A stretch of DNA of 64,000 nucleotides. Origin: Aromatoleum petrolei (lineage in GTDB: Bacteria > Pseudomonadota > Gammaproteobacteria > Burkholderiales > Rhodocyclaceae). The position numbers and the translations under genes were made by a program. Where the stretch lies: NCBI RefSeq assembly GCF_017894385.1, contig NZ_CP059560.1, positions 3,605,501 through 3,669,500 on the forward strand, read 5' to 3'. Position 1 is the stretch's first letter; each line of letters begins with the position of its first letter. Under the pieces are notes generated by a model. The model was given only the letters and a program-made list of their open reading frames with translations. It was not told the DNA's origin and searched no databases. Below, one piece after another: positions 1-64,000 of the stretch.

Positions 1-1
1 C

Positions 2-2341
2 GAGTCCGCCGCCGCGCACTTGGGCTCCGCGCTGGAGCGCAGGCGGGCCGCGGCACTGGAGGCTGCGACGCAGGCGGAGGTGCGCAAGCTCTCGCTGGTC
101 GTGGAACAGGCACCGATCGCCGTCATCGTGGCCGACCTGGACGCGCGGATCGAATACGTCAATGACGCGTTCGAGCAGGTGACTGGCTATTCGCGCGCGG
201 AGGCCATCGGTCGCAATCCGCGTTTCCTCAAATCCGGCAAGACTCCAGCTTCGACCTACAGCGATCTGTGGGCCACGCTCACACGTGGCGCGGCGTGGTG
301 CGGCGAACTGGTGAACCTGACGCGGGACGGGCGCGAGGTGATCGAGAGTGCGACGATCATTCCGCTGCGCGAGCGTGGTGGCAGCGTGACCCATTATGTC
401 GCGATCAAGGAGGACATCACCGAGCGCAAGCGGCTCCTGGAGGAACTCGCGGCCCATCGCGAAAACCTCGAGCAGCTGGTGGTGGCGCGAACTGCGGAAC
501 TGAATGCGGCGAAGCTCGCGGCCGAGGCGTCCAGCCGCAGCAAGAGCGAATTCCTCGCCAACATGAGTCACGAGATCCGCACGCCGATGAATGCGATCAT
601 CGGCCTCACTCATCTCCTCGAGCGCGACATCGGCGAGCCCGAACAGCTCGACCGGCTGCGCAAGATCTCGTCCGCGGCGCGGCATCTGTTGCGGATCATC
701 AACGACATCCTCGACCTCTCCAAGATCGAGGCAGGCAAGGTGCAGCTGGAGGCCGTGTATTTCGAGCCCGGTCACGTCGTCGCCAACGTCTTTAGCCTGC
801 TGCGGGACCGTGCCGAGCACAAAGGCCTGGCGCTGGAGGCGGACCTCGGCGCCCTGCCACGCGGGCTGCATGGCGATGCGCTGCGTCTGGAGCAGGTGCT
901 GCTCAACCTCGTCGGCAACGCCATCAAGTTTACCGAGCGGGGCTCGGTGCGCGTGAGCGGCGAGGTCGTGGGGTTCGAAGTCGAGCAGCTGTGGCTGCGC
1001 CTCGAGGTGCGGGATACCGGCATCGGCATCGCGTCGGACGAGCAGGAACGCATCTTCAATGCCTTCGAGCAGGCCGACAGCTCCACGACGCGGCGCTTCG
1101 GTGGCACCGGGCTCGGGCTCGCCATCTGTCGCCGTCTGGTCGAACTGATGGGCGGGCGCATCGGCGTCACGAGTCAGCCGGGCGAAGGTTCGACCTTCTG
1201 GCTCGAGGTGCCGATGGGATGTCCCCACGCCGAGGAATGCGGGGCGAGGGCGCCCGGGAGCGTGCCGGCAAGCGATCAGGGCGCGCCGCCCGCCTCGGTG
1301 GCCGGTGCGCGGGTGCTGCTGGTCGAAGACAATGAAGTCAATCGCGAAGTTGCGCTGGCACTGCTCGCGCGTGCAGGCATCGTCCCCGATGTGGCGGAGC
1401 ACGGCCGCATCGCGCTCGACAAGGCCGGGAGCGAAGCCTACGACCTCATTCTCATGGACATCCAGATGCCGGTCATGGGCGGGCTCGAAGCCGCTCGCGC
1501 GATACGTGCGCTGCCGGGCCACGCAGGCACGCCCATCCTCGCGATGACGGCCAACGCCTTCGACGAGGATCGTGCCGCCTGCATCGAAGCGGGCATGAAC
1601 GATCACATCTCCAAGCCGGTCGATCCCGAGAGACTCTACGCCGCACTGCGCCGCTGGCTGCCGGTGGGCGGGGGCAGCCAGCAGAAGGGGCCCGCGCGCG
1701 ATGAACCGCGCGCTCCGGCGCCCGTCAGTGACGCGGACGGGCTGTGTGCGCAGCTCGGGAATATCCCCGGGTTGGATCTTGCAGCGGGCCTGCGCAACAG
1801 CGGCGGCGATTTCGGTTTTTATTGCTCCCTGCTGCGGCGTTTCGTCGCCACCGACTACGCCGCTCCGCTGCAGCTTGCACTGGGCGAGGGGCGCTGGGCG
1901 GATGCCGAGCGGGCTGCCCACGCCCTCAAGGGCGTGGCCGCGACCTTGGGCGCCACAGCCGTGCGCGATCGTGCAGCCGCACTCGAGGCGGCGTTGCGAA
2001 GCGGCGAGCCACGCGAGGTCAATGCGGGTCAGGAGGTGCTGCGCTCGCTCGCATGCCTCGTCGGCGAGTTGCGTGGGACCTTCCCGGTGCAGCGCGAAGC
2101 GTCGCTGGCGGCCTGCGAGGTCGATCTCGCCGCGCTGCGCGAAGTCGCGGACTTGCTGGAAGCCCTGCTGGCGTGCGATGACGTGTCGGCATGTCGCGTC
2201 TATCGTGAGCACCGTGCGGCCTTCGAGGCGGCCTTCGGACCCCTGGCGCGCCGCCTCGAGAGCGATATCGACGAGTTCGCCTTCGCCGAAGCACGTGCCT
2301 TGCTCCGCGAGGCGCGCGACCAACTGGAGGTCGCCTCATGA
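2..2341 (+). CDS. Hybrid sensor histidine kinase (PAS-HisKA-HATPase-REC-Hpt), 5' end outside window
   Basis: The reading frame is open from base 2, so the N-terminus lies upstream of the window. Domains in order, numbered from base 2: a PAS/PAC domain; a dimerisation domain with the phospho-accepting His at about residue 190 (SHEIRTPMN); an ATPase domain with N, G1 and G2 boxes ([22 protein letters not shown]); a receiver with Asp at about 486 (LILMDIQMP); and an Hpt domain with His at about 640 (HALKG). A helical tail of about 75 residues resembles the tail of the next protein. All phosphorelay residues are present, so it is probably active. No membrane segment is visible in this part. It overlaps the next gene by 4 nt (ATGA), which indicates one operon. 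The signal sensed is unknown. Confidence 0.93.
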
Positions 2342-5300
2342 GGGTATGCCTCTCGCTGCGGCGGCTTGTCCTGCTCGGTGCGGCCTTCCTCGCCGTTCTG
2401 CTGTCGGCCGGCGCGAGCCACGCCCAGGCCGGCAGTGAGCCGCGGGTGCTGAGAGTGGTCAGCGACTACAACTATCCGCCCTTCCTGTTCCTCGACCCGG
2501 CGGGCGCACCGACCGGCTATCTGGTGGACTACTGGCGCCTGTGGGAGCAAAAAACCGGCGTCAAGGTCGAGCTGCAGGCCACCCGGTGGTCCGAGGCGCA
2601 ACGCAGGCTGCAGGAGGGCGAGGCGGACGTCATCGACATGATTTTCCGCACGCCCGCACGCGAACCTTTGTACGACTTTTCTCCCGCCTACGCGAAGGTG
2701 CCGATAGGTGTCTATGCGGACGAGTCGATCCGGGGAATCCGCTACGTGGCCGGGCTGCGCGGCTTCATGGTCGGCGTCATGGCCGGAGATGCCTGTATCG
2801 AAGAGTTGGGCCGGCAGGGCGTCGACAAGCTCCGTGAGTACCCCGATTACGCCCGCCTGATCGTCGGTGCCATGGCGGGCGAAGTACGCCTGTTCTGCCT
2901 GGATGAATACCCGGCGAACTACTACCTCTACCGCAACGAAGCGCAGCAGATGTTCCAGAAGGTCTTCACGCTCTACGAGGGACAGTTTCACCGGGCGGTG
3001 AAGAAGGGGAATATCGAAGTGCTGCGGCTTGTCGAGCGCGGCATCGCCTCGATCAGCGCCGAGGAGGACGCGGCCCTGCGCGCAAGGTGGATGCCTCCCC
3101 CCGTGGTCGACTACAGTCGATATCTGCGCTACCTCGCCGCGGCGCTCGTCGTCCTCGCGCTCGCCGCGCTCGGCCTGATTGCTTGGCTGCGCACCTTGCG
3201 GCGAGCGGTAGCCCGGCGCACGGCCGAGCTGCAGGCGAGCGAGGCGCGCTTCCGGCGGTTGTTCGAGGAAACGCAACAGGGCGTGTCGCTGGTCGAGGAC
3301 GGGCGCATCGTCGCTGCCAACAAGGCGACGCTGAAGATGCTGCGAATGGATCGCCTCGACCAGATCGTCGGTCGCTCCCCGGCCGACATCTCCCCCGTGC
3401 TGCAGCCCGACGGCCAGCCCTCGTCGGCCAAGGCAGCCGCGATCATTGCACGCACGCTCGCCGAGGGCAGCAGTCGATTCGAGTGGCTGCACCTCAGGGC
3501 CAACGGCGAGCCGTTCCCCGCCGAGGTGCTGCTCACGGCCATCCCCGAGGGCAAACGCACGCTGCTGCACGCGGCGTGGACCGACATCAGCGCGCAGAAG
3601 GCCGCCGAGCGGGAGGTGGAGCGTTATCGCGAGCGGATGGAAACGCTGGTGGCCGAGCGCACGGCCGAGCTGGCGGCGGCCACGGAATCTCTCAAGGCGG
3701 CAAGCGACGAGCAGCAGGCCATCCTCGACACGACTTCATCGGGCATCGCCCTGATCAAGGATCGCGCACTGATCCGCTGCAATCGACGCCTGCATGAGAT
3801 GATGGGCTGGCCGCCAGGGGAAATGGCGGGCAAGTCGACTGCGATCTGGTACCCGGACGCCGCGGGTTACGCGGCGGGCGGAGGAGAGGTCTACGATACG
3901 ATCTGGCAGGGCAGGCCGCATCGGCGCGAACAGCAGCTGGTGCGCCGCGACGGGTCCCTGTTCTGGGCCCGTCTGACCGGCATCGCGGTGGATGTCGATG
4001 ACCGCAGCAAGGGCACGGTGTGGGTCATCGACGACATCAGCGCGGAGCATGCCGTGCTCGAGAACATGGAGCGCGCGCGAGCGCTGGCCGAGGAGGCGGC
4101 GAACGCCAAATCGGCCTTCCTCGCCAACATGAGCCACGAGATGCGCACCCCGCTCAATGCCATCATCGGCATCACCCATCTGGTGCTCAAGGGCGATCTC
4201 GCCGCGCAGCAGCGCGGGCTGCTGGAGAAGGTGCAGACCTCGAGCAAGCACCTGCTCGGCATCATCAACGACGTGCTGGACCTGTCCAAGATGGAGGCCG
4301 GCAAGCTGACGCCCGAGCACGTCGATGTCGACCTGCGAGGGCTGGTTGGCGAGGTGGGGGCGCAGATCGCCGAACGGGTAAAGGGCAATGGACTCGAGCT
4401 GGTCATCGATATTGCGCCCGACGTGCCGACCTTCGTGATTGGCGATCCGCTGCGCATTTCGCAGGTGTTGCTCAACTACGCGAACAACGCGGTCAAATTC
4501 ACCGAGCGCGGCCGGATCGCGATACGCGCCCGCGTCCAGCGCGTGGTGCACGATGAGCTTGAACTGCGTTTCGAGGTCAGCGACACGGGCATCGGCATTG
4601 CGGAAGAGCAGCTCTCGCGTCTGTTCCACAGCTTCGAGCAGGCCGACAGTTCGATCACGCGCAAGTACGGCGGCACGGGCCTCGGGCTGGCGATCAGCAA
4701 GCGTCTGGCCGAACTCATGGGCGGAGCGGTCGGTGCCGACAGCATGCCGGGCGGAGGCTCGACCTTCTGGTTTACCTGCAGGGTCGGCATTTCCCGGCGC
4801 GATTCTTCCCCGCCTGCGCCGGTCCTCGCCTTGCCGGCAACGGGAGCGGCCGTGGCGGGCGCCCGGGTGCTGCTGGTGGAGGATAATGAGCTCAACCGCG
4901 AGGTCAACGCGGCGCTGCTGCACGACGCGGGCGTCGAGGTCGACTTCGCGGAAAACGGTGCGGAGGCGCTTTGCCGATTGCAGGAACAGGCCTACCACCT
5001 CGTTCTGATGGACGTGCAGATGCCCGTCATGGATGGCATCACGGCAACGCTCGAGATCCGCACGCGGCCCGGTTTGCGGCGTTTGCCCATCGTTGCGCTG
5101 ACGGCCAGTGCCATGCCCGGAGACCGCGAGCGCTGCCTCGCTGCCGGGATGAACGATTACCTCACCAAGCCGATCGACCCGGCCCGACTTCAGGAAGCCC
5201 TGCAGCGCTGGATCGCGCCGCGGGCGACGGCGCGCGCGTTCGCATCGTCGTCGCACCCCGCGCCCCCGGCGACGCAGGGCCTCGCGCAGACGGCAGCGCT

Positions 5301-5517
5301 CGGCGAGGCCGCACGGGAACTCTGCCTGGCCGTCCTCGAACGCCTGGCGGCCGACGATTTTGCCAGTGTGGCGCTGCTCGAGAACAATGCCGTGGACCTG
5401 CGCGCGGCGCTCGGCGATAGCTTCGATGCGGTGCTCCTGGCGGCCCGGTCCTTCGACTTTGCGGTCGCTCGCGATCGACTCGAAGCGGCCATCGCCGAAG
5501 CGGGGCAGGGCGCATGA
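2338..5517 (+). CDS. BvgS/EvgS-like hybrid histidine kinase with periplasmic solute-binding sensor
   Basis: A 1059-aa protein. A signal sequence ends near residue 30 (SHAQA). A periplasmic SBP_bac_3-type (Venus flytrap) domain follows to about residue 250, then a membrane segment at about 261-285, two PAS domains, a HisKA domain with His at about 600 (SHEMRTPLN), an HATPase domain ([15 protein letters not shown]) and a receiver with Asp at about 892 (LVLMDVQMP). Unlike the upstream kinase it has no Hpt domain, so phosphate may pass to that kinase's Hpt (inference). The last ~75 residues are helical and similar to the tail of the upstream kinase. Translation is coupled by 4-nt overlaps at both ends. 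The periplasmic ligand, probably an amino acid or other small polar solute, cannot be read from the sequence. Confidence 0.93.
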
Positions 5518-5942
5518 ACCTTGATCGCGACGCCCTCCGCGCAAGCCTCTCAAGCGCATTGCCCGAAGGCAGTTTCATCTGTCGCCTCGACGAGGTTCCG
5601 GCTGTGGGGGGGCATGTCGTCCGATTGTCGTCGGGCGGCATCGAAGTCTCGCTCGTCGTGCTGCGGCAGCACGAGACAGTCCGGTGCTTCCTCAATCGCT
5701 GCCCCCATCTCGGCTCGGAACTCGCGCGCCAGGACAGGCATCTCTACCTCGAGCCCGGGGTGTCGATTGAATGCAACGTGCATTACGCGGTATTCCGCTG
5801 GGCCGATGGCGTGTGCGTGCGCGGGGACTGTCAAGGAGAATCCCTGGCGGGCGTGCCGGTGACGGTCGCCGCGGACGGGATCCGGGTCGGCGTGTGGCCC
5901 CGGGATGCCAACGATGCAGGAGTCCTGAAGCGGAGTCAGTGA
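5514..5942 (+). CDS. Small Rieske-type [2Fe-2S] protein
   Basis: A 142-aa soluble protein with Rieske ligand pairs: CPH near residue 63 and CNVH near residue 85. The spacing and the following aromatic stretch (HYAVFRW) fit ferredoxin-type Rieske domains. There is no signal peptide or oxygenase catalytic domain, so it is a stand-alone electron-transfer or redox-sensing module rather than a dioxygenase subunit. It lies inside a signalling operon, overlapping the kinase upstream by 4 nt and the HD-GYP gene downstream by 1 nt. This suggests a redox input to the phosphorelay or to c-di-GMP turnover, which is inference. Two further Cys (CVRGDC) follow the second ligand pair. Confidence 0.8.
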
Positions 5943-7297
5943 TGTCGGATACGAACACCGTTACGATGGATGAACTACGGGTCGGGCTATACGTCATGCT
6001 CGATCTGAGCTGGTTCCAGCATCCCTTTCCCTTCGGCCAGTTCAAGATCAAGTCCGAGGACCAGATCCGCGAGATCCGGAGCCTCGGGCTCAAGACGGTG
6101 CGCTACAACCCGGCCCTGAGCGACATGACGGCGCGCCAGGCGCCGCCCGCCGCCGAAGCCGCCGCAGCACCCGACTCTTCGTCCATCCCTTCTCCCCTGG
6201 CGGGGGACGCGGCTGAAGCGGGCGCGCCGGTCGCGAGCCTGGACGCCCCGGTCGGCCCAGGCGCGGCGATCTTGCCCGCGCTGGCCGCGAAGCACGCACT
6301 GGTCGAACGAATCCGGGCGCAGCGCGAGGCCGCCGTGAGGGTGGAGGCGGCCTTTGTGCATGCGGCCAAAGCGATCCGGGAAATCGAGAAGAGCCTGTAT
6401 TCGAATCCCGCGCAGTCGGTGCAGCAGGCGGGGCTGCTGGTGGATCAGATCGCAGACTCGATCCTGTCGTCCCCCGACCTGGCAATCCACGTCATGGGCG
6501 ATCGCACCGGTGGCGAGGAGCTGTACTTCCACTCGCTGAACGTCGCGATGCTGTCGCTCATGATCGCCCGCGAGGTCCGGGCACCGCAGGAAGTCTTTTC
6601 GGCGCTCGGAATGGGTGCGCTGCTCCACGACATCGGGCGCAAGGAGATTCCGGATAGGATTTTGCACAAGGTCGAGCCGCTCACGCAGGCAGAGCGCAAT
6701 CTTTATCAGATGCATTGCCAGTTCGGGGTGGACATCGGCCGCCGTCTGCAGCTGTCCAAGCCTGCCCTGGAGGTCATCCGCGACCATCACGAGCTCTATG
6801 ACGGAACGGGCTACCCGGCCGGTCTCAAAGGCGATGCCATCGGGCTGCTGCCGCGCATCGTCGCCGTCGCCAACTACTACGACGAACTGTGCAACCCGGT
6901 GGATATCGCGAGCGCCCTGACGCCGCACGAGGCCCTTTCACGGATGTACGCGAAACTGCGTCCGAAATTCGATCAGCGCATGTTGCAGGCGTTTATCCGC
7001 TGCCTTGGTGTCTTTCCGCCAGGGACCATCGTGCAACTCTCGAACGGCCTGATTGCGATGGTGGCCACGGTCAATACCGCCAAGCCGATGAAGCCGGTGA
7101 TCGTCATCTACGACGCAAGCATTCCCAGGGACGACGCGATACTCGTCGACCTGGCGAGGGAGCAGGACCTGAATATCGTCAAGGCGCTGCGGCCGGCGCA
7201 AGTGCCGATCGAGATCTACAACTACCTGAGTCCGCGCAAGCGCGTCAGCTATTATTTCGACCCCGGAAAAGCCGGACAGGACACGGTGCCCCAATGA
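5942..7297 (+). CDS. HD-GYP cyclic-di-GMP phosphodiesterase with DUF3391 N-terminus
   Basis: A 451-aa protein, starting at the ATG that overlaps the previous stop (TGATG). Residues 1 to about 130 form a DUF3391-like N-terminal domain followed by an Ala/Pro-rich linker. The C-terminal HD-GYP domain has [10 protein letters not shown] near residue 229 and [11 protein letters not shown] near residue 281, so the metal ligands and the GYP signature are intact. Proteins of this family hydrolyse c-di-GMP to pGpG or GMP. It contains no receiver domain. Control by the neighbouring kinases, if any, would therefore be through protein contacts or an external regulator. It overlaps the next gene by 4 nt. 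Confidence 0.92.
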
Positions 7298-8982
7298 GTA
7301 GCCTCGCCGAACTGATGCTGGACCACAGCTCGCAGATGATGCTGGCGGTCGACCCGGCGACCCTGCGCATCCTGCTGATCAATCGGCCCGTGACCCTGAC
7401 GCTCGGCTACTCGCGCGAGCAGTTGGCGGAGATGAGCATCACCGACATCGAGAGCTCGTTGCAGGATGTCTTCTACTGGGAGGACGTGCACAACGGCCAG
7501 TACCAGGAGATCGACGAGCAGGAGGGGCTCTACCGCTGCGCCGACGAGACGATGCTGTCGGTGATGAAATCGGTGCGCGTGATCACGCACGAAGGCGCGC
7601 CGCTCATCCTCGTATCCGCGCGGGACACCCGGTACGAGCTGCAGATGGAGGATGCGCTCGAGCAGACGCTCTCGCAGCTGCGTGCAACGCTCGAGTCGAC
7701 GGGCAACGGCATCCTCGTCGTCGACTGGCAAGGCAGTATTACCAACATGAACCGGCTCGCCAGCAACATGTGGGGAATCCCGGACGAACTGCTGCGCGAG
7801 CGCGACGACGCGGCGATCCTCGAGTTCATCGCCAGCCGTGTGACGGACAGCGACCTGTGTCGCGCGCGGCTGCGAGCCACCGTCGATAGTGCGGACACCG
7901 AAGATCTGTATCGCCTCGCCGATGGCCGCGTGTTCGAGTGCCGTTCGCACCCCCAGTACATGGGCGAGCGGATCGTCGGACGGGTTTTCGCGTACAGCGA
8001 CATCACCGAGCGAACGCTCGCCGAGGAAGCGCTGCGCGAGTCGCGCGACCGCCTCGAAGACCGGGTGCGCGAGCGCACGGCCGAGCTCGAACGCGCCAAT
8101 GCAACGCTGCAGGCGGAAAAGCGGCACCAGGAGACATTGATCCGCAAGCTGGAGACGGCCCAGAACCAGCTGCTGCAGTCGGAAAAAATGGCATCCATCG
8201 GCCAGCTCGCCGCGGGCGTCGCCCACGAGATCAACAACCCCGTCGGTTTCGTCAATTCCAACCTGGGAACGCTGCAGCGCTATTCGGAAGACCTGTTGCG
8301 TCTGCTCGCCGCGTACGAAGGCGCCGAAGGCTCACTCAACGCCGCACAGCAGGCCGACATCGCGCGCGTGAAGGAGGACATCGATGCCGCCTACCTTCGC
8401 GACGACATTGGCGACCTGCTGAGGGAGTCGCTCGATGGCTTGCAGCGCGTCAGGCGCATCGTGCAGGACCTCAAGGATTTCTCTCACGTCGGCAAGGGTG
8501 AGCGCGAGCTGGCGAATCTCGAAGCAGGCCTGGAGAGCACGCTCAATGTCGTGTGGCACGAGCTCAAGTACAAGGCCGATGTCGTCAAGGAGTACGGCAA
8601 GCTTCCCGAACTCGAATGCATTCCGTCGCAGCTCAACCAGGTGTTCATGAACCTGCTGGTGAATGCGGCGCATGCCATAGAAACGCACGGGCGCATCACC
8701 CTGCGTACTGGCTTCGACGACGACTTCGTGTGGGTCGAAGTGGAAGACACGGGCAAGGGAATCCGGCCCGAGCATCTGAGCCGCATCTTCGATCCCTTCT
8801 TCACCACCAAGGAAGTCGGCAAGGGCACCGGCCTCGGCCTGTCGCTGTCTTACGGCATCGTCAAGCGCCACCAAGGGCACATCGAGGTCACGAGCGAACT
8901 CGGCAAGGGGGCGGTGTTCCGGGTCGTTCTGCCCAGGCATCCCGCGGCCGAGACTGAGATCGAGACCGAAAGCCCGGCCTGA
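7294..8982 (+). CDS. PAS-domain sensor histidine kinase (soluble)
   Basis: A 562-aa protein; the start ATG overlaps the HD-GYP stop. Two PAS domains (about 1-120 and 125-245) lead into a coiled coil and a HisKA domain of the HEINNPVGF type with His near residue 310. An HATPase domain with [15 protein letters not shown] and [11 protein letters not shown] follows. There is no transmembrane segment and no receiver, so it must phosphorylate a separate regulator. The catalytic core closely resembles those of the kinases at 13211-15262, 17721-18650 and 20930-22117, which suggests a family expanded by duplication. It is the last gene of the first operon. Confidence 0.92.
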
Positions 8983-9228
8983 GCATGGTCCGGCCGCTGG
9001 GTTCGCGCCAAGCCACGCGTGTCGGGCCGTATCCGGGCGCCGCCCTTCCGCGCCATTTCGCCCCTGATGCGTAGATTCCCCTAGTCCGCCGGGAAACTTT
9101 GCGAATTCACACGCACCGGATCGTTTCTTAGACTTCCTCCATGGGCGAAAAGGCGCGGTTTTGCACTGCCGCTCCACTCGCGCCGGATTGTGCCCGATCG
9201 TCTGATCGCGGTCGTGAGGGGGCGGAAA

Positions 9229-9639
9229 ATGGAAATGCGATCGATCTACGTGGCGCCCCGCGTGGCAGCCACCGACATGATGGGTCATGCGGGTGGTCGC
9301 CTGCCGTCAGGCGGGCTGCCCCGCGGGCAAGTCGGGGCCGGCGATCGTCCGGTCGGGGGCGGGCAGAACGGACCCCTGCGGGAAGCCGCCGAAGCCTCGC
9401 TGCAACAACCTTCGCCGGCCGTCGCCAGCGACTTCGTACGTTTGGCGAATGATGTTCTTCGTGCGCAGGCGAATTCGCTCGAATTCGCTGTCTCGCCGGA
9501 TCCGCGAAAGCTTGCGGTGAGGCTCATCGACCGGGAGTCCGGCGCGGTGATCCGGGAGTATGAGGTGGGACGATCGCACGTCTTCGACGAGGTTGTCGGC
9601 AGGCTCGTTCCCGGCCAACTGCTGCATGCGGTGGCCTGA
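9229..9639 (+). CDS. flaG: FlaG-family flagellar protein
   Basis: A 136-aa protein. The C-terminal ~60 residues match the FlaG pattern: LEFAV, then a beta-hairpin with VRLIDRESGAVIREYEV. The N-terminal half is Gly/Pro-rich and low in complexity, as is common in FlaG. FlaG proteins affect flagellar filament length and normally sit next to fliD or fliC; no flagellar neighbour is seen here. I chose the ATG at 9229, which follows a G-rich stretch; ATG 9235 is also possible. It is convergent with the FixJ-type regulator downstream. Confidence 0.68.
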   Translation: MEMRSIYVAPRVAATDMMGHAGGRLPSGGLPRGQVGAGDRPVGGGQNGPLREAAEASLQQPSPAVASDFVRLANDVLRAQANSLEFAVSPDPRKLAVRLIDRESGAVIREYEVGRSHVFDEVVGRLVPGQLLHAVA

Positions 9640-9722
9640 GCCGGGCGTGGACGATCGCCGCCGTGGCCGATCTTCGGATGCCCGGGCCATTGCGCCGCGC
9701 GATGGGCTGGCGCCCGGGACCC

Positions 9723-10358
9723 TCAGGTTTCGCCCAATTCGGCGAGAACGATCAACCGCGCCAGCTCGGCGGCCGACTTGACCTCCAGTTTGCGAAACAC
9801 ATTTACGCGGTGGGCTTCGACCGTGCGGGGACTGATCCCGAGCACTTCGCCGATCCGCGGGGCGGAGAGGCCGTCGGCGAGATGCTTCGCGGCTTCGCGC
9901 TCCCTTTCGGTGAGGAGTCCGAGCCGTGCTCTGGCGTGCATGGCCTGCTCCCGTTTGGCACGCCGCTCTTTCGAGCTGGCGATGGCCGAGCGGGTCTGCA
10001 TGATGAGCAATTCGCTGCTCAAGGGTTTCTCGAGCACCGCGAACGCGCCTGCCTGCATCGCGGCGACCGTCACCGGGACGTCGGCGTTTCCCGTGTAGAT
10101 GATCACCGGAACGTCGATGTGCCGATCCTTGAGCCGTTGCTGGATCTCGAGGCCGCCGATGAAGGGCATGCGCAGGTCGAGGATGATGCAGGCGTCCGGC
10201 TTCGGGATGTAGCCGGAGAGGAAACCTTCCGCATCGCCGAAACTCTCGACGCGGAACCCGGCCGAAGAAAAGACGCGCTCGAGCGCGCGTCGGAAGAACG
10301 CATCGTCGTCGACGATGGCGACGTGCGGAACCGCGGGGGTGTCGTCTGTGTTCATCAT
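9723..10358 (-). CDS. FixJ/NarL-type response regulator (REC + LuxR HTH)
   Basis: About 211 aa. The receiver has an acidic pocket (IVDDD), the phospho-accepting Asp in IILDLRMP, and the Lys in LEKPL. A short linker leads to a LuxR-type helix-turn-helix (LTEREREAAKHLADG, then SPRTVEAHRVNVFRKL). Two adjacent ATG codons (10358 and 10355) are candidate starts and neither has a strong ribosome binding site. It is divergent from the diguanylate cyclase gene across a ~280-bp gap. No kinase lies directly beside it, so its partner may be one of the receiver-less kinases nearby (inference). Confidence 0.9.
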   Translation of the reverse strand: MMNTDDTPAVPHVAIVDDDAFFRRALERVFSSAGFRVESFGDAEGFLSGYIPKPDACIILDLRMPFIGGLEIQQRLKDRHIDVPVIIYTGNADVPVTVAAMQAGAFAVLEKPLSSELLIMQTRSAIASSKERRAKREQAMHARARLGLLTEREREAAKHLADGLSAPRIGEVLGISPRTVEAHRVNVFRKLEVKSAAELARLIVLAELGET

Positions 10359-10637
10359 GTCCGAGAGGCGGGAAGCACTGTGGCGTTCGACGGCATGTCC
10401 GTTGTCTGGAGCAAGGCACCCGTTTCGGGTTTTCCCCAAGGCTTGGCGGGCGCTCCTGCTCGAATACGACAATTTACCAGTTCTATCGGCCGGGGGCCTG
10501 TGTACTCCGATTCCGAGTCGAATGTCGCCCGGCAATCGGACCCGCTGCGAATAACCAGGCGTCGCTCAGTCTGTGTCCGACACACGGCAGCGTACGGATC
10601 GTAGACGGGCAACCGCTGTTGAAGAGGGAGTAGCGCC

Positions 10638-12368
10638 GTGCGGAAAAGTCGAACGCAGAAGTTGCTTGTTCGATCGACCCTGGTGATTGCCGTGGCGATT
10701 GCGACCACGGGCGCCTTGACCCTGGGTGCCTTCGATCGCCTGGTCGTGCGACAGGCCGAGATCGAGCGACTTCACGCCGTGCATGGCGATATCGTTCGAG
10801 TGCGCGCGAGCATCTTCCGTGCGGAGGCCGCCTATCGCGCTTTTGCAATTGCTGGCGATGAGCAGTATCTCGAGCCCTACAACGCGGCAGTGCAGGACCT
10901 CGACACGCGCATGCAGCGGCTGGCGTCGAACGCGTCCCTCGATGCGGCGGAACTTGCCGAATTCAAGCAACTGGGCATCGATCTCGATGTGAAGCAGGCC
11001 GAGTTTGCCCGGGGTATTCGCGACGGACTGCGGGGGCATCTCCAAGATTCCACGCGACGTGTCCGCGACGGCAGCGCGCGAGCATCCCTGATGTCCGTGA
11101 TCGAGCGTCTGGACCGGATCGATCTTGCACAAGAGACGCGCCTCAATAATGGTCAGGGCCGCTATCAACGCATGGTCGACGGCGCCTATATCCTCGTGAT
11201 CGGCGCGATGCTCGTCAGTCTCGTGCTCCTCGGCGTGCTCGTCTTCCGGATCTATCGTGCATCGGCATGGGCGTACGAGGCGCGCGTGGAACTCGCTGCG
11301 CGAAATGTCGAGCTCGGCCGCTTGCTGGCTGCGAATGACGCTGCAAGCAGACATATGCATGAGCTCTCCGCACTGATGGGCTACCTGCACGCGTGCAATA
11401 CAACCCAGGAGGCGCTTCAGGTCCTGAAGGATCGCCTTCCTGCACTCTTTCCCGGCGTGGGGGGCGCCCTTTACGAGTGGGTGTCCACCGATGGCCTGAT
11501 GCAGCTTACGGTCGCCTGGGGTGAGCGCGGACACCTGCCCGTCATTCGTGCCGACGAATGCTGGGGGCTGCGCAGGGGGCAGCCCTTCACGCAACCGGCG
11601 GGAGGCGGTGTGCTCGCCTGCAAACACTTTCATCATGAGGTCGGCGATCCGCGGGTCGAGGGCATCGAGTGCCTGCCGATGATGGCCCACGGTGAAATCA
11701 TCGGCTTGCTCGTCTTGGAGGAAGGTGTCCCCAGTGCAGAGTGCGACGAAGCCGAGCGTGCACGTGCGCACGACATCCGCGAGCGCGCAGTCGAGCACGT
11801 GGCCTTGTCGCTCGGCAACCTCAGGCTGCGCGAATCGCTGCGCGAACAGTCGATACGCGACCCCCTGACCGGGCTCCACAACCGCCGCTTCCTGGAAGAG
11901 TTTGTCGAGCGGGAGATCATCGTCGCGGCACGCAAACGTGCCGACGGTGATCACCCCGGCTTTGCAGTGCTGATGATCGATGTCGACCACTTCAAGAAAT
12001 TCAACGACGAGTACGGCCATGACATTGGTGATCTCGTCCTGTGCGAGGTCGCCAGGACGATCCAGGCCGGTACGCGCGCCACCGACATCGTCGCGCGCTA
12101 CGGCGGCGAGGAGTTTTCCGTCGTACTGACCGACATTGCGCCCGAACTGGCGCGCGAGAGGGCCGAGAGTCTCCGCGCCGCGGTCGCAGGCTTGGAGCCG
12201 AAGGGGCCACGCGGCTTCGTCGGGCGCGTAACGGTGTCGATCGGGCTTGCCCACTACCCGCACGACGGAGCGTGTTCGGCCGATCTTCATGCGGCTGCTG
12301 ATAACGCTCTGTACGAGGCAAAGCGCGGTGGCCGCAATCGGGTCCATCTGTTCCGGGATGCGGCCTAG
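10638..12368 (+). CDS. Membrane diguanylate cyclase (CHASE3-like, GAF, GGDEF)
   Basis: A 576-aa protein with a GTG start 7 nt after GAGGGAG. It has a membrane segment near residues 9-30, a periplasmic helical region resembling CHASE3, a second membrane segment near 183-205, a GAF-like domain at about 240-400 and a C-terminal GGDEF domain. The active site reads GGEEF, which is normally functional. An RxxD inhibitory site (RATD) lies five residues before it, so product inhibition by c-di-GMP is expected. With the HD-GYP and EAL proteins nearby it makes a local c-di-GMP circuit. Confidence 0.93.
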   Translation: MRKSRTQKLLVRSTLVIAVAIATTGALTLGAFDRLVVRQAEIERLHAVHGDIVRVRASIFRAEAAYRAFAIAGDEQYLEPYNAAVQDLDTRMQRLASNASLDAAELAEFKQLGIDLDVKQAEFARGIRDGLRGHLQDSTRRVRDGSARASLMSVIERLDRIDLAQETRLNNGQGRYQRMVDGAYILVIGAMLVSLVLLGVLVFRIYRASAWAYEARVELAARNVELGRLLAANDAASRHMHELSALMGYLHACNTTQEALQVLKDRLPALFPGVGGALYEWVSTDGLMQLTVAWGERGHLPVIRADECWGLRRGQPFTQPAGGGVLACKHFHHEVGDPRVEGIECLPMMAHGEIIGLLVLEEGVPSAECDEAERARAHDIRERAVEHVALSLGNLRLRESLREQSIRDPLTGLHNRRFLEEFVEREIIVAARKRADGDHPGFAVLMIDVDHFKKFNDEYGHDIGDLVLCEVARTIQAGTRATDIVARYGGEEFSVVLTDIAPELARERAESLRAAVAGLEPKGPRGFVGRVTVSIGLAHYPHDGACSADLHAAADNALYEAKRGGRNRVHLFRDAA

Positions 12369-12466
12369 GTGGCGGCCGCCGCGACTTGACCATGCGCGCT
12401 GCCAGTTACATTCCGGTTCGGGCCCTGCTGTGCCCCGATTGCGGCAAATCCCCTGCCGCGAGACGA

Positions 12467-12904
12467 TCAAGGCGTGGGTGGGTGGGCCTTGAGGATGGGA
12501 CTCGGTTCGCCGCGCAACACTTTCAACAGCTCCGTGCGTGCCTGATTGCGCTCGATGCCTTGTGCGACGAGGGTCGCGAGAACTTCGGCGAAGCGTGCGC
12601 GCCGTCGCTGGCCTGCCTCGCTGCAGTCGCGCCGGTTGCGAAAGCTGTCCATCAGCGTGGAGCCGCATACGCAATTGCGGAACAATTCGACGATGACCTG
12701 CCCGTCGTCGTCGATGGCCTGCTTGAGCCCGCTGCTGCCGTTGCCAACGTGAAGGGTCTGCGCGACATAGTCGGCGGCGTCGCGATAACTCCGTCCGCAG
12801 GCCGGACAGCGTTTTGGGAAGGCGCTCGCGGCGAGCTCCTGCAGGCCGGAATAGAGCCCGGCGTCGATTCCATGATCGGACTGCCTGCAATCGTTCGCTG
12901 TCAT
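12467..12904 (-). CDS. Hypothetical protein with CxxC and CxC motifs
   Basis: A 145-aa protein of unknown function. I chose the ATG at 12904 because it follows GGAAAG and marks the beginning of protein-like sequence; the open frame extends further upstream without good coding character. It contains CPACG near residue 33 and CVCG near residue 69, a possible single zinc or metal site, and a charged helical C-terminus. It is convergent with the diguanylate cyclase gene. Soluble; no family recognised. Confidence 0.6.
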   Translation of the reverse strand: MTANDCRQSDHGIDAGLYSGLQELAASAFPKRCPACGRSYRDAADYVAQTLHVGNGSSGLKQAIDDDGQVIVELFRNCVCGSTLMDSFRNRRDCSEAGQRRRARFAEVLATLVAQGIERNQARTELLKVLRGEPSPILKAHPPTP

Positions 12905-13161
12905 TCGTCTTTCCGCCCGGCTTGCGTGCCGTGCCGATCGCGCATCACGCTGCTTTCGGGGGGAGTCGCATCGGCAAGCGTTGCGCGCAGCAGTTGCGAT
13001 CCCGGGATTGCGGCGGTCATGCGCCAGCCGCACCGGCGTCATGATAAACAAGGCAGGGCGCGATGACACCAAACGCAGGCGGGTAATGCTATCGACGCGC
13101 ACAACTATTACCACTTTCGTCGTACGATTTCGTCGACAGAGTTCCGGTCCCCGAGATCCGG

Positions 13162-13175
13162 GATATTAGAATATC
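13162..13175. promoter_or_regulatory. Perfect AT-rich palindrome upstream of histidine kinase gene
   Basis: GATATT-AG-AATATC, 36 bp before the kinase start at 13211, in an AT-rich island within GC-rich DNA. The position suits an operator or promoter element. No known factor is assigned. Confidence 0.35.
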
Positions 13176-13210
13176 ATGCCATTCTTCACGATAGGGTAAG
13201 CTCGCTCCTC

Positions 13211-15262
13211 ATGTTCAAGCGGTTGAGCATCCGACGGCGTCTTGCGCTGCACGTCGTTCTGACCGGATTTGTGATGCTGGCCTTGTCGATCGTGTTCGTG
13301 CTCTCGCAGCGCGCGTCGGACGAGGTCGAGCGTCGCATTTTCGAGCATGAGCTCGCCCCGGCGAAACAGCTTCACCGTGTCGAATTGCGGCTGCTGTCCA
13401 TCCATGGGCACCTGCAGGACGTCCTGCTGGGGATCGCGACGCCGGCCGGCATACCCGAGCTGATCGCGCGGGAAGGGGAGCTCATCAGGGAGAACTGGCA
13501 GGCCTTCCTGCAGGCTCACTGGGTCTGGCCGACGGATCTCGCCGAGGGGGGGCGTATTGCCGACATGGAGAAGGCACTGCCCGAACTGTGGCTCTTCCTG
13601 GAGCGTGCGAGCGCGGCAAGCCGCAACCAGGATGCAAAGGAGCTCGACCGCCTGCTGCGCTTTGATTGGTACTCGCTGCGCCAGACGGTCTTCGAGCCCT
13701 TGCGCGAACTGGCTGAGGCGCAGGACCACCACGTCGAGCATGCCCGCCAGAGTCTTGCGGATTCGCGCAGGCGTGCCGAGCTCCTCGTCGGCTCGCTGCT
13801 CGGACTCGGCGTGCTGTTGTTGAGCGGCTTCGCGGTCGGCTTGATGCGCTACATGACACGCCGTATCGCGAATATCGAGACGGCGCTGGAGCAGGTCGCC
13901 GCCGGCGGGGAGGTCAAGCCGGTGCCATACGGCCGGGGCGAGGACGAGATGTCGCGCATCGCCGATGCGATCAACCGCACGGTGACCCGCCTGCGTGAAA
14001 AGCAGGATGCCATCTCGCGCCTGATGCAGCGCCAGCGCACCGTCCTCGACGCGGTGGCGGAAGGGATCTACGGCATCGACGACAGCGGTCGCGTCAATTT
14101 CGTCAATCCGGCAGCCCTGGCGATGCTGGGCTACGACGAGCACGAGGCGCTGGGCCAGCACTCGCACACGCTGATGCATCATCATCGCGCCGACGGGCGC
14201 CCCTATCCGCTTTCAGAGTGCCCGGTGTATGCGTCGCGCGGTTCGGGAAAGGTCGTGACGCATGTCGGCGATGTGTTCTTCCGCAAGGACGGCACGCACT
14301 TTCCGGTCGAGCTGACCAGCGCCCCCTTGCGCTCGGGCGACGGTCAGGGGGGCTGCGTGGTGGTCTTCCACGACATCAGCGAACGGCTGGAGAAGGATCG
14401 CCTGTTGCGTGAGAGCATCGCCCAACTGGAACAGACCAACGCGCGCCTGCGCGAAACCCAGAGCCAGCTTCTGCAGGCCGAGAAACTGGCCGGCCTCGGG
14501 CAGCTGGCCGCGGGTATGGCACACGAGATCAACAATCCGCTCGGCTTCATCCAGTCCGACCTCAATGCGCTGGAGAGCTACTTGAAGGATCTCTTCGATC
14601 TGATCGTGGATTTCGAAATGCTCGTTCGACAACGCGGCGACAGCGGTTTGCATGAGGGATTCATGCAGCTCCAGGCTCGCTCGGAGATCGATTTCATCCG
14701 CGACGATGCCTCCACGCTGCTGTCGGAAACGCGCGAAGGCGTTCGGCGCATTGCGCGCATCGTCACCGATCTGAAGGATTTTGCGCGCCTCGACGCGGCC
14801 TTGGAGACAGCCGATGCGGACCTGCAGAAAGCGCTCGACAACACGGTTCGCGTGATGCACGCGACGCTCGCCGAGAAGGCCGAGATTGTGCGCGACTACG
14901 AGTCGATCCCCCTCGTGCGCTGCAACCTGGGCCAGATCAACCAGGTTTTCGTCAATCTGCTGCTCAATGCCGCGCATGCGATCCGCGAGCGAGGCACGAT
15001 CACCTTGCGTACCCGGCATGTCGGCAACGAGGTCTGTGTCGAGATTGCCGACGACGGGCGCGGGATGGACGCGACCGAGCGTTCGCGCATGTTCGACCCG
15101 TTCTTCACCACCAAGCCGGTCGGCGAGGGCACCGGGCTCGGTCTGTCGGTGAGCTACAGCATCGTGCGCAGCCACGAGGGCCGTTTCGAGGTCGACAGCA
15201 CTCCCGGCGTCGGCACGGTTGTCCGCCTGTGGCTGCCTGCAGGCGGGCGCGGCGGCGTCTAG
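13211..15262 (+). CDS. Membrane sensor histidine kinase (HAMP-PAS-HisKA-HATPase)
   Basis: A 683-aa protein. It has membrane segments near residues 12-32 and 197-217 flanking a helical periplasmic domain of the four-helix-bundle type, then a HAMP domain and a PAS domain with a HxH-rich loop (LMHHHRADG). A kinase core follows, with His near residue 438 (HEINNPLGF) and ATPase boxes NLLLNAAHAI, DDGRGM and GEGTGLGLSVS. No receiver is fused. The stop overlaps the convergent EAL gene by 4 nt. A ribosome binding site is only weakly visible. Confidence 0.92.
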   Translation: MFKRLSIRRRLALHVVLTGFVMLALSIVFVLSQRASDEVERRIFEHELAPAKQLHRVELRLLSIHGHLQDVLLGIATPAGIPELIAREGELIRENWQAFLQAHWVWPTDLAEGGRIADMEKALPELWLFLERASAASRNQDAKELDRLLRFDWYSLRQTVFEPLRELAEAQDHHVEHARQSLADSRRRAELLVGSLLGLGVLLLSGFAVGLMRYMTRRIANIETALEQVAAGGEVKPVPYGRGEDEMSRIADAINRTVTRLREKQDAISRLMQRQRTVLDAVAEGIYGIDDSGRVNFVNPAALAMLGYDEHEALGQHSHTLMHHHRADGRPYPLSECPVYASRGSGKVVTHVGDVFFRKDGTHFPVELTSAPLRSGDGQGGCVVVFHDISERLEKDRLLRESIAQLEQTNARLRETQSQLLQAEKLAGLGQLAAGMAHEINNPLGFIQSDLNALESYLKDLFDLIVDFEMLVRQRGDSGLHEGFMQLQARSEIDFIRDDASTLLSETREGVRRIARIVTDLKDFARLDAALETADADLQKALDNTVRVMHATLAEKAEIVRDYESIPLVRCNLGQINQVFVNLLLNAAHAIRERGTITLRTRHVGNEVCVEIADDGRGMDATERSRMFDPFFTTKPVGEGTGLGLSVSYSIVRSHEGRFEVDSTPGVGTVVRLWLPAGGRGGV

Positions 15263-17724
15263 TCGCGCTGGCGCTCGAACAGCGAGCGCCATTCGCGCAG
15301 GGCCGCGCGGATCTCCTCCTTCAGTTGTTCGTCATCCCAGGGCTTGGCGAGGAAGCGGTAGATCGCGCCGCGATTGATCGCATCGGTGACCGCGGAAATC
15401 TCCGAATAGCCCGACAGGACCATGCGTACCGTGCGCGGGTACAGGGTCTTCACCCGCGCGAGGAATTCCGTCCCGCTCATGCCGGGCATGCGCTGATCGG
15501 AAACGATGACCTTCACATTGTGCTTTGCCAGTAGGGAGAAGCCTTCCTCTGCGCTGTTCGCGGCAAGGATCTCGTAACCCTCCCGGCGCAGGGTGCGGCG
15601 CAGGGCGGACAGGATGCTGGCCTCGTCGTCGACGAGCAGGACGATGTCGCGGACGGACTGCTCCGTTGTCGTCGTGAAGCTGAGTGCGCGGCCCTCGCGC
15701 AGCATGAGCGCGAGGGTGTCGGCCGGGACCGGGTGGGAGAAGACGTAGCCTTGCAGCTCGTCGCATTCGCTGCGGCGCAGGTAATGCAGTTGCTCTTCGG
15801 TTTCGACCCCTTCGGCGATCACGAGCTTGCCGAGCTTTTGTGCCATCGCGATGGTGGCTTGCACGATTGCCGCATTGGCCGGGTTGGTCACGATGTCGCG
15901 CACGAAGCTCTGATCGATCTTCAGGACATCGATCGGGAAGCGCGACAGATGGGCGAGCGAGGAGTACCCGGTGCCGAAGTCGTCGAGCGACAGGCGCACC
16001 CCGAGGGACTTGAGCTGGGCAATGGCGCGCATCGCAGCACCCATGTCCTGCATCACCGTGCTCTCGGTGATCTCGATCTCGAGCATTCGCGCGTCTGCGC
16101 CGTGCTTCGCGAGTGCCTGGGCGACCGTTTCCTGCAGCCCTTCACGGCGAAACTGGCGCGCGGAGAAATTCACGGCCATGCGAACCGGCGGCAGGCCGGC
16201 GTCGCGCCATTCGCGCATCTGGCAACAGGAAGCTTCGAGCACCCAATCGTCGATCTCGGCGATGCAGCCGGATTCCTCGGCAAGCGGGACGAATGCGGCG
16301 GGGTTCAGCAGCCCCAGTTCGGGATGCTGCCAGCGTACCAAGGCCTCGACGCCGACGATGTGGCCTGAGTGGAGACTCAACTGGGGTTGGTAGTGCAGCA
16401 CCAGCTCCCCGCGCAGGGCGACGCCGGGGAGCGCCGCGCGCAGCCGCCGCATTTCGTCGCTGTGCTGCGCCATGGTCGATTCAAAACGGCACGAACGGTC
16501 GCCGCCGCCATGTTTGGCCGACTGCGTTGCGGTGAGTGCGCAATCGAGGAGTTCGTCCGCCGATGCGGCGTCGTTCGGATAGCAGGCGATCCCGATGGAG
16601 GCGCGCAAGATGCTCTTTCCACTGGCCGCGATCGCGAAGGGGCGCCGAATGGCCGCCAGCAGTCGATCCGCAATGTCGCGTCCCTCGGACGCCCCGTCAT
16701 CGGCGCGCGGACGAAGCAATATTGCGAAGTTGTCCCCCGAGAGACGGGCAATGCGGTCCGACTGGCGCAACACTTCGCGTACGCGCTGGCCGAACTCGGC
16801 GAGCAGCCGGTCGGCCAGTTCCGCGCCGAGTCGCCGGTTGATCTCCGCGAAATCATCCAGGTCCAGATGCAGCAACAGCAGCTGGTGACCGTCGCGGTGC
16901 GCCATCTCCAGTTCCGCCGACAGCCCGCGCATGAAGGACGGACGGTTCTGGAGGCCAGTGAGCTGGTCGGTGTTCGAGAGGTGCGAAATGTGCTGCTCGT
17001 ACCGCTCTCGCTCCGCCAGGTCTTCGCTGATCGATACGTAGTAGCGGACCTCGCCCTGATTGTCGCGAATGGCCCAGATCGTGCGCGCTTCGAGGTAGCG
17101 TTCGCCGCTCTTGCGCCGATTGACGAACTCGCCCTGCCACACCTTGTCGTCGTCGAGCGCGCGCTGGAGATCCTGATAGACCTCGCGCGGGGTCTGGCCG
17201 GACTTCAGCATGGCCGGCGTGCGGCCGATCAGCTCCGACAGCGGGTAGCCGCACATCCGCGCCATCGCGGGATTGGCGAACAGGATGACGTTGTCGGGGT
17301 CGGTGACGAGGATGCCGCGCCGCGACTGCATGGCGAGCGCACGGAACAGTTGGCTATCGTCCTGTCGGGCCGCAAGGTCGCATTCGATGCCGACCAACTG
17401 AAGCGGGGCCGGCGCGTCGGGCGTCCCCTGCCATCCCAGGCTCCATGTCAGCGCCAGGCTGCTGCCGTCGGCACACAGGAGCATGCATTCGCCGTGCAGG
17501 GTGTCGCTGTCGGGGCCGAGGTCCTCCAATTGCGCCCAAAGTCGCGCCCCGGCCGGGTCGTCCGGAGCCAGAAGCTCCTTCAGGGTCATGCCCGGCAGCG
17601 CGGCGTGGCCGAGGCGTTGCCGGGCGTGGCGGTTGACCGCGCATATCCGTCCGTCGCGATCGAGGCTCAGGACTAGGCACGGGAGCGCGTCCCAGGCCGC
17701 CGGTATGGGCGCGCTGCCGCTCAT
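15259..17724 (-). CDS. PAS-PAS-GGDEF(degenerate)-EAL-REC protein, c-di-GMP phosphodiesterase
   Basis: An 821-aa protein. Two PAS domains are followed by a GGDEF domain whose active site reads SGDNF, so it is not expected to make c-di-GMP and may bind GTP as a regulator. The EAL domain keeps EALVRW, DDFGTGYSSL and the KIDQ segment, so hydrolytic activity is likely. A receiver is fused at the C-terminus (VDDEASILSAL; Asp in VIVSDQRMP). This is an uncommon arrangement, because receivers usually sit at the N-terminus. It is the last gene of a seven-gene operon and its start overlaps the preceding kinase stop by 4 nt. Confidence 0.92.
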   Translation of the reverse strand: MSGSAPIPAAWDALPCLVLSLDRDGRICAVNRHARQRLGHAALPGMTLKELLAPDDPAGARLWAQLEDLGPDSDTLHGECMLLCADGSSLALTWSLGWQGTPDAPAPLQLVGIECDLAARQDDSQLFRALAMQSRRGILVTDPDNVILFANPAMARMCGYPLSELIGRTPAMLKSGQTPREVYQDLQRALDDDKVWQGEFVNRRKSGERYLEARTIWAIRDNQGEVRYYVSISEDLAERERYEQHISHLSNTDQLTGLQNRPSFMRGLSAELEMAHRDGHQLLLLHLDLDDFAEINRRLGAELADRLLAEFGQRVREVLRQSDRIARLSGDNFAILLRPRADDGASEGRDIADRLLAAIRRPFAIAASGKSILRASIGIACYPNDAASADELLDCALTATQSAKHGGGDRSCRFESTMAQHSDEMRRLRAALPGVALRGELVLHYQPQLSLHSGHIVGVEALVRWQHPELGLLNPAAFVPLAEESGCIAEIDDWVLEASCCQMREWRDAGLPPVRMAVNFSARQFRREGLQETVAQALAKHGADARMLEIEITESTVMQDMGAAMRAIAQLKSLGVRLSLDDFGTGYSSLAHLSRFPIDVLKIDQSFVRDIVTNPANAAIVQATIAMAQKLGKLVIAEGVETEEQLHYLRRSECDELQGYVFSHPVPADTLALMLREGRALSFTTTTEQSVRDIVLLVDDEASILSALRRTLRREGYEILAANSAEEGFSLLAKHNVKVIVSDQRMPGMSGTEFLARVKTLYPRTVRMVLSGYSEISAVTDAINRGAIYRFLAKPWDDEQLKEEIRAALREWRSLFERQRD

Positions 17725-18650
17725 GGCGTGGACTCCTTGTCTTCATGGGGCTGGGGTTCCACGAGGGGAAGTTCGAGCCTGAAGCAGCTGCCTTCGCCGA
17801 TCTGGCTGCGCACGGTGAGCGATCCGCGGTGGCGTTTCATGATGTCGGCGGAGATCGACAATCCGAGGCCGGTACCCTTGCCGATCGGCTTGGTCGTGTA
17901 GAAAGGCTCGAAGATGCGCTCCATCACCTCCGGAGTCATTCCCTTGCCGGTATCCGCGACCTCCACCCACGCATTGGCATCGTCGGTGCCGCTGCGCAGG
18001 GTGATCGTGCCGCTGCCTTCGATTGCCTGTGCGGCGTTCACCAACAGGTTCATGAACACCTGGTTGATCTGCGCCGGGATGCAGCGCACCGGCGGAAGCT
18101 CGCCGAGCTCCCGAACCACGTGGGCCTTGTACTTCAGCTCGTTCCACACGACATTGAGCGTGCTCTCGAGTCCGCCATTGAGGTCGGTGTGCTGCCATTC
18201 GCCCTCGTCGTTGCGCGAAAAATTCTTCAAGTCGTTGACGATGCGCTTCACCCGGGCGAGTCCCTCGCCGGATTCGCGCAAGAGATCGGGGATATCCTGC
18301 CGCAGGTAATCGATCTCGGCCGTTTCGCGCGCGCAGGTGACGGCAAGACGTGCCGGATGGTCGGCCGGGAGTGTTTGCTCGAGCGCCTCATAAGCCGTGA
18401 GGAGGTCAAACAGGCGATTGACGTAGAGTTCCAGCGAACCCAGGTTCGAGCTCACGAAACCGACCGGGTTATTGATTTCGTGGGCGACCCCCGCGGCCAG
18501 CTGGCCCACCGCCGCCATTTTTTCCGATTGCAGCAACTGCCCCTGCGTCCGCTCGACCCGCGCCACGAGATCCGCCATCGTCTGCCGGATGCGCTCATCG
18601 AGCTTCGGGTTGCCGGTCCTGAATTCCTCGCCCCACGCCTCATTGGTCAT
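17721..18650 (-). CDS. Short soluble histidine kinase
   Basis: About 309 aa. A brief helical N-terminus leads straight into a kinase core: HEINNPVGF phospho-acceptor box, LLVNAAQAIE, DTGKGM and [11 protein letters not shown]. There is no sensor domain, membrane segment or receiver. The start is ATG 18650; a GTG three codons earlier (18659) is an alternative. It sits between the REC-ATPase gene and the EAL-REC gene, so those two receivers are likely substrates (inference from gene order). Confidence 0.9.
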   Translation of the reverse strand: MTNEAWGEEFRTGNPKLDERIRQTMADLVARVERTQGQLLQSEKMAAVGQLAAGVAHEINNPVGFVSSNLGSLELYVNRLFDLLTAYEALEQTLPADHPARLAVTCARETAEIDYLRQDIPDLLRESGEGLARVKRIVNDLKNFSRNDEGEWQHTDLNGGLESTLNVVWNELKYKAHVVRELGELPPVRCIPAQINQVFMNLLVNAAQAIEGSGTITLRSGTDDANAWVEVADTGKGMTPEVMERIFEPFYTTKPIGKGTGLGLSISADIMKRHRGSLTVRSQIGEGSCFRLELPLVEPQPHEDKESTP

Positions 18651-18687
18651 GTCAGTCACTCACTGAGCAATTCATCGGATTGATCGG

Positions 18688-20922
18688 TCATTCGGGTTCC
18701 GGGCCCAGCACGCGCAGGATTTCCTCGAGCGTCGTGTCGCCCCGTGCAATTTTCATCAATGCATCATCCCACAGCGTCTCGTGTCCGCTTGCCCGCGCAT
18801 GTGCGGTGATCTCGCGGATGCTCGCGCCGCGCGTGATCAGATCGCGCAGATGCTCGTCCGGCAGCAGGATCTCGTACAGCCCCAGTCGTCCGTGGTAGCC
18901 GGTGCCGTCGCATTGCGCACAGCCTTCGCCGGCGAAGACCCGGTCGAGTTCGGCAAAGCGGCTGCCGAGGCGGGCGGCGAGGGCGGAATCGGGAACGGCT
19001 TCGCGGCGGCAGTGACGGCAGATGCGACGCACCAGGCGTTGTGCAATGACACCTTCCAGCGCGCTCGCGACGATGAAGGGCTTGAGGCCGAGATCTAGCA
19101 GGCGCGCGATGGTTGCCAGCGCGGAGTTGGTGTGCAGGGTGGAGAGCACCTGATGGCCCGTCAGCGCGGTGTGGAAGGCGACCTCGGCGGTTTCGTAGTC
19201 GCGGATCTCGCCGATCAGCACCACATCCGGATCCTGGCGCAGGATTGCGCGCAGCACGGCCGGAAAGGTGAGCCCGATCTTTTCCTTGACCAGTACCTGA
19301 CCCGCGCTGTCGAGGTAATACTCGACCGGATCCTCGATCGTGATGTAGTTCTTCGCCGGCGAGGCGTTTGCCTGCAGCAGCGAATAAAGCGTGGTGGTCT
19401 TGCCGCTACCGGTCGGCCCGGTCGCGAGCACGAGGCCCTGCGGCTTGTCGACCATCACCCGCACCTTTGCCAGCCCCGCCTCGCCGAAGCCCAGCCCGGC
19501 GAGGCTCAGCACCTGCGAGTTGCGGTCGAGGATGCGCATCACGACCTTTTCGCCATTGATCGTCGGCAGGGTGGAGATGCGCAGATCGACGATGCGCAGC
19601 GGCGACTTCACGGTGATGCGCCCGTCCTGGGGGCGGCGGCGCTCCGAGATGTCCAGCTCGGCCATGATCTTCAGCCGTGACACCAGCGGGCTGTGCAGGG
19701 CGTGCGGGATCTGTATCTTGTCCTGCAGCACCCCGTCGATGCGCAAGCGCACGACGACGTTCTTGGTCTTCGGCTGGATGTGGATGTCGGAGGCGCCGAG
19801 GCGGATCGCTTCCAGGATGATGGCATTGACGAGGCGGATTGCCGGCGGTTCGTTGGTCGCGGCCATCAACTCGTCGAGCGGCACCGCCTCGTCGTCGTCG
19901 ATGACGATCTCGATGCCCTCGTAGGGGTCGATGTTGCCGACCAGAGTCTCCAGTTCACGGATGTCGCTGCCGTCGTCGCTGCCATACACCTCGGCGATCT
20001 TGCTCTGGATCGCCTCGGAGTCGGCCATCACGACCTTCAGGTCCAGCCCGGCCGTGAAGCGGATGTCGTCGATCAGGCCGGCATCCATCGGATCGGCCAA
20101 CGCAAGCATCAGGCGCCGTCCCTCGAGCTTGAGCGGCACCACCCATTGCTTGCGGCAGAACGAGCGCGGGATGAGCTCCGCAATCGCGGAGTCGACGCGG
20201 AATTCCCCGAGCGAGACCTCCTCGACCAGCAGATCCTCGCGCAGGATCTTGCGCAGCGCCTTCTCGGCCACCCAGCCGCGCTCGAGCAGCAACTTGATCA
20301 GGGGTTCCTTGTGGATGCCCTGCAAGCGAGTGAGTTCCTGCCATTGCGCGCTAGTGATCAGCCCCTTCTTGTGCAGCATCGTGCCAAGCTGGCTGCGGTT
20401 GGACACCGCCATGCGCGACAGCGCCGAAATCTCCTTCGATTTCTTGGCGTTTTCGGCCGTCAGCGCGCGGTTCTTCTGGACCAGGTCGAACTGCTCCAGT
20501 GCCAGCGACACCGTAACGCGCAGGTCATCGTCGTTCCACGGCTTGAGGATGAACTTGTACACCGCCCCTTCGTTGATCGCGCCCATCACCGCGCCGGTGT
20601 CGGCGTGGCCCGTGAGCATGATGCGGATGGTGTCCGGATACAGCTTCTTGACGTGCTTGAGCAACTCGGCGCCGTTCATGCCGGGCATCATGTAGTCACT
20701 GATGATGACCTGGACCGGCGCCTCCTTCAGCCGTGCAAGGGCCTCGGTGCTGTTGCCGGCCGTGAGCACCTCGTAGGACTGGCTGCGGAAGATGCGCGTC
20801 AGCGCCTTGAGGATCGCCGGTTCGTCGTCGACGAAAAGGATGCGGTAGCGGGGCTTCTCGGCAACCGCGGCGGGGTCGGCGGCGTCTTTCTGGCCGGTGA
20901 AGAAGGCGGCGTAATTGCTCAT
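18688..20922 (-). CDS. Receiver-fused PilB/GspE-type secretion ATPase with MshEN-like domain
   Basis: A 744-aa protein. It begins with a receiver (FVDDEPAILKAL; Asp in VIISDYMMP), then an MshEN/T2SSE_N-like region at about 170-300 with LGTMLHKKGLI and LLLERGWV. That pattern binds c-di-GMP in some relatives. The ATPase has Walker A GPTGSGKTTT near residue 506, an Asp-box/Walker B segment (DPDVVLIGEIRD) and a tetracysteine zinc motif (CRHC, CAQC). It probably powers type IV pilus or type II secretion assembly, but no other pilus gene is in the window. The start is 7 nt after the previous stop. A receiver plus a possible c-di-GMP site in one motor is notable. Confidence 0.9.
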   Translation of the reverse strand: MSNYAAFFTGQKDAADPAAVAEKPRYRILFVDDEPAILKALTRIFRSQSYEVLTAGNSTEALARLKEAPVQVIISDYMMPGMNGAELLKHVKKLYPDTIRIMLTGHADTGAVMGAINEGAVYKFILKPWNDDDLRVTVSLALEQFDLVQKNRALTAENAKKSKEISALSRMAVSNRSQLGTMLHKKGLITSAQWQELTRLQGIHKEPLIKLLLERGWVAEKALRKILREDLLVEEVSLGEFRVDSAIAELIPRSFCRKQWVVPLKLEGRRLMLALADPMDAGLIDDIRFTAGLDLKVVMADSEAIQSKIAEVYGSDDGSDIRELETLVGNIDPYEGIEIVIDDDEAVPLDELMAATNEPPAIRLVNAIILEAIRLGASDIHIQPKTKNVVVRLRIDGVLQDKIQIPHALHSPLVSRLKIMAELDISERRRPQDGRITVKSPLRIVDLRISTLPTINGEKVVMRILDRNSQVLSLAGLGFGEAGLAKVRVMVDKPQGLVLATGPTGSGKTTTLYSLLQANASPAKNYITIEDPVEYYLDSAGQVLVKEKIGLTFPAVLRAILRQDPDVVLIGEIRDYETAEVAFHTALTGHQVLSTLHTNSALATIARLLDLGLKPFIVASALEGVIAQRLVRRICRHCRREAVPDSALAARLGSRFAELDRVFAGEGCAQCDGTGYHGRLGLYEILLPDEHLRDLITRGASIREITAHARASGHETLWDDALMKIARGDTTLEEILRVLGPEPE

Positions 20923-20929
20923 GGCGGGC

Positions 20930-22117
20930 CTACAGCGGCAACTCCACGGTGAAGCGTGCGCCGCCATCGGGGCGGTTTTCGGCAGTAATCGTGCCGCCGT
21001 GCGTGAGAACGATGTCGCGCGCCACCGTCAGCCCCAGGCCGGTGCCGCCGCCCACGCCGCGTGTCGTGTAGAAGGGGTCGAAGATGTGAGGCAAGACCTC
21101 CGCGGCGATGCCGGGGCCGTCGTCATCGATCTGCACGACGATATGGGTGTCGGTGGCGGAGGAGCGCAAAGTCACGCTGCCGTGCTGATCGACGGCCTGC
21201 AGGGCGTTCTGCAACATGTTGAGAAAGGCCTGGTTGAGATGCCCGGGCAGGCAGGTCAGCGGCGGAAGCGGCCCCAGCTCGCTATGGAGGGTGACGCCTG
21301 CGGGTTTCTGGCCGGCGATGACCGCAAACAGCGACTCGAGGTGCTCGTTCAGATTCGCGAGCTGCACGTCGGGCTTGTCCACGCTGGAAAAACCCTTCAG
21401 GTCGCGGACAATGCGCGCGATGCGGGTGACCCCCTGCTGAGAGTCGGCGATCAGTTCGGAAAAATCCGCGAGCACGAAGTCCATGTCGACCGCCTTCCAT
21501 CGCTCGGCCGGCACGTAGTCGCGTAAGGCGGCCAGCTGTGCCACGTAGCGTTCGGCCGAAGAAAGGTTGCTGGTGACGAAACCAAGGGGGTTGTTGATCT
21601 CGTGTGCCACGCCCGCCGCAAGCTGGCCGATCGACGCAAGGCGCTCGGCCTGGTAGAGCTGGCGCTGGCGCTCGTCGATGATCCGGACCTGTTCCTTGAC
21701 CTTCGCGTCGAGCGCCTCGGCGAGCTCGCGGTATTTCGCTTCGGACGCCCTGAGCGCCTCGTTCTGCTGCTGCAGCTTGGCGTAGTCCGCGCGCACCGCC
21801 TCGAGGTGCAGATCCGACACCATGCGGAAGCGTGCGCGCGACAGCAGCCCCCAGCGCACGACACGCGCCGCCGCCTTGAGCGCGGCTGCGTCGCAGGCGC
21901 AGGCGAGATAAGCGAGGGGCTCGAGTTCGAGCACCAGCGGCGCGCGGATCGCGCCGGGCGGTTCCGCCGCCGCGCCGAACGGCGCTCCCGCGGCGTCGAG
22001 CAGCGCGACCGGAGCGCCCAGGACAGGGGTCAATTGGGTGCAGAGTTCATCGGCATCGCGTGCAGCGATCAGTTCGCCGAGCACAAATTCCCGGTCAAAC
22101 CCGGCCTCGCCGCTCAT
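20930..22117 (-). CDS. Soluble sensor histidine kinase
   Basis: A 395-aa protein. The N-terminal ~110 residues look like a divergent GAF-type sensor with a CACD segment. A coiled coil (about 125-160) and a kinase core follow (HEINNPLGFVTSNL, LQNALQAVD, DDGPGI, GGGTGLGLTVA). There is no membrane segment. Its start overlaps the GTPase gene stop by 4 nt and it is followed 7 nt later by the REC-ATPase gene, whose receiver is a likely target (inference). Confidence 0.9.
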   Translation of the reverse strand: MSGEAGFDREFVLGELIAARDADELCTQLTPVLGAPVALLDAAGAPFGAAAEPPGAIRAPLVLELEPLAYLACACDAAALKAAARVVRWGLLSRARFRMVSDLHLEAVRADYAKLQQQNEALRASEAKYRELAEALDAKVKEQVRIIDERQRQLYQAERLASIGQLAAGVAHEINNPLGFVTSNLSSAERYVAQLAALRDYVPAERWKAVDMDFVLADFSELIADSQQGVTRIARIVRDLKGFSSVDKPDVQLANLNEHLESLFAVIAGQKPAGVTLHSELGPLPPLTCLPGHLNQAFLNMLQNALQAVDQHGSVTLRSSATDTHIVVQIDDDGPGIAAEVLPHIFDPFYTTRGVGGGTGLGLTVARDIVLTHGGTITAENRPDGGARFTVELPL

Positions 22118-22767
22118 TGCGCCTCTCCCAGCGCCGCCTTGAGGAAGGTCGCCTCATCGAGCCCGTGAGCCGTGTCGAGCTCGAATTCCGACGCAAACTG
22201 CCGCCACACCCCCTGCAACAGGAGCCGGAAGGTGGGCACGACGCCGCTGCCGTTGATCGCGCTGGCGAACATCAGCGGCCAAGGCGCCCCTTCATAGCGT
22301 TCGCGCACCTCTTCCTCGCTGAGGATGGAGGGCAGGTCGCGCTTGTTGAACTGAACGACGATCGGCAGGCGCTCGAGATCGAGGCCGACGCGGCCGAGGT
22401 TCTCGGCCAGGTTCTGGAAAGACTCGCCGTTGTTCGTCGCCTCGGTGCGCTGCGAGTCGGCAACGAAGACGACGCCGTCGGCACGCGACAGCACGGCTTT
22501 GCGCGTGCCGTCGTGAGCGACTTGGCCGGGCACGGTAAACAGCCGGAAACGGATCATCAGCCCCGAAGGCGCACGAAAGCCCAGCGGCAGCAGGTCGAAG
22601 AAGAGCGTGCGGTCGTGCTGCGTCTCGAGGGTCATCAACTCGCCCTTCATCTCGGCGCCCACCAGATCGTGCAACTGCATCAGGTTGGTCGTCTTGCCGC
22701 CCTGGGCAGGGCCGTAATACACCAGTTTGAAGGTCAGCCGGCCGGCGTCACGCTCCAGCTCCGGCAT
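22114..22767 (-). CDS. MglA-like small GTPase
   Basis: A 217-aa Ras-like GTPase with P-loop GPAQGGKTTN, switch/G3 segment TVPGQV and G4 motif NKRDLP. The long insertion and the LKLVYYG-type N-terminus fit the bacterial MglA/gliding GTPase group. In Myxococcus and Pseudomonas, MglA-type GTPases set polar placement of type IV pili. Here it is co-transcribed with a PilB-like ATPase, two kinases and c-di-GMP enzymes, which supports a similar role. No MglB-like roadblock activator is seen nearby. Confidence 0.83.
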   Translation of the reverse strand: MPELERDAGRLTFKLVYYGPAQGGKTTNLMQLHDLVGAEMKGELMTLETQHDRTLFFDLLPLGFRAPSGLMIRFRLFTVPGQVAHDGTRKAVLSRADGVVFVADSQRTEATNNGESFQNLAENLGRVGLDLERLPIVVQFNKRDLPSILSEEEVRERYEGAPWPLMFASAINGSGVVPTFRLLLQGVWRQFASEFELDTAHGLDEATFLKAALGEAQ

Positions 22768-22768
22768 C

Positions 22769-23350
22769 TCAAGGCCGTCCCGCGTCCGGGTCGTCGAGCA
22801 GCGACTCGTCGAGCAGCACCGAACCGTCCTCGCCCCAGAGCACCTTGGTGATCCCCGGCTCTTCGGCTTCCAGCCGCTTGCGTTCGAGCTCCTCGGCCGA
22901 CATCGCCCCTGCTGTGACGCGCACCTGATCCGCCAGACGCTGGTTCTCGAGCGTCAGCTCGCGCACCGCCAGCGCCTGACCGATTGCGGCGACCAGTTCG
23001 TAGTCGTTCCAGGGCTTGGACAGGAACCGGCTGATGCCGGCCTCGTTGATGGCGCCGATCAGGCCGTTGAGGTCGGCGTAGCCGGACAGGATCAGGCGCG
23101 CCGCATCGGGCTGGATCTCCCGGAAAGCCTTGAGGAACTGAACGCCATCCATCCCGGGCATGCGATAGTCGGACAGCACCAGGTCGTAGGCGGTGTGGCG
23201 CGACTTGTCGAGAGCGTCGGCCGGACTGCTGAACGTATCGATCTGGAGAGTATAGACTTTTCCTCCCCCCATGCAGGGCGTCAGCGACAGCAGCCGCCGC
23301 AGCGACTTCAGGATCGACTCCTCGTCATCGACGATCAGGATGCGGCTCAT
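22769..23350 (-). CDS. Response regulator (receiver with helical tail)
   Basis: A 193-aa protein. A strong AGGAGG six nucleotides before ATG 23350 fixes the start. The receiver has IVDDEESIL, the phospho-Asp in LVLSDYRMP and Lys in LSKPW, as in the other operon receivers. A ~60-residue acidic, helical C-terminus without a DNA-binding fold follows. It is probably a protein-interaction output, one nucleotide upstream of the GTPase gene. Compared with its paralogues it has an insertion after the first helix (PCMGGGKVYT). Confidence 0.9.
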   Translation of the reverse strand: MSRILIVDDEESILKSLRRLLSLTPCMGGGKVYTLQIDTFSSPADALDKSRHTAYDLVLSDYRMPGMDGVQFLKAFREIQPDAARLILSGYADLNGLIGAINEAGISRFLSKPWNDYELVAAIGQALAVRELTLENQRLADQVRVTAGAMSAEELERKRLEAEEPGITKVLWGEDGSVLLDESLLDDPDAGRP

Positions 23351-23398
23351 GGGACCTCCTAAGCGGCAAGCCGGCACGACGGGTGCCGGCATGTCGCG

Positions 23399-24706
23399 TC
23401 ATTTGTCGTTGCGCACGTATAGAGTCAGTGCGATGCCTTCCCGTCGCGCGTAGTTCTGGATCTGGCGAATCAGGGATTCGTCGAGCAGGTAATCTGCCGC
23501 CAGGAGCAGGGCGCCGTCACGTCCGACCAGATCGCGCGCGAGCACCATGCCCGGCCGCAAGTCGCCTGCCGCCACCGCCAGATCGCGCGACGGCGGTTCG
23601 GGCGCGACCCCGCCCTGCATCTCGACGAAGGCATCGACAACCTGCGGATCGTAACGCTTGCCGCGCGCCTGAACGATCATCGCCAACGCTTCATCGCGCG
23701 TCATGCGTTTGTCCGACAGCGTACCGATCTGCAAGCCGTCGTAGTCGTTCACCACACTCAGGATGCGCGCACCGAAGGGAATCGTCAGCCCCTGCAGCCC
23801 GTCGGGAAAGCCCTGACCGTCGAAGCGTTCATGATGGGAGCGGATCAGATGCGCGGCGTCCTTGAGCTCGTTGAGCGGCATCAGCGCCGATTCGCCGGCA
23901 ATTGCATGCTTGCGGTAATGCGCGAGCTCCTCGCCGTTCATCCGCGACACCGGCTTCGCGAGCATGGCGTCGGAAAAGCCGATCTTGCCGATATCGTGCA
24001 GCAGGCCTGCAACGAAAATATCCTGCTGGTCCTTGGCATCGACATCGAGTCGCGCGGCCAGCCTGCGTGCGAGGTCTGCCACGCGGCGGGCATGGCCGGC
24101 CACGCCGCCGCCCCGCAGTTCCATCAGCCCCGAGAAGGTCTTGATGGATACGAGGAAATTCTGCTTCAAGCGTTCGTTGGCGTGCTTCAGCGAACCATTG
24201 GCCTGCTCCAGCGCCTCGGTCCGCTCGCGCACCTTGTCCTCGAGGCTGGCATTGAGCTCGCGCAGCGCCTCGTTCTGCTGCTGCGTGAGTGCCAGCAGGC
24301 GCGCGTTTTCGGCCTGCAGCCGGCGCCGCTCGAGGGCATCCCGGACCGTCAGGGCGAGTTCGCTGTCGTCCCAGGGCTTGGCGATATAGCGATAGATCTC
24401 GCCCCGGTTGATCGCATCGATCGTCGAGCTCATGTCCGCATAGCCGGTCAGCAGCAGGCGGATCACGTCGGGCCAGCGCGTTCGCACCTGCTCCAGGAAG
24501 GTGGCGCCGTCCATCTCCGGCATGCGCATGTCGGACACCACCAGGTCGACGTGTTCGCGCTCCAGGATCTCAAGGCCGGCCTTGCCGCCCTCCGCCGTGT
24601 GGATCCGGTAGCCAGCCGGGCGCAATAGCCGTCGGAGCGACGACAAGATACTTGGCTCGTCGTCGACTAGGAGCACGCTGGGGGGGGTCTGGACGGTCTC
24701 TGTCAT
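23399..24706 (-). CDS. Response regulator with HD-GYP c-di-GMP phosphodiesterase output
   Basis: A 435-aa protein. The receiver has LLVDDEPSIL, the phospho-Asp in LVVSDMRMP and Lys in IAKPW. A coiled coil follows at about 140-185, then an HD-GYP domain with HDIGK near residue 236 and HHERFDGQGFP, where Phe replaces the Tyr of GYP. The metal ligands look intact. A C-terminal extension of ~90 residues is of unknown role. It is the first gene of the seven-gene operon, so the promoter should lie in 24707-24850. Confidence 0.92.
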   Translation of the reverse strand: MTETVQTPPSVLLVDDEPSILSSLRRLLRPAGYRIHTAEGGKAGLEILEREHVDLVVSDMRMPEMDGATFLEQVRTRWPDVIRLLLTGYADMSSTIDAINRGEIYRYIAKPWDDSELALTVRDALERRRLQAENARLLALTQQQNEALRELNASLEDKVRERTEALEQANGSLKHANERLKQNFLVSIKTFSGLMELRGGGVAGHARRVADLARRLAARLDVDAKDQQDIFVAGLLHDIGKIGFSDAMLAKPVSRMNGEELAHYRKHAIAGESALMPLNELKDAAHLIRSHHERFDGQGFPDGLQGLTIPFGARILSVVNDYDGLQIGTLSDKRMTRDEALAMIVQARGKRYDPQVVDAFVEMQGGVAPEPPSRDLAVAAGDLRPGMVLARDLVGRDGALLLAADYLLDESLIRQIQNYARREGIALTLYVRNDK

Positions 24707-24853
24707 GGCCCTGCGGGGCTAACCCCGATGCTGGAAACGGGAGCAAAGCAAGTAAATGTCTGCAAAATATCATGCCACTGATGTTTGTGGCTGCGCCACT
24801 CCGGGCGGAATCCCTCGGCTTGGCGAGGGCGCGAACGAAATGTCCATCCTGCA

Positions 24854-24880
24854 CTTGAAATCCCAAAAGTGCGTCCCTAT
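24854..24880 (+). promoter_or_regulatory. Sigma32-like heat-shock promoter of groESL
   Basis: CTTGAA at 24854-24859 and CCCTAT at 24875-24880, spaced 15 nt, match the sigma32 pattern. The promoter sits directly before the CIRCE element, giving dual heat-shock control as described in several betaproteobacteria. Confidence 0.65.
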
Positions 24881-24882
24881 TA

Positions 24883-24909
24883 TTAGCACTCGTTGGCAGT
24901 GAGTGCTAA
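24883..24909. promoter_or_regulatory. CIRCE operator (HrcA binding site)
   Basis: A perfect CIRCE inverted repeat: TTAGCACTC, 9-nt spacer, GAGTGCTAA. It lies 83 bp upstream of groES and overlaps the expected transcription start. HrcA repression is the known function of this element. Confidence 0.95.
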
Positions 24910-24991
24910 CGGCCCGGGCAGTGCCCGAGGCCACCGCGAATTTTCCAGACGGGCCATGCCCGTGCTCGATGTGATAACAAGGAGTGAGTCA

Positions 24992-25282
24992 ATGAAAATC
25001 CGTCCCTTGCATGATCGCGTGATCGTCAAGCGCCTCGAAGCCGAACGCAAGACCGCCAGCGGCATCGTGATCCCCGACTCCGCCGGCGAGAAGCCGGACC
25101 AGGGTGAAGTGCTGGCCGTGGGCAACGGCAAGATCCTCGACGACGGCAAGGTCCGCCCGATGGCCGTCAAGGTCGGCGACAAGGTCCTGTTCGGCAAGTA
25201 CGCCGGCCAGACCGTCAAGGTCGAAGGCGACGAGCTGCTCGTCATGCGCGAAGAAGACATCATGGGCGTGGTCGAGGCCTGA
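24992..25282 (+). CDS. groES: Co-chaperonin GroES
   Basis: A 96-aa GroES of normal length ([14 protein letters not shown] to EDIMGVVEA) with the mobile-loop region around residues 17-34. AAGGAG precedes the ATG at 24992. It caps GroEL during ATP-driven protein folding in the cytoplasm. It is co-transcribed with groEL 42 bp downstream under CIRCE and sigma32-like control. Confidence 0.98.
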
Positions 25283-25312
25283 GCCTCCCCCGTTTCCCCA
25301 CTCGAATCCTAG

Positions 25313-26980
<1,668 letters not shown>

Positions 26981-27006
26981 TGCCAGTCTGAGCGCCAGCT
27001 CACCTT

Positions 27007-27064
27007 CCGGACCTTCGGGTCCGGCGCACAACGGCCCCGCTTCGGCGGGGCCGTTGTGCTTTTT
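27007..27064 (+). terminator. Rho-independent terminator after groEL (two stacked hairpins)
   Basis: A 7-bp hairpin with a TTCG loop at 27007-27024 is followed by a 15-bp GC-rich stem with a TTCG loop at 27026-27059 and a run of five T. A very strong intrinsic terminator. Confidence 0.93.
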
Positions 27065-27263
27065 GGCGGATGCTGTGCACGCAAGAAGGGGCCTCGGTGC
27101 GCGGTCGCGCTCGAAGCGTGTGATAATCGGGGGAGCGGAAAAAAGGCGGTCGGGAGTTTCCGGCGAAATCGGCTGGAAGCTCCCGGGAGCGGGCGCGCTG
27201 GCGGCGCGGCCATTCCTCTGACCGGGTAAAGGAGAACAGCGGGTGTAAATCTAGGCGCGCCCG

Positions 27264-27279
27264 CTTACATATAACTTAC
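27264..27279. promoter_or_regulatory. CTTAC-N6-CTTAC direct repeat, putative response-regulator box
   Basis: Two CTTAC half-sites 11 bp apart (27264-27268 and 27275-27279), ending 11 bp before the regulator start codon. The same repeat, inverted, lies before yjcH at 29480. OmpR-family regulators bind such one-turn direct repeats, so this may be autoregulation. Confidence 0.5.
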
Positions 27280-27290
27280 ATCCTGATTCC

Positions 27291-27977
27291 ATGCGGATTC
27301 TGCTTGCGGAAGATGATGCCGTCATTGCCGACGGTTTGTGTCGCGCCCTTCGTCGCGGCGGCTTTGCAGTCGATCACGTGCCTTCCGGTGTCGAGGCGGA
27401 TACGGCATTGGCATCGCAACCGTATGATCTGGTGATTCTCGACCTGGGCTTGCCGCGCTTGCCGGGGATTGAGGTCCTGAAACGTCTGCGAGCGCGGAAG
27501 TCGACCATCCCGGTGTTGATCCTCACGGCCCAGGACGGCGTCGAGGATCGTGTGCGCGGCCTCGATGCCGGCGCCGACGACTACCTCACGAAACCCTTTG
27601 CGCTGCCCGAGCTGGAGGCGCGCGTGCGCGCGCTCACCCGCCGCGGCACCGGTCAGGCATGCTGCATCGAGGTCGGCAGCCTGTCCTACGACCAGGCCGA
27701 CCACGTCGTGAAGATCAGCGGTCAGGTTGTCGAGTTCTCCGCCCGCGAGATCGGGCTGCTGGAAGTGTTCATCCTGCGGGTGGGGCGCCTCGTCAGCAAG
27801 GATCAGCTCGTGGACCACCTGTGCGGATGGGGCGAGGAGGTGTCGAGCAACGCGATCGAGGTGTACGTCCATCGCCTGCGCAAGAAGCTCGAGGACAGCG
27901 GTGTGCGCATCGTGACGGTGCGCGGGCTGGGTTACTGCCTGGAAACGGTGGATGCTGGCCAGGCGGCGAAAGCCTGA
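27291..27977 (+). CDS. OmpR-family response regulator (TctD/QseB-like)
   Basis: A 228-aa protein. The receiver has LLAEDD, phospho-Asp in LVILDLGLP, Thr in ILTA and Lys in TKPF. The winged-helix effector has SAREIGLLEVF and VEVYVHRLRKKLE-like segments. The start is ATG 27291 with no strong ribosome binding site and a short leader. It overlaps the sensor kinase gene by 26 nt. Proximity to yjcH-actP and the shared repeats suggest that it controls acetate or short-carboxylate uptake (inference). Confidence 0.93.
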   Translation: MRILLAEDDAVIADGLCRALRRGGFAVDHVPSGVEADTALASQPYDLVILDLGLPRLPGIEVLKRLRARKSTIPVLILTAQDGVEDRVRGLDAGADDYLTKPFALPELEARVRALTRRGTGQACCIEVGSLSYDQADHVVKISGQVVEFSAREIGLLEVFILRVGRLVSKDQLVDHLCGWGEEVSSNAIEVYVHRLRKKLEDSGVRIVTVRGLGYCLETVDAGQAAKA

Positions 27978-29433
27978 CAAGACCGCCGCGGGCGGACGCT
28001 CGCCGACGCAGCCGAACTCGCTGTTCGGCGAGATCCTCGACTGGATGCTCGCGCCCCTGCTGTTCCTGTGGCCGATCTCCATCATCGTCACGCACAACGT
28101 CGCGGACAATATCGCCAACCAGCCCTACGACCGCGCGCTCGCCGACAGCGTGCGCGCGTTGGCGCGCCTGGTCACGGTGGAGGGGGGCAAGGTTGCGGTG
28201 CACTTTCCCGCGCCGCCGCGGGCGCTGTTCCGCGCCGATCAGGACGACGTCGTCTACTACCAGGTCGCGCACGAGAGTGGCGATCTGGTCACCGGCGACC
28301 GCGAAATCGGCTGGACGCCAGCCCCTCCCATCCTGATCCCCGAAGACGTGCTCTACCGCGACGACGTAATTCAGGGCGAAGAGGTGCGCATCGCCTATCA
28401 GTTCCTGCGTCCGTGGCCGGAACCTGCCAGTCCCCTCGTGCTCGTGCAGGTCGCGGAGACCCGCAACAAGCGCAGCGATCTCGCCTCGCGCGTCGTCACC
28501 GGCGTGCTGTTGCCGCAGTTCGCCATCATCCCGCTTGCGGTCGTGCTGGTATGGGTCGGCCTGACGCGCGGCATTGCCCCGCTCAATCGCCTGCAGAGCC
28601 TGATCCGCCGCCGCCGCCCCACCGATCTTTCGCCGATCGCGGCCGCCAGCGTGCCCGAGGAGGTGCGCCCGCTGATCGTCGCCTTCAACGACATGATGGC
28701 GCGGCTGGAAGAGAATCTTCAGGCCCAGCAACGTTTCATCGCCGACGCCGCGCACCAGATGCGCACCCCGCTCACCGGTCTGCGCATGCAGACCGAACTC
28801 GCGCTGCAGGAAACCGACCCCATCGCGCTGCGCGAGTCGCTGTCGCGCATCGCCCAGAGCACCGAGCGCGCGAGCCACCTGATCAACCAGCTGCTGTCGC
28901 TCGCACGTGCCGAGGCGAGCTTCGAGAAGCTCTATGCGGTGGAGACGATCGACCTGCGGGCGCTCGTGCGTGATGTCGCGCTGGATCTCTTCCCGCGGGC
29001 CCAGGCGAAGAACATCGATCTCGGCGTGGAGGGCGGCTCCGAGGCGCTGACGGTGGAGGGCAATCCGGTGCTGCTGCGCGAGATGATCAAGAATCTCGTC
29101 GATAACGCGATCAAATACACCCCAGTGGGCGGGAGTGTCACCGCCAATACGCGCTATTCCGGTGCGCCGATCCTGGAAGTCGAGGACACCGGTGTAGGCA
29201 TCCCCGAGGCCGACCGCGAGCGCGTGTTTGAGCGCTTCTACCGCGTCCTTGGCAGCGGCGAGGATGGTTCCGGCTTGGGCTTGCCGATCGTGCGCGAGAT
29301 TGCCGAGCTGCATCGCGCGACGGTCACGCTCAATCCCAATCCGGCAGGCCAAGGCACGATCGTCCAGGTCGTCTTCCCGCGTGGCCATGTCCCGCCGCCG
29401 ATCCAGGTATACGGCGATTTTCCGCTCGGTTAG
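27952..29433 (+). CDS. TctE-like sensor histidine kinase
   Basis: A 493-aa protein with membrane segments near residues 33-50 and 184-204 flanking a 2CSK_N-type periplasmic domain. A HAMP-like linker, the HisKA box AAHQMRTPLTG and an ATPase domain (NLVDNAIKYT, DTGVGI, GEDGSGLGLPI) follow. This is the cognate kinase of the overlapping regulator. TctE-type sensors usually respond to organic acids. The C-terminus (PPIQVYGDFPLG) extends beyond the ATPase fold. Confidence 0.93.
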   Translation: MLARRRKPDKTAAGGRSPTQPNSLFGEILDWMLAPLLFLWPISIIVTHNVADNIANQPYDRALADSVRALARLVTVEGGKVAVHFPAPPRALFRADQDDVVYYQVAHESGDLVTGDREIGWTPAPPILIPEDVLYRDDVIQGEEVRIAYQFLRPWPEPASPLVLVQVAETRNKRSDLASRVVTGVLLPQFAIIPLAVVLVWVGLTRGIAPLNRLQSLIRRRRPTDLSPIAAASVPEEVRPLIVAFNDMMARLEENLQAQQRFIADAAHQMRTPLTGLRMQTELALQETDPIALRESLSRIAQSTERASHLINQLLSLARAEASFEKLYAVETIDLRALVRDVALDLFPRAQAKNIDLGVEGGSEALTVEGNPVLLREMIKNLVDNAIKYTPVGGSVTANTRYSGAPILEVEDTGVGIPEADRERVFERFYRVLGSGEDGSGLGLPIVREIAELHRATVTLNPNPAGQGTIVQVVFPRGHVPPPIQVYGDFPLG

Positions 29434-29479
29434 GCGGAAAACGGCGGCCTTGCTCTCGATTGCGAAACTGCAAGCGCTC

Positions 29480-29495
29480 GTAAGGGCATCGTAAG
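29480..29495. promoter_or_regulatory. GTAAG-N6-GTAAG direct repeat upstream of yjcH-actP
   Basis: GTAAG at 29480-29484 and 29491-29495, 11 bp apart. On the other strand it reads CTTAC-N6-CTTAC, the same box as at 27264-27279. It lies 67 bp upstream of the yjcH start, a suitable activator position. Confidence 0.5.
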
Positions 29496-29562
29496 TCTCC
29501 CGCATTATTGTGGTGGGAACCGGAGAAAAACCCCGGCCGACCACCGTTTCAAGGAGGGAGAC

Positions 29563-29871
29563 ATGCAAAACGATATGGTGACAAAAATCGTCGCCAACCC
29601 GAAGTACCAGCAGCTCGTGAGCACCCGCTCATCGTATGGCTGGATTCTGACGGCGATTATGATGGTCGTGTATTACGGCTACATCGCGGTCATCGCGTTC
29701 GATAAGGCTCTGTTCGCCCAGAAGCTGGGCGACGGTGTCATGACCGTTGGCATTCCCGTGGGGTTCGGTGTGATTGTGTTCACGATCATCATCACCGGCA
29801 TCTACGTGCGCCGCGCGAACTCCGAGTTCGACGCTCTGACCCAGGACATCGTCAAGGAGGCCAGCAAATGA
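29563..29871 (+). CDS. yjcH: DUF485 membrane protein YjcH
   Basis: A 102-aa protein with two membrane segments (about 25-47 and 62-84) and the DUF485 pattern ending [20 protein letters not shown] precedes the ATG. In enterobacteria the homologue is co-transcribed with acs and actP; its exact role is unclear. It overlaps actP by 4 nt (ATGA). Confidence 0.93.
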
Positions 29872-31583
29872 GCGGTCGCTTCATCAAACTCGGCGGCGGA
29901 CTCGCGCTCGCCCTGGCGGCGGGCGCCGCACTGGCGGCCGGCGCTGACCTCGGTCAGGCGGAGAAGCAGGCGACCAACTGGACGGCGATCGTCATGTTCG
30001 CCGTCTTCGTCGTCGGCACCCTGTTCATCACCAAGTGGGCGGCCGCCAAGACCAAGTCGGCGGCGGATTTCTACACCGCAGGCGGCGGCATCACCGGCTT
30101 CCAGAACGGCCTGGCGATCGCCGGCGATTACATGTCGGCAGCGTCCTTCCTCGGTATCTCCGCGGCGGTCATGGCCAACGGCTACGACGGTCTGATCTAT
30201 TCGATCGGCTTCCTGGTCGGCTGGCCCGTGATCACCTTTCTGATGGCGGAAAAGCTGCGCAACCTGGGTAAATTCACCTTTGCCGACGTCGCAGCTTACC
30301 GCTTCAAGCAGACCCCAATCCGCACCTTCGCGGCCTCGGGCACGCTGGTCGTGGTGGCCTTCTACCTGATCGCGCAGATGGTTGGCGCAGGTCAGCTGAT
30401 CAAGCTGCTGTTCGGCCTCGAGTACTGGATTGCGGTTGTCATCGTCGGCGCGCTGATGATGGTGTACGTGCTCTTCGGTGGCATGACCGCGACGACTTGG
30501 GTGCAGATCATCAAAGCCTGCCTGTTGCTCGCCGGCGCGTCCTTCATGGCCTTCATGGTCATGCTGAACTACGGCTTCTCGCCGGAGCAGTTGTTCGCCG
30601 CTTCGGTCAAGGTCAAGGCGGGCGTCGCCCTCGCGGGTGGCAAGACCGCGGAGGAGGCCGGCATCATCGGTCAGGCGATCATGGGACCGGGCTCCTTCAT
30701 CAAGGATCCGATCTCCGCGATATCGTTCGGCATGGCGCTGATGTTCGGTACCGCCGGACTGCCGCACATCCTGATGCGCTTCTTCACCGTTCCGGATGCC
30801 AAGGAAGCGCGCAAGTCGGTGTTCTGGGCGACCACCTGGATCGGCTACTTCTACATCCTTACCTTCATCATCGGCTTCGGCGCGATCGTGATGGTGTCGA
30901 CCAACCCGCAGTTCCTCGATGCGAAGGGCCTGATCGGCGGTGGCAACATGGCCGCTATCCACCTCGCCAACGCCGTCGGCGGCAACGTGTTCCTCGGCTT
31001 CATCTCCGCGGTCGCGTTTGCAACGATTCTGGCGGTGGTTGCCGGCCTGACGTTGTCGGGTGCCTCGGCGGTGTCGCACGACCTCTATGCCACGGTGTTC
31101 AAGCACGGCAACGCCGACTCCGCTTCGGAACTGCGCGTCTCGCGCATCACGACGGTCGCCCTGGGGATCATCGCAGTTGTGCTGGGTATCGCGTTCGAGA
31201 AGCAGAACATCGCTTTCATGGTGTCCTTGGCCTTCGCGATCGCCGCTTCGGCAAACTTCCCGGTGCTCTTCATGTCGGTGCTGTGGAAGGATTGCACCAC
31301 CCGCGGTGCGTGCATCGGCGGCTTCATTGGCCTGATCACTGCCGTGGTGCTGACCGTGGTGTCGCCGTCCGTGTGGGAAGCCACGCTGGGCAACCCGAAG
31401 GGTTCGGCGCTGTTCCCCTACACCTCGCCGGCGCTCTTCTCGATGGCGGCGGGCTTCATCGGCATCTGGCTGTTCTCGATTCTCGACAACAGCGCGCGTG
31501 CCCAGGAAGACCGTGCGGGTTACCTCGCGCAGAAGGTGCGTTCGGAGACCGGTATCGGCGCGGAAGGTGCTTCCGGCCACTGA
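29868..31583 (+). CDS. actP: Cation/acetate symporter ActP (SSS family)
   Basis: A 571-aa sodium:solute symporter with about 13 membrane segments and a cleavable signal-like N-terminus ([10 protein letters not shown]). Typical segments include [38 protein letters not shown] and the [13 protein letters not shown] region. The family imports acetate, glycolate and related short carboxylates with a cation. It is coupled to yjcH and downstream of a TctE/TctD-type pair, and ends before a terminator and the tRNA gene. Confidence 0.93.
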
Positions 31584-31631
31584 GGGCTGTGACGCCGCCG
31601 GCCCTCGGGCCGGTGGTTGGGTGAATGATTC

Positions 31632-31659
31632 GGGGCGGCGATTGCTGCCCCATTTTTTT
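31632..31659 (+). terminator. Terminator after actP
   Basis: A GGGGC-rich stem (31632-31651) with one mismatch is followed by ATTTTTTT. A further GC-rich inverted repeat (CCGGCCC/GGGCCGG) lies just upstream. Confidence 0.75.
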
Positions 31660-31695
31660 CGTAGCGGATATTTCGATGTCGTGACGAAAATATGT

Positions 31696-31723
31696 TTGAC
31701 ACTTCGTCGGGACCCGCTATAAT
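31696..31723 (+). promoter_or_regulatory. Sigma70 promoter of tRNA-Phe
   Basis: Consensus TTGACA (31696-31701) and TATAAT (31718-31723) with 16-nt spacing, 13 bp before the mature tRNA start. Confidence 0.88.
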
Positions 31724-31736
31724 GCGCGTCTTCACC

Positions 31737-31812
31737 GGCCAGGTAGCTCAGTTGGTAGAGCAGCGGATTGAAAATCCGCGTGTCGGCGGTTCGATTCCGT
31801 CCCTGGCCACCA
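31737..31812 (+). tRNA. tRNA-Phe (GAA)
   Basis: A 76-nt cloverleaf with acceptor GGCCAGG/CCTGGCC, the D-arm sequence TAGCTCAGTTGGTAGAGCA, anticodon loop TTGAAAA (anticodon GAA), TTCGATT in the T loop and an encoded CCA. It is the likely integration site of the downstream island, since a tyrosine integrase starts 270 bp after it. Confidence 0.97.
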
Positions 31813-31821
31813 AAGGATTTC

Positions 31822-31863
31822 AAGCACTTAGCCCAGCCCAAAAAGCTGGGCTAAGTGCTTTTT
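31822..31863 (+). terminator. Terminator after tRNA-Phe
   Basis: A perfect 16-bp stem (31822-31837 with 31845-31860), 7-nt loop and T-run. It is either the native tRNA terminator or the island's left edge, depending on where the crossover lies. Confidence 0.9.
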
Positions 31864-32018
31864 GGCGTGTGTTCTGACGTTTTTCTGACACTGCCATCGG
31901 TGACCGGGTGCGCACGACTGCGGTTGAACGGAATTTTTTTCGTTCGAAGCGCGTTTGTGCATGTTGGCGACCGTCGTGTTGACCTATACGCATGCTCCAT
32001 CGACTTGAGGAGTTGCAG

Positions 32019-32090
32019 ATGCGTCACACATCATTCCCCCGGGAAACGTTGCCCTTCATCTTCGTCGCGGAGGGACGTCGCCATGGCTAA
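32019..32090 (+). CDS. Short leader ORF overlapping integrase start
   Basis: A 23-codon frame beginning MRHTSFPRET. GAGGAG sits 6 nt before its ATG, and its TAA (32088-32090) lies just inside the integrase gene, which starts at 32083. The arrangement suggests translational coupling: ribosomes finishing this peptide could restart at the integrase ATG. The peptide matches nothing I recognise. It could be only a chance frame, but the ribosome binding site is better than expected by chance. Confidence 0.4.
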   Translation: MRHTSFPRETLPFIFVAEGRRHG

Positions 32091-33546
32091 GCCCTACAAG
32101 GACGGGGCCGGCTGGGCCTATCGGCTGCGCGTGGCGGGCCGGGACGTCTACCGGAGCGGATTCAAAACCGCCGCGCGCGCGAAGGAAGACATGGAGCGCG
32201 TGCGCCAGGAACTCACGCAGGGGCCTGCACAGTCCGGGCTTGGTCCGTACCGCACCAGCCTCGGCGTCGCGTTCATGGACTACGCGCGACAACGCCTGCC
32301 GTACCTGAAGGGCGCCGACCAGGACTCCCGGCGCATCAACCGCTTCCTGCGCGCCTTGCAGCTACCCGTCGTTGCGTTGAGCCCTGTAGAAATGGAGAAA
32401 GAGGGCAAGAGGGTGTACTGGGAGGTGGCCTTCGTGGAAGAGTGCGGTCGTACCGTGCGCAACTCGCTCCTGGCCCACCGGGTTACCCAGGCCGCAGCGA
32501 GCGCGGAGAGCGACAAGCGCCGGGCCGGTCTCGCGCGCATGAACATGGCCGACGTAACGACCCATCACATCCAGGCCTACCTCGATGCGCTGCGCGCTGA
32601 GGGGAAGAAGTCGGCGACGGTCCATCTCGAGCGCTCCGAGTTGCGGCGGCTGTTTCGCCATGCGAGTGCGGTGTGGAAGTGGCGGCACGCCGGCGGCAAT
32701 CCGGCAGGGGCCGACCTGGACATGCCAGAACTGGACGCGGGGCGCGACCGCGTCCTCACCAACGAGGAGTGGGAACGGATATCCCAGGCCCTGCTCGAAT
32801 ACCGCAATCCCCACGTCGCCCCGCTCGCCTGCCTCATGCTGGAGACGGCCATGCGCTCATGTGAGCCACTCACGAGCCTTCGCTGGCGCGACATCAATTG
32901 GACGCGGCGTGTGTTGGAACTTCCTGACGCGAAGACTGGACGACGTCTGGTCCCGCTGAGCCCCGGCGCAATCGTGATTCTCGGCGAGCTCGCGCAGCGG
33001 GCGAAGGAAGCCGAAGAGGCCCGGCAGAAGAAGCAGAAGAGGCAGAGGAAGCCAGTGAAGCCGGGGGAGCCGTACGGCCCCGACGCCCGGGTCTTTCCGA
33101 CCACGTACGAAGCGGTAAAGAAAGCGTGGTCGCAGGCGTGCAAGGCGGCCGAAGTCGAAGGAGTGCGACTGCACGACTTGCGCCATACGTCGGCCACCCG
33201 CTACGCGCTTGAGTACAAAGGCAACCTGCCCGTCATCATGCTCATCACCGGACACAAGACCACGCAGATGGCGATGCGCTACATCAACCTGAAGGCAGAC
33301 GATGTCGTGCGGATGATGCATGGCGACGACACTGATAAGGGCACCTTGCCCGCTGGCTACCGCGTGAATTTAGCCGAGGGCCTCTCGACGGCTGTGAGAG
33401 AACGGGAGGCGGTGCGCGCAGGCGAAAATGCGTCGGGAACCGAGGGTGCATCGAAACCGGCTGAGGTGGCGCAAACGGTGCGAGGTACGCCCCAAACGGT
33501 CGCCGGCAACCTCATTCTTGTCGCTTTTGGGCGACGGGCGGCTTAA
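32083..33546 (+). CDS. Tyrosine integrase of the tRNA-Phe island
   Basis: A 487-aa protein, starting at ATG 32083 after GGAGGGA. Catalytic residues of the tyrosine recombinase family are visible: Arg in ETAMRSCEPLTSLRW, the beta-hairpin Lys in DAKTGR, HDLRHTSATR, the His in ITGHKTTQ and the nucleophile Tyr in MAMRYIN. The N-terminal half has a SAM-like core-binding domain and an arm-binding region. A Lys/Arg/Gln-rich insertion of ~30 residues (QKKQKRQRKP) separates two parts of the catalytic domain. It probably integrates the island at the adjacent tRNA-Phe. Confidence 0.92.
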   Translation: MAKPYKDGAGWAYRLRVAGRDVYRSGFKTAARAKEDMERVRQELTQGPAQSGLGPYRTSLGVAFMDYARQRLPYLKGADQDSRRINRFLRALQLPVVALSPVEMEKEGKRVYWEVAFVEECGRTVRNSLLAHRVTQAAASAESDKRRAGLARMNMADVTTHHIQAYLDALRAEGKKSATVHLERSELRRLFRHASAVWKWRHAGGNPAGADLDMPELDAGRDRVLTNEEWERISQALLEYRNPHVAPLACLMLETAMRSCEPLTSLRWRDINWTRRVLELPDAKTGRRLVPLSPGAIVILGELAQRAKEAEEARQKKQKRQRKPVKPGEPYGPDARVFPTTYEAVKKAWSQACKAAEVEGVRLHDLRHTSATRYALEYKGNLPVIMLITGHKTTQMAMRYINLKADDVVRMMHGDDTDKGTLPAGYRVNLAEGLSTAVREREAVRAGENASGTEGASKPAEVAQTVRGTPQTVAGNLILVAFGRRAA

Positions 33547-33615
33547 CGGCGGCTGTGACGCGAATTTGGGCCGTTCGGCGGCGGGGCAGCATGCGGTCCC
33601 GCCGCCAACCCCGCG

Positions 33616-34095
33616 TCAAGGTCTGCGACGCCTTGGGCTGCTGGCGTAGGGCCGGGCGTCAACCGGCGCCAAGACCGGAGCCGGCAGGCGTGGCGCAGGG
33701 TAGGGGGCGTCCAGTATGAATTTTGCGCAGGCAATGCCCCGTTCAACTTCCGTCGTGACCCAGAACTGCGCGTATTCGGGGGACCCGCGCTTGGTCATCG
33801 TGACCGTGATGTGGCCTTCCTCTGAAACGTCGAGGGTAGCGCCGTCATCTTCGAGGTAGCCCCGAACACAGTCAGCAACGAACTGCGCATCGAACCCGTT
33901 CGGAAACGGCCGGCGAACGGTGACGGTATGTGCGCATTCGTCGTGCTCGATGAGCAGTGCCCGCAATTCCGCGAAGGCCGCAAGGAACGACGGCGTCGAA
34001 GTTCCTTCCTCGGCGAGCGCTAAAGCACTCAGAAGCGCGGTGTGCCAGTCCCCGTGATAGACCAGGTTTTCGTGTCGATTCGATTTCAGCGCCAA
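33616..34095 (-). CDS. Hypothetical protein, divergent from XRE regulator
   Basis: A 159-aa protein of unknown function. The start is TTG 34095, supported by GGAGGG five nucleotides upstream; no ATG fits better. It is acidic in the middle (VSEEGHITVTMTKRGSPEY) with a Pro/Arg-rich tail; no motif recognised. It shares a divergent promoter region with the XRE-type gene, and two tandem palindromes lie between them, so it may be the regulator's target. Confidence 0.55.
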   Translation of the reverse strand: MALKSNRHENLVYHGDWHTALLSALALAEEGTSTPSFLAAFAELRALLIEHDECAHTVTVRRPFPNGFDAQFVADCVRGYLEDDGATLDVSEEGHITVTMTKRGSPEYAQFWVTTEVERGIACAKFILDAPYPAPRLPAPVLAPVDARPYASSPRRRRP

Positions 34096-34182
34096 TCTGC
34101 CCTCCGTCGGGTGGAAATCGCAGCCTTCGGGATGTCGGGCTGCCTCGGCGCCACTGTATCGGCGCTGACCTTGGAGGCAAAA

Positions 34183-34222
34183 AGCATCGCAGTGAGCGAT
34201 GAAGCATCGACCGATGCGATGA
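34183..34222. promoter_or_regulatory. Two tandem 20-bp palindromic operators
   Basis: Two consecutive 20-bp units, each AGCATCG-N7-CGATGA, at 34183-34202 and 34203-34222. They lie in the divergent region between the hypothetical gene and the XRE-type gene. Two-turn spacing and dyad symmetry are typical of helix-turn-helix repressor operators. Confidence 0.6.
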
Positions 34223-34289
34223 GCTGATGCTCCCCGCGCGCGTTTCGCTATACGAAGCAGGACATGTGTCCGGTTTCGGAGAAATAGCG

Positions 34290-34769
34290 ATGAGTGGACA
34301 GGGCACTGCAGGAACCGCGCTTGCGGCCAGGCTGCGCGAAAAAATGCATGCGAGCAGGGAAGGGGTTACGTCACTCGCCCAGCGGTTGCACGTGAGCCAG
34401 AGCTACCTCTCGGAGCTGCTGCGCGGGGATAGGCCTATGCAGGGCCTCAGGGATGAGGTCATACGGGAAATTGCGGCGTATCTCGAGGTGCCGCCGGTAG
34501 TGTGCTTCTTGATGGCGGAAAAGTTGCGTCACGCTGACTTCGTTGCGCCCCCGACGTCATGGACGGTGGAGCTGAACAAGGCCATGGAAGTGCTAGCAGC
34601 GTCCCCGCAAGGCCTGGAAGCGGTGGTGACGGCCGAGGACCTAAAAGGTCTCCCCGAGCCGGCCAAACGGCTGCTTGTGGCGTTGTACGAATACGCGACA
34701 GGGAGCCCGGTCTTGCGCGTCACGCGCTGGAGCTGGACGGGCTCGGGTCAGCCTGCGGCGGTCAGTTAA
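34290..34769 (+). CDS. XRE-family transcriptional regulator
   Basis: A 159-aa protein, starting at ATG 34290 after CGGAGA. Residues ~10-65 form a helix-turn-helix (VTSLAQRLHVSQSYLSELLRG). A ~90-residue C-terminal region of unknown role follows. It is probably a phage/island-type repressor of itself and the divergent gene through the tandem palindromes. A strong terminator follows. Confidence 0.85.
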   Translation: MSGQGTAGTALAARLREKMHASREGVTSLAQRLHVSQSYLSELLRGDRPMQGLRDEVIREIAAYLEVPPVVCFLMAEKLRHADFVAPPTSWTVELNKAMEVLAASPQGLEAVVTAEDLKGLPEPAKRLLVALYEYATGSPVLRVTRWSWTGSGQPAAVS

Positions 34770-34796
34770 GTTACAGGGCAGTTGCGTTGCCTCGGT

Positions 34797-34820
34797 CCCC
34801 CCGCATGCGGGGGGATTTTT
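34797..34820 (+). terminator. Terminator after XRE gene
   Basis: CCCCCC-GCATGC-GGGGGG hairpin followed by ATTTTT. Confidence 0.88.
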
Positions 34821-34884
34821 GCGCTGTGTAGGTGCTGTGGTTGCTCCCCGAATCTGCAGCGTGCAAAGACTATACAAACGAAGA

Positions 34885-34907
34885 GGCGGAGCGTAATTCG
34901 CTCCGCC
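34885..34907 (-). terminator. Terminator after second recombinase
   Basis: A 9-bp perfect stem GGCGGAGCG/CGCTCCGCC with a 5-nt loop, 13 nt beyond the recombinase stop on the - strand. The T-run is weak. Confidence 0.6.
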
Positions 34908-34919
34908 ATCGTCCTGCTC

Positions 34920-36818
34920 CTAAATCATAGTGGCGATGTGGGCCTCGTAGCGTGAGAACGAGTCGTCGCGCTTCAGGTGAGCGTAGCTGGCGAGGACCGT
35001 TTCCAGTCGGTCGTTGAGTAGTTCTGCCACGGTAAGGAAATCGCCAGGGAAGCGCCGCAACCAGTCTGTCGCGACCAAATGTCGCAGGGCGTGAGGTCCG
35101 AACCCTGGCGAGCCCGGAATGTACCGGCGGGTGATGTTACGGACCGTGGTCCCTAGTCCCTCCCACAACTTCTCTGTCTCATCTCCAATAAAGAGATAGC
35201 GGCTGCGACCGCCGTTTAACAGCGTGTCTCGATACTCCTCAAGGTACTCGGAAAGCCTCGAGTTGAGCCAATCTGCGACCTTGACGTCGTAGTTTCTGCC
35301 GCGGTTGCTGTCGCCATTCTTCAGTTGATGGGGGGCGAGAACGATGCGCCAACCGGATGCCGCCGAACCGCGCAGTGACCCGTGGCCGTTCGGTTCCCAC
35401 GTCAGCGAAGCGATGCTTCGCCGCCGCAACGGGTTTGACAGCAACATGGCTAAAAGAAGCGCGTTCCGTTTGTGTCGTGCTTCCGAGATGCTGCCGGGCG
35501 GGCAGGCTGCTGCGGTCGCATCGATGAGTTCAATCGCATTTAACACGGGCTTGAGCGGGTTGGGGAGTGCAAGGAGATTCGCGATGGGCTCGTCGGGGGC
35601 GCGGCTTACCCCTTTCGCACCGCGGATGAACTGCCTGAGATAGGTGTGGCTCCGCTCGCACATCGCACGCCAAGCGTCGTCGTCGGCGGGCCGCATCTCC
35701 CTCGGTAGCTGCTCTCGAAATCGAGCGGCTTGTTGCCACAGGTATCCGGTCTCAGGGCGCAGCAGACTTGCCACGAATTGCGAGAACACACGCTGTCCGC
35801 TATGCCGAATGCCGTCCGAGCGGTCCGTCAGCCAATCCAAATAAAGGGTCAGCGCATCAGGATGGGCGAGCCACGCAAGTGTTTGGGATGGTGGCTCGCT
35901 CCAGTGAAACCCGCCCTCACGAGCCGGCAGACGAAACAGGACGCCAAAGAAGGTGCGCAACCGGTCCATGAACATTTCGGCAGACGGACAAACCATGTTT
36001 CTCCTCCGCGCGAGGTGAGTGGTCCTTGTCGCCGTATTCGCCGGAATGAGTCGCCAAGTCCCTTTCATCGTCCGCTGGATGTTGAGGGTGCCGCCGGTCT
36101 TGTACTGGAACAGGTCGTGCCACTCACGAAGGAAGTCATCATTCAGGTCTGACTCGGCAAGCGTGAGGCCGTGCGGTTCGCGGTCGGCAAGCCGGCGACG
36201 GAAGGAGGGAACGACAACAGGCAGGTGTCCTTTGGATAGTGCTTGTAGGTCGGCGCCGATTCCATCGGCTAGTTCCGCCTCCCGTTCTGCAAGGCTGACG
36301 AGTGTGTCGCGCGCGAGGCCGAGAGCCTTTTCGAGGCGGTGAAGCGAGGGAACACCGCGTCGATTGATGCCCGCGCCGTTAAGCCACCGGCGCACGGTTG
36401 CAGGGCTAATTCCGATTTCCCTAGCGAGAGTCTTGGGGGCATGACCTGTAAGGGCAATCGCCTCCCGCAAGGCTATGCTTAGGCTGGTCGAGCGCGTCGT
36501 CCTTGGGGCAGAGGTTCTCGCAGTACGTTTCTGGTAGATACGCTGAATTGCCTTGAGCTGGGTAATTCTGTCGCGCTTCGTACGCGGCGCGAGTTGCGCC
36601 GTCTCGACATATTCGCGCAAGCGCGTGTCGAAGTGGCTTCCCAGTTCTGCTCCGACGTTACCTTCAACGGTCTTGCCGCACACGGCGAGGAATCCATTGA
36701 GGGCGCTCAAGTGATTGCGATACTGCTGAATTGCCGAGGGCGTGTCAGGCGGCTCGGCTGGGGATATGCCGAAGTGCTGTTGAAGTTGCTGAATGAGTTC
36801 GGAGTAGGGATAGGCCAT
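34920..36818 (-). CDS. Divergent tyrosine recombinase with internal HTH
   Basis: About 632 aa from ATG 36818 (GGAG upstream). ATG 36947, with AGGAG, would add 43 residues but would run through a palindromic operator-like sequence. The C-terminal ~200 residues resemble a tyrosine recombinase: Arg in NPLRRRSIASLTW, Lys in HQLKNG, HALRHLVATDW and Tyr in VLASYAHL. The usual Gly-His of motif LGH is replaced by Asn-Asp (LLNDRLETV). A helix-turn-helix is embedded near residues 130-155 (KTLAREIGISPATVRRW). Integrase-like proteins of this size occur in accessory islands; their DNA targets are mostly unknown. Confidence 0.7.
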   Translation of the reverse strand: MAYPYSELIQQLQQHFGISPAEPPDTPSAIQQYRNHLSALNGFLAVCGKTVEGNVGAELGSHFDTRLREYVETAQLAPRTKRDRITQLKAIQRIYQKRTARTSAPRTTRSTSLSIALREAIALTGHAPKTLAREIGISPATVRRWLNGAGINRRGVPSLHRLEKALGLARDTLVSLAEREAELADGIGADLQALSKGHLPVVVPSFRRRLADREPHGLTLAESDLNDDFLREWHDLFQYKTGGTLNIQRTMKGTWRLIPANTATRTTHLARRRNMVCPSAEMFMDRLRTFFGVLFRLPAREGGFHWSEPPSQTLAWLAHPDALTLYLDWLTDRSDGIRHSGQRVFSQFVASLLRPETGYLWQQAARFREQLPREMRPADDDAWRAMCERSHTYLRQFIRGAKGVSRAPDEPIANLLALPNPLKPVLNAIELIDATAAACPPGSISEARHKRNALLLAMLLSNPLRRRSIASLTWEPNGHGSLRGSAASGWRIVLAPHQLKNGDSNRGRNYDVKVADWLNSRLSEYLEEYRDTLLNGGRSRYLFIGDETEKLWEGLGTTVRNITRRYIPGSPGFGPHALRHLVATDWLRRFPGDFLTVAELLNDRLETVLASYAHLKRDDSFSRYEAHIATMI

Positions 36819-37291
36819 TGCGTGCTCCAGGAGTGAGGAGCCCGCGAAAACGAAGGAGCACAGGGTGACCTGCGCGACGTTATGGCCTGTAACGTGGGAA
36901 TAACGTTCTTCTCGTAACTCGTTGAATGATAAGTAATGTCCTTTCATGATTTGTGCTCCTGATTAACAGGCTGGAGCACTCTGTTCCGTTATCGGGGGCT
37001 CGGTGGTACTCCCGTATAGCGTCGGATTCGCAGTGGAGGAGGGACTTTTTGCGCTGCAGCGAAAATCGCCCGCGGTAAGGCGGATGTTTTGATGTCGTCC
37101 GCGGGCGCGCGGCGGCGAGGAGCGCGCAGGGCGGCTCGCCGCCGATGAAGTCGCCACATTGCTTTTCCCGCCTGCGGGCAGCACTGGAAAATCCGGCCCT
37201 GGTCATGATGCTGAGACACCGAACGCGGGCTGCTTCCGGTTTCATTTCGTGCCTTGGCAGTGTGTCCGTGAAACCGCGGCAGCCCAGGCGT
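36819..37291. other. Intergenic region with ACGTTA palindromes
   Basis: 473 bp between the recombinase and the UvrD gene, both on the - strand. It holds ACGTTA-N7-TAACGT (36877-36895) followed by another TAACGT (36901-36906), which looks like an operator for the recombinase gene. It also has a GC-rich stretch (37095-37145) and a small inverted repeat near 37170. I saw no other gene. Confidence 0.4.
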
Positions 37292-39409
37292 TCAACCCGT
37301 CTGCAGCAGCAGCGCTCCTCGCTTCGCCCGCGTCAGCGCCACGTAAAGCAGCTTGCGCTTCGCCTCGCTCTCCTCGACCGCGCCGAGGTAGCTGCTCGGC
37401 GTGACGACAATAACGCAGTCGAATTCCAGCCCCTTCGCGCGATGCATGGTGGCGAGGTGAATGACCTCGCGAGCATCGGTGTGGTTGCTTTGCGCGCTTA
37501 TCGTCACGCAGGCCAAACCGGCAGCCTGCAGTTGTCGGGCGAGGGTGTCGCGACTCTTCTCGCTGTGCCCGACCACACAGAAGGACAACGCTCCATCCCC
37601 CTGGCTGGAGCGCCAGTCGCGAATGAAGGCGACGGCGTCCGTTGCAGCCTCTTCGATGCCTGCCACCTGCTTCACTTGCGGGGCGGGGCCGTGCGAGAGG
37701 GACTTGTAGCGGCGTGTCTCGTCATGACCGTCGTCGAGGTCATCAATCTCGCATCCCTCGAGTAGCGCAACGGCCTGGCGCCGGATTTCGTCGGTTGTTC
37801 GGTAGTTGAGGTACAGCTTGCGCGAGCGACCGCGAATGTCGATGCCGCATCGGCTCATTGCCGCCCGGTTCCGGCTGTAGATACGCTGGTGACCGTCGCC
37901 CACGAAGAAGAGGTCGTTCTGTCCGGGCGCGACCATTGCGCGGAGGAGCCTCAGCGCCTGCGGGCCGAAGTCCTGGGTTTCGTCAGCAATAATGGATACG
38001 TAGGGAAGGCCGGCGCGGCCCTCGGTCGCGATAATCTCGGCGACCTCGCGGTAGGCGTCATCGACTTCCTTGAGCTTGCGCGAGGCGAGCTGCCCTCGGT
38101 ATTCCTCGAACACCGGCCACACCGCATCGCGTTTTGCGCGGCTGAGGAGCACCCCGCGGCCCGTCCGACGTGCCGTCCGGTACTGGTCGAGCGTCGTGAT
38201 GCCCTGCGCGAGGATGACCTGTTCCAGTTCTTGTTCATAGAAGGAGTCTGGCAGGTCGAGCGAAGTGTCCTTCATGGTCAGCGCCGACAGCCAAGCCTGC
38301 AGCGGAGCATCCTGCTTCCGGTCATAGACGATTCGATGCTCGAACTTGCGGCCGCGGATGAAGGCGCTCACCCAAGCATCGAGGTTCCTGACCTCGATTC
38401 GCCCCATCGTCTCTGCGCTGCACAGAGTGCGGAGGTTTTCTTCGATGTCCAGAGCAAGGTTTTTGGTGAAGGTCGTGAAGAGGACCTTCTGGTCTTCTGC
38501 GGTCCGGTTTTCGGCCAGCCACTTCGCACGGTGCATCGCGAGCACCGTTTTGCCCGTGCCCGCTCCGCCCAGTACGCGTACCGGACCACTGCGGTCGCCG
38601 ACCGCGAGCTTCTTCTGCGTTGGGTGCAGGAAGACGCGCCACTGCGCGAGCGGCGCATTCATGATGGCCAGCATGGCGTCATCGTCATCGACGACGACGA
38701 AGCGCGACTGAGATTCGGCCGTGGTGAGGGCGGTCGCGAAATCACTGGTGTCGATGGTCTGGTCGACACGCGTTTCGCGGCTCTGGAGCACCTGACCAAC
38801 GGTGTCGCCGGCCGCCACCAGGAAAAGACCTTCGTAGGCTTCGGTGGGAAGGAGCGGTTGAATTGCGTCGAGTCCTTCCTCCGTGCGCACGCCCCTGACG
38901 TTGGGGATGAGCTCCTGTGGTACGCCGAGGCTCATGAGCTCGGTGTCCGTGAGGTTGCCATAGAGCGGCGTGACCTCCCCGCCGCCCGGCGTTGCGGCAC
39001 CTGCTTGGATGTCCGCGGCCCTCGTTTCGTCGGACGAGGCAGACGGCGCCACAGGCTCGACAACCTGTTCGAATGTCACGAGCTGCATCGCGCCGGTGAC
39101 CGGGTTGATGCTGAGCTTCCGGTTTTCCGCCCAGCGATACGCGTCGTCATGGTGTGCGACATAGAGCAGGACGTAGACGTCGCCGGCTTCGGGCTTGAAC
39201 ACAATCCCACGCCAATCACGGTCGAGCCGGACCGATTTCAGGTTGGCGTCGCGTGCGCCGTTGATGTTCTCGTAGTTGATGCCGGGGCTGCGTGGGTCAG
39301 CCTGGAACTGGATGGCCCACTTCATTACCTTCGAGTGCACGGCGGCGGGCAGCTTCGACAGCTGGAGCAAGAAATCCTGTGCCAGTGCGACCTTGGGTTT
39401 CAGTTGCAT
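37292..39409 (-). CDS. RelE/ParE-like domain fused to UvrD/Rep-type helicase
   Basis: A 705-aa protein, ATG 39409 after AAGGAAA, overlapping the previous gene by 10 nt. Residues 1 to about 110 follow the RelE/ParE toxin fold pattern, ending LLYVAHHDDAYRWAENR. A linker of ~150 residues leads to a superfamily 1 helicase: Walker A GGAGTGKT near 283, Walker B IIADETQD near 473, GDGHQRIYSR, LNYRTTDEIR, TMHRAKGLEFD and ALTRAKRG. The helicase motifs are complete. The RelE-like part lacks an antitoxin neighbour and may bind ribosomes or DNA, or be a nuclease or inert adaptor. Last gene of the defence operon. Confidence 0.85.
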   Translation of the reverse strand: MQLKPKVALAQDFLLQLSKLPAAVHSKVMKWAIQFQADPRSPGINYENINGARDANLKSVRLDRDWRGIVFKPEAGDVYVLLYVAHHDDAYRWAENRKLSINPVTGAMQLVTFEQVVEPVAPSASSDETRAADIQAGAATPGGGEVTPLYGNLTDTELMSLGVPQELIPNVRGVRTEEGLDAIQPLLPTEAYEGLFLVAAGDTVGQVLQSRETRVDQTIDTSDFATALTTAESQSRFVVVDDDDAMLAIMNAPLAQWRVFLHPTQKKLAVGDRSGPVRVLGGAGTGKTVLAMHRAKWLAENRTAEDQKVLFTTFTKNLALDIEENLRTLCSAETMGRIEVRNLDAWVSAFIRGRKFEHRIVYDRKQDAPLQAWLSALTMKDTSLDLPDSFYEQELEQVILAQGITTLDQYRTARRTGRGVLLSRAKRDAVWPVFEEYRGQLASRKLKEVDDAYREVAEIIATEGRAGLPYVSIIADETQDFGPQALRLLRAMVAPGQNDLFFVGDGHQRIYSRNRAAMSRCGIDIRGRSRKLYLNYRTTDEIRRQAVALLEGCEIDDLDDGHDETRRYKSLSHGPAPQVKQVAGIEEAATDAVAFIRDWRSSQGDGALSFCVVGHSEKSRDTLARQLQAAGLACVTISAQSNHTDAREVIHLATMHRAKGLEFDCVIVVTPSSYLGAVEESEAKRKLLYVALTRAKRGALLLQTG

Positions 39410-42400
39410 ACGGTTTCCTTATCTTCCACGGGCAAGCCGAGTTTCTTCCCGACCACTGCAGCCCATTGCTCGTCGTCGATGAGCGCGAGGTCCTCGGTCA
39501 GGACAAGCACCTGCCATCCAGCGGCACCCCACACGGCGGCCAGGTCTGCCTGGTCGTCGCGCAGGACCACAAGTTTTTCCGTTGGCCAAGCGAGTTCCGC
39601 ATCGGCGATGACTTGGCCTTTCTCGTCAGGCAACTCCAGGCCGACCTCCGGCACTTCGGCTCCTGCGGTCGCGAGCAGCTTCAGGCCTTCGCGCAGTCCC
39701 GTCAGCGTCTGTTCGAGCACGGTCTGCCATATGGCGAGCGTTGCGTCCTGGCCAGGCGGTGTCGCGGAGGTCGCCTTGTCCTCCTCACCGACCGCCAGTG
39801 CCTCATAGTCCCTGGCGTCGAGACCGGCCCCCGTCACCATCAGCATCCCTGGCAAGAACTGCGCGGCGTTGTAGAGGTGTAACCAGCGCCGCCACGCGCG
39901 GTGCAGGGTTTCCGCGTCCTGCGCAAGCCCTTCGTCGAGCACTACGATGCCCGGCGCCGACCAGGCGGCGGAGGGAGGTTGAGGCTTTGCCCACGCCAAT
40001 GGCCACCAGCCCAGCATCGTGCACGGGTTCTCTCCGCGGGCGAGCATTGGCGCGGCACCGGCCGGTGCGGCACGAAGGGCTTCCGGCAGACGTGGCTGCC
40101 AAGTTGCCAGCGCGCTCGCGCACGCCGTCCTGTCCTGTTCGGTCGAAGGAATCATCAAGAAACCCAGCCACAGCGCATTTCGCTGCAACACGGGGAGCCC
40201 TGCATCATTCCCCGAGGAGTCACTGCCGAGTGCGAGCCAGTGCAGAAGGCGCGCAACGGCGTGTTGCGTGAACGCCTTCTCCTGAGCACGATGCACGTGG
40301 GGTGGAGCCTTCGTTCCGTCGTGACGTCCCAAGGCCGCGAGGGGGGATTCGAGGTCACACTCCAGACTACCCTCGAGTGCCGCCTTCACGTCATGGTGCG
40401 TCACCGACCAGACCCACAGGTTTCCGCCCGCCACGATAGCGCTTCGCTTCAACGCATCGGCCCGAACGCAGTTCTGATGGTCGGCCCATCCGTCGCAGAA
40501 GACGGCAATCGGCTTGCGCTTCGACGTGACGGACCACGGCCATATCACGAAATCGGGTTTGCTCCAGACGCTGAGGTCAAAAAGTTTGCCGATTTCGCAT
40601 TGCACCTCGATGCGATACCGCTGAGTTCCGACTTCCATTACCCAACCGGACTTGCCATTCACCACGTCCTGAATGAGCTTGACCGGCGGAAGCCCGCCGA
40701 CGCCTCCGAGCTTCGGAAGGCTCTCGATGAAACGTGCCTCCAGCACTGAGTCGAAGTTCGGGTTGATGTAGATGTCCGCAATCGTCTCGACCTTTTCGAG
40801 GTGGTCGAGCGACCCGACCAGGTCGCCGAGAACCGCTCTGGCGTTGTCCCGCGAGACCAGTTCCATGCTGCGGCCGAGCCGGTACTGATAGAGGCAGCGA
40901 TAGCAGCCATCCTTTTCGGGGTCGGCATTGCACGAGCACGTGTTGATAGCCTCGAGCGCCATGCGGAGCACATCGGCGAGGGTGCCCGCATCGTGCGCCA
41001 GCAGCTGATGCAGGTAGCCTGTCCCGCCGGGCACCGAGTCGTAAAGCATGACGTAATGCTTGCGCGGGCCGCCGTTGGTGCCAGGCTGGTCCTGCAACAC
41101 CATCCGCAGGTGGTCGACCTTGCCGCCGAAGCGTCGTTTCAGGCCCAGCTGCAGGGCAGCCATAAAGGACTGAACGACGCGTTCATCGACCCCATTCTTC
41201 GTGTAGGGAACGAGGATACGCAGCGCCTCGGACTCGAACTCCCGGTAGAGATAGAGGCACTCCAGCAGGTTCGACGGGTCGTTGTCCCCGTGCTTCGGAC
41301 AGTCGAAGCTATGGCTCTGCTCGGGCGCTTCTGCGCTGCGCTTGGGTGGTTTCTGCACCTTCCCGCAGTGCCGGCACAGACGAAAGCCCGGTCGTGAGGC
41401 TTCCTTGTCGGCGACCTTGAACGATTCACCGGGCTTGGCCAGCTCGCCGAAATTCACGTCCCTGAACGTCACTCGCGAGATGAACTCGAAGCCGAAAGGC
41501 AGGCCACCCGACCCAATCTGCCAGGCCTCGCGCACGTTCTTCGGTTCGAAGTCGGCCATGAGTTGTCGGACGTAATACTTCGGCTCTCTGTCCTCGGTGC
41601 TGTCGTCGATGCGGACTTTGGTGTCGTCGCTGTTTGCAATCGCCTGTCGGAAGCGGAGCAAACTGCGTTTCTGCGCCGCATCCGCCCACATGGCATCCCC
41701 GCAGCGCGGGCACGTTGGATGGACGTCCGCCTCGATGGTGAGGTTCTGCATGTGGTGGCAACCGGGGCAGAAGCGCCAGTCCTCGGTCTTCGCCAGGTTC
41801 ATGTTGATTTGGTCGACCTCGACCCGGCGCTGATTGGCGTAGAAGCGGTTTTCAGGCGCGAACTCGGACAGCGCCGATTGCGCAGGACGTTCGTACTTCA
41901 GCGCGTTGAGCGTGACATACGCGCCCTGGCCGGGCTCGTCGGTGCCGCGCTTGCGCCACAGCACCGACTTGAGCTGCACGCCCGCTTCCGGAAATGCATA
42001 GTTCGGGATGAGGCCGGAATCGGTCAGCATGCCCAGAAGGTCGCGTGCGTTGATTTCCTTGATGAGCTCGATGAACTTGTCGCGCTCACGCTGCAGGCTG
42101 TCGATTTCTGCCTCGGTGGCGCCGTCCTTGGGCTTCGTTTTAAGCTGCTTGATGGCCTTCTCGAGTTCGTCCTTGCGCTTCTTGTAGGCGCGCCGCTCCT
42201 CAAGCAACTCCTCCAACGCCTTCATCAGTCGCGTGCGCAGCCCATCGGCGTCGCCCTGACCCTGCATGTAATCGAGCAGGCGGCTACGGACCACGTCGTC
42301 CACGTCGCCGTCCAGAAGCTGCATGAAGGCGCTGTAAAGGCGCTCCTCATTGACCAACACGTAATCGCTGAAGATGTATGGGAACCGGTCCTTCTTGTTG

Positions 42401-45400
42401 GCATCCAGCGAATCGAGCGCCTGTGACGTCTTTTCCGGAAGGGCGGACGGATTGCTCAGGCTGGCGACCCAGTCGTCCATGCAGAACGCGAACAGTTGGC
42501 GGCGAAGCACTTCCGTGGCACGGAGAAAGACGCCGGGTGGCGCGACATCGCCCGCAATCATCTCCTCCGTCTCGGCAAAGAAATAGAGGTCGTGCGGACT
42601 GTTGCCGTCGGCGAGTGTCGTAGTCATCGCATTGCCGTCCCGACGTCCCGCCCGGCCAACCCGCTGCAGAAAGCTCGCCTGGTTGGGCGGGACGGAGCAC
42701 AGGAGGACCGACGACAGGTCGCCGATGTCCACGCCCATCTCCAGAGTCGGGGTCGCGGACAGCAGGTTCTCGAACCACGGCTTCGGGTTCTTGTTCTTGA
42801 ACCGAACCTCGAGCGCCTCGCGGACCGAGCGTTCAAGTAGTCCTGTATGCTCAGCAGCGATGACGCGCCGCAGGTCCCCGCGACTGAACCGGCGCGCCCA
42901 CCATTCCGCCGCCTCTGGTATCAGCGCTTCATAGTGCACATCGAGCGCGTCCAGGCAGGGCATCCTGAGCAGCTGCTCAGCGTCCTCGCGCGGTACCGCC
43001 AAACGTCGTTTGTTGCCTTCGGTCGCGACGAAGGCGACTTGCGTGAAGAGCATCAGTTCGTCGGGATTGAGGGCGAGCGTGTCTCCGTGGTGGTGACTCG
43101 TCTTCAGCAGCACGCCCCTCGCCACGAGGAGCGCGGTGGCCGTGGCCGCCAATTCCGTGGTCATGCCTTTGGCGAGCAGGGCCTGCTGTCCAAGTACCGC
43201 GGTCGTCCAGCGCTCGTACCAGCTGGGCCGCGTGGCCCCCTGCAACTTGTCGAAATCGCGGTGTGCGCCCAGCGTGACAAAGACCGGCCTCGGTGTGTTC
43301 TCGCCCATCGGGGGGAGCCACTCGCCCCGGCCGCCTGTCTTCGCTAGCGCGTAGATGTTGCCGTCGGCGGCATAGTTGCCGAGTTCGGGGTGCATAACGC
43401 CACCCCGCTGACGCATGTGCGTGAGTATTCCCCATAGCCACTGGCTGACCGTTACGTGTTCCAGCCCTTGCGCACCGAACTGCTCGCGCAGGGTCGGCAG
43501 GAGTTCGGCAGCGAGTTCGCTGACGCGGCCCCAGGGCACCGCCAGGACCGCCTTGCCGATACGCTCCAGAGTGCGGCCCCGCTGGCTCAGGTAGGTCAGG
43601 TCACTGAAGGCCTGCCACATCAGCCGTTTCTTGACCCGTGTCGGAAGCTTGCTCGCAGAGGGGAGGTGCTGCTTCTGCAACAGTTCGATAGCCCAGTCGT
43701 GCTGCCAGGCCATGTTCGGCCCCAGGAACTCGGACACGAGTTGCTCCGGAGGCATGTGCAGAATGGAACCGGGAGTATCGAAGCGCTTCTCGACTTCTTC
43801 GAGGAACCGGGACCAGGGGAGCTGGGTGTATCCAAGCTCGTCAATCACGTGCGCCCACGCGGTGCGCGCATTATTCGCGTAGGTGCGTGCACCGAAGAAT
43901 CCGGCCCGATGCGCGGCATCCTGCACGGAGTCCGAAAACGCGATGAGCTTCTTGTCGTCGTTGAAGACGCTGGCCCAGCTGGTCTCGACCACCTGGGAGC
44001 CGAGGGTGGCATTCCGTGCACCGAGCAGAAGCAGTTCTCCGCGCTCGCCGCAGGCCGGACACGTCTGGTCGTGTAGGGTGAAGTGCGCCTGGCCGACTAC
44101 GTGCGATTGCTGCGCCGTCACGCGGAAGGCGTCCAGCAGCTCCTGGTGTCCGCAAGCGATGCAGGGGCCTGTGCCTTGCTGTGTGTTGCCGCAGGCGACA
44201 CAGACATGCTCGCGCATTCCGGCGACTTGAGAGCGCTTGAAGCTGGTGGCTGCGTAGAAGCGGGCCGCTTCAGGGCGGCGCGAGAACCAGGTGTTGTAGA
44301 TTTCCTCGAGCTGGGTGGACAGCTTGCTGCTGCCCGGCACAAGCCTCGAAATCCAGCCTGTGGTACGACACTGGCTGCATTGGACCATCGGTAGATAGAC
44401 GCCGTCGCGCTCCCCCGGCAGGTCCCGTTCGCTGCGCAGGCGAACCTCGGTCGGGTCGGTGTTGAGCTTGCCGACCATGCGCCGTAGCTCGCGCACCCAC
44501 AGCTGGACTCGCAAGGTCACCAGCGGCTGCTTGCCGTCGCGCAGGGCCCAAGCGACCAGTACGAGCAGGGCATCGAGAACTTGGCGCACCTGCTCGCCCG
44601 TGCCCGAGGGCATGTAGCGCGAGAAGGCATCCGCGAGATTTCGGTAGCTCGCGACGCTCCCCTTTAGGAGTTTCAGGAGATTGACGAAGAGCTGGTGCCG
44701 CTTGAGTAGTTCGCCCAGTTCGTGGCGCCATTCGCTAGCGTTCGGGTCCGCGGGCGCAGGTTCGTCAGGGAAGAAGAGCTCGAACCACGCGGTGACCGCT
44801 TCCGCGGGTGAGGCGTACTGCGAGGGCTCCAGGCATGCGGCCCACTCAGGCCGGAACGCGAACATGTAATCGACCGTCGCGTCCCCCAGGAAGACATCTA
44901 CCGCCTGGCGATTTTCGGTGATAACCGACGCAGGTTCGAAGGGCACCCCGAAAACCTGGCGCGCATACTCTCGCAATGGGGTCGAGTCGGAGCTACCGCC
45001 GAGCGTCGCCGAAGTGCCGGCACAAATCAGATGCTCCGAATCAATCTTCAGGCGAGCTCGCAGACGACGCAGCAGCAAAGCGAGGTCGGTCCCCTGTGCG
45101 CCATCGAAGGTATGGAGCTCGTCGACCACTACGTAGCGGAGCGTGGTCGGAGCGTTGGATGCCCATAGCTCGCGGTCCTTGGGTCGCAGCATCAGGTAAT
45201 CCAGCATCTTGTAGTTCGTCAGCAGGATGTCGGGCGGATGCTTGCGCATCGTCTCCCGGTCGGTGATGACACTGGTCGGCGTCATCACCATGCCGTCGCC
45301 CGGCGCACTGCCGTTACCGCCGACATATAAGCCCACGCGTAGCCCGGCAAAGGCGGGCACGCCTGCGACCAGCTGTGCAATCCGTCGCGCCTGGTCGGTC

Positions 45401-45816
45401 GCCAGCGCGTTCATCGGATAGATGACCAGTGCCTTGATACCCGCTGCACCTGCCTTTCGGGCCCGTGCGCAATGGTCGAGTACCGGATAAAGGAAGCACT
45501 CGGTTTTGCCGCTGCCCGTGCCTGTGGCGACCAAGGTACTCGCGGCGAGGTGTAGGCTTGAGAGACGGTTCCATGCCTGCTCCTGGTGGCTGTATCCCGG
45601 AAACTCCGTCTGAAAACCCGCGAAGAAATCCCGGCTCGCCGCCCCCGGCACGAAGGGCAGGCCGATTTGCACGTACGGGCCTTTGAGCCACGCACCGGGG
45701 TCCGCGACGAAGCGGCTCATCAGCCCGTGCATGAAGGGGTCGGCCGGCTCATAGGCCGCGACCAGGAACTGCTCCAGGGCGGTTTGGATGTCTCTCGCGA
45801 GCAGTGACGGAAGCAT
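39400..45816 (-). CDS. Giant DUF1998 superfamily 2 helicase with nuclease-like C-terminus
   Basis: A 2138-aa protein. The first RecA domain has Walker A ATGTGSGKT near residue 98, DELH near 232 and SAT near 270. The second has LLSATPTLEMGVDIG near 1015 and QRVGRAGR near 1060. Several zinc-type Cys pairs occur (CSQC, CVACG, CPACG, CPGC/CPRC near 1350, CRHC), and a DUF1998/MrfA-like Cys cluster (CSCNADPEKDGCYRC) near 1640. Beyond it, KPDFVIWPW and IAVFCDGWADHQ near 1750-1775 resemble Vsr/PD-(D/E)XK-type nuclease cores. Size and layout resemble Druantia DruE or a fusion of DISARM DrmA and DrmB. The last ~300 residues are unassigned. Confidence 0.85.
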   Translation of the reverse strand: MLPSLLARDIQTALEQFLVAAYEPADPFMHGLMSRFVADPGAWLKGPYVQIGLPFVPGAASRDFFAGFQTEFPGYSHQEQAWNRLSSLHLAASTLVATGTGSGKTECFLYPVLDHCARARKAGAAGIKALVIYPMNALATDQARRIAQLVAGVPAFAGLRVGLYVGGNGSAPGDGMVMTPTSVITDRETMRKHPPDILLTNYKMLDYLMLRPKDRELWASNAPTTLRYVVVDELHTFDGAQGTDLALLLRRLRARLKIDSEHLICAGTSATLGGSSDSTPLREYARQVFGVPFEPASVITENRQAVDVFLGDATVDYMFAFRPEWAACLEPSQYASPAEAVTAWFELFFPDEPAPADPNASEWRHELGELLKRHQLFVNLLKLLKGSVASYRNLADAFSRYMPSGTGEQVRQVLDALLVLVAWALRDGKQPLVTLRVQLWVRELRRMVGKLNTDPTEVRLRSERDLPGERDGVYLPMVQCSQCRTTGWISRLVPGSSKLSTQLEEIYNTWFSRRPEAARFYAATSFKRSQVAGMREHVCVACGNTQQGTGPCIACGHQELLDAFRVTAQQSHVVGQAHFTLHDQTCPACGERGELLLLGARNATLGSQVVETSWASVFNDDKKLIAFSDSVQDAAHRAGFFGARTYANNARTAWAHVIDELGYTQLPWSRFLEEVEKRFDTPGSILHMPPEQLVSEFLGPNMAWQHDWAIELLQKQHLPSASKLPTRVKKRLMWQAFSDLTYLSQRGRTLERIGKAVLAVPWGRVSELAAELLPTLREQFGAQGLEHVTVSQWLWGILTHMRQRGGVMHPELGNYAADGNIYALAKTGGRGEWLPPMGENTPRPVFVTLGAHRDFDKLQGATRPSWYERWTTAVLGQQALLAKGMTTELAATATALLVARGVLLKTSHHHGDTLALNPDELMLFTQVAFVATEGNKRRLAVPREDAEQLLRMPCLDALDVHYEALIPEAAEWWARRFSRGDLRRVIAAEHTGLLERSVREALEVRFKNKNPKPWFENLLSATPTLEMGVDIGDLSSVLLCSVPPNQASFLQRVGRAGRRDGNAMTTTLADGNSPHDLYFFAETEEMIAGDVAPPGVFLRATEVLRRQLFAFCMDDWVASLSNPSALPEKTSQALDSLDANKKDRFPYIFSDYVLVNEERLYSAFMQLLDGDVDDVVRSRLLDYMQGQGDADGLRTRLMKALEELLEERRAYKKRKDELEKAIKQLKTKPKDGATEAEIDSLQRERDKFIELIKEINARDLLGMLTDSGLIPNYAFPEAGVQLKSVLWRKRGTDEPGQGAYVTLNALKYERPAQSALSEFAPENRFYANQRRVEVDQINMNLAKTEDWRFCPGCHHMQNLTIEADVHPTCPRCGDAMWADAAQKRSLLRFRQAIANSDDTKVRIDDSTEDREPKYYVRQLMADFEPKNVREAWQIGSGGLPFGFEFISRVTFRDVNFGELAKPGESFKVADKEASRPGFRLCRHCGKVQKPPKRSAEAPEQSHSFDCPKHGDNDPSNLLECLYLYREFESEALRILVPYTKNGVDERVVQSFMAALQLGLKRRFGGKVDHLRMVLQDQPGTNGGPRKHYVMLYDSVPGGTGYLHQLLAHDAGTLADVLRMALEAINTCSCNADPEKDGCYRCLYQYRLGRSMELVSRDNARAVLGDLVGSLDHLEKVETIADIYINPNFDSVLEARFIESLPKLGGVGGLPPVKLIQDVVNGKSGWVMEVGTQRYRIEVQCEIGKLFDLSVWSKPDFVIWPWSVTSKRKPIAVFCDGWADHQNCVRADALKRSAIVAGGNLWVWSVTHHDVKAALEGSLECDLESPLAALGRHDGTKAPPHVHRAQEKAFTQHAVARLLHWLALGSDSSGNDAGLPVLQRNALWLGFLMIPSTEQDRTACASALATWQPRLPEALRAAPAGAAPMLARGENPCTMLGWWPLAWAKPQPPSAAWSAPGIVVLDEGLAQDAETLHRAWRRWLHLYNAAQFLPGMLMVTGAGLDARDYEALAVGEEDKATSATPPGQDATLAIWQTVLEQTLTGLREGLKLLATAGAEVPEVGLELPDEKGQVIADAELAWPTEKLVVLRDDQADLAAVWGAAGWQVLVLTEDLALIDDEQWAAVVGKKLGLPVEDKETVCN

Positions 45817-45853
45817 GGTTCAGATGACTGTGATTTGAAAGGGCAAAGACTGA

Positions 45854-47617
45854 TTACGGCTTCTTCAGGGGCCAGCGCGTTACCATGGCATTCGCCAAAC
45901 GCTGCGACCGGTCGTTGACTTTTGCCTTGTTGAATTTCTGATTGCCTGCGCAGCTGGCGGCGACCGCCTTCACTGCGCTCAGGCTGGACCTCATGTACTG
46001 GGCCATCTTGCTTTCGACCGTGTTGTTCTTGCAGGCGCTATTGATGCTGCCTTCAAGCAACATGAGGTTTCCCAGACGGTGGTTGTGCTGCAGGTAGTCT
46101 GCCTCGTCGTTGAATCCGTAGCCGGCGATGCTGAAACTGTTATCTGCATCCTGCGGGAGAATGTGCTCCACCGTGAGGCCGTTCTGATTGAGCGCGGCCA
46201 ACTCCGCCAGACCCAACTCGGAAGTGCCGACAACGACGCGTGCCTGTGCTTCTTCTTGCAGCAGCATTCGTTGCAGAGCCGGATTGCGATACATACCCTC
46301 GTCCATCAGGCGAGACGCCATCATCGCGTCTGGCATGCCCCAGACGCAGAAATTCTGCAGTTCCTGAATAATCCAGTCGATGGAGTGCTGATGCAGGTCT
46401 CGGGTAATCCGGTAGATGTCCGCCTGGGGATTGGTGCCGCGGAGCTTGAATACGCGCAGGTCTGTAAGCTCGATGATTTCCATCAGTGAACGCTGGTCGG
46501 CGGTGCCGCATTGGTTCAGCCAGCCATTGCGATGGAGCCGTATCAAGAGTGGATAGAGTGTGGCCGAAAGGTCCTGTATCACCCACAGCAGGTACGACGC
46601 CATATCCGTTCTTGTCGTCTGTACGAGTGCTTCCAGGCTTGCAAAGAACTGCGTGAGGTCAGTTGTGTATGCGGTGATGAAGGTGCTCAACTTGTTGCTG
46701 TCGCTGCGCAGGTTCTTCAGCGCTGGCTTCAGGAAGGTCTCCAGCACGGTTTCGGACGTCGCCCAGTAGTCGCCACCGCCGGAAACCCCGAAGGGGGCTG
46801 CGTTGAACGCGAGGTAGTGATAGCGCAGGACATCGTCCTCGCGGAACGTGTCACGGTCGATTTGCCGGATTTTGTATCCCGATTCTCCGCCCATTCGCTT
46901 AATACGACTGAAACTCCGGAAAGCTTTCCCGAACTCTTCAGAAATGAACGTGTCGAGTATGCCGCCAAGATAGCGGTTCGAATAATAGACCAGCAGACTT
47001 TTCACGATGTCCATCTTGGCGAGAGGCACCCCCCGGTCGTTGACCGACTGGAACATGCGGATTGCCTTGCCTTCGTCCTGCTCGATGAACTTCAGTACTT
47101 CCATTTTGCTGATGCACTGCAGCCAGTTTTTCACCAACTGCTGTCCGCCGTTTGTGACAAGGGCGGCAACGCGCTGCCGTATCCAGGAATATGCCTTCCG
47201 CAATCTGTACTGCCCGTCGGATACAGGGGCCGGGTTCTTTTCACTGAGCAAATCGCGAAAAAACACCTCGTTTTCGCCCAGAACGCGGAATTTCGCCCCA
47301 TCAACGGGATTTTGAATGAAGAGGTTGCGGTAGTGATTCTGTAGCTCAGTGTCCTCGACCACATCAATCAGTGAATCGAGCAGCATCGTCAGTGTGGTCA
47401 ATCGCTGCTGGCCGTCGACCACGTGCACCGGGTCGTTCTTGTCTACCTGGGATAAGATAAAGGTGCCCAGATAGTGACTGCTGTTGCCCTCGAGGGCCTC
47501 CTCAATGTCGTTAAAGAGGTCATCCACGTTCATTTCACGCCAGGCATAGTCGCGCTGGTAGCTGGGAATGACGAAGGTTCTGCCAGTGAAGAAAATCTGG
47601 ATGGTCTCGGGGCTCAC
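45854..47617 (-). CDS. DUF262/DUF1524 protein (GmrSD-like)
   Basis: A 587-aa protein with GTG start at 47617. The N-terminal DUF262 (ParB/sulfiredoxin-like) has IPSYQRDYAW at 17-26 and VVDGQQRLTTL at 66-76, the nucleotide-binding DGQQR motif. A helical middle contains FQSVNDRGVPLAKMDIVKSL. The C-terminal DUF1524 HNH-type nuclease has TVEHILPQD near 482 and HRLGNLMLLEGSIN near 515. GmrSD proteins are type IV restriction enzymes that cut modified DNA using NTP. Here the protein sits inside a helicase-methyltransferase operon, 14 nt after the 72-aa gene and 37 nt before the large helicase. Confidence 0.88.
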   Translation of the reverse strand: MSPETIQIFFTGRTFVIPSYQRDYAWREMNVDDLFNDIEEALEGNSSHYLGTFILSQVDKNDPVHVVDGQQRLTTLTMLLDSLIDVVEDTELQNHYRNLFIQNPVDGAKFRVLGENEVFFRDLLSEKNPAPVSDGQYRLRKAYSWIRQRVAALVTNGGQQLVKNWLQCISKMEVLKFIEQDEGKAIRMFQSVNDRGVPLAKMDIVKSLLVYYSNRYLGGILDTFISEEFGKAFRSFSRIKRMGGESGYKIRQIDRDTFREDDVLRYHYLAFNAAPFGVSGGGDYWATSETVLETFLKPALKNLRSDSNKLSTFITAYTTDLTQFFASLEALVQTTRTDMASYLLWVIQDLSATLYPLLIRLHRNGWLNQCGTADQRSLMEIIELTDLRVFKLRGTNPQADIYRITRDLHQHSIDWIIQELQNFCVWGMPDAMMASRLMDEGMYRNPALQRMLLQEEAQARVVVGTSELGLAELAALNQNGLTVEHILPQDADNSFSIAGYGFNDEADYLQHNHRLGNLMLLEGSINSACKNNTVESKMAQYMRSSLSAVKAVAASCAGNQKFNKAKVNDRSQRLANAMVTRWPLKKP

Positions 47618-47631
47618 GGACGTTGTTTTCC

Positions 47632-47850
47632 TTATTGCATCTGGTCGTTCAATTGAGTGGAACCATCACCTGCGCGCGCGCTTGGATACCGTTCTTGGAC
47701 GCCAGCCGAGCAAGTGCTCGACCTGCGCCAGGCGTCATTCAATAATTGCCGCTCCCCCTCGGCTTGCACGCCCCGACGCAAGTCATCCAGTGGGTACCAG
47801 CTGTTGTCCTGTTCCTCTTCCGATAAGGGGGCGAAAAAGTTGTCGGTCAT
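47632..47850 (-). CDS. Small 72-aa hypothetical protein
   Basis: Starts 7 nt after the DUF3883 gene stop, with AGGGA just before the ATG, and ends 14 nt before the DUF262 gene, so it fits the operon frame tightly. The sequence starts MTDNFFAPLSEEEQDNSWYP and is hydrophilic with no recognised motif. It may be a small adaptor. Coding status rests on position and ribosome binding site only. Confidence 0.5.
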   Translation of the reverse strand: MTDNFFAPLSEEEQDNSWYPLDDLRRGVQAEGERQLLNDAWRRSSTCSAGVQERYPSARAGDGSTQLNDQMQ

Positions 47851-47857
47851 TCCCTGG

Positions 47858-48808
47858 CTAGTCCTGGTTATCGAAAACCCGGTTGGAAACCCGCCAGACC
47901 ACCGGCGTCAGGTCCTCTTCCTTGATGTGATTCACAGGGTCATTGAGTCTGGCGACGATATTTCCATCGCCCTTGCCGTCTATCGTGACCCGATAAAGCC
48001 ATGCCCGCGGGCCTAGACCGCCGAGAACGGCACGCTCGTTCGCGGTCAGGAAGAAGTCGCTCCCTGCAAGTGTCGAGGTCTTCACTTCAATGGAACGCTC
48101 CTCGCCGGGCCAAGTCGATTCAACGTCATATCCCCGGGCCACGTCGGTCTCGGCAACGCGCCTGACGTAGTCGTCAGGTCTGGCGCACCCGCAACCGCGA
48201 AGTCGTTCCAATTCGTCGAGAATGACCAGCATCTCACCCGCTCGGCCGGTTTCACTCTGGCGGGAGAGCAATGCTGCAAAGTCTTCTTCGGAAATTTCGC
48301 GCTTGTTGGCGCCGGCGGTTTCATTTTGAGGCCTGTTCGAATTCGCGCCCGCAGCGGTCTGCATGGACTCACGTCTTCCGCCTTCGCCAAAAAATGCGGC
48401 TAGCACAAACTCCACATCATCGGGTTCAAGCGACAGCATCAGGACTTCGTTCATCGAAGATGGTCCCAGATAAGGCGAATGCAGAACGCTGTTTGCCGGT
48501 TGACCATCCCGCGGATAGACCTTGGTGACCTTGTCCGCCGGGATGAGGTCTCGCAGGCGCTTCCCGTCGCAGGTCTGGTCGCGAATGTAGAGCGTGGTGT
48601 TCTCTTTGTTCATCCGGGCCCCGATTTCTGCATTGCCATATCGTGGCAATTTGAATATCCACGTCGGAGCCGTACTGGTGTGACCCGAGTCGTGGTAATC
48701 GGTGGCTCCGTATTGCTCGTCGAGCAACCGAATGGTTTTCATGACACCGGAGGCTACGGGGTAGCCGAGGTCGGACAGGGAGCGTTTGCTTTTCTCGATT
48801 GTTCTCAT
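47858..48808 (-). CDS. DUF3883-domain protein (nuclease-like fold)
   Basis: A 316-aa protein. I chose ATG 48808 because it overlaps the methyltransferase stop (ATGA). The N-terminal ~150 residues are unassigned; a disordered Asn/Gln/Gly linker follows. The C-terminal ~120 residues match DUF3883: GRAGEMLVI, GYDVESTWPGEERSIEVKTS, DFFLTANERAVL. The IEVK with an upstream Glu and Asp fits a PD-(D/E)XK-like nuclease core. DUF3883 is often found with defence helicases and in DISARM-like loci. It could be the nicking or cleavage component of this operon (inference). Confidence 0.8.
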   Translation of the reverse strand: MRTIEKSKRSLSDLGYPVASGVMKTIRLLDEQYGATDYHDSGHTSTAPTWIFKLPRYGNAEIGARMNKENTTLYIRDQTCDGKRLRDLIPADKVTKVYPRDGQPANSVLHSPYLGPSSMNEVLMLSLEPDDVEFVLAAFFGEGGRRESMQTAAGANSNRPQNETAGANKREISEEDFAALLSRQSETGRAGEMLVILDELERLRGCGCARPDDYVRRVAETDVARGYDVESTWPGEERSIEVKTSTLAGSDFFLTANERAVLGGLGPRAWLYRVTIDGKGDGNIVARLNDPVNHIKEEDLTPVVWRVSNRVFDNQD

Positions 48809-51800
48809 GCGTTCTTCTCGAAGAATGCCCACGCGATGCGGTAGTCCTCTTCACGGTTGGCGCGGGCGAAGGGGGCTGTGTAAGTGCGTTCGACGGTGCG
48901 GGGGCCGCCGGGGAGGGTGTCGTCGGTGACCCATTGGGTGATGGCGGTGCCGTCAGGGACCTTGGGGGTGCCGCCTCGCGTCAAGATGGATTCGTCCTCG
49001 CCTTCGGCGGGGTAGGACCACAGGTCGTCCCAGCCGAAGTTGCCTTCGCGCGCCTTGCCGTCCGGGGTGACGATGCGAGTTTTCGGTGTGCTGCGGCTGC
49101 CCTTGCGCGGTAGGCCGACGCCGACTAGGCCTTTGCTGTTGGTGAAGACGATGCGGCCCTTGATGTCGTACCAGGTGTCGCGCTCGTAGCCTTGCATCAC
49201 CGGGAACTGCACGCGGTAGATGAGCAGCAACTCTTCCAGCGTCAGGCCGAGGGCTTGGGCCACCAGCACGTCGATTTCCACCAGCACCATGCGACGTGCG
49301 TAGTCGCTGCGCAGCGCACAATTGCGGCTCCAGGTGCTGGTGAGGTTTTGCCAGAATTCCTGGTGCAAGCGCAGGTTGGCGGGCTGGCTCCAATGCTGGT
49401 CGGCGAAGTCGAGGTCGAAAAGCTCTTCCCATAGAGGAGCGTAGTGCACCGTTAGGCAGGAGAGCACCAACGCTCGGCAAATCACTCTCTCTGAACCATG
49501 GTCGTCGCGTATTACGAGGACTGAATCTGCGGTCTCACCCCAAAAGTTGACCTTACCCGTTGTCTTGACAAAAAAATCTGCGACGAGCGAAGTCCACGTC
49601 CCAATTGTCAAGAGCAAATTGCGCCTGTCCGCGAAAGCGACGGATAGTGCACCGTCAATGTGTGCAGCCCCAGGCGGAATAATGGCGGGCGATAGAGTGC
49701 GCTCAGAGGCAGGGCCAATCATCTTTCTCGTGATTAGTCTGAAATAGTCCGTGCTCCGCTTTTTGAGCTGCTTCCCTTCATCTTCCCAGTAGACCGTGCG
49801 AACTCGCGAAAAATATTCTGTTGTGTTCTTGGATGGCCAGTAGTTTGTCCGCGGGAGATAATCGTCAGGTAAAGTGACAAGGTCGATTACATCATAATGA
49901 CCATTTGCAGTGCATACCCTTCTCGGGGATTTATAGAAGGGATTCGCAACGTGGAAATGAGGCCCGGAAAACACTATCTCTGTAGTGTCTAAAGGAAAGC
50001 GGGAATCGTTCGGAATTCGTCGATTAATTGTGCCGTCCCGCTGCTGCCGTGACTCATGCCACATTTCACTGCACATGTGATGCTCGGCGAAATCGCCTAG
50101 ACGCCGGGGCCAGGCAGCGAGTTTCCGCATTACGCTGCCCAATGCGCCGGCGTGCAGGGCGGGAAGGCGAGCTCGTATTGGTGTCGTTCCGGACTCGTCG
50201 TAGAGTCGTGCGAAGGTACTCAGTAGCGCGGTTTCGACGCGCACGATGCGGTCGCGGTGGCCGGCGGCGTTCCATTTTCCGGCTTCGTCCTTGTAGCCGC
50301 CGACCACGCCCGTTCCGTCATGCTGATAGCAGGCATCGACCGTGCTTGGGGAAAACAGATTTGAAAGATGGTCGAAGGCAGGGGCGGTGCGGTGGGGGCC
50401 GTAGATGTTCACACTGTATTTGGTGTGGTGGTCCACCTCGGCAAACAACTGCAGTTCATTCACAAATCCGAAATGCCGCCGCAACCGCGCATACACGGCC
50501 TCTCGCAGCGTTCCGCCTTTCGGGTCGTCATACGGCCCTTCGGGATGTAGCAGGCCGGTCACCCCTTGTGCGCTGTTCAGATTCCAGGCGAGCGGCATGA
50601 AGCACTTGTACAGATTGGTCTGCACGCCCTTCAAGAGCGGATAGTTTTGCACCGCATTGAGGAAGTTCTGCGTGCCCTCCGCTTCCTGGAACTCGCCAGA
50701 CCACGCCGCCTGTAGGCCGGGGAAGTCTGAAAACGCCTGTGTCCGCAGGTTAGCCAAGTTGCTTGCACTAACTTTGCGAATCGCAAACACCGGGTTCTTC
50801 TCACCCAGAATGCCGGCCTCGTTCCACTCCACCTTGAGCCAGGGCGGGTTCCCCAGAATCAGGTCGAAGCCGCCGCGGGCGAGCAGCACATCCGAAAAAC
50901 ACAGCTCCCAGTGCAGGAAGCGCTGTGCGACCGCGACCGCGTCTACCTGCTCGATGCGTGGAAATTGCTGCCGTAGCTTGCTGATGCGCAATTGTCCGAA
51001 CTTATCGTGCAGCTTCTTCTGTTCCGGCGATTTCGCAAGTGTCATCTGCCTCTCGAAGCCCACCAAGCTGCCCTGCACTTCGGGAACAAGGACCTGCGGG
51101 GCTTCGGGCGCGGTGGGCTGCAGGTCCAAGCTCGTTTGTGGGGCGAGGTCGACGATGTTGCCTTCCAGAATGGCGCCGACTTCCATCCACCATTCCTCCC
51201 GGCTTGGGAGATGGCTACTGGCAGTTATGGGCCAGAACCACAGGGCGCACCAGTAATCCATCACCAGCTTCAGGCGACGGAATGGTGTGGCGAGGTCGCC
51301 GTCCTCGTTGAGGAGTCCTTGGCGGCGGATGGCCTCCTTTTGCGCCCGGCTGATGGCTCCGCCGTTCTCGTCCTTGGCGGGCTTGTTGGGCCAGACGGCG
51401 AGAACGTCCTCGGTGCGCTCGCGGTCGCGCGCCAGCGCTTCCGTATGCTCCTTCCAAAGGTCCTCTGCGCTTTGGCTGAGCTGCTGCAGGCGCGCTATTT
51501 CGTGGGGGGCGAGTGGCGCTGTGAATGACTTGCGCCAGGTCTTGAGGCGCTCGAAGTCGTTCGGGTAAAGCGTCTTGGCCGTCTTGTCCGTGTAGTTAGC
51601 CATGCCCGGGTCAGGCAGCAGGAAGTGCCAAATTTCGTCCGCCTTCCGCGGTTCGCTCTTGGTGACGCGGCGCGGCGGTTCTTCATGCCACGTTGGTTTG
51701 GCGCCTTTCTTCAGCGATGCGGCGTTGTAGACCTGATGGCGGGCGCCGATGAGGCTGTTGCCGGCGAAGAGCTGATAACCGAACCAAGGCACACGGGCGG

Positions 51801-53955
51801 GTAACGGACGACCCAGAGCATCGGTGACCGGCTCGCCGTCTTCGTCGAGTTCGCCGTAGATGGCGTTGAGCCACAGGGAAACCTCCGCCAGTTCTACCGC
51901 TACCGGGTTGAGGTCTACGCCGAACACGTTGCGGTCGGCGAGATACATGCGCACCTTCTGCAGTTCCTGTGGGTAGGGTTTGTGCGCGATGCGGCGGCCC
52001 AGCTCCTGCTGCTTGCGCTCAAGATAGGCTTCGGCGAGCTGGTTGACCGCCTCGTTCAGGAACGCGGCGCTGCCCATGGCGGGCTCGCAGACGGTGAGGG
52101 TGAGGATGTCGTCTGCCTTCTTTACCCGGTCGCTATCCAGGAGCTCCTTCAGCGCGTACTTCACGAGGCACTGCGTGAGCACCTGCGGCGTGTAATAGCT
52201 GGCGCTCTTCTGCCTGTCGCGCCCGGCCAAGCGGTAGATAAAGCTGCCCTTGGGATAGACGCGCAGCTTGGTGTGCCCCGACTCGGTGACGTCGTAGACG
52301 CGCTCGTCCTCGGTGTACTCGCTCAGACGGCTGGCAGGGACGAACCACGCTGTGTCGAGCTTGTCGGCATCGGATGCGTTACCGGCGCGCTGACGCCGTC
52401 CGTTGGCCGACGAGTCCTCGCCAGCGTCGTCGCCGTCCTCGCCGCTTTCCTCGTCGTCCCCGCTGTCTTCGGCGGCGGCATGGCCTTTCTTGGGCGCCGG
52501 CTTGACCTCATAAAGGTCGTCCGAGGCAAAGAATCCGCGGTAGCTCAGCAGCGCCTCGTACACCGCGCCCAACTGGTTGATGGACAGCAGCTGGTAGCTG
52601 ACCCGACCGCTACGCCGGCCGCGGCCCTGTCCGCGAGTGAGGGACATCAGGCGGATGACGGTCTGCCAGACGTGATTCGGGAAGCGGACCTTACCGAGCA
52701 GCGGTAGTGTGCTGTCGTCGAAAAGGCGGCTATCTAGTGGGGCGAGGGCAAAGGTCTCCTTGGCTCCGGCGATAGTGTCGCCCAACTGGTGCTGGGTTGC
52801 GCTGTCGAGGCCGGTTCCATTGGCGACGAGCTTGAAGAGGCGGCGAAGGGTGGCGTCAAAGTAGAAGCCGTTGCGTGAGTGCGGGGTGCTCAGCGGCTGA
52901 ATCTCGAGGTCGCGCAGGCTCTCCAGGCTGTAGCCCTTGAGGTAGACCTCGCTCTTGTCGATGGGCACGTAACCCAGCTCGGGCCGCGCCTCGATATAGA
53001 ACATGAAGAGCAGCCGGTAGACGAGGCGCAAGCACTCGAGGCTGAGGTCTGCAGCGTCGAGCTGGTCCTTGCCGCTGAATATGCCTTTCTTTGCCTCGGA
53101 AGCCTGCTCGCGGAGCTGCCTCGCGGCTTCGTTGCCCAGCAACTCGATGGCTTCGCGCAGCGCGTACTTGAGGTCTTCGCTGACGCCGAAGGCGTGCTTG
53201 TGGGCGTTCTCGTCGAGGCTTTCGAGCAGGCTGTTGCCCTCGCCCGGGGCGAGACAGTCCTTGTGCAGCAGGGCGGCACAGGCCTTCAGCGTGTCGGCGT
53301 CCTTGCGGTCCAGGATGTCCGCCCAGTCGAAGCGCAGCGCCCGATTGTTGGGCCACTTGTAGCGGTCGAGTAGCAGCCACTCGTCCAGGCCGGCGAGCAG
53401 GACGTAGCGCGGAGGTGTCTCGGCACCGAAGACGGCATCGGAGAGAAGGTCGGCCCAGATTTCGTTCTGGAGTGCCGGCGGGATGGCTTCGCCGTTGAGG
53501 TGCAGGCTGAGCAGCTTGTGGTCGAGCAGGTCCTCGGTCTCGGCTCCCGGCTGGTACGCGGGGATGATGGCGAGCCGAGGAAGTTGCAGCTGCCAGAAGG
53601 GAATGGGCAGTCCGGGCACCAGTTCGTGGCTGCTGGGGCGCTTGTCGGGCGCGGCGTAACTCAGTGCCTGCAGTAGGCCCGCCTGGATTTGCGTAAAGAC
53701 TTGCCACCGTTCTGCGGCGTCGCCCGCTCGCTGCAGCTGGCTGCGCAGGCTGAACCACTTCTGCGCCCAGGCCTGCAGCCGCTTGTAGGGTGCGCGATGG
53801 TTATCGTCACCCGGGTGGGCGGCCTCAGCCGCTTCCCAAGCATCGAGGCGGGCCTTGATGTCGCCCTTGAACACCTCCGCCAGGTAGTGATGACTGTAGA
53901 ACTCGTTTTCGTTGGCGATGCCGGCGAACGTTTGAACGGCGTCAAGAACAGGCAT
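48805..53955 (-). CDS. Large adenine-type DNA methyltransferase (DrmMI/PglX/Eco57I-like)
   Basis: A 1716-aa protein whose ATG lies 2 nt after the SNF2 gene, with GGAG upstream. The N-terminal ~600 residues are helical and include a strongly acidic linker at about 495-520. The methyltransferase core begins with SYYTPQVLTQCLV and the S-adenosylmethionine motif CEPAMGSAAF near 623, where the usual GSGxF reads GSAAF. The catalytic motif is NPPW near 1031, typical of N6-adenine enzymes. A long C-terminal region probably recognises the target. The neighbourhood (SNF2 helicase upstream) matches class 1 DISARM drmD-drmMI order. It probably marks self DNA. Confidence 0.87.
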   Translation of the reverse strand: MPVLDAVQTFAGIANENEFYSHHYLAEVFKGDIKARLDAWEAAEAAHPGDDNHRAPYKRLQAWAQKWFSLRSQLQRAGDAAERWQVFTQIQAGLLQALSYAAPDKRPSSHELVPGLPIPFWQLQLPRLAIIPAYQPGAETEDLLDHKLLSLHLNGEAIPPALQNEIWADLLSDAVFGAETPPRYVLLAGLDEWLLLDRYKWPNNRALRFDWADILDRKDADTLKACAALLHKDCLAPGEGNSLLESLDENAHKHAFGVSEDLKYALREAIELLGNEAARQLREQASEAKKGIFSGKDQLDAADLSLECLRLVYRLLFMFYIEARPELGYVPIDKSEVYLKGYSLESLRDLEIQPLSTPHSRNGFYFDATLRRLFKLVANGTGLDSATQHQLGDTIAGAKETFALAPLDSRLFDDSTLPLLGKVRFPNHVWQTVIRLMSLTRGQGRGRRSGRVSYQLLSINQLGAVYEALLSYRGFFASDDLYEVKPAPKKGHAAAEDSGDDEESGEDGDDAGEDSSANGRRQRAGNASDADKLDTAWFVPASRLSEYTEDERVYDVTESGHTKLRVYPKGSFIYRLAGRDRQKSASYYTPQVLTQCLVKYALKELLDSDRVKKADDILTLTVCEPAMGSAAFLNEAVNQLAEAYLERKQQELGRRIAHKPYPQELQKVRMYLADRNVFGVDLNPVAVELAEVSLWLNAIYGELDEDGEPVTDALGRPLPARVPWFGYQLFAGNSLIGARHQVYNAASLKKGAKPTWHEEPPRRVTKSEPRKADEIWHFLLPDPGMANYTDKTAKTLYPNDFERLKTWRKSFTAPLAPHEIARLQQLSQSAEDLWKEHTEALARDRERTEDVLAVWPNKPAKDENGGAISRAQKEAIRRQGLLNEDGDLATPFRRLKLVMDYWCALWFWPITASSHLPSREEWWMEVGAILEGNIVDLAPQTSLDLQPTAPEAPQVLVPEVQGSLVGFERQMTLAKSPEQKKLHDKFGQLRISKLRQQFPRIEQVDAVAVAQRFLHWELCFSDVLLARGGFDLILGNPPWLKVEWNEAGILGEKNPVFAIRKVSASNLANLRTQAFSDFPGLQAAWSGEFQEAEGTQNFLNAVQNYPLLKGVQTNLYKCFMPLAWNLNSAQGVTGLLHPEGPYDDPKGGTLREAVYARLRRHFGFVNELQLFAEVDHHTKYSVNIYGPHRTAPAFDHLSNLFSPSTVDACYQHDGTGVVGGYKDEAGKWNAAGHRDRIVRVETALLSTFARLYDESGTTPIRARLPALHAGALGSVMRKLAAWPRRLGDFAEHHMCSEMWHESRQQRDGTINRRIPNDSRFPLDTTEIVFSGPHFHVANPFYKSPRRVCTANGHYDVIDLVTLPDDYLPRTNYWPSKNTTEYFSRVRTVYWEDEGKQLKKRSTDYFRLITRKMIGPASERTLSPAIIPPGAAHIDGALSVAFADRRNLLLTIGTWTSLVADFFVKTTGKVNFWGETADSVLVIRDDHGSERVICRALVLSCLTVHYAPLWEELFDLDFADQHWSQPANLRLHQEFWQNLTSTWSRNCALRSDYARRMVLVEIDVLVAQALGLTLEELLLIYRVQFPVMQGYERDTWYDIKGRIVFTNSKGLVGVGLPRKGSRSTPKTRIVTPDGKAREGNFGWDDLWSYPAEGEDESILTRGGTPKVPDGTAITQWVTDDTLPGGPRTVERTYTAPFARANREEDYRIAWAFFEKNA

Positions 53956-53957
53956 GG

Positions 53958-56906
53958 TCAGGCTCCGGCGGCAGCGGCGACGTTGGGGTGACAGACGCCG
54001 GCGAGAACCTGAATCCAGGGCTGCGGCTCGGTAGTCAGCGTGTCTTCCACCCAGCGGCGGTAGTCGTCGAATACGCGGTGTATGTGCTGGCTGCGCTGCT
54101 CGAAGCGGCCACGTTTCACCGTTTCGAGCTGTTTGTCGAGGTCGAGGCTTAGCTGCTCGATTTGCCGCCCTTGGAGGCGTTTCAGGTCGGCCAGGGTGTT
54201 GGCGAGGCGCTCTTCCAGCTGGGCAGAAAAGGCAGACTGCTGTGTGAGCATGTGGGAGTGCATCGTGCGCACGGCGTCGGGCAGAGCGCTTTGCATCATT
54301 TCTGTCGTCGCCGCCAGTTCAGGGGTTTGCCCGCGGTTCGGCAGCCCGCCGGCCTTGAGGCCCGCACGCGCGACGAAGGCGTCGAAAGATTCCAGGGTGA
54401 ATGCGCCTTGGCCCACGCGGCAGGCGACCTGCCATTCGACCAGCAGGGGCTGGCCCTTGCGGTTCGGGATGAGGCTCATCAGGACGAAGGCCTGCTCGCC
54501 CGACTGCAGCTTCGGGCTTTGGAGGAGCGGAGCCCGATGCCGGCCGAAATGGGTCAGCACGCGGTCGCCCAGCCATTCCATGATGGGGTGCTGCGGCCAG
54601 AGGTAGTGCAGCTTCGGCCAGGTGTCCTGTTCGGCACGAGCTTGCCGTGCGGATTCGATGGCGTGAGCCATGCGCTCGGGGCTGGCACACAGGGCGTAAT
54701 GGTCGTTGTCGGCTTGGGCCTCGCGCGGGAGCTGTCGCAGGCGCTCCTGGAGGTCCAGCGGTGCGGTCAGCGCGATAACGTTCTCTGCATCCTCGGCCAC
54801 CCACTGGCACAGGGTGTGGCCTTGGTTGAGATGGGTGAGGGCAGTCTTCGCGTAATGGAAGTCGCTGTCGAACAGCGATGCAGGCTCCGCGATGTGGGCG
54901 AGGCTGTTGCGTGCTTCCGGCCCGCAGTTCGTCTCGTCGGTGGCGGTGTCGGTGCCGAACAGCTCCATGAGCCAGTCACCGCCGTTGTCGGTGCCGGACG
55001 TAGCCGCCTCGTCCATGGCGGCTTCGACCTGTTCCGCGGTCAAGCCTTCGGCCATGTAGTCGGCGACCTTCTCGGCCTCCTTGTCCGGGTCGTACACATT
55101 GAGGAAAGCCGAGGGGTCGCCCAAGTTCAAGTTGGCCTGGTCGTCCTTGCGCTCGAGGATTTCCAGGATGCGTAGGTCGCCCTTGATTTTGTTGGTTACG
55201 GCCTCGGTGAAGAGATAGACGATTTGAGGCTGATGCTTCTGCCCGTAGCGGTCCACGCGGCCGTTGCGCTGCTGGAACACCATCAGCGACCACGGGAGGT
55301 CGAAGTGCACGAGGCGGTGGCAGAAGAAGTGGAGGTTAAGGCCCTCGCTCGCCACATCGGAGCAGAGCAGGATGCGCAGGGGGTCATCGAGGCGACCAAA
55401 TCGCTCGACCAGTTCCTGTTGCTCGGTGTCGGCCATCTGCCCGTGCAGCACCTCGATTTGGTTCGCCTTGAGCTTGAGGTCATCGGTGAGGTGCGCGCGC
55501 AGCCAACGCAGGGTTTCGATGCGCTCCGAGAAGATGACCAAGCGGTCGGCGGCATCGTTGAGCTGCCAGCCGAACTCTGATGACTTCAGGTGCTGCTTAA
55601 GGCGTTGATACTTGCTGAAATGCTCCGCTGTCGGGTCGGTGGCGAGCGGCGTCAAGGTGTCCTCGAAGTGCCGCAGGCAGTCGACTTCGGTCGCTTCCTC
55701 TGGGGTAGGGCTGCTCTTGCCCTGAAGCAACGTAATCCGTTTGCGAGTGGATTCCAGTGCCGCAGCCGGGCTCGAGAACAAGGCCTTCTGCATTGCGACG
55801 CGCTGCAGTTCCTGTTGCTTACCGGCCTTGTGCTGGCCTCCCTGCGTAAAGGGAATCTCGAGCAAGGTTCGATAGGCCGCCTCTTCCTGAGCCGTCGCGG
55901 GAGTGCGAAGGCAGGCCGTCACCCGTTCCTGGAAGTCCGCGCTGACCTGCTCGCGGATGTCCTTCTTGAAGCGCCGGATGACTAGTCCCTTACTGCGGAA
56001 ATCGTCCGGTGTGTAGTCGTCGGGGTCGGAAATGGCCGTCGGGTCGAGCAGGCTCATCAGTGACGCAAAGCTGCGCGCCGAACCGTCGTGCGGAGTGGCA
56101 GAAAGCAGCATGAGCGTGTCGGAACGTGTGGCCAGCAGCTTGGCCAGGCGGGCACGGCGGGAAAGACCGGTCTCGCCAGCGCGCGCGGCAACGTTGTGGC
56201 ATTCGTCGATGACGATGATGTCCCACCAGGCGTTCTCGAGGTAGTTGCGGTACTCGAGGTTGCTCTTCAATGTGTCGATGGAAATGATGCTGCGGTCGAA
56301 GTAGTTGAAGGGGTTGTGGTTCGCCGGAATGCGATTGCGCACCCGGGCAAGGCCGACCGAATCCAGCCGCACGAGCGGGATGGAGAAGCGGCTCCACCAC
56401 TCCTTCTGAAACTGGGTCAGCATGGCCTTCTGAGTGACCACCAGGATGCGCTTGCCGCGGCCGCGCTGAATCAGCTCGGTGGCGAGAACGCCCGCTTCGA
56501 GCGTCTTGCCCAAGCCGACGGCGTCCGCAATCAGGATGCGCGAACGCGGCTGGCGCAAGGCCTGTAGGGCCGGGTCGAGCTGGTAGGGGACCAGATTCAT
56601 CACCCCCCGATGGCCGAGATGGACCTTGTCGTCGTTAGGGACGTTGCGGCGACGCAGGCTCTCCAGATAGAGGATGCTTGCGTTGTAGGCCGGAGTCGTG
56701 TCCGGCACGAGTTCCGTTTTCTCAGGGTTGAGGACGGAAATCTTGTCTTCCAGTTCGGTCAGGAACAGCGCGGACTGGCTCCGGACCAGTTCCGAAATGC
56801 CGTCACAGGTGACAAGCCAACCGCCATCGGTGGCGGGGTCGATACGTCGAACAAGCCATTCTTCGTCGCGGATAACGACGCGGGCGCCGGGGGCGAAAGG
56901 GAGCAT
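53958..56906 (-). CDS. SNF2/Swi2-type helicase (DrmD-like)
   Basis: A 982-aa protein. The superfamily 2 motifs are ADAVGLGKT (128-135), VIDECH (234-237), LSATPHDG (269-274) and QQRNGRVDRYGQKHQ near 550. The HepA/RapA-like N-terminus (LVPYQLDPALQAL) and length near 1000 fit DrmD of class 1 DISARM. The C-terminal ~300 residues have a coiled coil (about 880-940) that may mediate contacts. First gene of the operon; its promoter is expected in 56907-57294. The ribosome binding site is weak. Confidence 0.87.
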   Translation of the reverse strand: MLPFAPGARVVIRDEEWLVRRIDPATDGGWLVTCDGISELVRSQSALFLTELEDKISVLNPEKTELVPDTTPAYNASILYLESLRRRNVPNDDKVHLGHRGVMNLVPYQLDPALQALRQPRSRILIADAVGLGKTLEAGVLATELIQRGRGKRILVVTQKAMLTQFQKEWWSRFSIPLVRLDSVGLARVRNRIPANHNPFNYFDRSIISIDTLKSNLEYRNYLENAWWDIIVIDECHNVAARAGETGLSRRARLAKLLATRSDTLMLLSATPHDGSARSFASLMSLLDPTAISDPDDYTPDDFRSKGLVIRRFKKDIREQVSADFQERVTACLRTPATAQEEAAYRTLLEIPFTQGGQHKAGKQQELQRVAMQKALFSSPAAALESTRKRITLLQGKSSPTPEEATEVDCLRHFEDTLTPLATDPTAEHFSKYQRLKQHLKSSEFGWQLNDAADRLVIFSERIETLRWLRAHLTDDLKLKANQIEVLHGQMADTEQQELVERFGRLDDPLRILLCSDVASEGLNLHFFCHRLVHFDLPWSLMVFQQRNGRVDRYGQKHQPQIVYLFTEAVTNKIKGDLRILEILERKDDQANLNLGDPSAFLNVYDPDKEAEKVADYMAEGLTAEQVEAAMDEAATSGTDNGGDWLMELFGTDTATDETNCGPEARNSLAHIAEPASLFDSDFHYAKTALTHLNQGHTLCQWVAEDAENVIALTAPLDLQERLRQLPREAQADNDHYALCASPERMAHAIESARQARAEQDTWPKLHYLWPQHPIMEWLGDRVLTHFGRHRAPLLQSPKLQSGEQAFVLMSLIPNRKGQPLLVEWQVACRVGQGAFTLESFDAFVARAGLKAGGLPNRGQTPELAATTEMMQSALPDAVRTMHSHMLTQQSAFSAQLEERLANTLADLKRLQGRQIEQLSLDLDKQLETVKRGRFEQRSQHIHRVFDDYRRWVEDTLTTEPQPWIQVLAGVCHPNVAAAAGA

Positions 56907-57294
56907 GCGAAATGCCTACAATAAACCGGTGGAACGAGCGGGGCGCATTGCCAGGTCTGTGCAGGGGGGCTCGCACAAGATGCATCGGAGTGGTCAGCAG
57001 CCGCTCGGAACAGAGCCAGCTGCAGACCGGTGCCCCTTGCCTCTGCTTGCATCCGGGCCCCTTGCTGGGGCCTGTGCCTCATGCGGCGACGTCACCTGAA
57101 AAACATTTGGCAAAACTTTGTCGATGATACGGTCGACGATGTCATTCGCAAAACTCGGTCATGCGAACTGGGGCGCCAGGGGGAATGAATGCAGCGGCCG
57201 CATGAAGTTCCGGCGATGAGGCGTATGTGAAAAAGGCAGCCGTCCTGACGTGAGAGGACCGCCACCTCGCGACCTTCCGAGTCTGTCGGCCTGA
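56907..57294. other. Promoter region of the defence operon
   Basis: 388 bp without a gene. On the - strand a TATTGT-type -10 lies near 56926-56931. Further upstream is an AT-richer stretch with two imperfect direct repeats, GCAAAACTTTGTC (57112-57124) and GCAAAACTCGGTC (57150-57162), around a GTCGAC palindrome. These are candidate regulator sites. I see no RNA gene. Confidence 0.35.
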
Positions 57295-58413
57295 TTAGCC
57301 GTCGCCTTCCTCCACTTGCGCATATCGCTTGCCCGCGGCCCTCCATTCGGTCCGAACCACCAGAAGGCGGGTGCCGTCCTTCGAGAAGTGGTAGTCGGCC
57401 ACGCGACTGCACAGTGGGGTCCGTTCTTCCTTGAGCTTTTCTAGGGCCTGGAGGAGGCCAGCCCTGAAGTTGCTCTTCCTCGATTCGTATCCTGACATCA
57501 TGTAGAGGGTGTCGACCGGCAGCCAACGCGCCCTGTCGTGACTCGCGTAGAAGTTCGCAATCCAGCCCTTCAGTCCGTCGTAATCCGCAACGTCGACGTC
57601 GACCGCCTTCCAGGCTCCCTGCCCAAACAGCTCAGCAACCGACTCGGTTATGCGAAGGAGCAGGACGTCGCTTCCTCGGAGGTCGCCGGCTTCTCCGTCT
57701 TCGAAGCTGACCGACAGAAGCTTTGGGACTTCGATGTTCATGCGCTTTACCCGGAGCCGGAGTTGGGCGAGGCTGAGCCGCAGCAAGCTTGCGCGTATCG
57801 CCTTGTGCGCTTTCACGCTGTACGCGCTGCCCATGTGACGCGCAAATTCATAGAAGGAGGTGCTGACGTGGTGTGTTCCATCCTCCGGCGACAATGGGCG
57901 CTCGCGATAGTAGTTCAGGCACGTCGCGTAGACCTGCCGGTCGAACTGGCACAAGGCGTAGCCTGAGTACATGAGCGTGATGTTATTGAACGTAATTACC
58001 TCTTTGCCCGAGACCACCAGCGTGCGGTCCCCCGCGAGCACCGCGTCGTTTGTCGCCTGAACGCTCCGGCTCGCGGAAAACAGGGCTGAACGAAGAAACG
58101 CGTCCGGCAGCGCGCGTGCGACAGATGCCCAGCTCGGTAGATAGACGTCAGCACCTCGCCGGGCCGCCTGGCGCGTACGTACGAACTGGAGTTCCGAAAC
58201 GGTCGCATTGTCCGGCAGGACGCAAACCGCTGGCTTCTCATCCCGAGCCTTCAACCTGCGGGCCATCCCGGCCGCAATGCTGCTCAGCGCTTCGGCGGCC
58301 GCCATACCTGCTTCCCGGAATTCCGGGCTGGCGTTAAAGAATGTGGTCGCGGTTCGATTCGCCAACTCGAGCAGGTCGTGCGCACCTAGAGCAGTCGGGT
58401 AGTGCCTATTCAT
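57295..58413 (-). CDS. TrfA-like replication initiator protein
   Basis: A 372-aa protein from ATG 58413 (GGGGA upstream); an open extension to 58629 looks non-coding. The layout follows TrfA of IncP plasmids, whose long form is 382 aa: an N-terminal helical region, LPDAFLRSALFSAS near 95-108, a first winged-helix region (SYSVKAHKAIRASLLRLSLAQL) and a second one with LFGQGAWKAVDVDVADY, LKGWIANFYASHD and KSNFRAGLLQALEKL. TrfA binds iterons and loads the host helicase DnaB. Arrays of 22-bp-spaced iterons lie directly upstream, which strongly supports the call. It ends 388 bp before the defence operon. Confidence 0.75.
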   Translation of the reverse strand: MNRHYPTALGAHDLLELANRTATTFFNASPEFREAGMAAAEALSSIAAGMARRLKARDEKPAVCVLPDNATVSELQFVRTRQAARRGADVYLPSWASVARALPDAFLRSALFSASRSVQATNDAVLAGDRTLVVSGKEVITFNNITLMYSGYALCQFDRQVYATCLNYYRERPLSPEDGTHHVSTSFYEFARHMGSAYSVKAHKAIRASLLRLSLAQLRLRVKRMNIEVPKLLSVSFEDGEAGDLRGSDVLLLRITESVAELFGQGAWKAVDVDVADYDGLKGWIANFYASHDRARWLPVDTLYMMSGYESRKSNFRAGLLQALEKLKEERTPLCSRVADYHFSKDGTRLLVVRTEWRAAGKRYAQVEEGDG

Positions 58414-58714
58414 TCCCCGGCCCCTCGAACTCGCGTGTGCGAAGTGCTTCGGCGCCCGTAGTTTCGAGGGCCGACGCAAACGCTCGTGAAGCCGTCCCGC
58501 CGAGTGCACGCGGTTCCTGAGCTTAGCCGGATAGTGCCCGGACGACGCTGGAAGGTGTCTTCTGCCATGGAGGGCTCGCAATGAATGAACATGCGGTTGT
58601 ATAGCGCCGCATGACCCCATGCGAGTCACGCCTGAAATGACCGGTAAGGTAAGGGAGGAAATGGTCCTCTTGACTGTCGGACAGCTGCTGTCGCAGTGCC
58701 GCGTCCGCCCCGAC

Positions 58715-58801
58715 TTGTACTCCGCAGCGCATGGGGTTGTACTCTACGGTATCCAGCTGAGCACTCTGCAGCGCTGGAACTTGTACTCCACAGTAGGCAT
58801 C
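58715..58801 (+). repeat. Iteron array 1 (four units, 22-bp period)
   Basis: Units begin at 58715, 58737, 58759 and 58781, exactly 22 bp apart. Best units read TTGTACTCCGCAGC and TTGTACTCCACAGT; the second and third are degenerate (TTGTACTCTACGGTATC, GAGCACTCTGCAGC). The regular two-turn spacing is typical of replication-initiator binding sites. Confidence 0.78.
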
Positions 58802-58912
58802 ACGCCGCGCACCGCGGAAACCGGGGGGCTCGAGCACGTCCTAGCCCTTCGTATCCCTGTAGCCTGTGTACCCCATCCCGCAGGCGTGGTATTCCTCGTC
58901 AAATGCGACAAC
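58802..58912 (+). repeat. Spacer module copy 1 following iteron array
   Basis: ~110 bp homologous to 59142-59252, at a constant 340-bp offset. Shared blocks include CGCGGAAACCGGGG, CTAGCCCTT and TAGCCTGTGTA. With the preceding array it forms a duplicated unit. Confidence 0.65.
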
Positions 58913-58962
58913 GCCCGGTCGGCGCGGACGGGGGGCGCTCGGGGGCGTGACTCGTGAAGTCG

Positions 58963-58990
58963 TCCTGACAGGCCGCCTGACGCCGGATGA
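58963..58990 (+). repeat. Hairpin repeat copy 1
   Basis: A 28-bp motif shared with 59323-59350 and 59492-59519. This copy is slightly diverged (GCCGCCTGACGCCGG in the core). Confidence 0.6.
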
Positions 58991-59054
58991 GCATGTCCGT
59001 CGCGGCGCGAGCGCACTTCTCGAGCAATTCCACCGCTGTGCCGAGGAGCCCACC

Positions 59055-59141
59055 TTGTACTTCGCAGCACGTGGACGTGTACCCCACAGCATCCGAGGAT
59101 GCACTCCACAGCGCTGGAACTTGTAGTCCGCAGCACGCATC
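59055..59141 (+). repeat. Iteron array 2 (four units, 22-bp period)
   Basis: Units begin at 59055, 59077, 59099 and 59121, again exactly 22 bp apart and 340 bp from array 1. Units read TTGTACTTCGCAGC, GTGTACCCCACAGCATC, ATGCACTCCACAGC (offset) and TTGTAGTCCGCAGC. Same orientation as array 1. Confidence 0.78.
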
Positions 59142-59252
59142 ACGCTGTGCGCCGCGGAAACCGGGGACCTTGAGCACCTGCTAGCCCTTTGTAGCCTTGT
59201 AGCCTGTGTAACCCCCTCCCGCGGGCGTGGTGTCGTGGCCAGTTGCATCGAC
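59142..59252 (+). repeat. Spacer module copy 2 following iteron array
   Basis: Second copy of the ~110-bp block at 58802-58912; it includes a short tandem TTGTAGCC repeat at its TAGCCTGTGTA end. Confidence 0.65.
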
Positions 59253-59322
59253 TTGCGGTCGGAGATGAGGGCGGACGCTGCTCGCTCGGGAAAGCTCTCG
59301 CGTTATCGGCAAGGTACTTTCC

Positions 59323-59350
59323 TCCTGCCAGGCCGGCTGACGCCGGGCGA
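59323..59350 (+). repeat. Hairpin repeat copy 2
   Basis: The core GCCGGCTGACGCCGG can fold as a 5-bp stem (CCGGC/GCCGG) with a TGAC loop, preceded by TCCTGCCAG. Nearly identical to copy 3. Confidence 0.65.
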
Positions 59351-59378
59351 GAGCGCCACCCGTGTTCGAGCCGTCAGC

Positions 59379-59395
59379 TTGTACTCCACAGCATC
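59379..59395 (+). repeat. Solitary iteron
   Basis: TTGTACTCCACAGCATC, the best match to the iteron consensus, alone 258 bp after the last array unit. In iteron plasmids such single copies often control copy number or initiator expression. Confidence 0.7.
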
Positions 59396-59491
59396 GGCGC
59401 TCGCCCTCCGTTGCGTTGAGGTGATGACACCGCTGGCAGGCCGGGGCTGGCTCTTTGCGTATAGGGAGAATCGCGGAGCCGAGCGGTTTTG

Positions 59492-59519
59492 TCCTGCCAG
59501 GCCGGCTGACGCCGGGCGG
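59492..59519 (+). repeat. Hairpin repeat copy 3
   Basis: Third copy of the 28-bp motif, identical to copy 2 over at least 26 bases, 169 bp further on. Confidence 0.65.
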
Positions 59520-59959
59520 AGGCGTCCTCGCTGCGGAACGTAGAGCAATGGTCCACCGGCGACCTGCCGTGCAAGGCATCACTCCCGTTATCGGGCGCAG
59601 CGTTTCCTTGATGACCGAGGCGCGTTCCACGCGCTTGGATGGGCGGGTGTTTCGAGCGGGAGACCGGGAACCGACTGATACCGATGGCCGGAGTACGCGT
59701 GTGGCTGCAGGGTGCGCGGCATTACTTGGGCAGAGGTAGCACCGCGCAGCCGCCCGCCATTCCTGGCCGGACTTCAGATGTGTCCGCGAGGAAGCCCGCT
59801 GCACAAGCCGCGAAACGCAACCACGCGTCCGTTCCGCCGTTGGTTGCTCATCGCTTCTGTCTCGCAAACGACCGTTTTTGACACATCCGTCCGCCGTCGA
59901 TGCGACGACCCGAAAACCCCGATGAATCGAGTATCGAAATCGCATCTCATTTTCTATGT

Positions 59960-59983
59960 CTCACTTCGCTATACTGAAGTGAG
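59960..59983. promoter_or_regulatory. Inverted repeat around resolvase promoter
   Basis: CTCACTTC and GAAGTGAG flank an 8-nt spacer holding TATACT, a plausible -10 box. It lies 23 bp before the resolvase ATG, so it may be a resolvase or regulator binding site controlling the gene. Confidence 0.5.
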
Positions 59984-60006
59984 TTTTGCGACAGATGGGG
60001 CAATTC

Positions 60007-60555
60007 ATGTTGGTCGGCTACGCTAGGGTCTCCACCGGAGACCAGAACCTTGAACTTCAGCTCGACGCACTTCGAAAGGCCGGGGTCGAGAAGGTGTTCA
60101 CCGACAAGGTCAGCTCGGTGAAAGCTCGCCCGGGTCTCGACGAGGCTGTGGCCTACGTCCGCGAGGGTGACACGTTGGTGGTCTGGAAGCTCGACCGCCT
60201 CGGCCGAACAGTGAAGGGCCTCATCGACCTGGTTGGGGCACTGCGGGAGAGAGGGGTGCAATTCCACTCATTGACGGACGGAATTGACACCGCAACCGCA
60301 GCAGGACGTTTCTTCTTCCACATGATGGCGGCCCTTGCGGAAATGGAACGTGACCTCATTCGGGAGCGGACCCATGCCGGATTGGTAGCTGCGCGTGCCC
60401 GGGGTCGTATGGGCGGGCGCAAACCGAAAATGGATGCCACGAAGGCAGATATCGCTCGCAAGCTCCTGACTGCAGGGACCGCAGTGAATGAGGTGGCGAG
60501 GACCTTGGGCGTCTCGCGAGCGACGCTTTACAGGAATCTTCGAACGGGGAATTGA
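60007..60555 (+). CDS. Serine resolvase/invertase (Tn3/Pin type)
   Basis: A 182-aa protein, starting at ATG 60007 (MLVGYARVSTGDQ). The nucleophile Ser lies in ARVSTGDQ, with KLDRLGRTVKGL and the helical AEMERDLIRERTHAGL region of small serine recombinases. The C-terminus is a helix-turn-helix (VNEVARTLGVSRATLYRNL). Its place beside a TrfA-like gene and iterons suggests multimer or cointegrate resolution for a replicating form, though it could equally belong to a transposon. No transposase or terminal repeats seen. Confidence 0.9.
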   Translation: MLVGYARVSTGDQNLELQLDALRKAGVEKVFTDKVSSVKARPGLDEAVAYVREGDTLVVWKLDRLGRTVKGLIDLVGALRERGVQFHSLTDGIDTATAAGRFFFHMMAALAEMERDLIRERTHAGLVAARARGRMGGRKPKMDATKADIARKLLTAGTAVNEVARTLGVSRATLYRNLRTGN

Positions 60556-60584
60556 ATGGGGCGCATGTCGCCTACCGTTCGCAG

Positions 60585-61598
60585 CTATGTCTCTTTTGAA
60601 CGGTACCAGATGCTCGTCGGGACGCTCGGCCCCGACCGCTCCTTGCGCACACGAAACTGCTGCGATTCGTGTAGAACCTGTCGCCAGCTACTGCAGCCGT
60701 AGCGCCGTGGCGTGTGTTCAGGATGTCCTGTCTGGATGAACTCGATGGCATCGCGCAGCGACGTCCATCCGTCGCGGCCCAGGTTTGTTTCGGCCTCACG
60801 GAGCAATTCGACGATAGTGCTCCATGCCCATCCGACTCCTGCTCCGCCCGGCAAGATGCCGTGATGCAGAAAATCCTGGAACTCGCTCGTCTGTATGAAG
60901 CTCGCCATTAGCTCCCGGGCTTTCACGCTGCTCTTCGCCCACGCGTGAAGTTCCATGTAACGCTCGTCCACCTGCTCATAGCAGGCGTCCAGATAGGCGT
61001 GGGCTGCTACGCAGCCGCTCTCCGTCCAGATATCCTGCCTCTCGAGAAAGTGATGAACGAGTTCATTGCGCAGGTCGACCAAGGTTCGCAGGCCGGCCAG
61101 CGTTTCCGTATGCCGCTCAAGGGGCAACGCGATATTGAACCGAGTTCGGATATGAATCTCCTTAATATCGTCAGGGGTGTCGTCCCCTTCGACTCGGTCG
61201 GAAGCGGCTGAATCCGATGTAAGGACGTTCTCGGTCAGTTCTCCCACCACATGCCCCAGGGTCTTCTTCGATAGGGCGTTCACACGTGCAGCCCGAACGT
61301 CCATTAGCCCGCTCGCAGGGCCACCAATGTCGTGCTCCGCGACCAGCGCTTTCAGGAGTTGCTCGTACTGCTGGAGTCTGATGAGGCATCTACCCAGCTT
61401 GCGTTGAACGACGTGCTGGAGCGCGACAAATTGCTCGGAGCGGGGCGGTTCGAGGTCGAAGGTCACAGTCGTGTTGTGGTGCTCGCCGCCGAGCAGCATG
61501 GGAGGGGTAAAGCCTAAAGCATACACACGAGGTGTAGCGGGCGGCAGAGGACGGATAGGTGGTATGGGCTTCGACGGCACTCGCCGCCGGTTCGTCAC
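60585..61598 (-). CDS. Predicted HEPN plus OST-HTH (LOTUS) protein
   Basis: A 337-aa protein from GTG 61598 (GGGGAG upstream, close spacing); ATG 61499 is an alternative that drops a Pro-rich N-terminus. A helical domain carries RNELVH at about 177-182, matching the RNxxxH motif of HEPN ribonucleases. The last ~65 residues (DGWTSLRDAIEFI, RRYGCSSWRQVLHES, FRV, IWYR) fit an OST-HTH/LOTUS RNA-binding domain. Such pairs are predicted RNA-targeting defence or stress proteins. It is convergent with the resolvase gene. Confidence 0.55.
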   Translation of the reverse strand: MTNRRRVPSKPIPPIRPLPPATPRVYALGFTPPMLLGGEHHNTTVTFDLEPPRSEQFVALQHVVQRKLGRCLIRLQQYEQLLKALVAEHDIGGPASGLMDVRAARVNALSKKTLGHVVGELTENVLTSDSAASDRVEGDDTPDDIKEIHIRTRFNIALPLERHTETLAGLRTLVDLRNELVHHFLERQDIWTESGCVAAHAYLDACYEQVDERYMELHAWAKSSVKARELMASFIQTSEFQDFLHHGILPGGAGVGWAWSTIVELLREAETNLGRDGWTSLRDAIEFIQTGHPEHTPRRYGCSSWRQVLHESQQFRVRKERSGPSVPTSIWYRSKET

Positions 61599-61678
61599 GG
61601 CTCCCCAGGAACGCCGTTCCTTGATACGATAACTTTATGTGCAGCACGAACACCCTTCTCCGCGCTCGTTATTACGCA

Positions 61679-61790
61679 TACCGCTCATCACAGCGGTAGT
61701 GGCGCGCGCGCCCAGTCCGCTCGAGGCGGACTGGTTGAGCTGATTGGCGGTCTCCTCGGGCTTTTTGCCCCTTGCTCCTCAGGAGACCGC
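61679..61790 (+). promoter_or_regulatory. Structured leader of tyrS with sequestered ribosome binding site
   Basis: Three consecutive hairpins: TACCGCT/AGCGGTA (61679-61698), CCAGTCCGC/GCGGACTGG (61712-61734), and GCGGTCTCCT/AGGAGACCGC (61747-61790), which encloses GGGC-TTTTT-GCCC. The right arm of the last stem contains AGGAGA, the ribosome binding site two nucleotides before the ATG region. Translation control is therefore likely. Confidence 0.6.
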
Positions 61791-61791
61791 A

Positions 61792-63030
61792 ATGCCCCAC
61801 CAGTTTTCCGACATCTTCCACATTCTGGAAGAACGCGGCTTCATTCACCAGTGCACGGATGCCGAGGGCCTTCGCAGGATGCTCGCGACCGGTTCGCGGC
61901 GCGCCTACCTCGGGTTCGATGCTACCGCCGATAGCCTCCATGTCGGCCACCTCCAGGGCCTGATGCTAATGCGCTGGCTGCAGCGTGCAGGGCACCGGCC
62001 GATAATGCTTGTCGGTGGTGCCACGACCCGTATCGGTGACCCGAGTTTTCGGGATACGAGCCGCCCCCTGCTCGATGAGGCGACAATCGCCGCAAACATC
62101 GACGGCATCACGGGCACCTTCGCCCGCTACCTCAGGATGGACGATGGCCCGAGCGGTGCGCTGGTGGTCAATAACGCCGACTGGCTGGATGGGCTCGGCT
62201 ATCTCGACTTCCTCAGTCGAGTAGGTCGGCATTTCACCATCAACCGTCTGCTCAGCTTCGACGCAATCCGAACGCGCCTTGAATACTCACTCAGTTTTCA
62301 AGAGTTCGGCTACACGCTGCTCCAGGCGTTCGATTTCACGGAACTGGCCCAGCGCTGCGGTTGCACGGTTCAGGTCGGCGGCGCCGACCAGTGGGCGAAC
62401 ATCGTGAACGGCGTGGAGCTGTCACGACGGCAGGGCGGACCTGAGCTCTTCGGGCTGACTATGCCGCTGCTGGTCACCGCCGACGGTCGCAAGATGGGCA
62501 AGTCGGCTCAGGGGGCGGTGTGGCTCAACTCGGACAGATTGGCTCCGTTCGATTTCTGGCAGTTCTGGCGCAATGTGGATGACCGCGACGTTGGCCGCTT
62601 CCTCGCGCTCTTCACGGAACTGCCCATGGTCGAAGTTCGACGCCTGGGTGCGCTCGAGGGCGCGGAACTCAACGAGGCGAAAATCCTCCTCGCCACCGAG
62701 GCAACCGGGCTCGCGCATGGTGAGGAGGTCGCCAGGGCGGCGGCAAAGACGGCGGCGTGTTTGTTCTGTGACGGCGAAAGCGACGAAGGCTTGGCGACGC
62801 TGGTCGTCGCCCCCGAGCGCGTGAGCGCCGGTCTGACTTTGGCGGAGCTTGCCGTGGAGGGTGGGCTAGCGCCCTCCAGGAATTTCGCGCGCCGGTTGGC
62901 CACTGGAGGCGGTCTGCGCTTGAACGGTAAGCAGGTCGAGCATGCGGAAGTTTTGCTGCCCGTTCATGGGAGGGAGTGGCGCTTGTCGGTGGGACGCAAG
63001 CAACATCTACGCATCGTCGTGTCAGGGTGA
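61792..63030 (+). CDS. tyrS: Tyrosyl-tRNA synthetase (accessory copy on island)
   Basis: A 412-aa class I synthetase. The adenylation motifs are HVGH (50-53) and KMGKS near 234 (canonical KMSKS), with tyrosine-site features [20 protein letters not shown] and an S4 RNA-binding domain at about 355-385. It is full length and probably active: Tyr + ATP + tRNA-Tyr. The sequence looks more alphaproteobacterial than betaproteobacterial to me, which suggests transfer. A housekeeping copy is expected elsewhere, so this may be a resistance or backup enzyme. The start ATG 61792 is set by AGGAGA. Confidence 0.9.
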
Positions 63031-63393
63031 CGAGAAGGGTTGGGCTCGAAGCAGCGCTTTCGGGCTCGACCTGACTCGGGATTCGTTCTGAACCGCTCGC
63101 CGATGACCTCAATGGCGAGTCCATTGGCCCGGCGGCGCTCCCCGGTCATACCGACCTGCAGTGACTCGTACATTTGTGGTCAGAACATTCGGCCCTTATA
63201 AGCGACAAAACCTCGTCGTTCCAGGTACGAGTGCATAGCACCTAATTGCGACCCGATGCTTATCGTCCCGAAACGCGGGTCGTTCTAGCAACGTGAAGTT
63301 ACCAGTCACTCACCACTTATAGATGTCCTTGCCTTTGTTGCCTATTTTGCCTGTTTCGCCTAAATTTAACACATGCAAAGACGGGAGGTTCCA
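63031..63393. other. Intergenic region after tyrS
   Basis: 363 bp with no gene. It contains an imperfect long-loop inverted repeat (CGACCCG/CGGGTCG, 63249-63282) and an AT-rich promoter-like segment with tandem 9-mers before the last gene. Confidence 0.45.
63331..63366 (+). repeat. Four tandem 9-bp GCCT repeats
   Basis: Consecutive units GCCTTTGTT, GCCTATTTT, GCCTGTTTC and GCCTAAATT, 28 bp before the ATG at 63394. Possibly a binding array or promoter spacer. Confidence 0.5.
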
Positions 63394-64000
63394 ATGCTAA
63401 CGAAGGGGCGCCTGGCCCGATGGCGGCGCCATCCCGCGCTGCTGCCCGCTGCGCTCGAGCTGCCGCGCGACGACAACGCGCAGCGGCTGCAGGAGGTCAT
63501 CGAGGCTCTGGAGTTTCTGGTGGCCGGTCAGGAGGGCGGAAATGCGCTCGTGCATTCACTCAAATGCGAGCTGAAGGAGCGGATGCCGCTTGCCTACCTG
63601 ATTGAGGCGTTAGCGGGCAAAGGCGGCCAAGTGAGGCTGCCGGAACTGGGCGGTGGAGTAGTGGTATCGGTCCAGCCGCTGAAGAGGGGGCGCTTACGAC
63701 GGAGCGCCGTAGAGCAGCAGGCCGCCATTGGGAGTCGTGTTTTCCCCGCCAGTCGCTATCAGGTTGTTTTCCATAGTGCAAAATCGGGCGCGGAAGACTG
63801 TCCGACGAATTCGCCCTCGGTCCAGCTCGACCCGGCAACGGAGGCACTTGAACGGGCCCTGCTCGCGGGCGGTCTGCAGGAGCAGAAGGAGGTGCTTCAG
63901 CTCCCCGAGATGCTCACGCTCCCGCAGGCGTCCGCTCGCAGCGGGATACCGCTGCGCACGCTTACGCACATGCGACAGAATGGTCGGCTACTGGCGTTGA
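63394..64000 (+). CDS. Partial protein with C-terminal excisionase-type HTH, runs off window
   Basis: Open from ATG 63394 (GGGAGG upstream) to the window end, at least 202 codons. It starts MLTKGRLARWRRHPALLP. The visible part has a helical N-terminus, and the last 30 residues (MLTLPQASARSGIPLRTLTH, then NGRL) match the HTH_17/excisionase-like DNA-binding pattern. It could be an island regulator or directionality factor, but the C-terminus is not visible. Confidence 0.6.
   Translation, partial: MLTKGRLARWRRHPALLPAALELPRDDNAQRLQEVIEALEFLVAGQEGGNALVHSLKCELKERMPLAYLIEALAGKGGQVRLPELGGGVVVSVQPLKRGRLRRSAVEQQAAIGSRVFPASRYQVVFHSAKSGAEDCPTNSPSVQLDPATEALERALLAGGLQEQKEVLQLPEMLTLPQASARSGIPLRTLTHMRQNGRLLAL

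Follow-up and report, generated by a model that had tools for sequence, protein, structure and literature searches.

A probable cargo slot for second defence modules within an ARMADA type II operon of Aromatoleum petrolei

Which defence system is encoded by a long run of Aromatoleum petrolei genes that resembles several known systems at once, and do all of these genes belong to it? The run lies in the window, by which we mean the whole 64,000-nt stretch of DNA analysed here (contig NZ_CP059560.1 of assembly GCF_017894385.1, positions 3,605,501 to 3,669,500), placed in a 5.4-Mb single-contig genome. The minus strand of positions 37292-56906 contains large open frames of 982, 1716, 324, 587, 2138 and 705 aa together with a frame of 72 aa. 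The initial annotation took them for a seven-gene defence system, either a DISARM variant or a separate class. The features of the locus and its surroundings are, in coordinates of the window:

53958..56906, minus strand: armA, BrxHII/DrmD-like SNF2 helicase, 982 aa (Pfam, NCBIfam, pairwise identity to E. coli ArmA)
48805..53955, minus strand: armB, PglX-like (type IIG-like) DNA methyltransferase, 1716 aa (Eco57I domain, PADLOC IIG model, pairwise identity)
47858..48808, minus strand: cargo gene 1, DUF3883 protein, 316 aa from ATG 48808 (324 aa from GTG 48832)
47632..47850, minus strand: 72-aa frame, most likely relic of a gene of ~240-276 aa (DNA alignment to locus L006)
45854..47617, minus strand: cargo gene 2, putative endonuclease of the GmrSD family (DUF262 + DUF1524), 587 aa (Pfam, PADLOC)
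39400..45816, minus strand: armC, YprA-family helicase with DUF1998/MZB and a putative Vsr-like C-terminal region, 2138 aa (Pfam, pairwise identity)
37292..39409, minus strand: armD, UvrD/GajB-like helicase with a putative RelE-like N-terminal region, 705 aa (Pfam, pairwise identity)
45817..48804, minus strand: probable armB-armC cargo slot, 2,988 nt (GC 0.56 against 0.62 in the flanks)
31768..31812, plus strand: attL-like 45-bp direct repeat, the 3' part of tRNA-Phe (sequence repeat)
31855..33546, plus strand: tyrosine integrase adjoining tRNA-Phe (Phage_integrase, 67.5 bits)

The genes are packed tightly. By their coordinates, armA and armB are 2 nt apart. The DUF3883 gene overlaps armB by 28 nt when read from the GTG and by 4 nt (ATGA) when read from the ATG at 48808, which is a likelier start than GTG 48832. 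Gaps of 7 nt and 14 nt flank the 72-aa frame on its DUF3883 and GmrSD sides, 37 nt separate the GmrSD gene from armC, and armC overlaps armD by 10 nt. Open frames, strand and spacing are as the initial annotation described them; its count of seven genes is not, the 72-aa frame being most likely a relic. In order of transcription, the domains are SNF2/DrmD-like, Eco57I/N6-MTase, NOV_C (DUF3883), the 72-aa frame, GmrSD_N with GmrSD_C, DEAD with Helicase_C and MZB (DUF1998), and UvrD. Pfam supports SNF2 and Helicase_C in armA, Eco57I in armB (872.6 bits with the PADLOC IIG model), DEAD, Helicase_C and MZB in armC, UvrD domains in armD, and likewise the DUF3883 and DUF262/DUF1524 assignments. The three helicases counted earlier are thus present in armA (SNF2), armC (DEAD/DUF1998) and armD (UvrD).

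Judged by sequence, the four core genes belong to ARMADA type II, a class already published (Bell et al. 2025, PMC12458937). As the text of that paper describes it, the type II system consists of ArmA, a BrxHII-like helicase; ArmB, a PglX-like methyltransferase; ArmC, a YprA helicase with a Vsr-like nuclease; and ArmD, a RelE-GajB-like helicase. Its gene order is termed strict there, and the system was active in E. coli when tested. E. coli ATCC 8739 is among the strains assayed by these authors, who mutated K136/D236 of ArmA, G605/N971 of ArmB, K110/D234 of ArmC and K266/D454 of ArmD and described only a partial requirement for ArmB G605 and ArmD D454 (PMC12458937). All eight residue letters are present at the published numbers in the ATCC 8739 proteins, and pairwise alignment finds all eight kept in the window. 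Window armA is 46.6% identical to its E. coli counterpart over nearly full length (K134 and D234 conserved), armB 46.9% over nearly full length (G628, and N1036 of the NPPW motif), armC 35.8% over 2165 columns (K104, D232) and armD 40.9% over nearly full length (K287, D476). The PD...DG..H stretch of armC, aligned and conserved with E. coli ArmC, might be read as the Vsr site. DruE of ATCC 8739 aligns with armC in three short segments only. Because of the full-length E. coli matches, the conserved mutated residues and the mere short segments with DruE, we assign the core to ARMADA II and not to DISARM or Druantia. The putative RelE-like N-terminus of armD had no RelE match in Pfam; it is suggested by full-length similarity to E. 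coli ArmD and by the description of Bell et al. (PMC12458937).

Core order in the window (BrxHII-like helicase, PglX-like methyltransferase, YprA helicase, GajB-like helicase) is the ARMADA type II order. Unlike in the canonical arrangement, armC does not directly follow armB, since 2,988 nt with the DUF3883 gene, the relic and the GmrSD gene intervene. We therefore class the operon as ARMADA II with an insertion, the core order being kept. When gene neighbourhoods were compared, the four core genes were found to travel together and the three middle genes were not. The earlier view of a defence locus that combines DISARM-like with Druantia-like parts was correct, and so was its separation from DISARM, though the class was already in print. 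The profile searches proposed at that stage do match DrmD, DrmMI, DruE and GmrSD models (PADLOC-DB of 2023, NCBIfam protein models).

The operon appears to ride on a mobile element. A perfect second copy of the 45-bp repeat lies outside the window, at genome positions 3676133-3676177 (70633-70677 in window coordinates), where there is no second tRNA. The repeat pair and the adjoining integrase imply that the operon is carried on a ~38.9-kb element integrated at tRNA-Phe. An E. coli ARMADA island has the same target gene (PMC12458937, Figure 5 legend). Several further features accompany the element. By eye, frames near the far copy resemble a WYL regulator and a CD-NTase-type nucleotidyltransferase. 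Beside the operon, 34920-36947 encodes a protein of 675 aa that matches XerC-type recombinases weakly (34.7 bits, cut-off 335). Upstream of armA, 57295-58629 and 60585-61598 encode a TrfA-like protein (21.8 bits, Pfam cut-off 22) and an OST-HTH/LOTUS-domain protein, parts of the element that may come from a plasmid. The stretch at 58709-59518 contains two direct repeats of 166 nt (78% identical) and three repeats of 32 nt.

How often, then, is the armB-armC junction occupied elsewhere? Loci were collected by scanning genome contigs for an ArmB motif (17 loci), by genome searches, and from four plasmids and an E. coli chromosome. With a loose cut-off of 1e-3, 78 of 395 genomes of the window's family match, most of them weakly and partially. 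At 1e-150, matches were obtained in 5 of 399 genomes of the order sample, 5 of 369 of the class and 6 of 398 of the phylum, each including the window's own genome, and in 6 of 299 genomes of a second family. Weak or partial matches were excluded from the genome-search loci, L068 apart. L002 and L003 were dropped before counting (same contigs as L054 and L055), as were loci cut before armC: L007, L012-L015 and L018 of the motif scan, L068 (same contig as L015) and L073. Forty armB-armC loci remained: nine from the motif scan, 25 from genome searches, four plasmids, one E. coli chromosome and the window. They are not a random sample. Four plasmid records were included out of 250 that match ArmB, and one E. 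coli genome out of 518. The armA-armB set, also of 40, differs in that L068 and L073 are in and L011 and L080 are out. The armC-armD junction was measured in 13 loci; elsewhere the end of ArmC is cut off or too divergent.

The armB-armC junction is loaded in 29 of 40 loci, with 763-14,320 nt, and empty in the other 11 (at most 56 nt, nothing between the genes). By comparison, armA-armB is loaded in one locus of 40 (L058), the other 39 having at most 92 nt, and armC-armD in none of the 13 loci with complete ArmC (at most 131 nt). The single armA-armB insert, in L058, measures 861 nt and holds a PIN-type frame at about 2484-3158 (armB on the plus strand). In Fisher tests, loading of armB-armC differs from that of armA-armB with p 2e-11 and from that of armC-armD with p 3e-6; both values treat related loci as independent and so ignore kinship. 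We consider it probable that the junction is a recurrent cargo slot with interchangeable modules, the core staying in place.

Use of the slot is lineage-biased and not universal: Betaproteobacteria and some others use it, the E. coli rows listed do not. Four of the 11 empty loci are enterobacterial and alike. The junction query matches 518 of 5426 E. coli genomes, and in 59 of the 60 rows listed out of these 518 the span equals the query within about 10 nt. The one exception is longer by about 1.3 kb and has an IS3 within the span. The row counts include 8 records with a second place or more, taken at row level.

Slot contents are diverse. Profile matches identify complete Zorya I in L017, complete QatABCD in L005 and Mokosh MkoA and MkoB in L002/L054. 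UvrD and AAA_11 helicases with TacA1 and GNAT occupy L003/L055. Further cargos are HEPN-SNF2 with sacsin (L011), two sacsin proteins with DUF3883 and a DrmD-like helicase (M056), similar but damaged genes (M062), a kinase (L063), PDC-M28 (L075), Schlafen-AlbA (L065), AAA_22 (L061), HNH proteins with weak Cas9-HNH matches (L058, L064), KAP with AbiEi-AbiEii (L101), DUF3883 with KAP and a DrmD-like helicase (L097), and Ham1 with SIR2 (L099). Seven cargos look toxin-antitoxin-like by eye from their translations (L004, L016, L057, L059, L060, L086, L087), and five lack an identity in whole or in part (L006, L009, L074, L098 and L100, the last with a DUF3883 gene); these twelve may be passengers. 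Three of the loci deserve a remark of their own. The L017 record is a MAG labelled Akkermansia muciniphila; its ArmB is 70% identical to that of the window, which suggests that it was misbinned or that the transfer is recent. M062 (L062 with L067; genome G100, of the window's genus) is a damaged ARMADA copy, with armB in several pieces and a 14.3 kb slot with sacsin-like fragments. In L101, armC matches occur in three pieces at 12401-19661, about 0.8 kb lying between the last two, and this armC copy may be interrupted.

In an all-against-all tblastx comparison, the 29 cargos form 14 groups with no detectable similarity between them, or 16 if the relic matches and a single 31-aa match are set aside. 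Shared genes link seven of the cargos, and one DUF3883 type is present in four of the 29 slots. The cargo is thus not random, and some of it may be tied to ARMADA.

Cargos change fast and the core is retained. L054 and L055 have ArmB proteins that are 89.7% identical and unrelated cargos (Mokosh versus UvrD+AAA_11+TacAT); L098 and L101 likewise carry different cargos at 88.7% ArmB identity. By contrast, L059 and L060 (82.2%) have a cargo in common. On the ArmB tree, outlying branches contain empty junctions, a pattern that would fit an empty ancestor with many gains; the empty junction of L008, within the loaded branch, would fit a loss. At the ten empty sites measured to the codon, armB and armC overlap by 1-4 nt in six and are spaced by 1-56 nt in four. 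No integrase or transposase match was found among the cargo proteins scanned; this agrees with exchange by recombination and does not show it.

The cargo of the window itself consists of a putative nuclease and a putative modification-dependent endonuclease. The DUF3883 protein probably carries a PD-(D/E)xK nuclease domain at residues ~184-309, the fold match being moderate. The second protein unites DUF262 and DUF1524 in one chain, with GmrSD_N at 120 bits and GmrSD_C at 52.6 bits, both over the Pfam cut-offs, and matches PADLOC HEC-06 at 5e-51. DGQQR and EH...N motifs are readable in this 587-aa GmrSD-family protein. Its closest plasmid relative (58.4%) lies on a plasmid of Sphaerotilus; the 25.8 kb examined there include no annotated ARMADA gene.

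Between these two genes lies the 72-aa frame. Its residues 2-41 align with the C-terminal part of proteins from L006 (276 aa, 52.5%) and L009 (240 aa, 47.5%), whose gene sits directly before armC; then the frame shifts. At the DNA level, it matches the 3' end of the 276-aa L006 gene with 68% over 176 nt and one 1-nt gap, and the last part of the L006-type protein is readable in a different frame of the window. A weak match (17 of 20) connects the region with the start of the L009 gene. The frame is thus most likely a truncated and frameshifted relic of a larger gene and not an intact one, the 5' part having gone either by truncation or by an internal deletion. A relic between the cargo genes suggests that the slot of the window probably held another cargo formerly.

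Our best explanation, which we regard as likely, is an ARMADA II operon, carried on a ~38.9-kb tRNA-Phe element, that holds another defence module at its armB-armC junction, a recurrently used slot. The uniform direction of the cargos and their GC, below that of the flanks in 28 of 29 slots, count in its favour. The two layers might work as follows. Core and cargo would be made from one transcript. Methylation by ArmB would mark self DNA, and the helicases ArmA, ArmC and ArmD with the Vsr-like nuclease of ArmC would attack unmarked phage DNA. Base-modifying phages that evade ARMADA would then meet GmrSD, which would cut modified DNA, perhaps together with the DUF3883 protein. As for exchange of cargos, our guess is that it might proceed by recombination in the conserved flanks that armB and armC provide. 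A more ambitious version, which we put forward tentatively, holds that armB-armC is a dedicated docking slot by which the operon captures, co-expresses and swaps entire second-layer systems (type IV restriction, Zorya, Qat, Mokosh, AbiE, SIR2) downstream of the methyltransferase that marks self, so that ARMADA and its cargo form a regulated two-layer immune unit.

The cargos might, alternatively, be chance insertions that are tolerated since they leave transcription unblocked, with no selection for defence. The seven toxin-antitoxin-like cargos and the five without identity would suit this idea, and so would base composition: GC is lower in the cargo than in the flanks in 28 of 29 slots, and this difference from the core indicates that cargos were acquired. 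Yet complete known defence systems recur in the slot, the ends of armB and armC are complete, and one junction out of three is used. Besides, all 29 cargos are co-directional with the operon in a coding-potential test (1690 against 129 sub-windows; 921 against 18 in the ArmD control). We find this alternative unlikely.

It is a shade more doubtful still that the DUF3883 and GmrSD genes are true parts of an extended six-gene ARMADA II, GmrSD being an effector that needs ARM proteins. The DUF3883 gene does overlap the armB stop (ATGA), and its relatives, 34-46% identical to the window protein (tblastn), are present in four of 29 loaded slots (window, M056, L097, L100). A GmrSD relative, however, was found by tblastn with the window's protein in one loaded slot of 29, the window's own (a very divergent GmrSD could be missed), and the best plasmid relative has no ARMADA gene beside it. 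Near relatives L054 and L055, with ArmB 78-79% identical to that of the window (79% for L054), lack both genes, and 11 of 40 junctions are empty. The same distribution speaks against the single seven-gene system of the initial annotation and for a four-gene ARMADA II core with inserted cargo. A class 1 DISARM variant without DrmC is highly improbable: armA does match DrmD models (327-347 bits) and armB DrmMI models (154 bits), but the DrmD equivalog cut-off of NCBIfam is not reached (346.7 against 610 bits), armC forms a single chain of 2138 aa, for which the best PADLOC models among the matches listed are DruE and not split DrmA and DrmB, Pfam scans of the operon proteins and of ten neighbouring or core proteins give no PLD domain (no DrmC, as was noted before), and similarity to ARMADA II is full-length.

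If the slot of the preferred ARMADA II reading is real and functional, then defence systems not only lie next to each other in islands but are also stacked within each other's operons, with one junction preferred. The contents of armB-armC junctions would provide a handle for new defence systems and a route to study co-regulated layered immunity. Caution is also needed in annotation, as PADLOC-DB 2.0.0 (of 2023) and NCBIfam protein models send the core, among the matches listed, to DrmD, DrmMI, type IIG and DruE and so label the locus as fragments of Druantia, DISARM, type IIG and single-gene GmrSD; ARMADA may be covered by newer releases.

Among known systems, class 1 DISARM shares with the window an SNF2 helicase, a PglX-like methyltransferase and a YprA-type helicase. 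The window differs by absence of DrmC, by presence of ArmD and by having DUF1998 and helicase in one armC chain instead of separate DrmA and DrmB. DruE of Druantia resembles armC as a YprA-family DUF1998 helicase with a C-terminal nuclease region (putative in armC), and DruE models reach 341 bits at best among the matches listed. In contrast to Druantia, no partner gene stands beside armC: none is among the PADLOC matches listed, and each other operon gene has another identity. ARMADA type II, as described in PMC12458937, has in common with the window the four proteins, their order and the eight mutated residues, and its E. coli examples also reside on tRNA-Phe-integrated elements; the window has the extra DUF3883 gene, relic and GmrSD gene between armB and armC. 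The main text of that paper contains none of the terms GmrSD, DUF262 and DUF3883, and the relevant passages of two later papers (PMC12904381, PMC13192584) treat ARMADA in passing only. A survey of BREX and BREX-related systems describes auxiliary or backup effectors and nucleases encoded in, or next to, the core loci of defence systems based on methylation, and the word ARMADA is absent from the text examined (PMC12839542). Our literature searches listed no report of an armB-armC cargo slot. A partial precedent is provided by plasmid pEFER, where, as its description states, brxU (GmrSD) sits between brxC and pglX and complements BREX (PMC8565348). Like in the window, a GmrSD enzyme is placed inside the operon of a PglX-methyltransferase system, and complementary protection was shown for pEFER; it differs in its BREX core, in the brxC/pglX position and in having one cargo and not a variable slot (PMC8565348). 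Measured against these systems, the core of the operon is known and its loaded slot is new.
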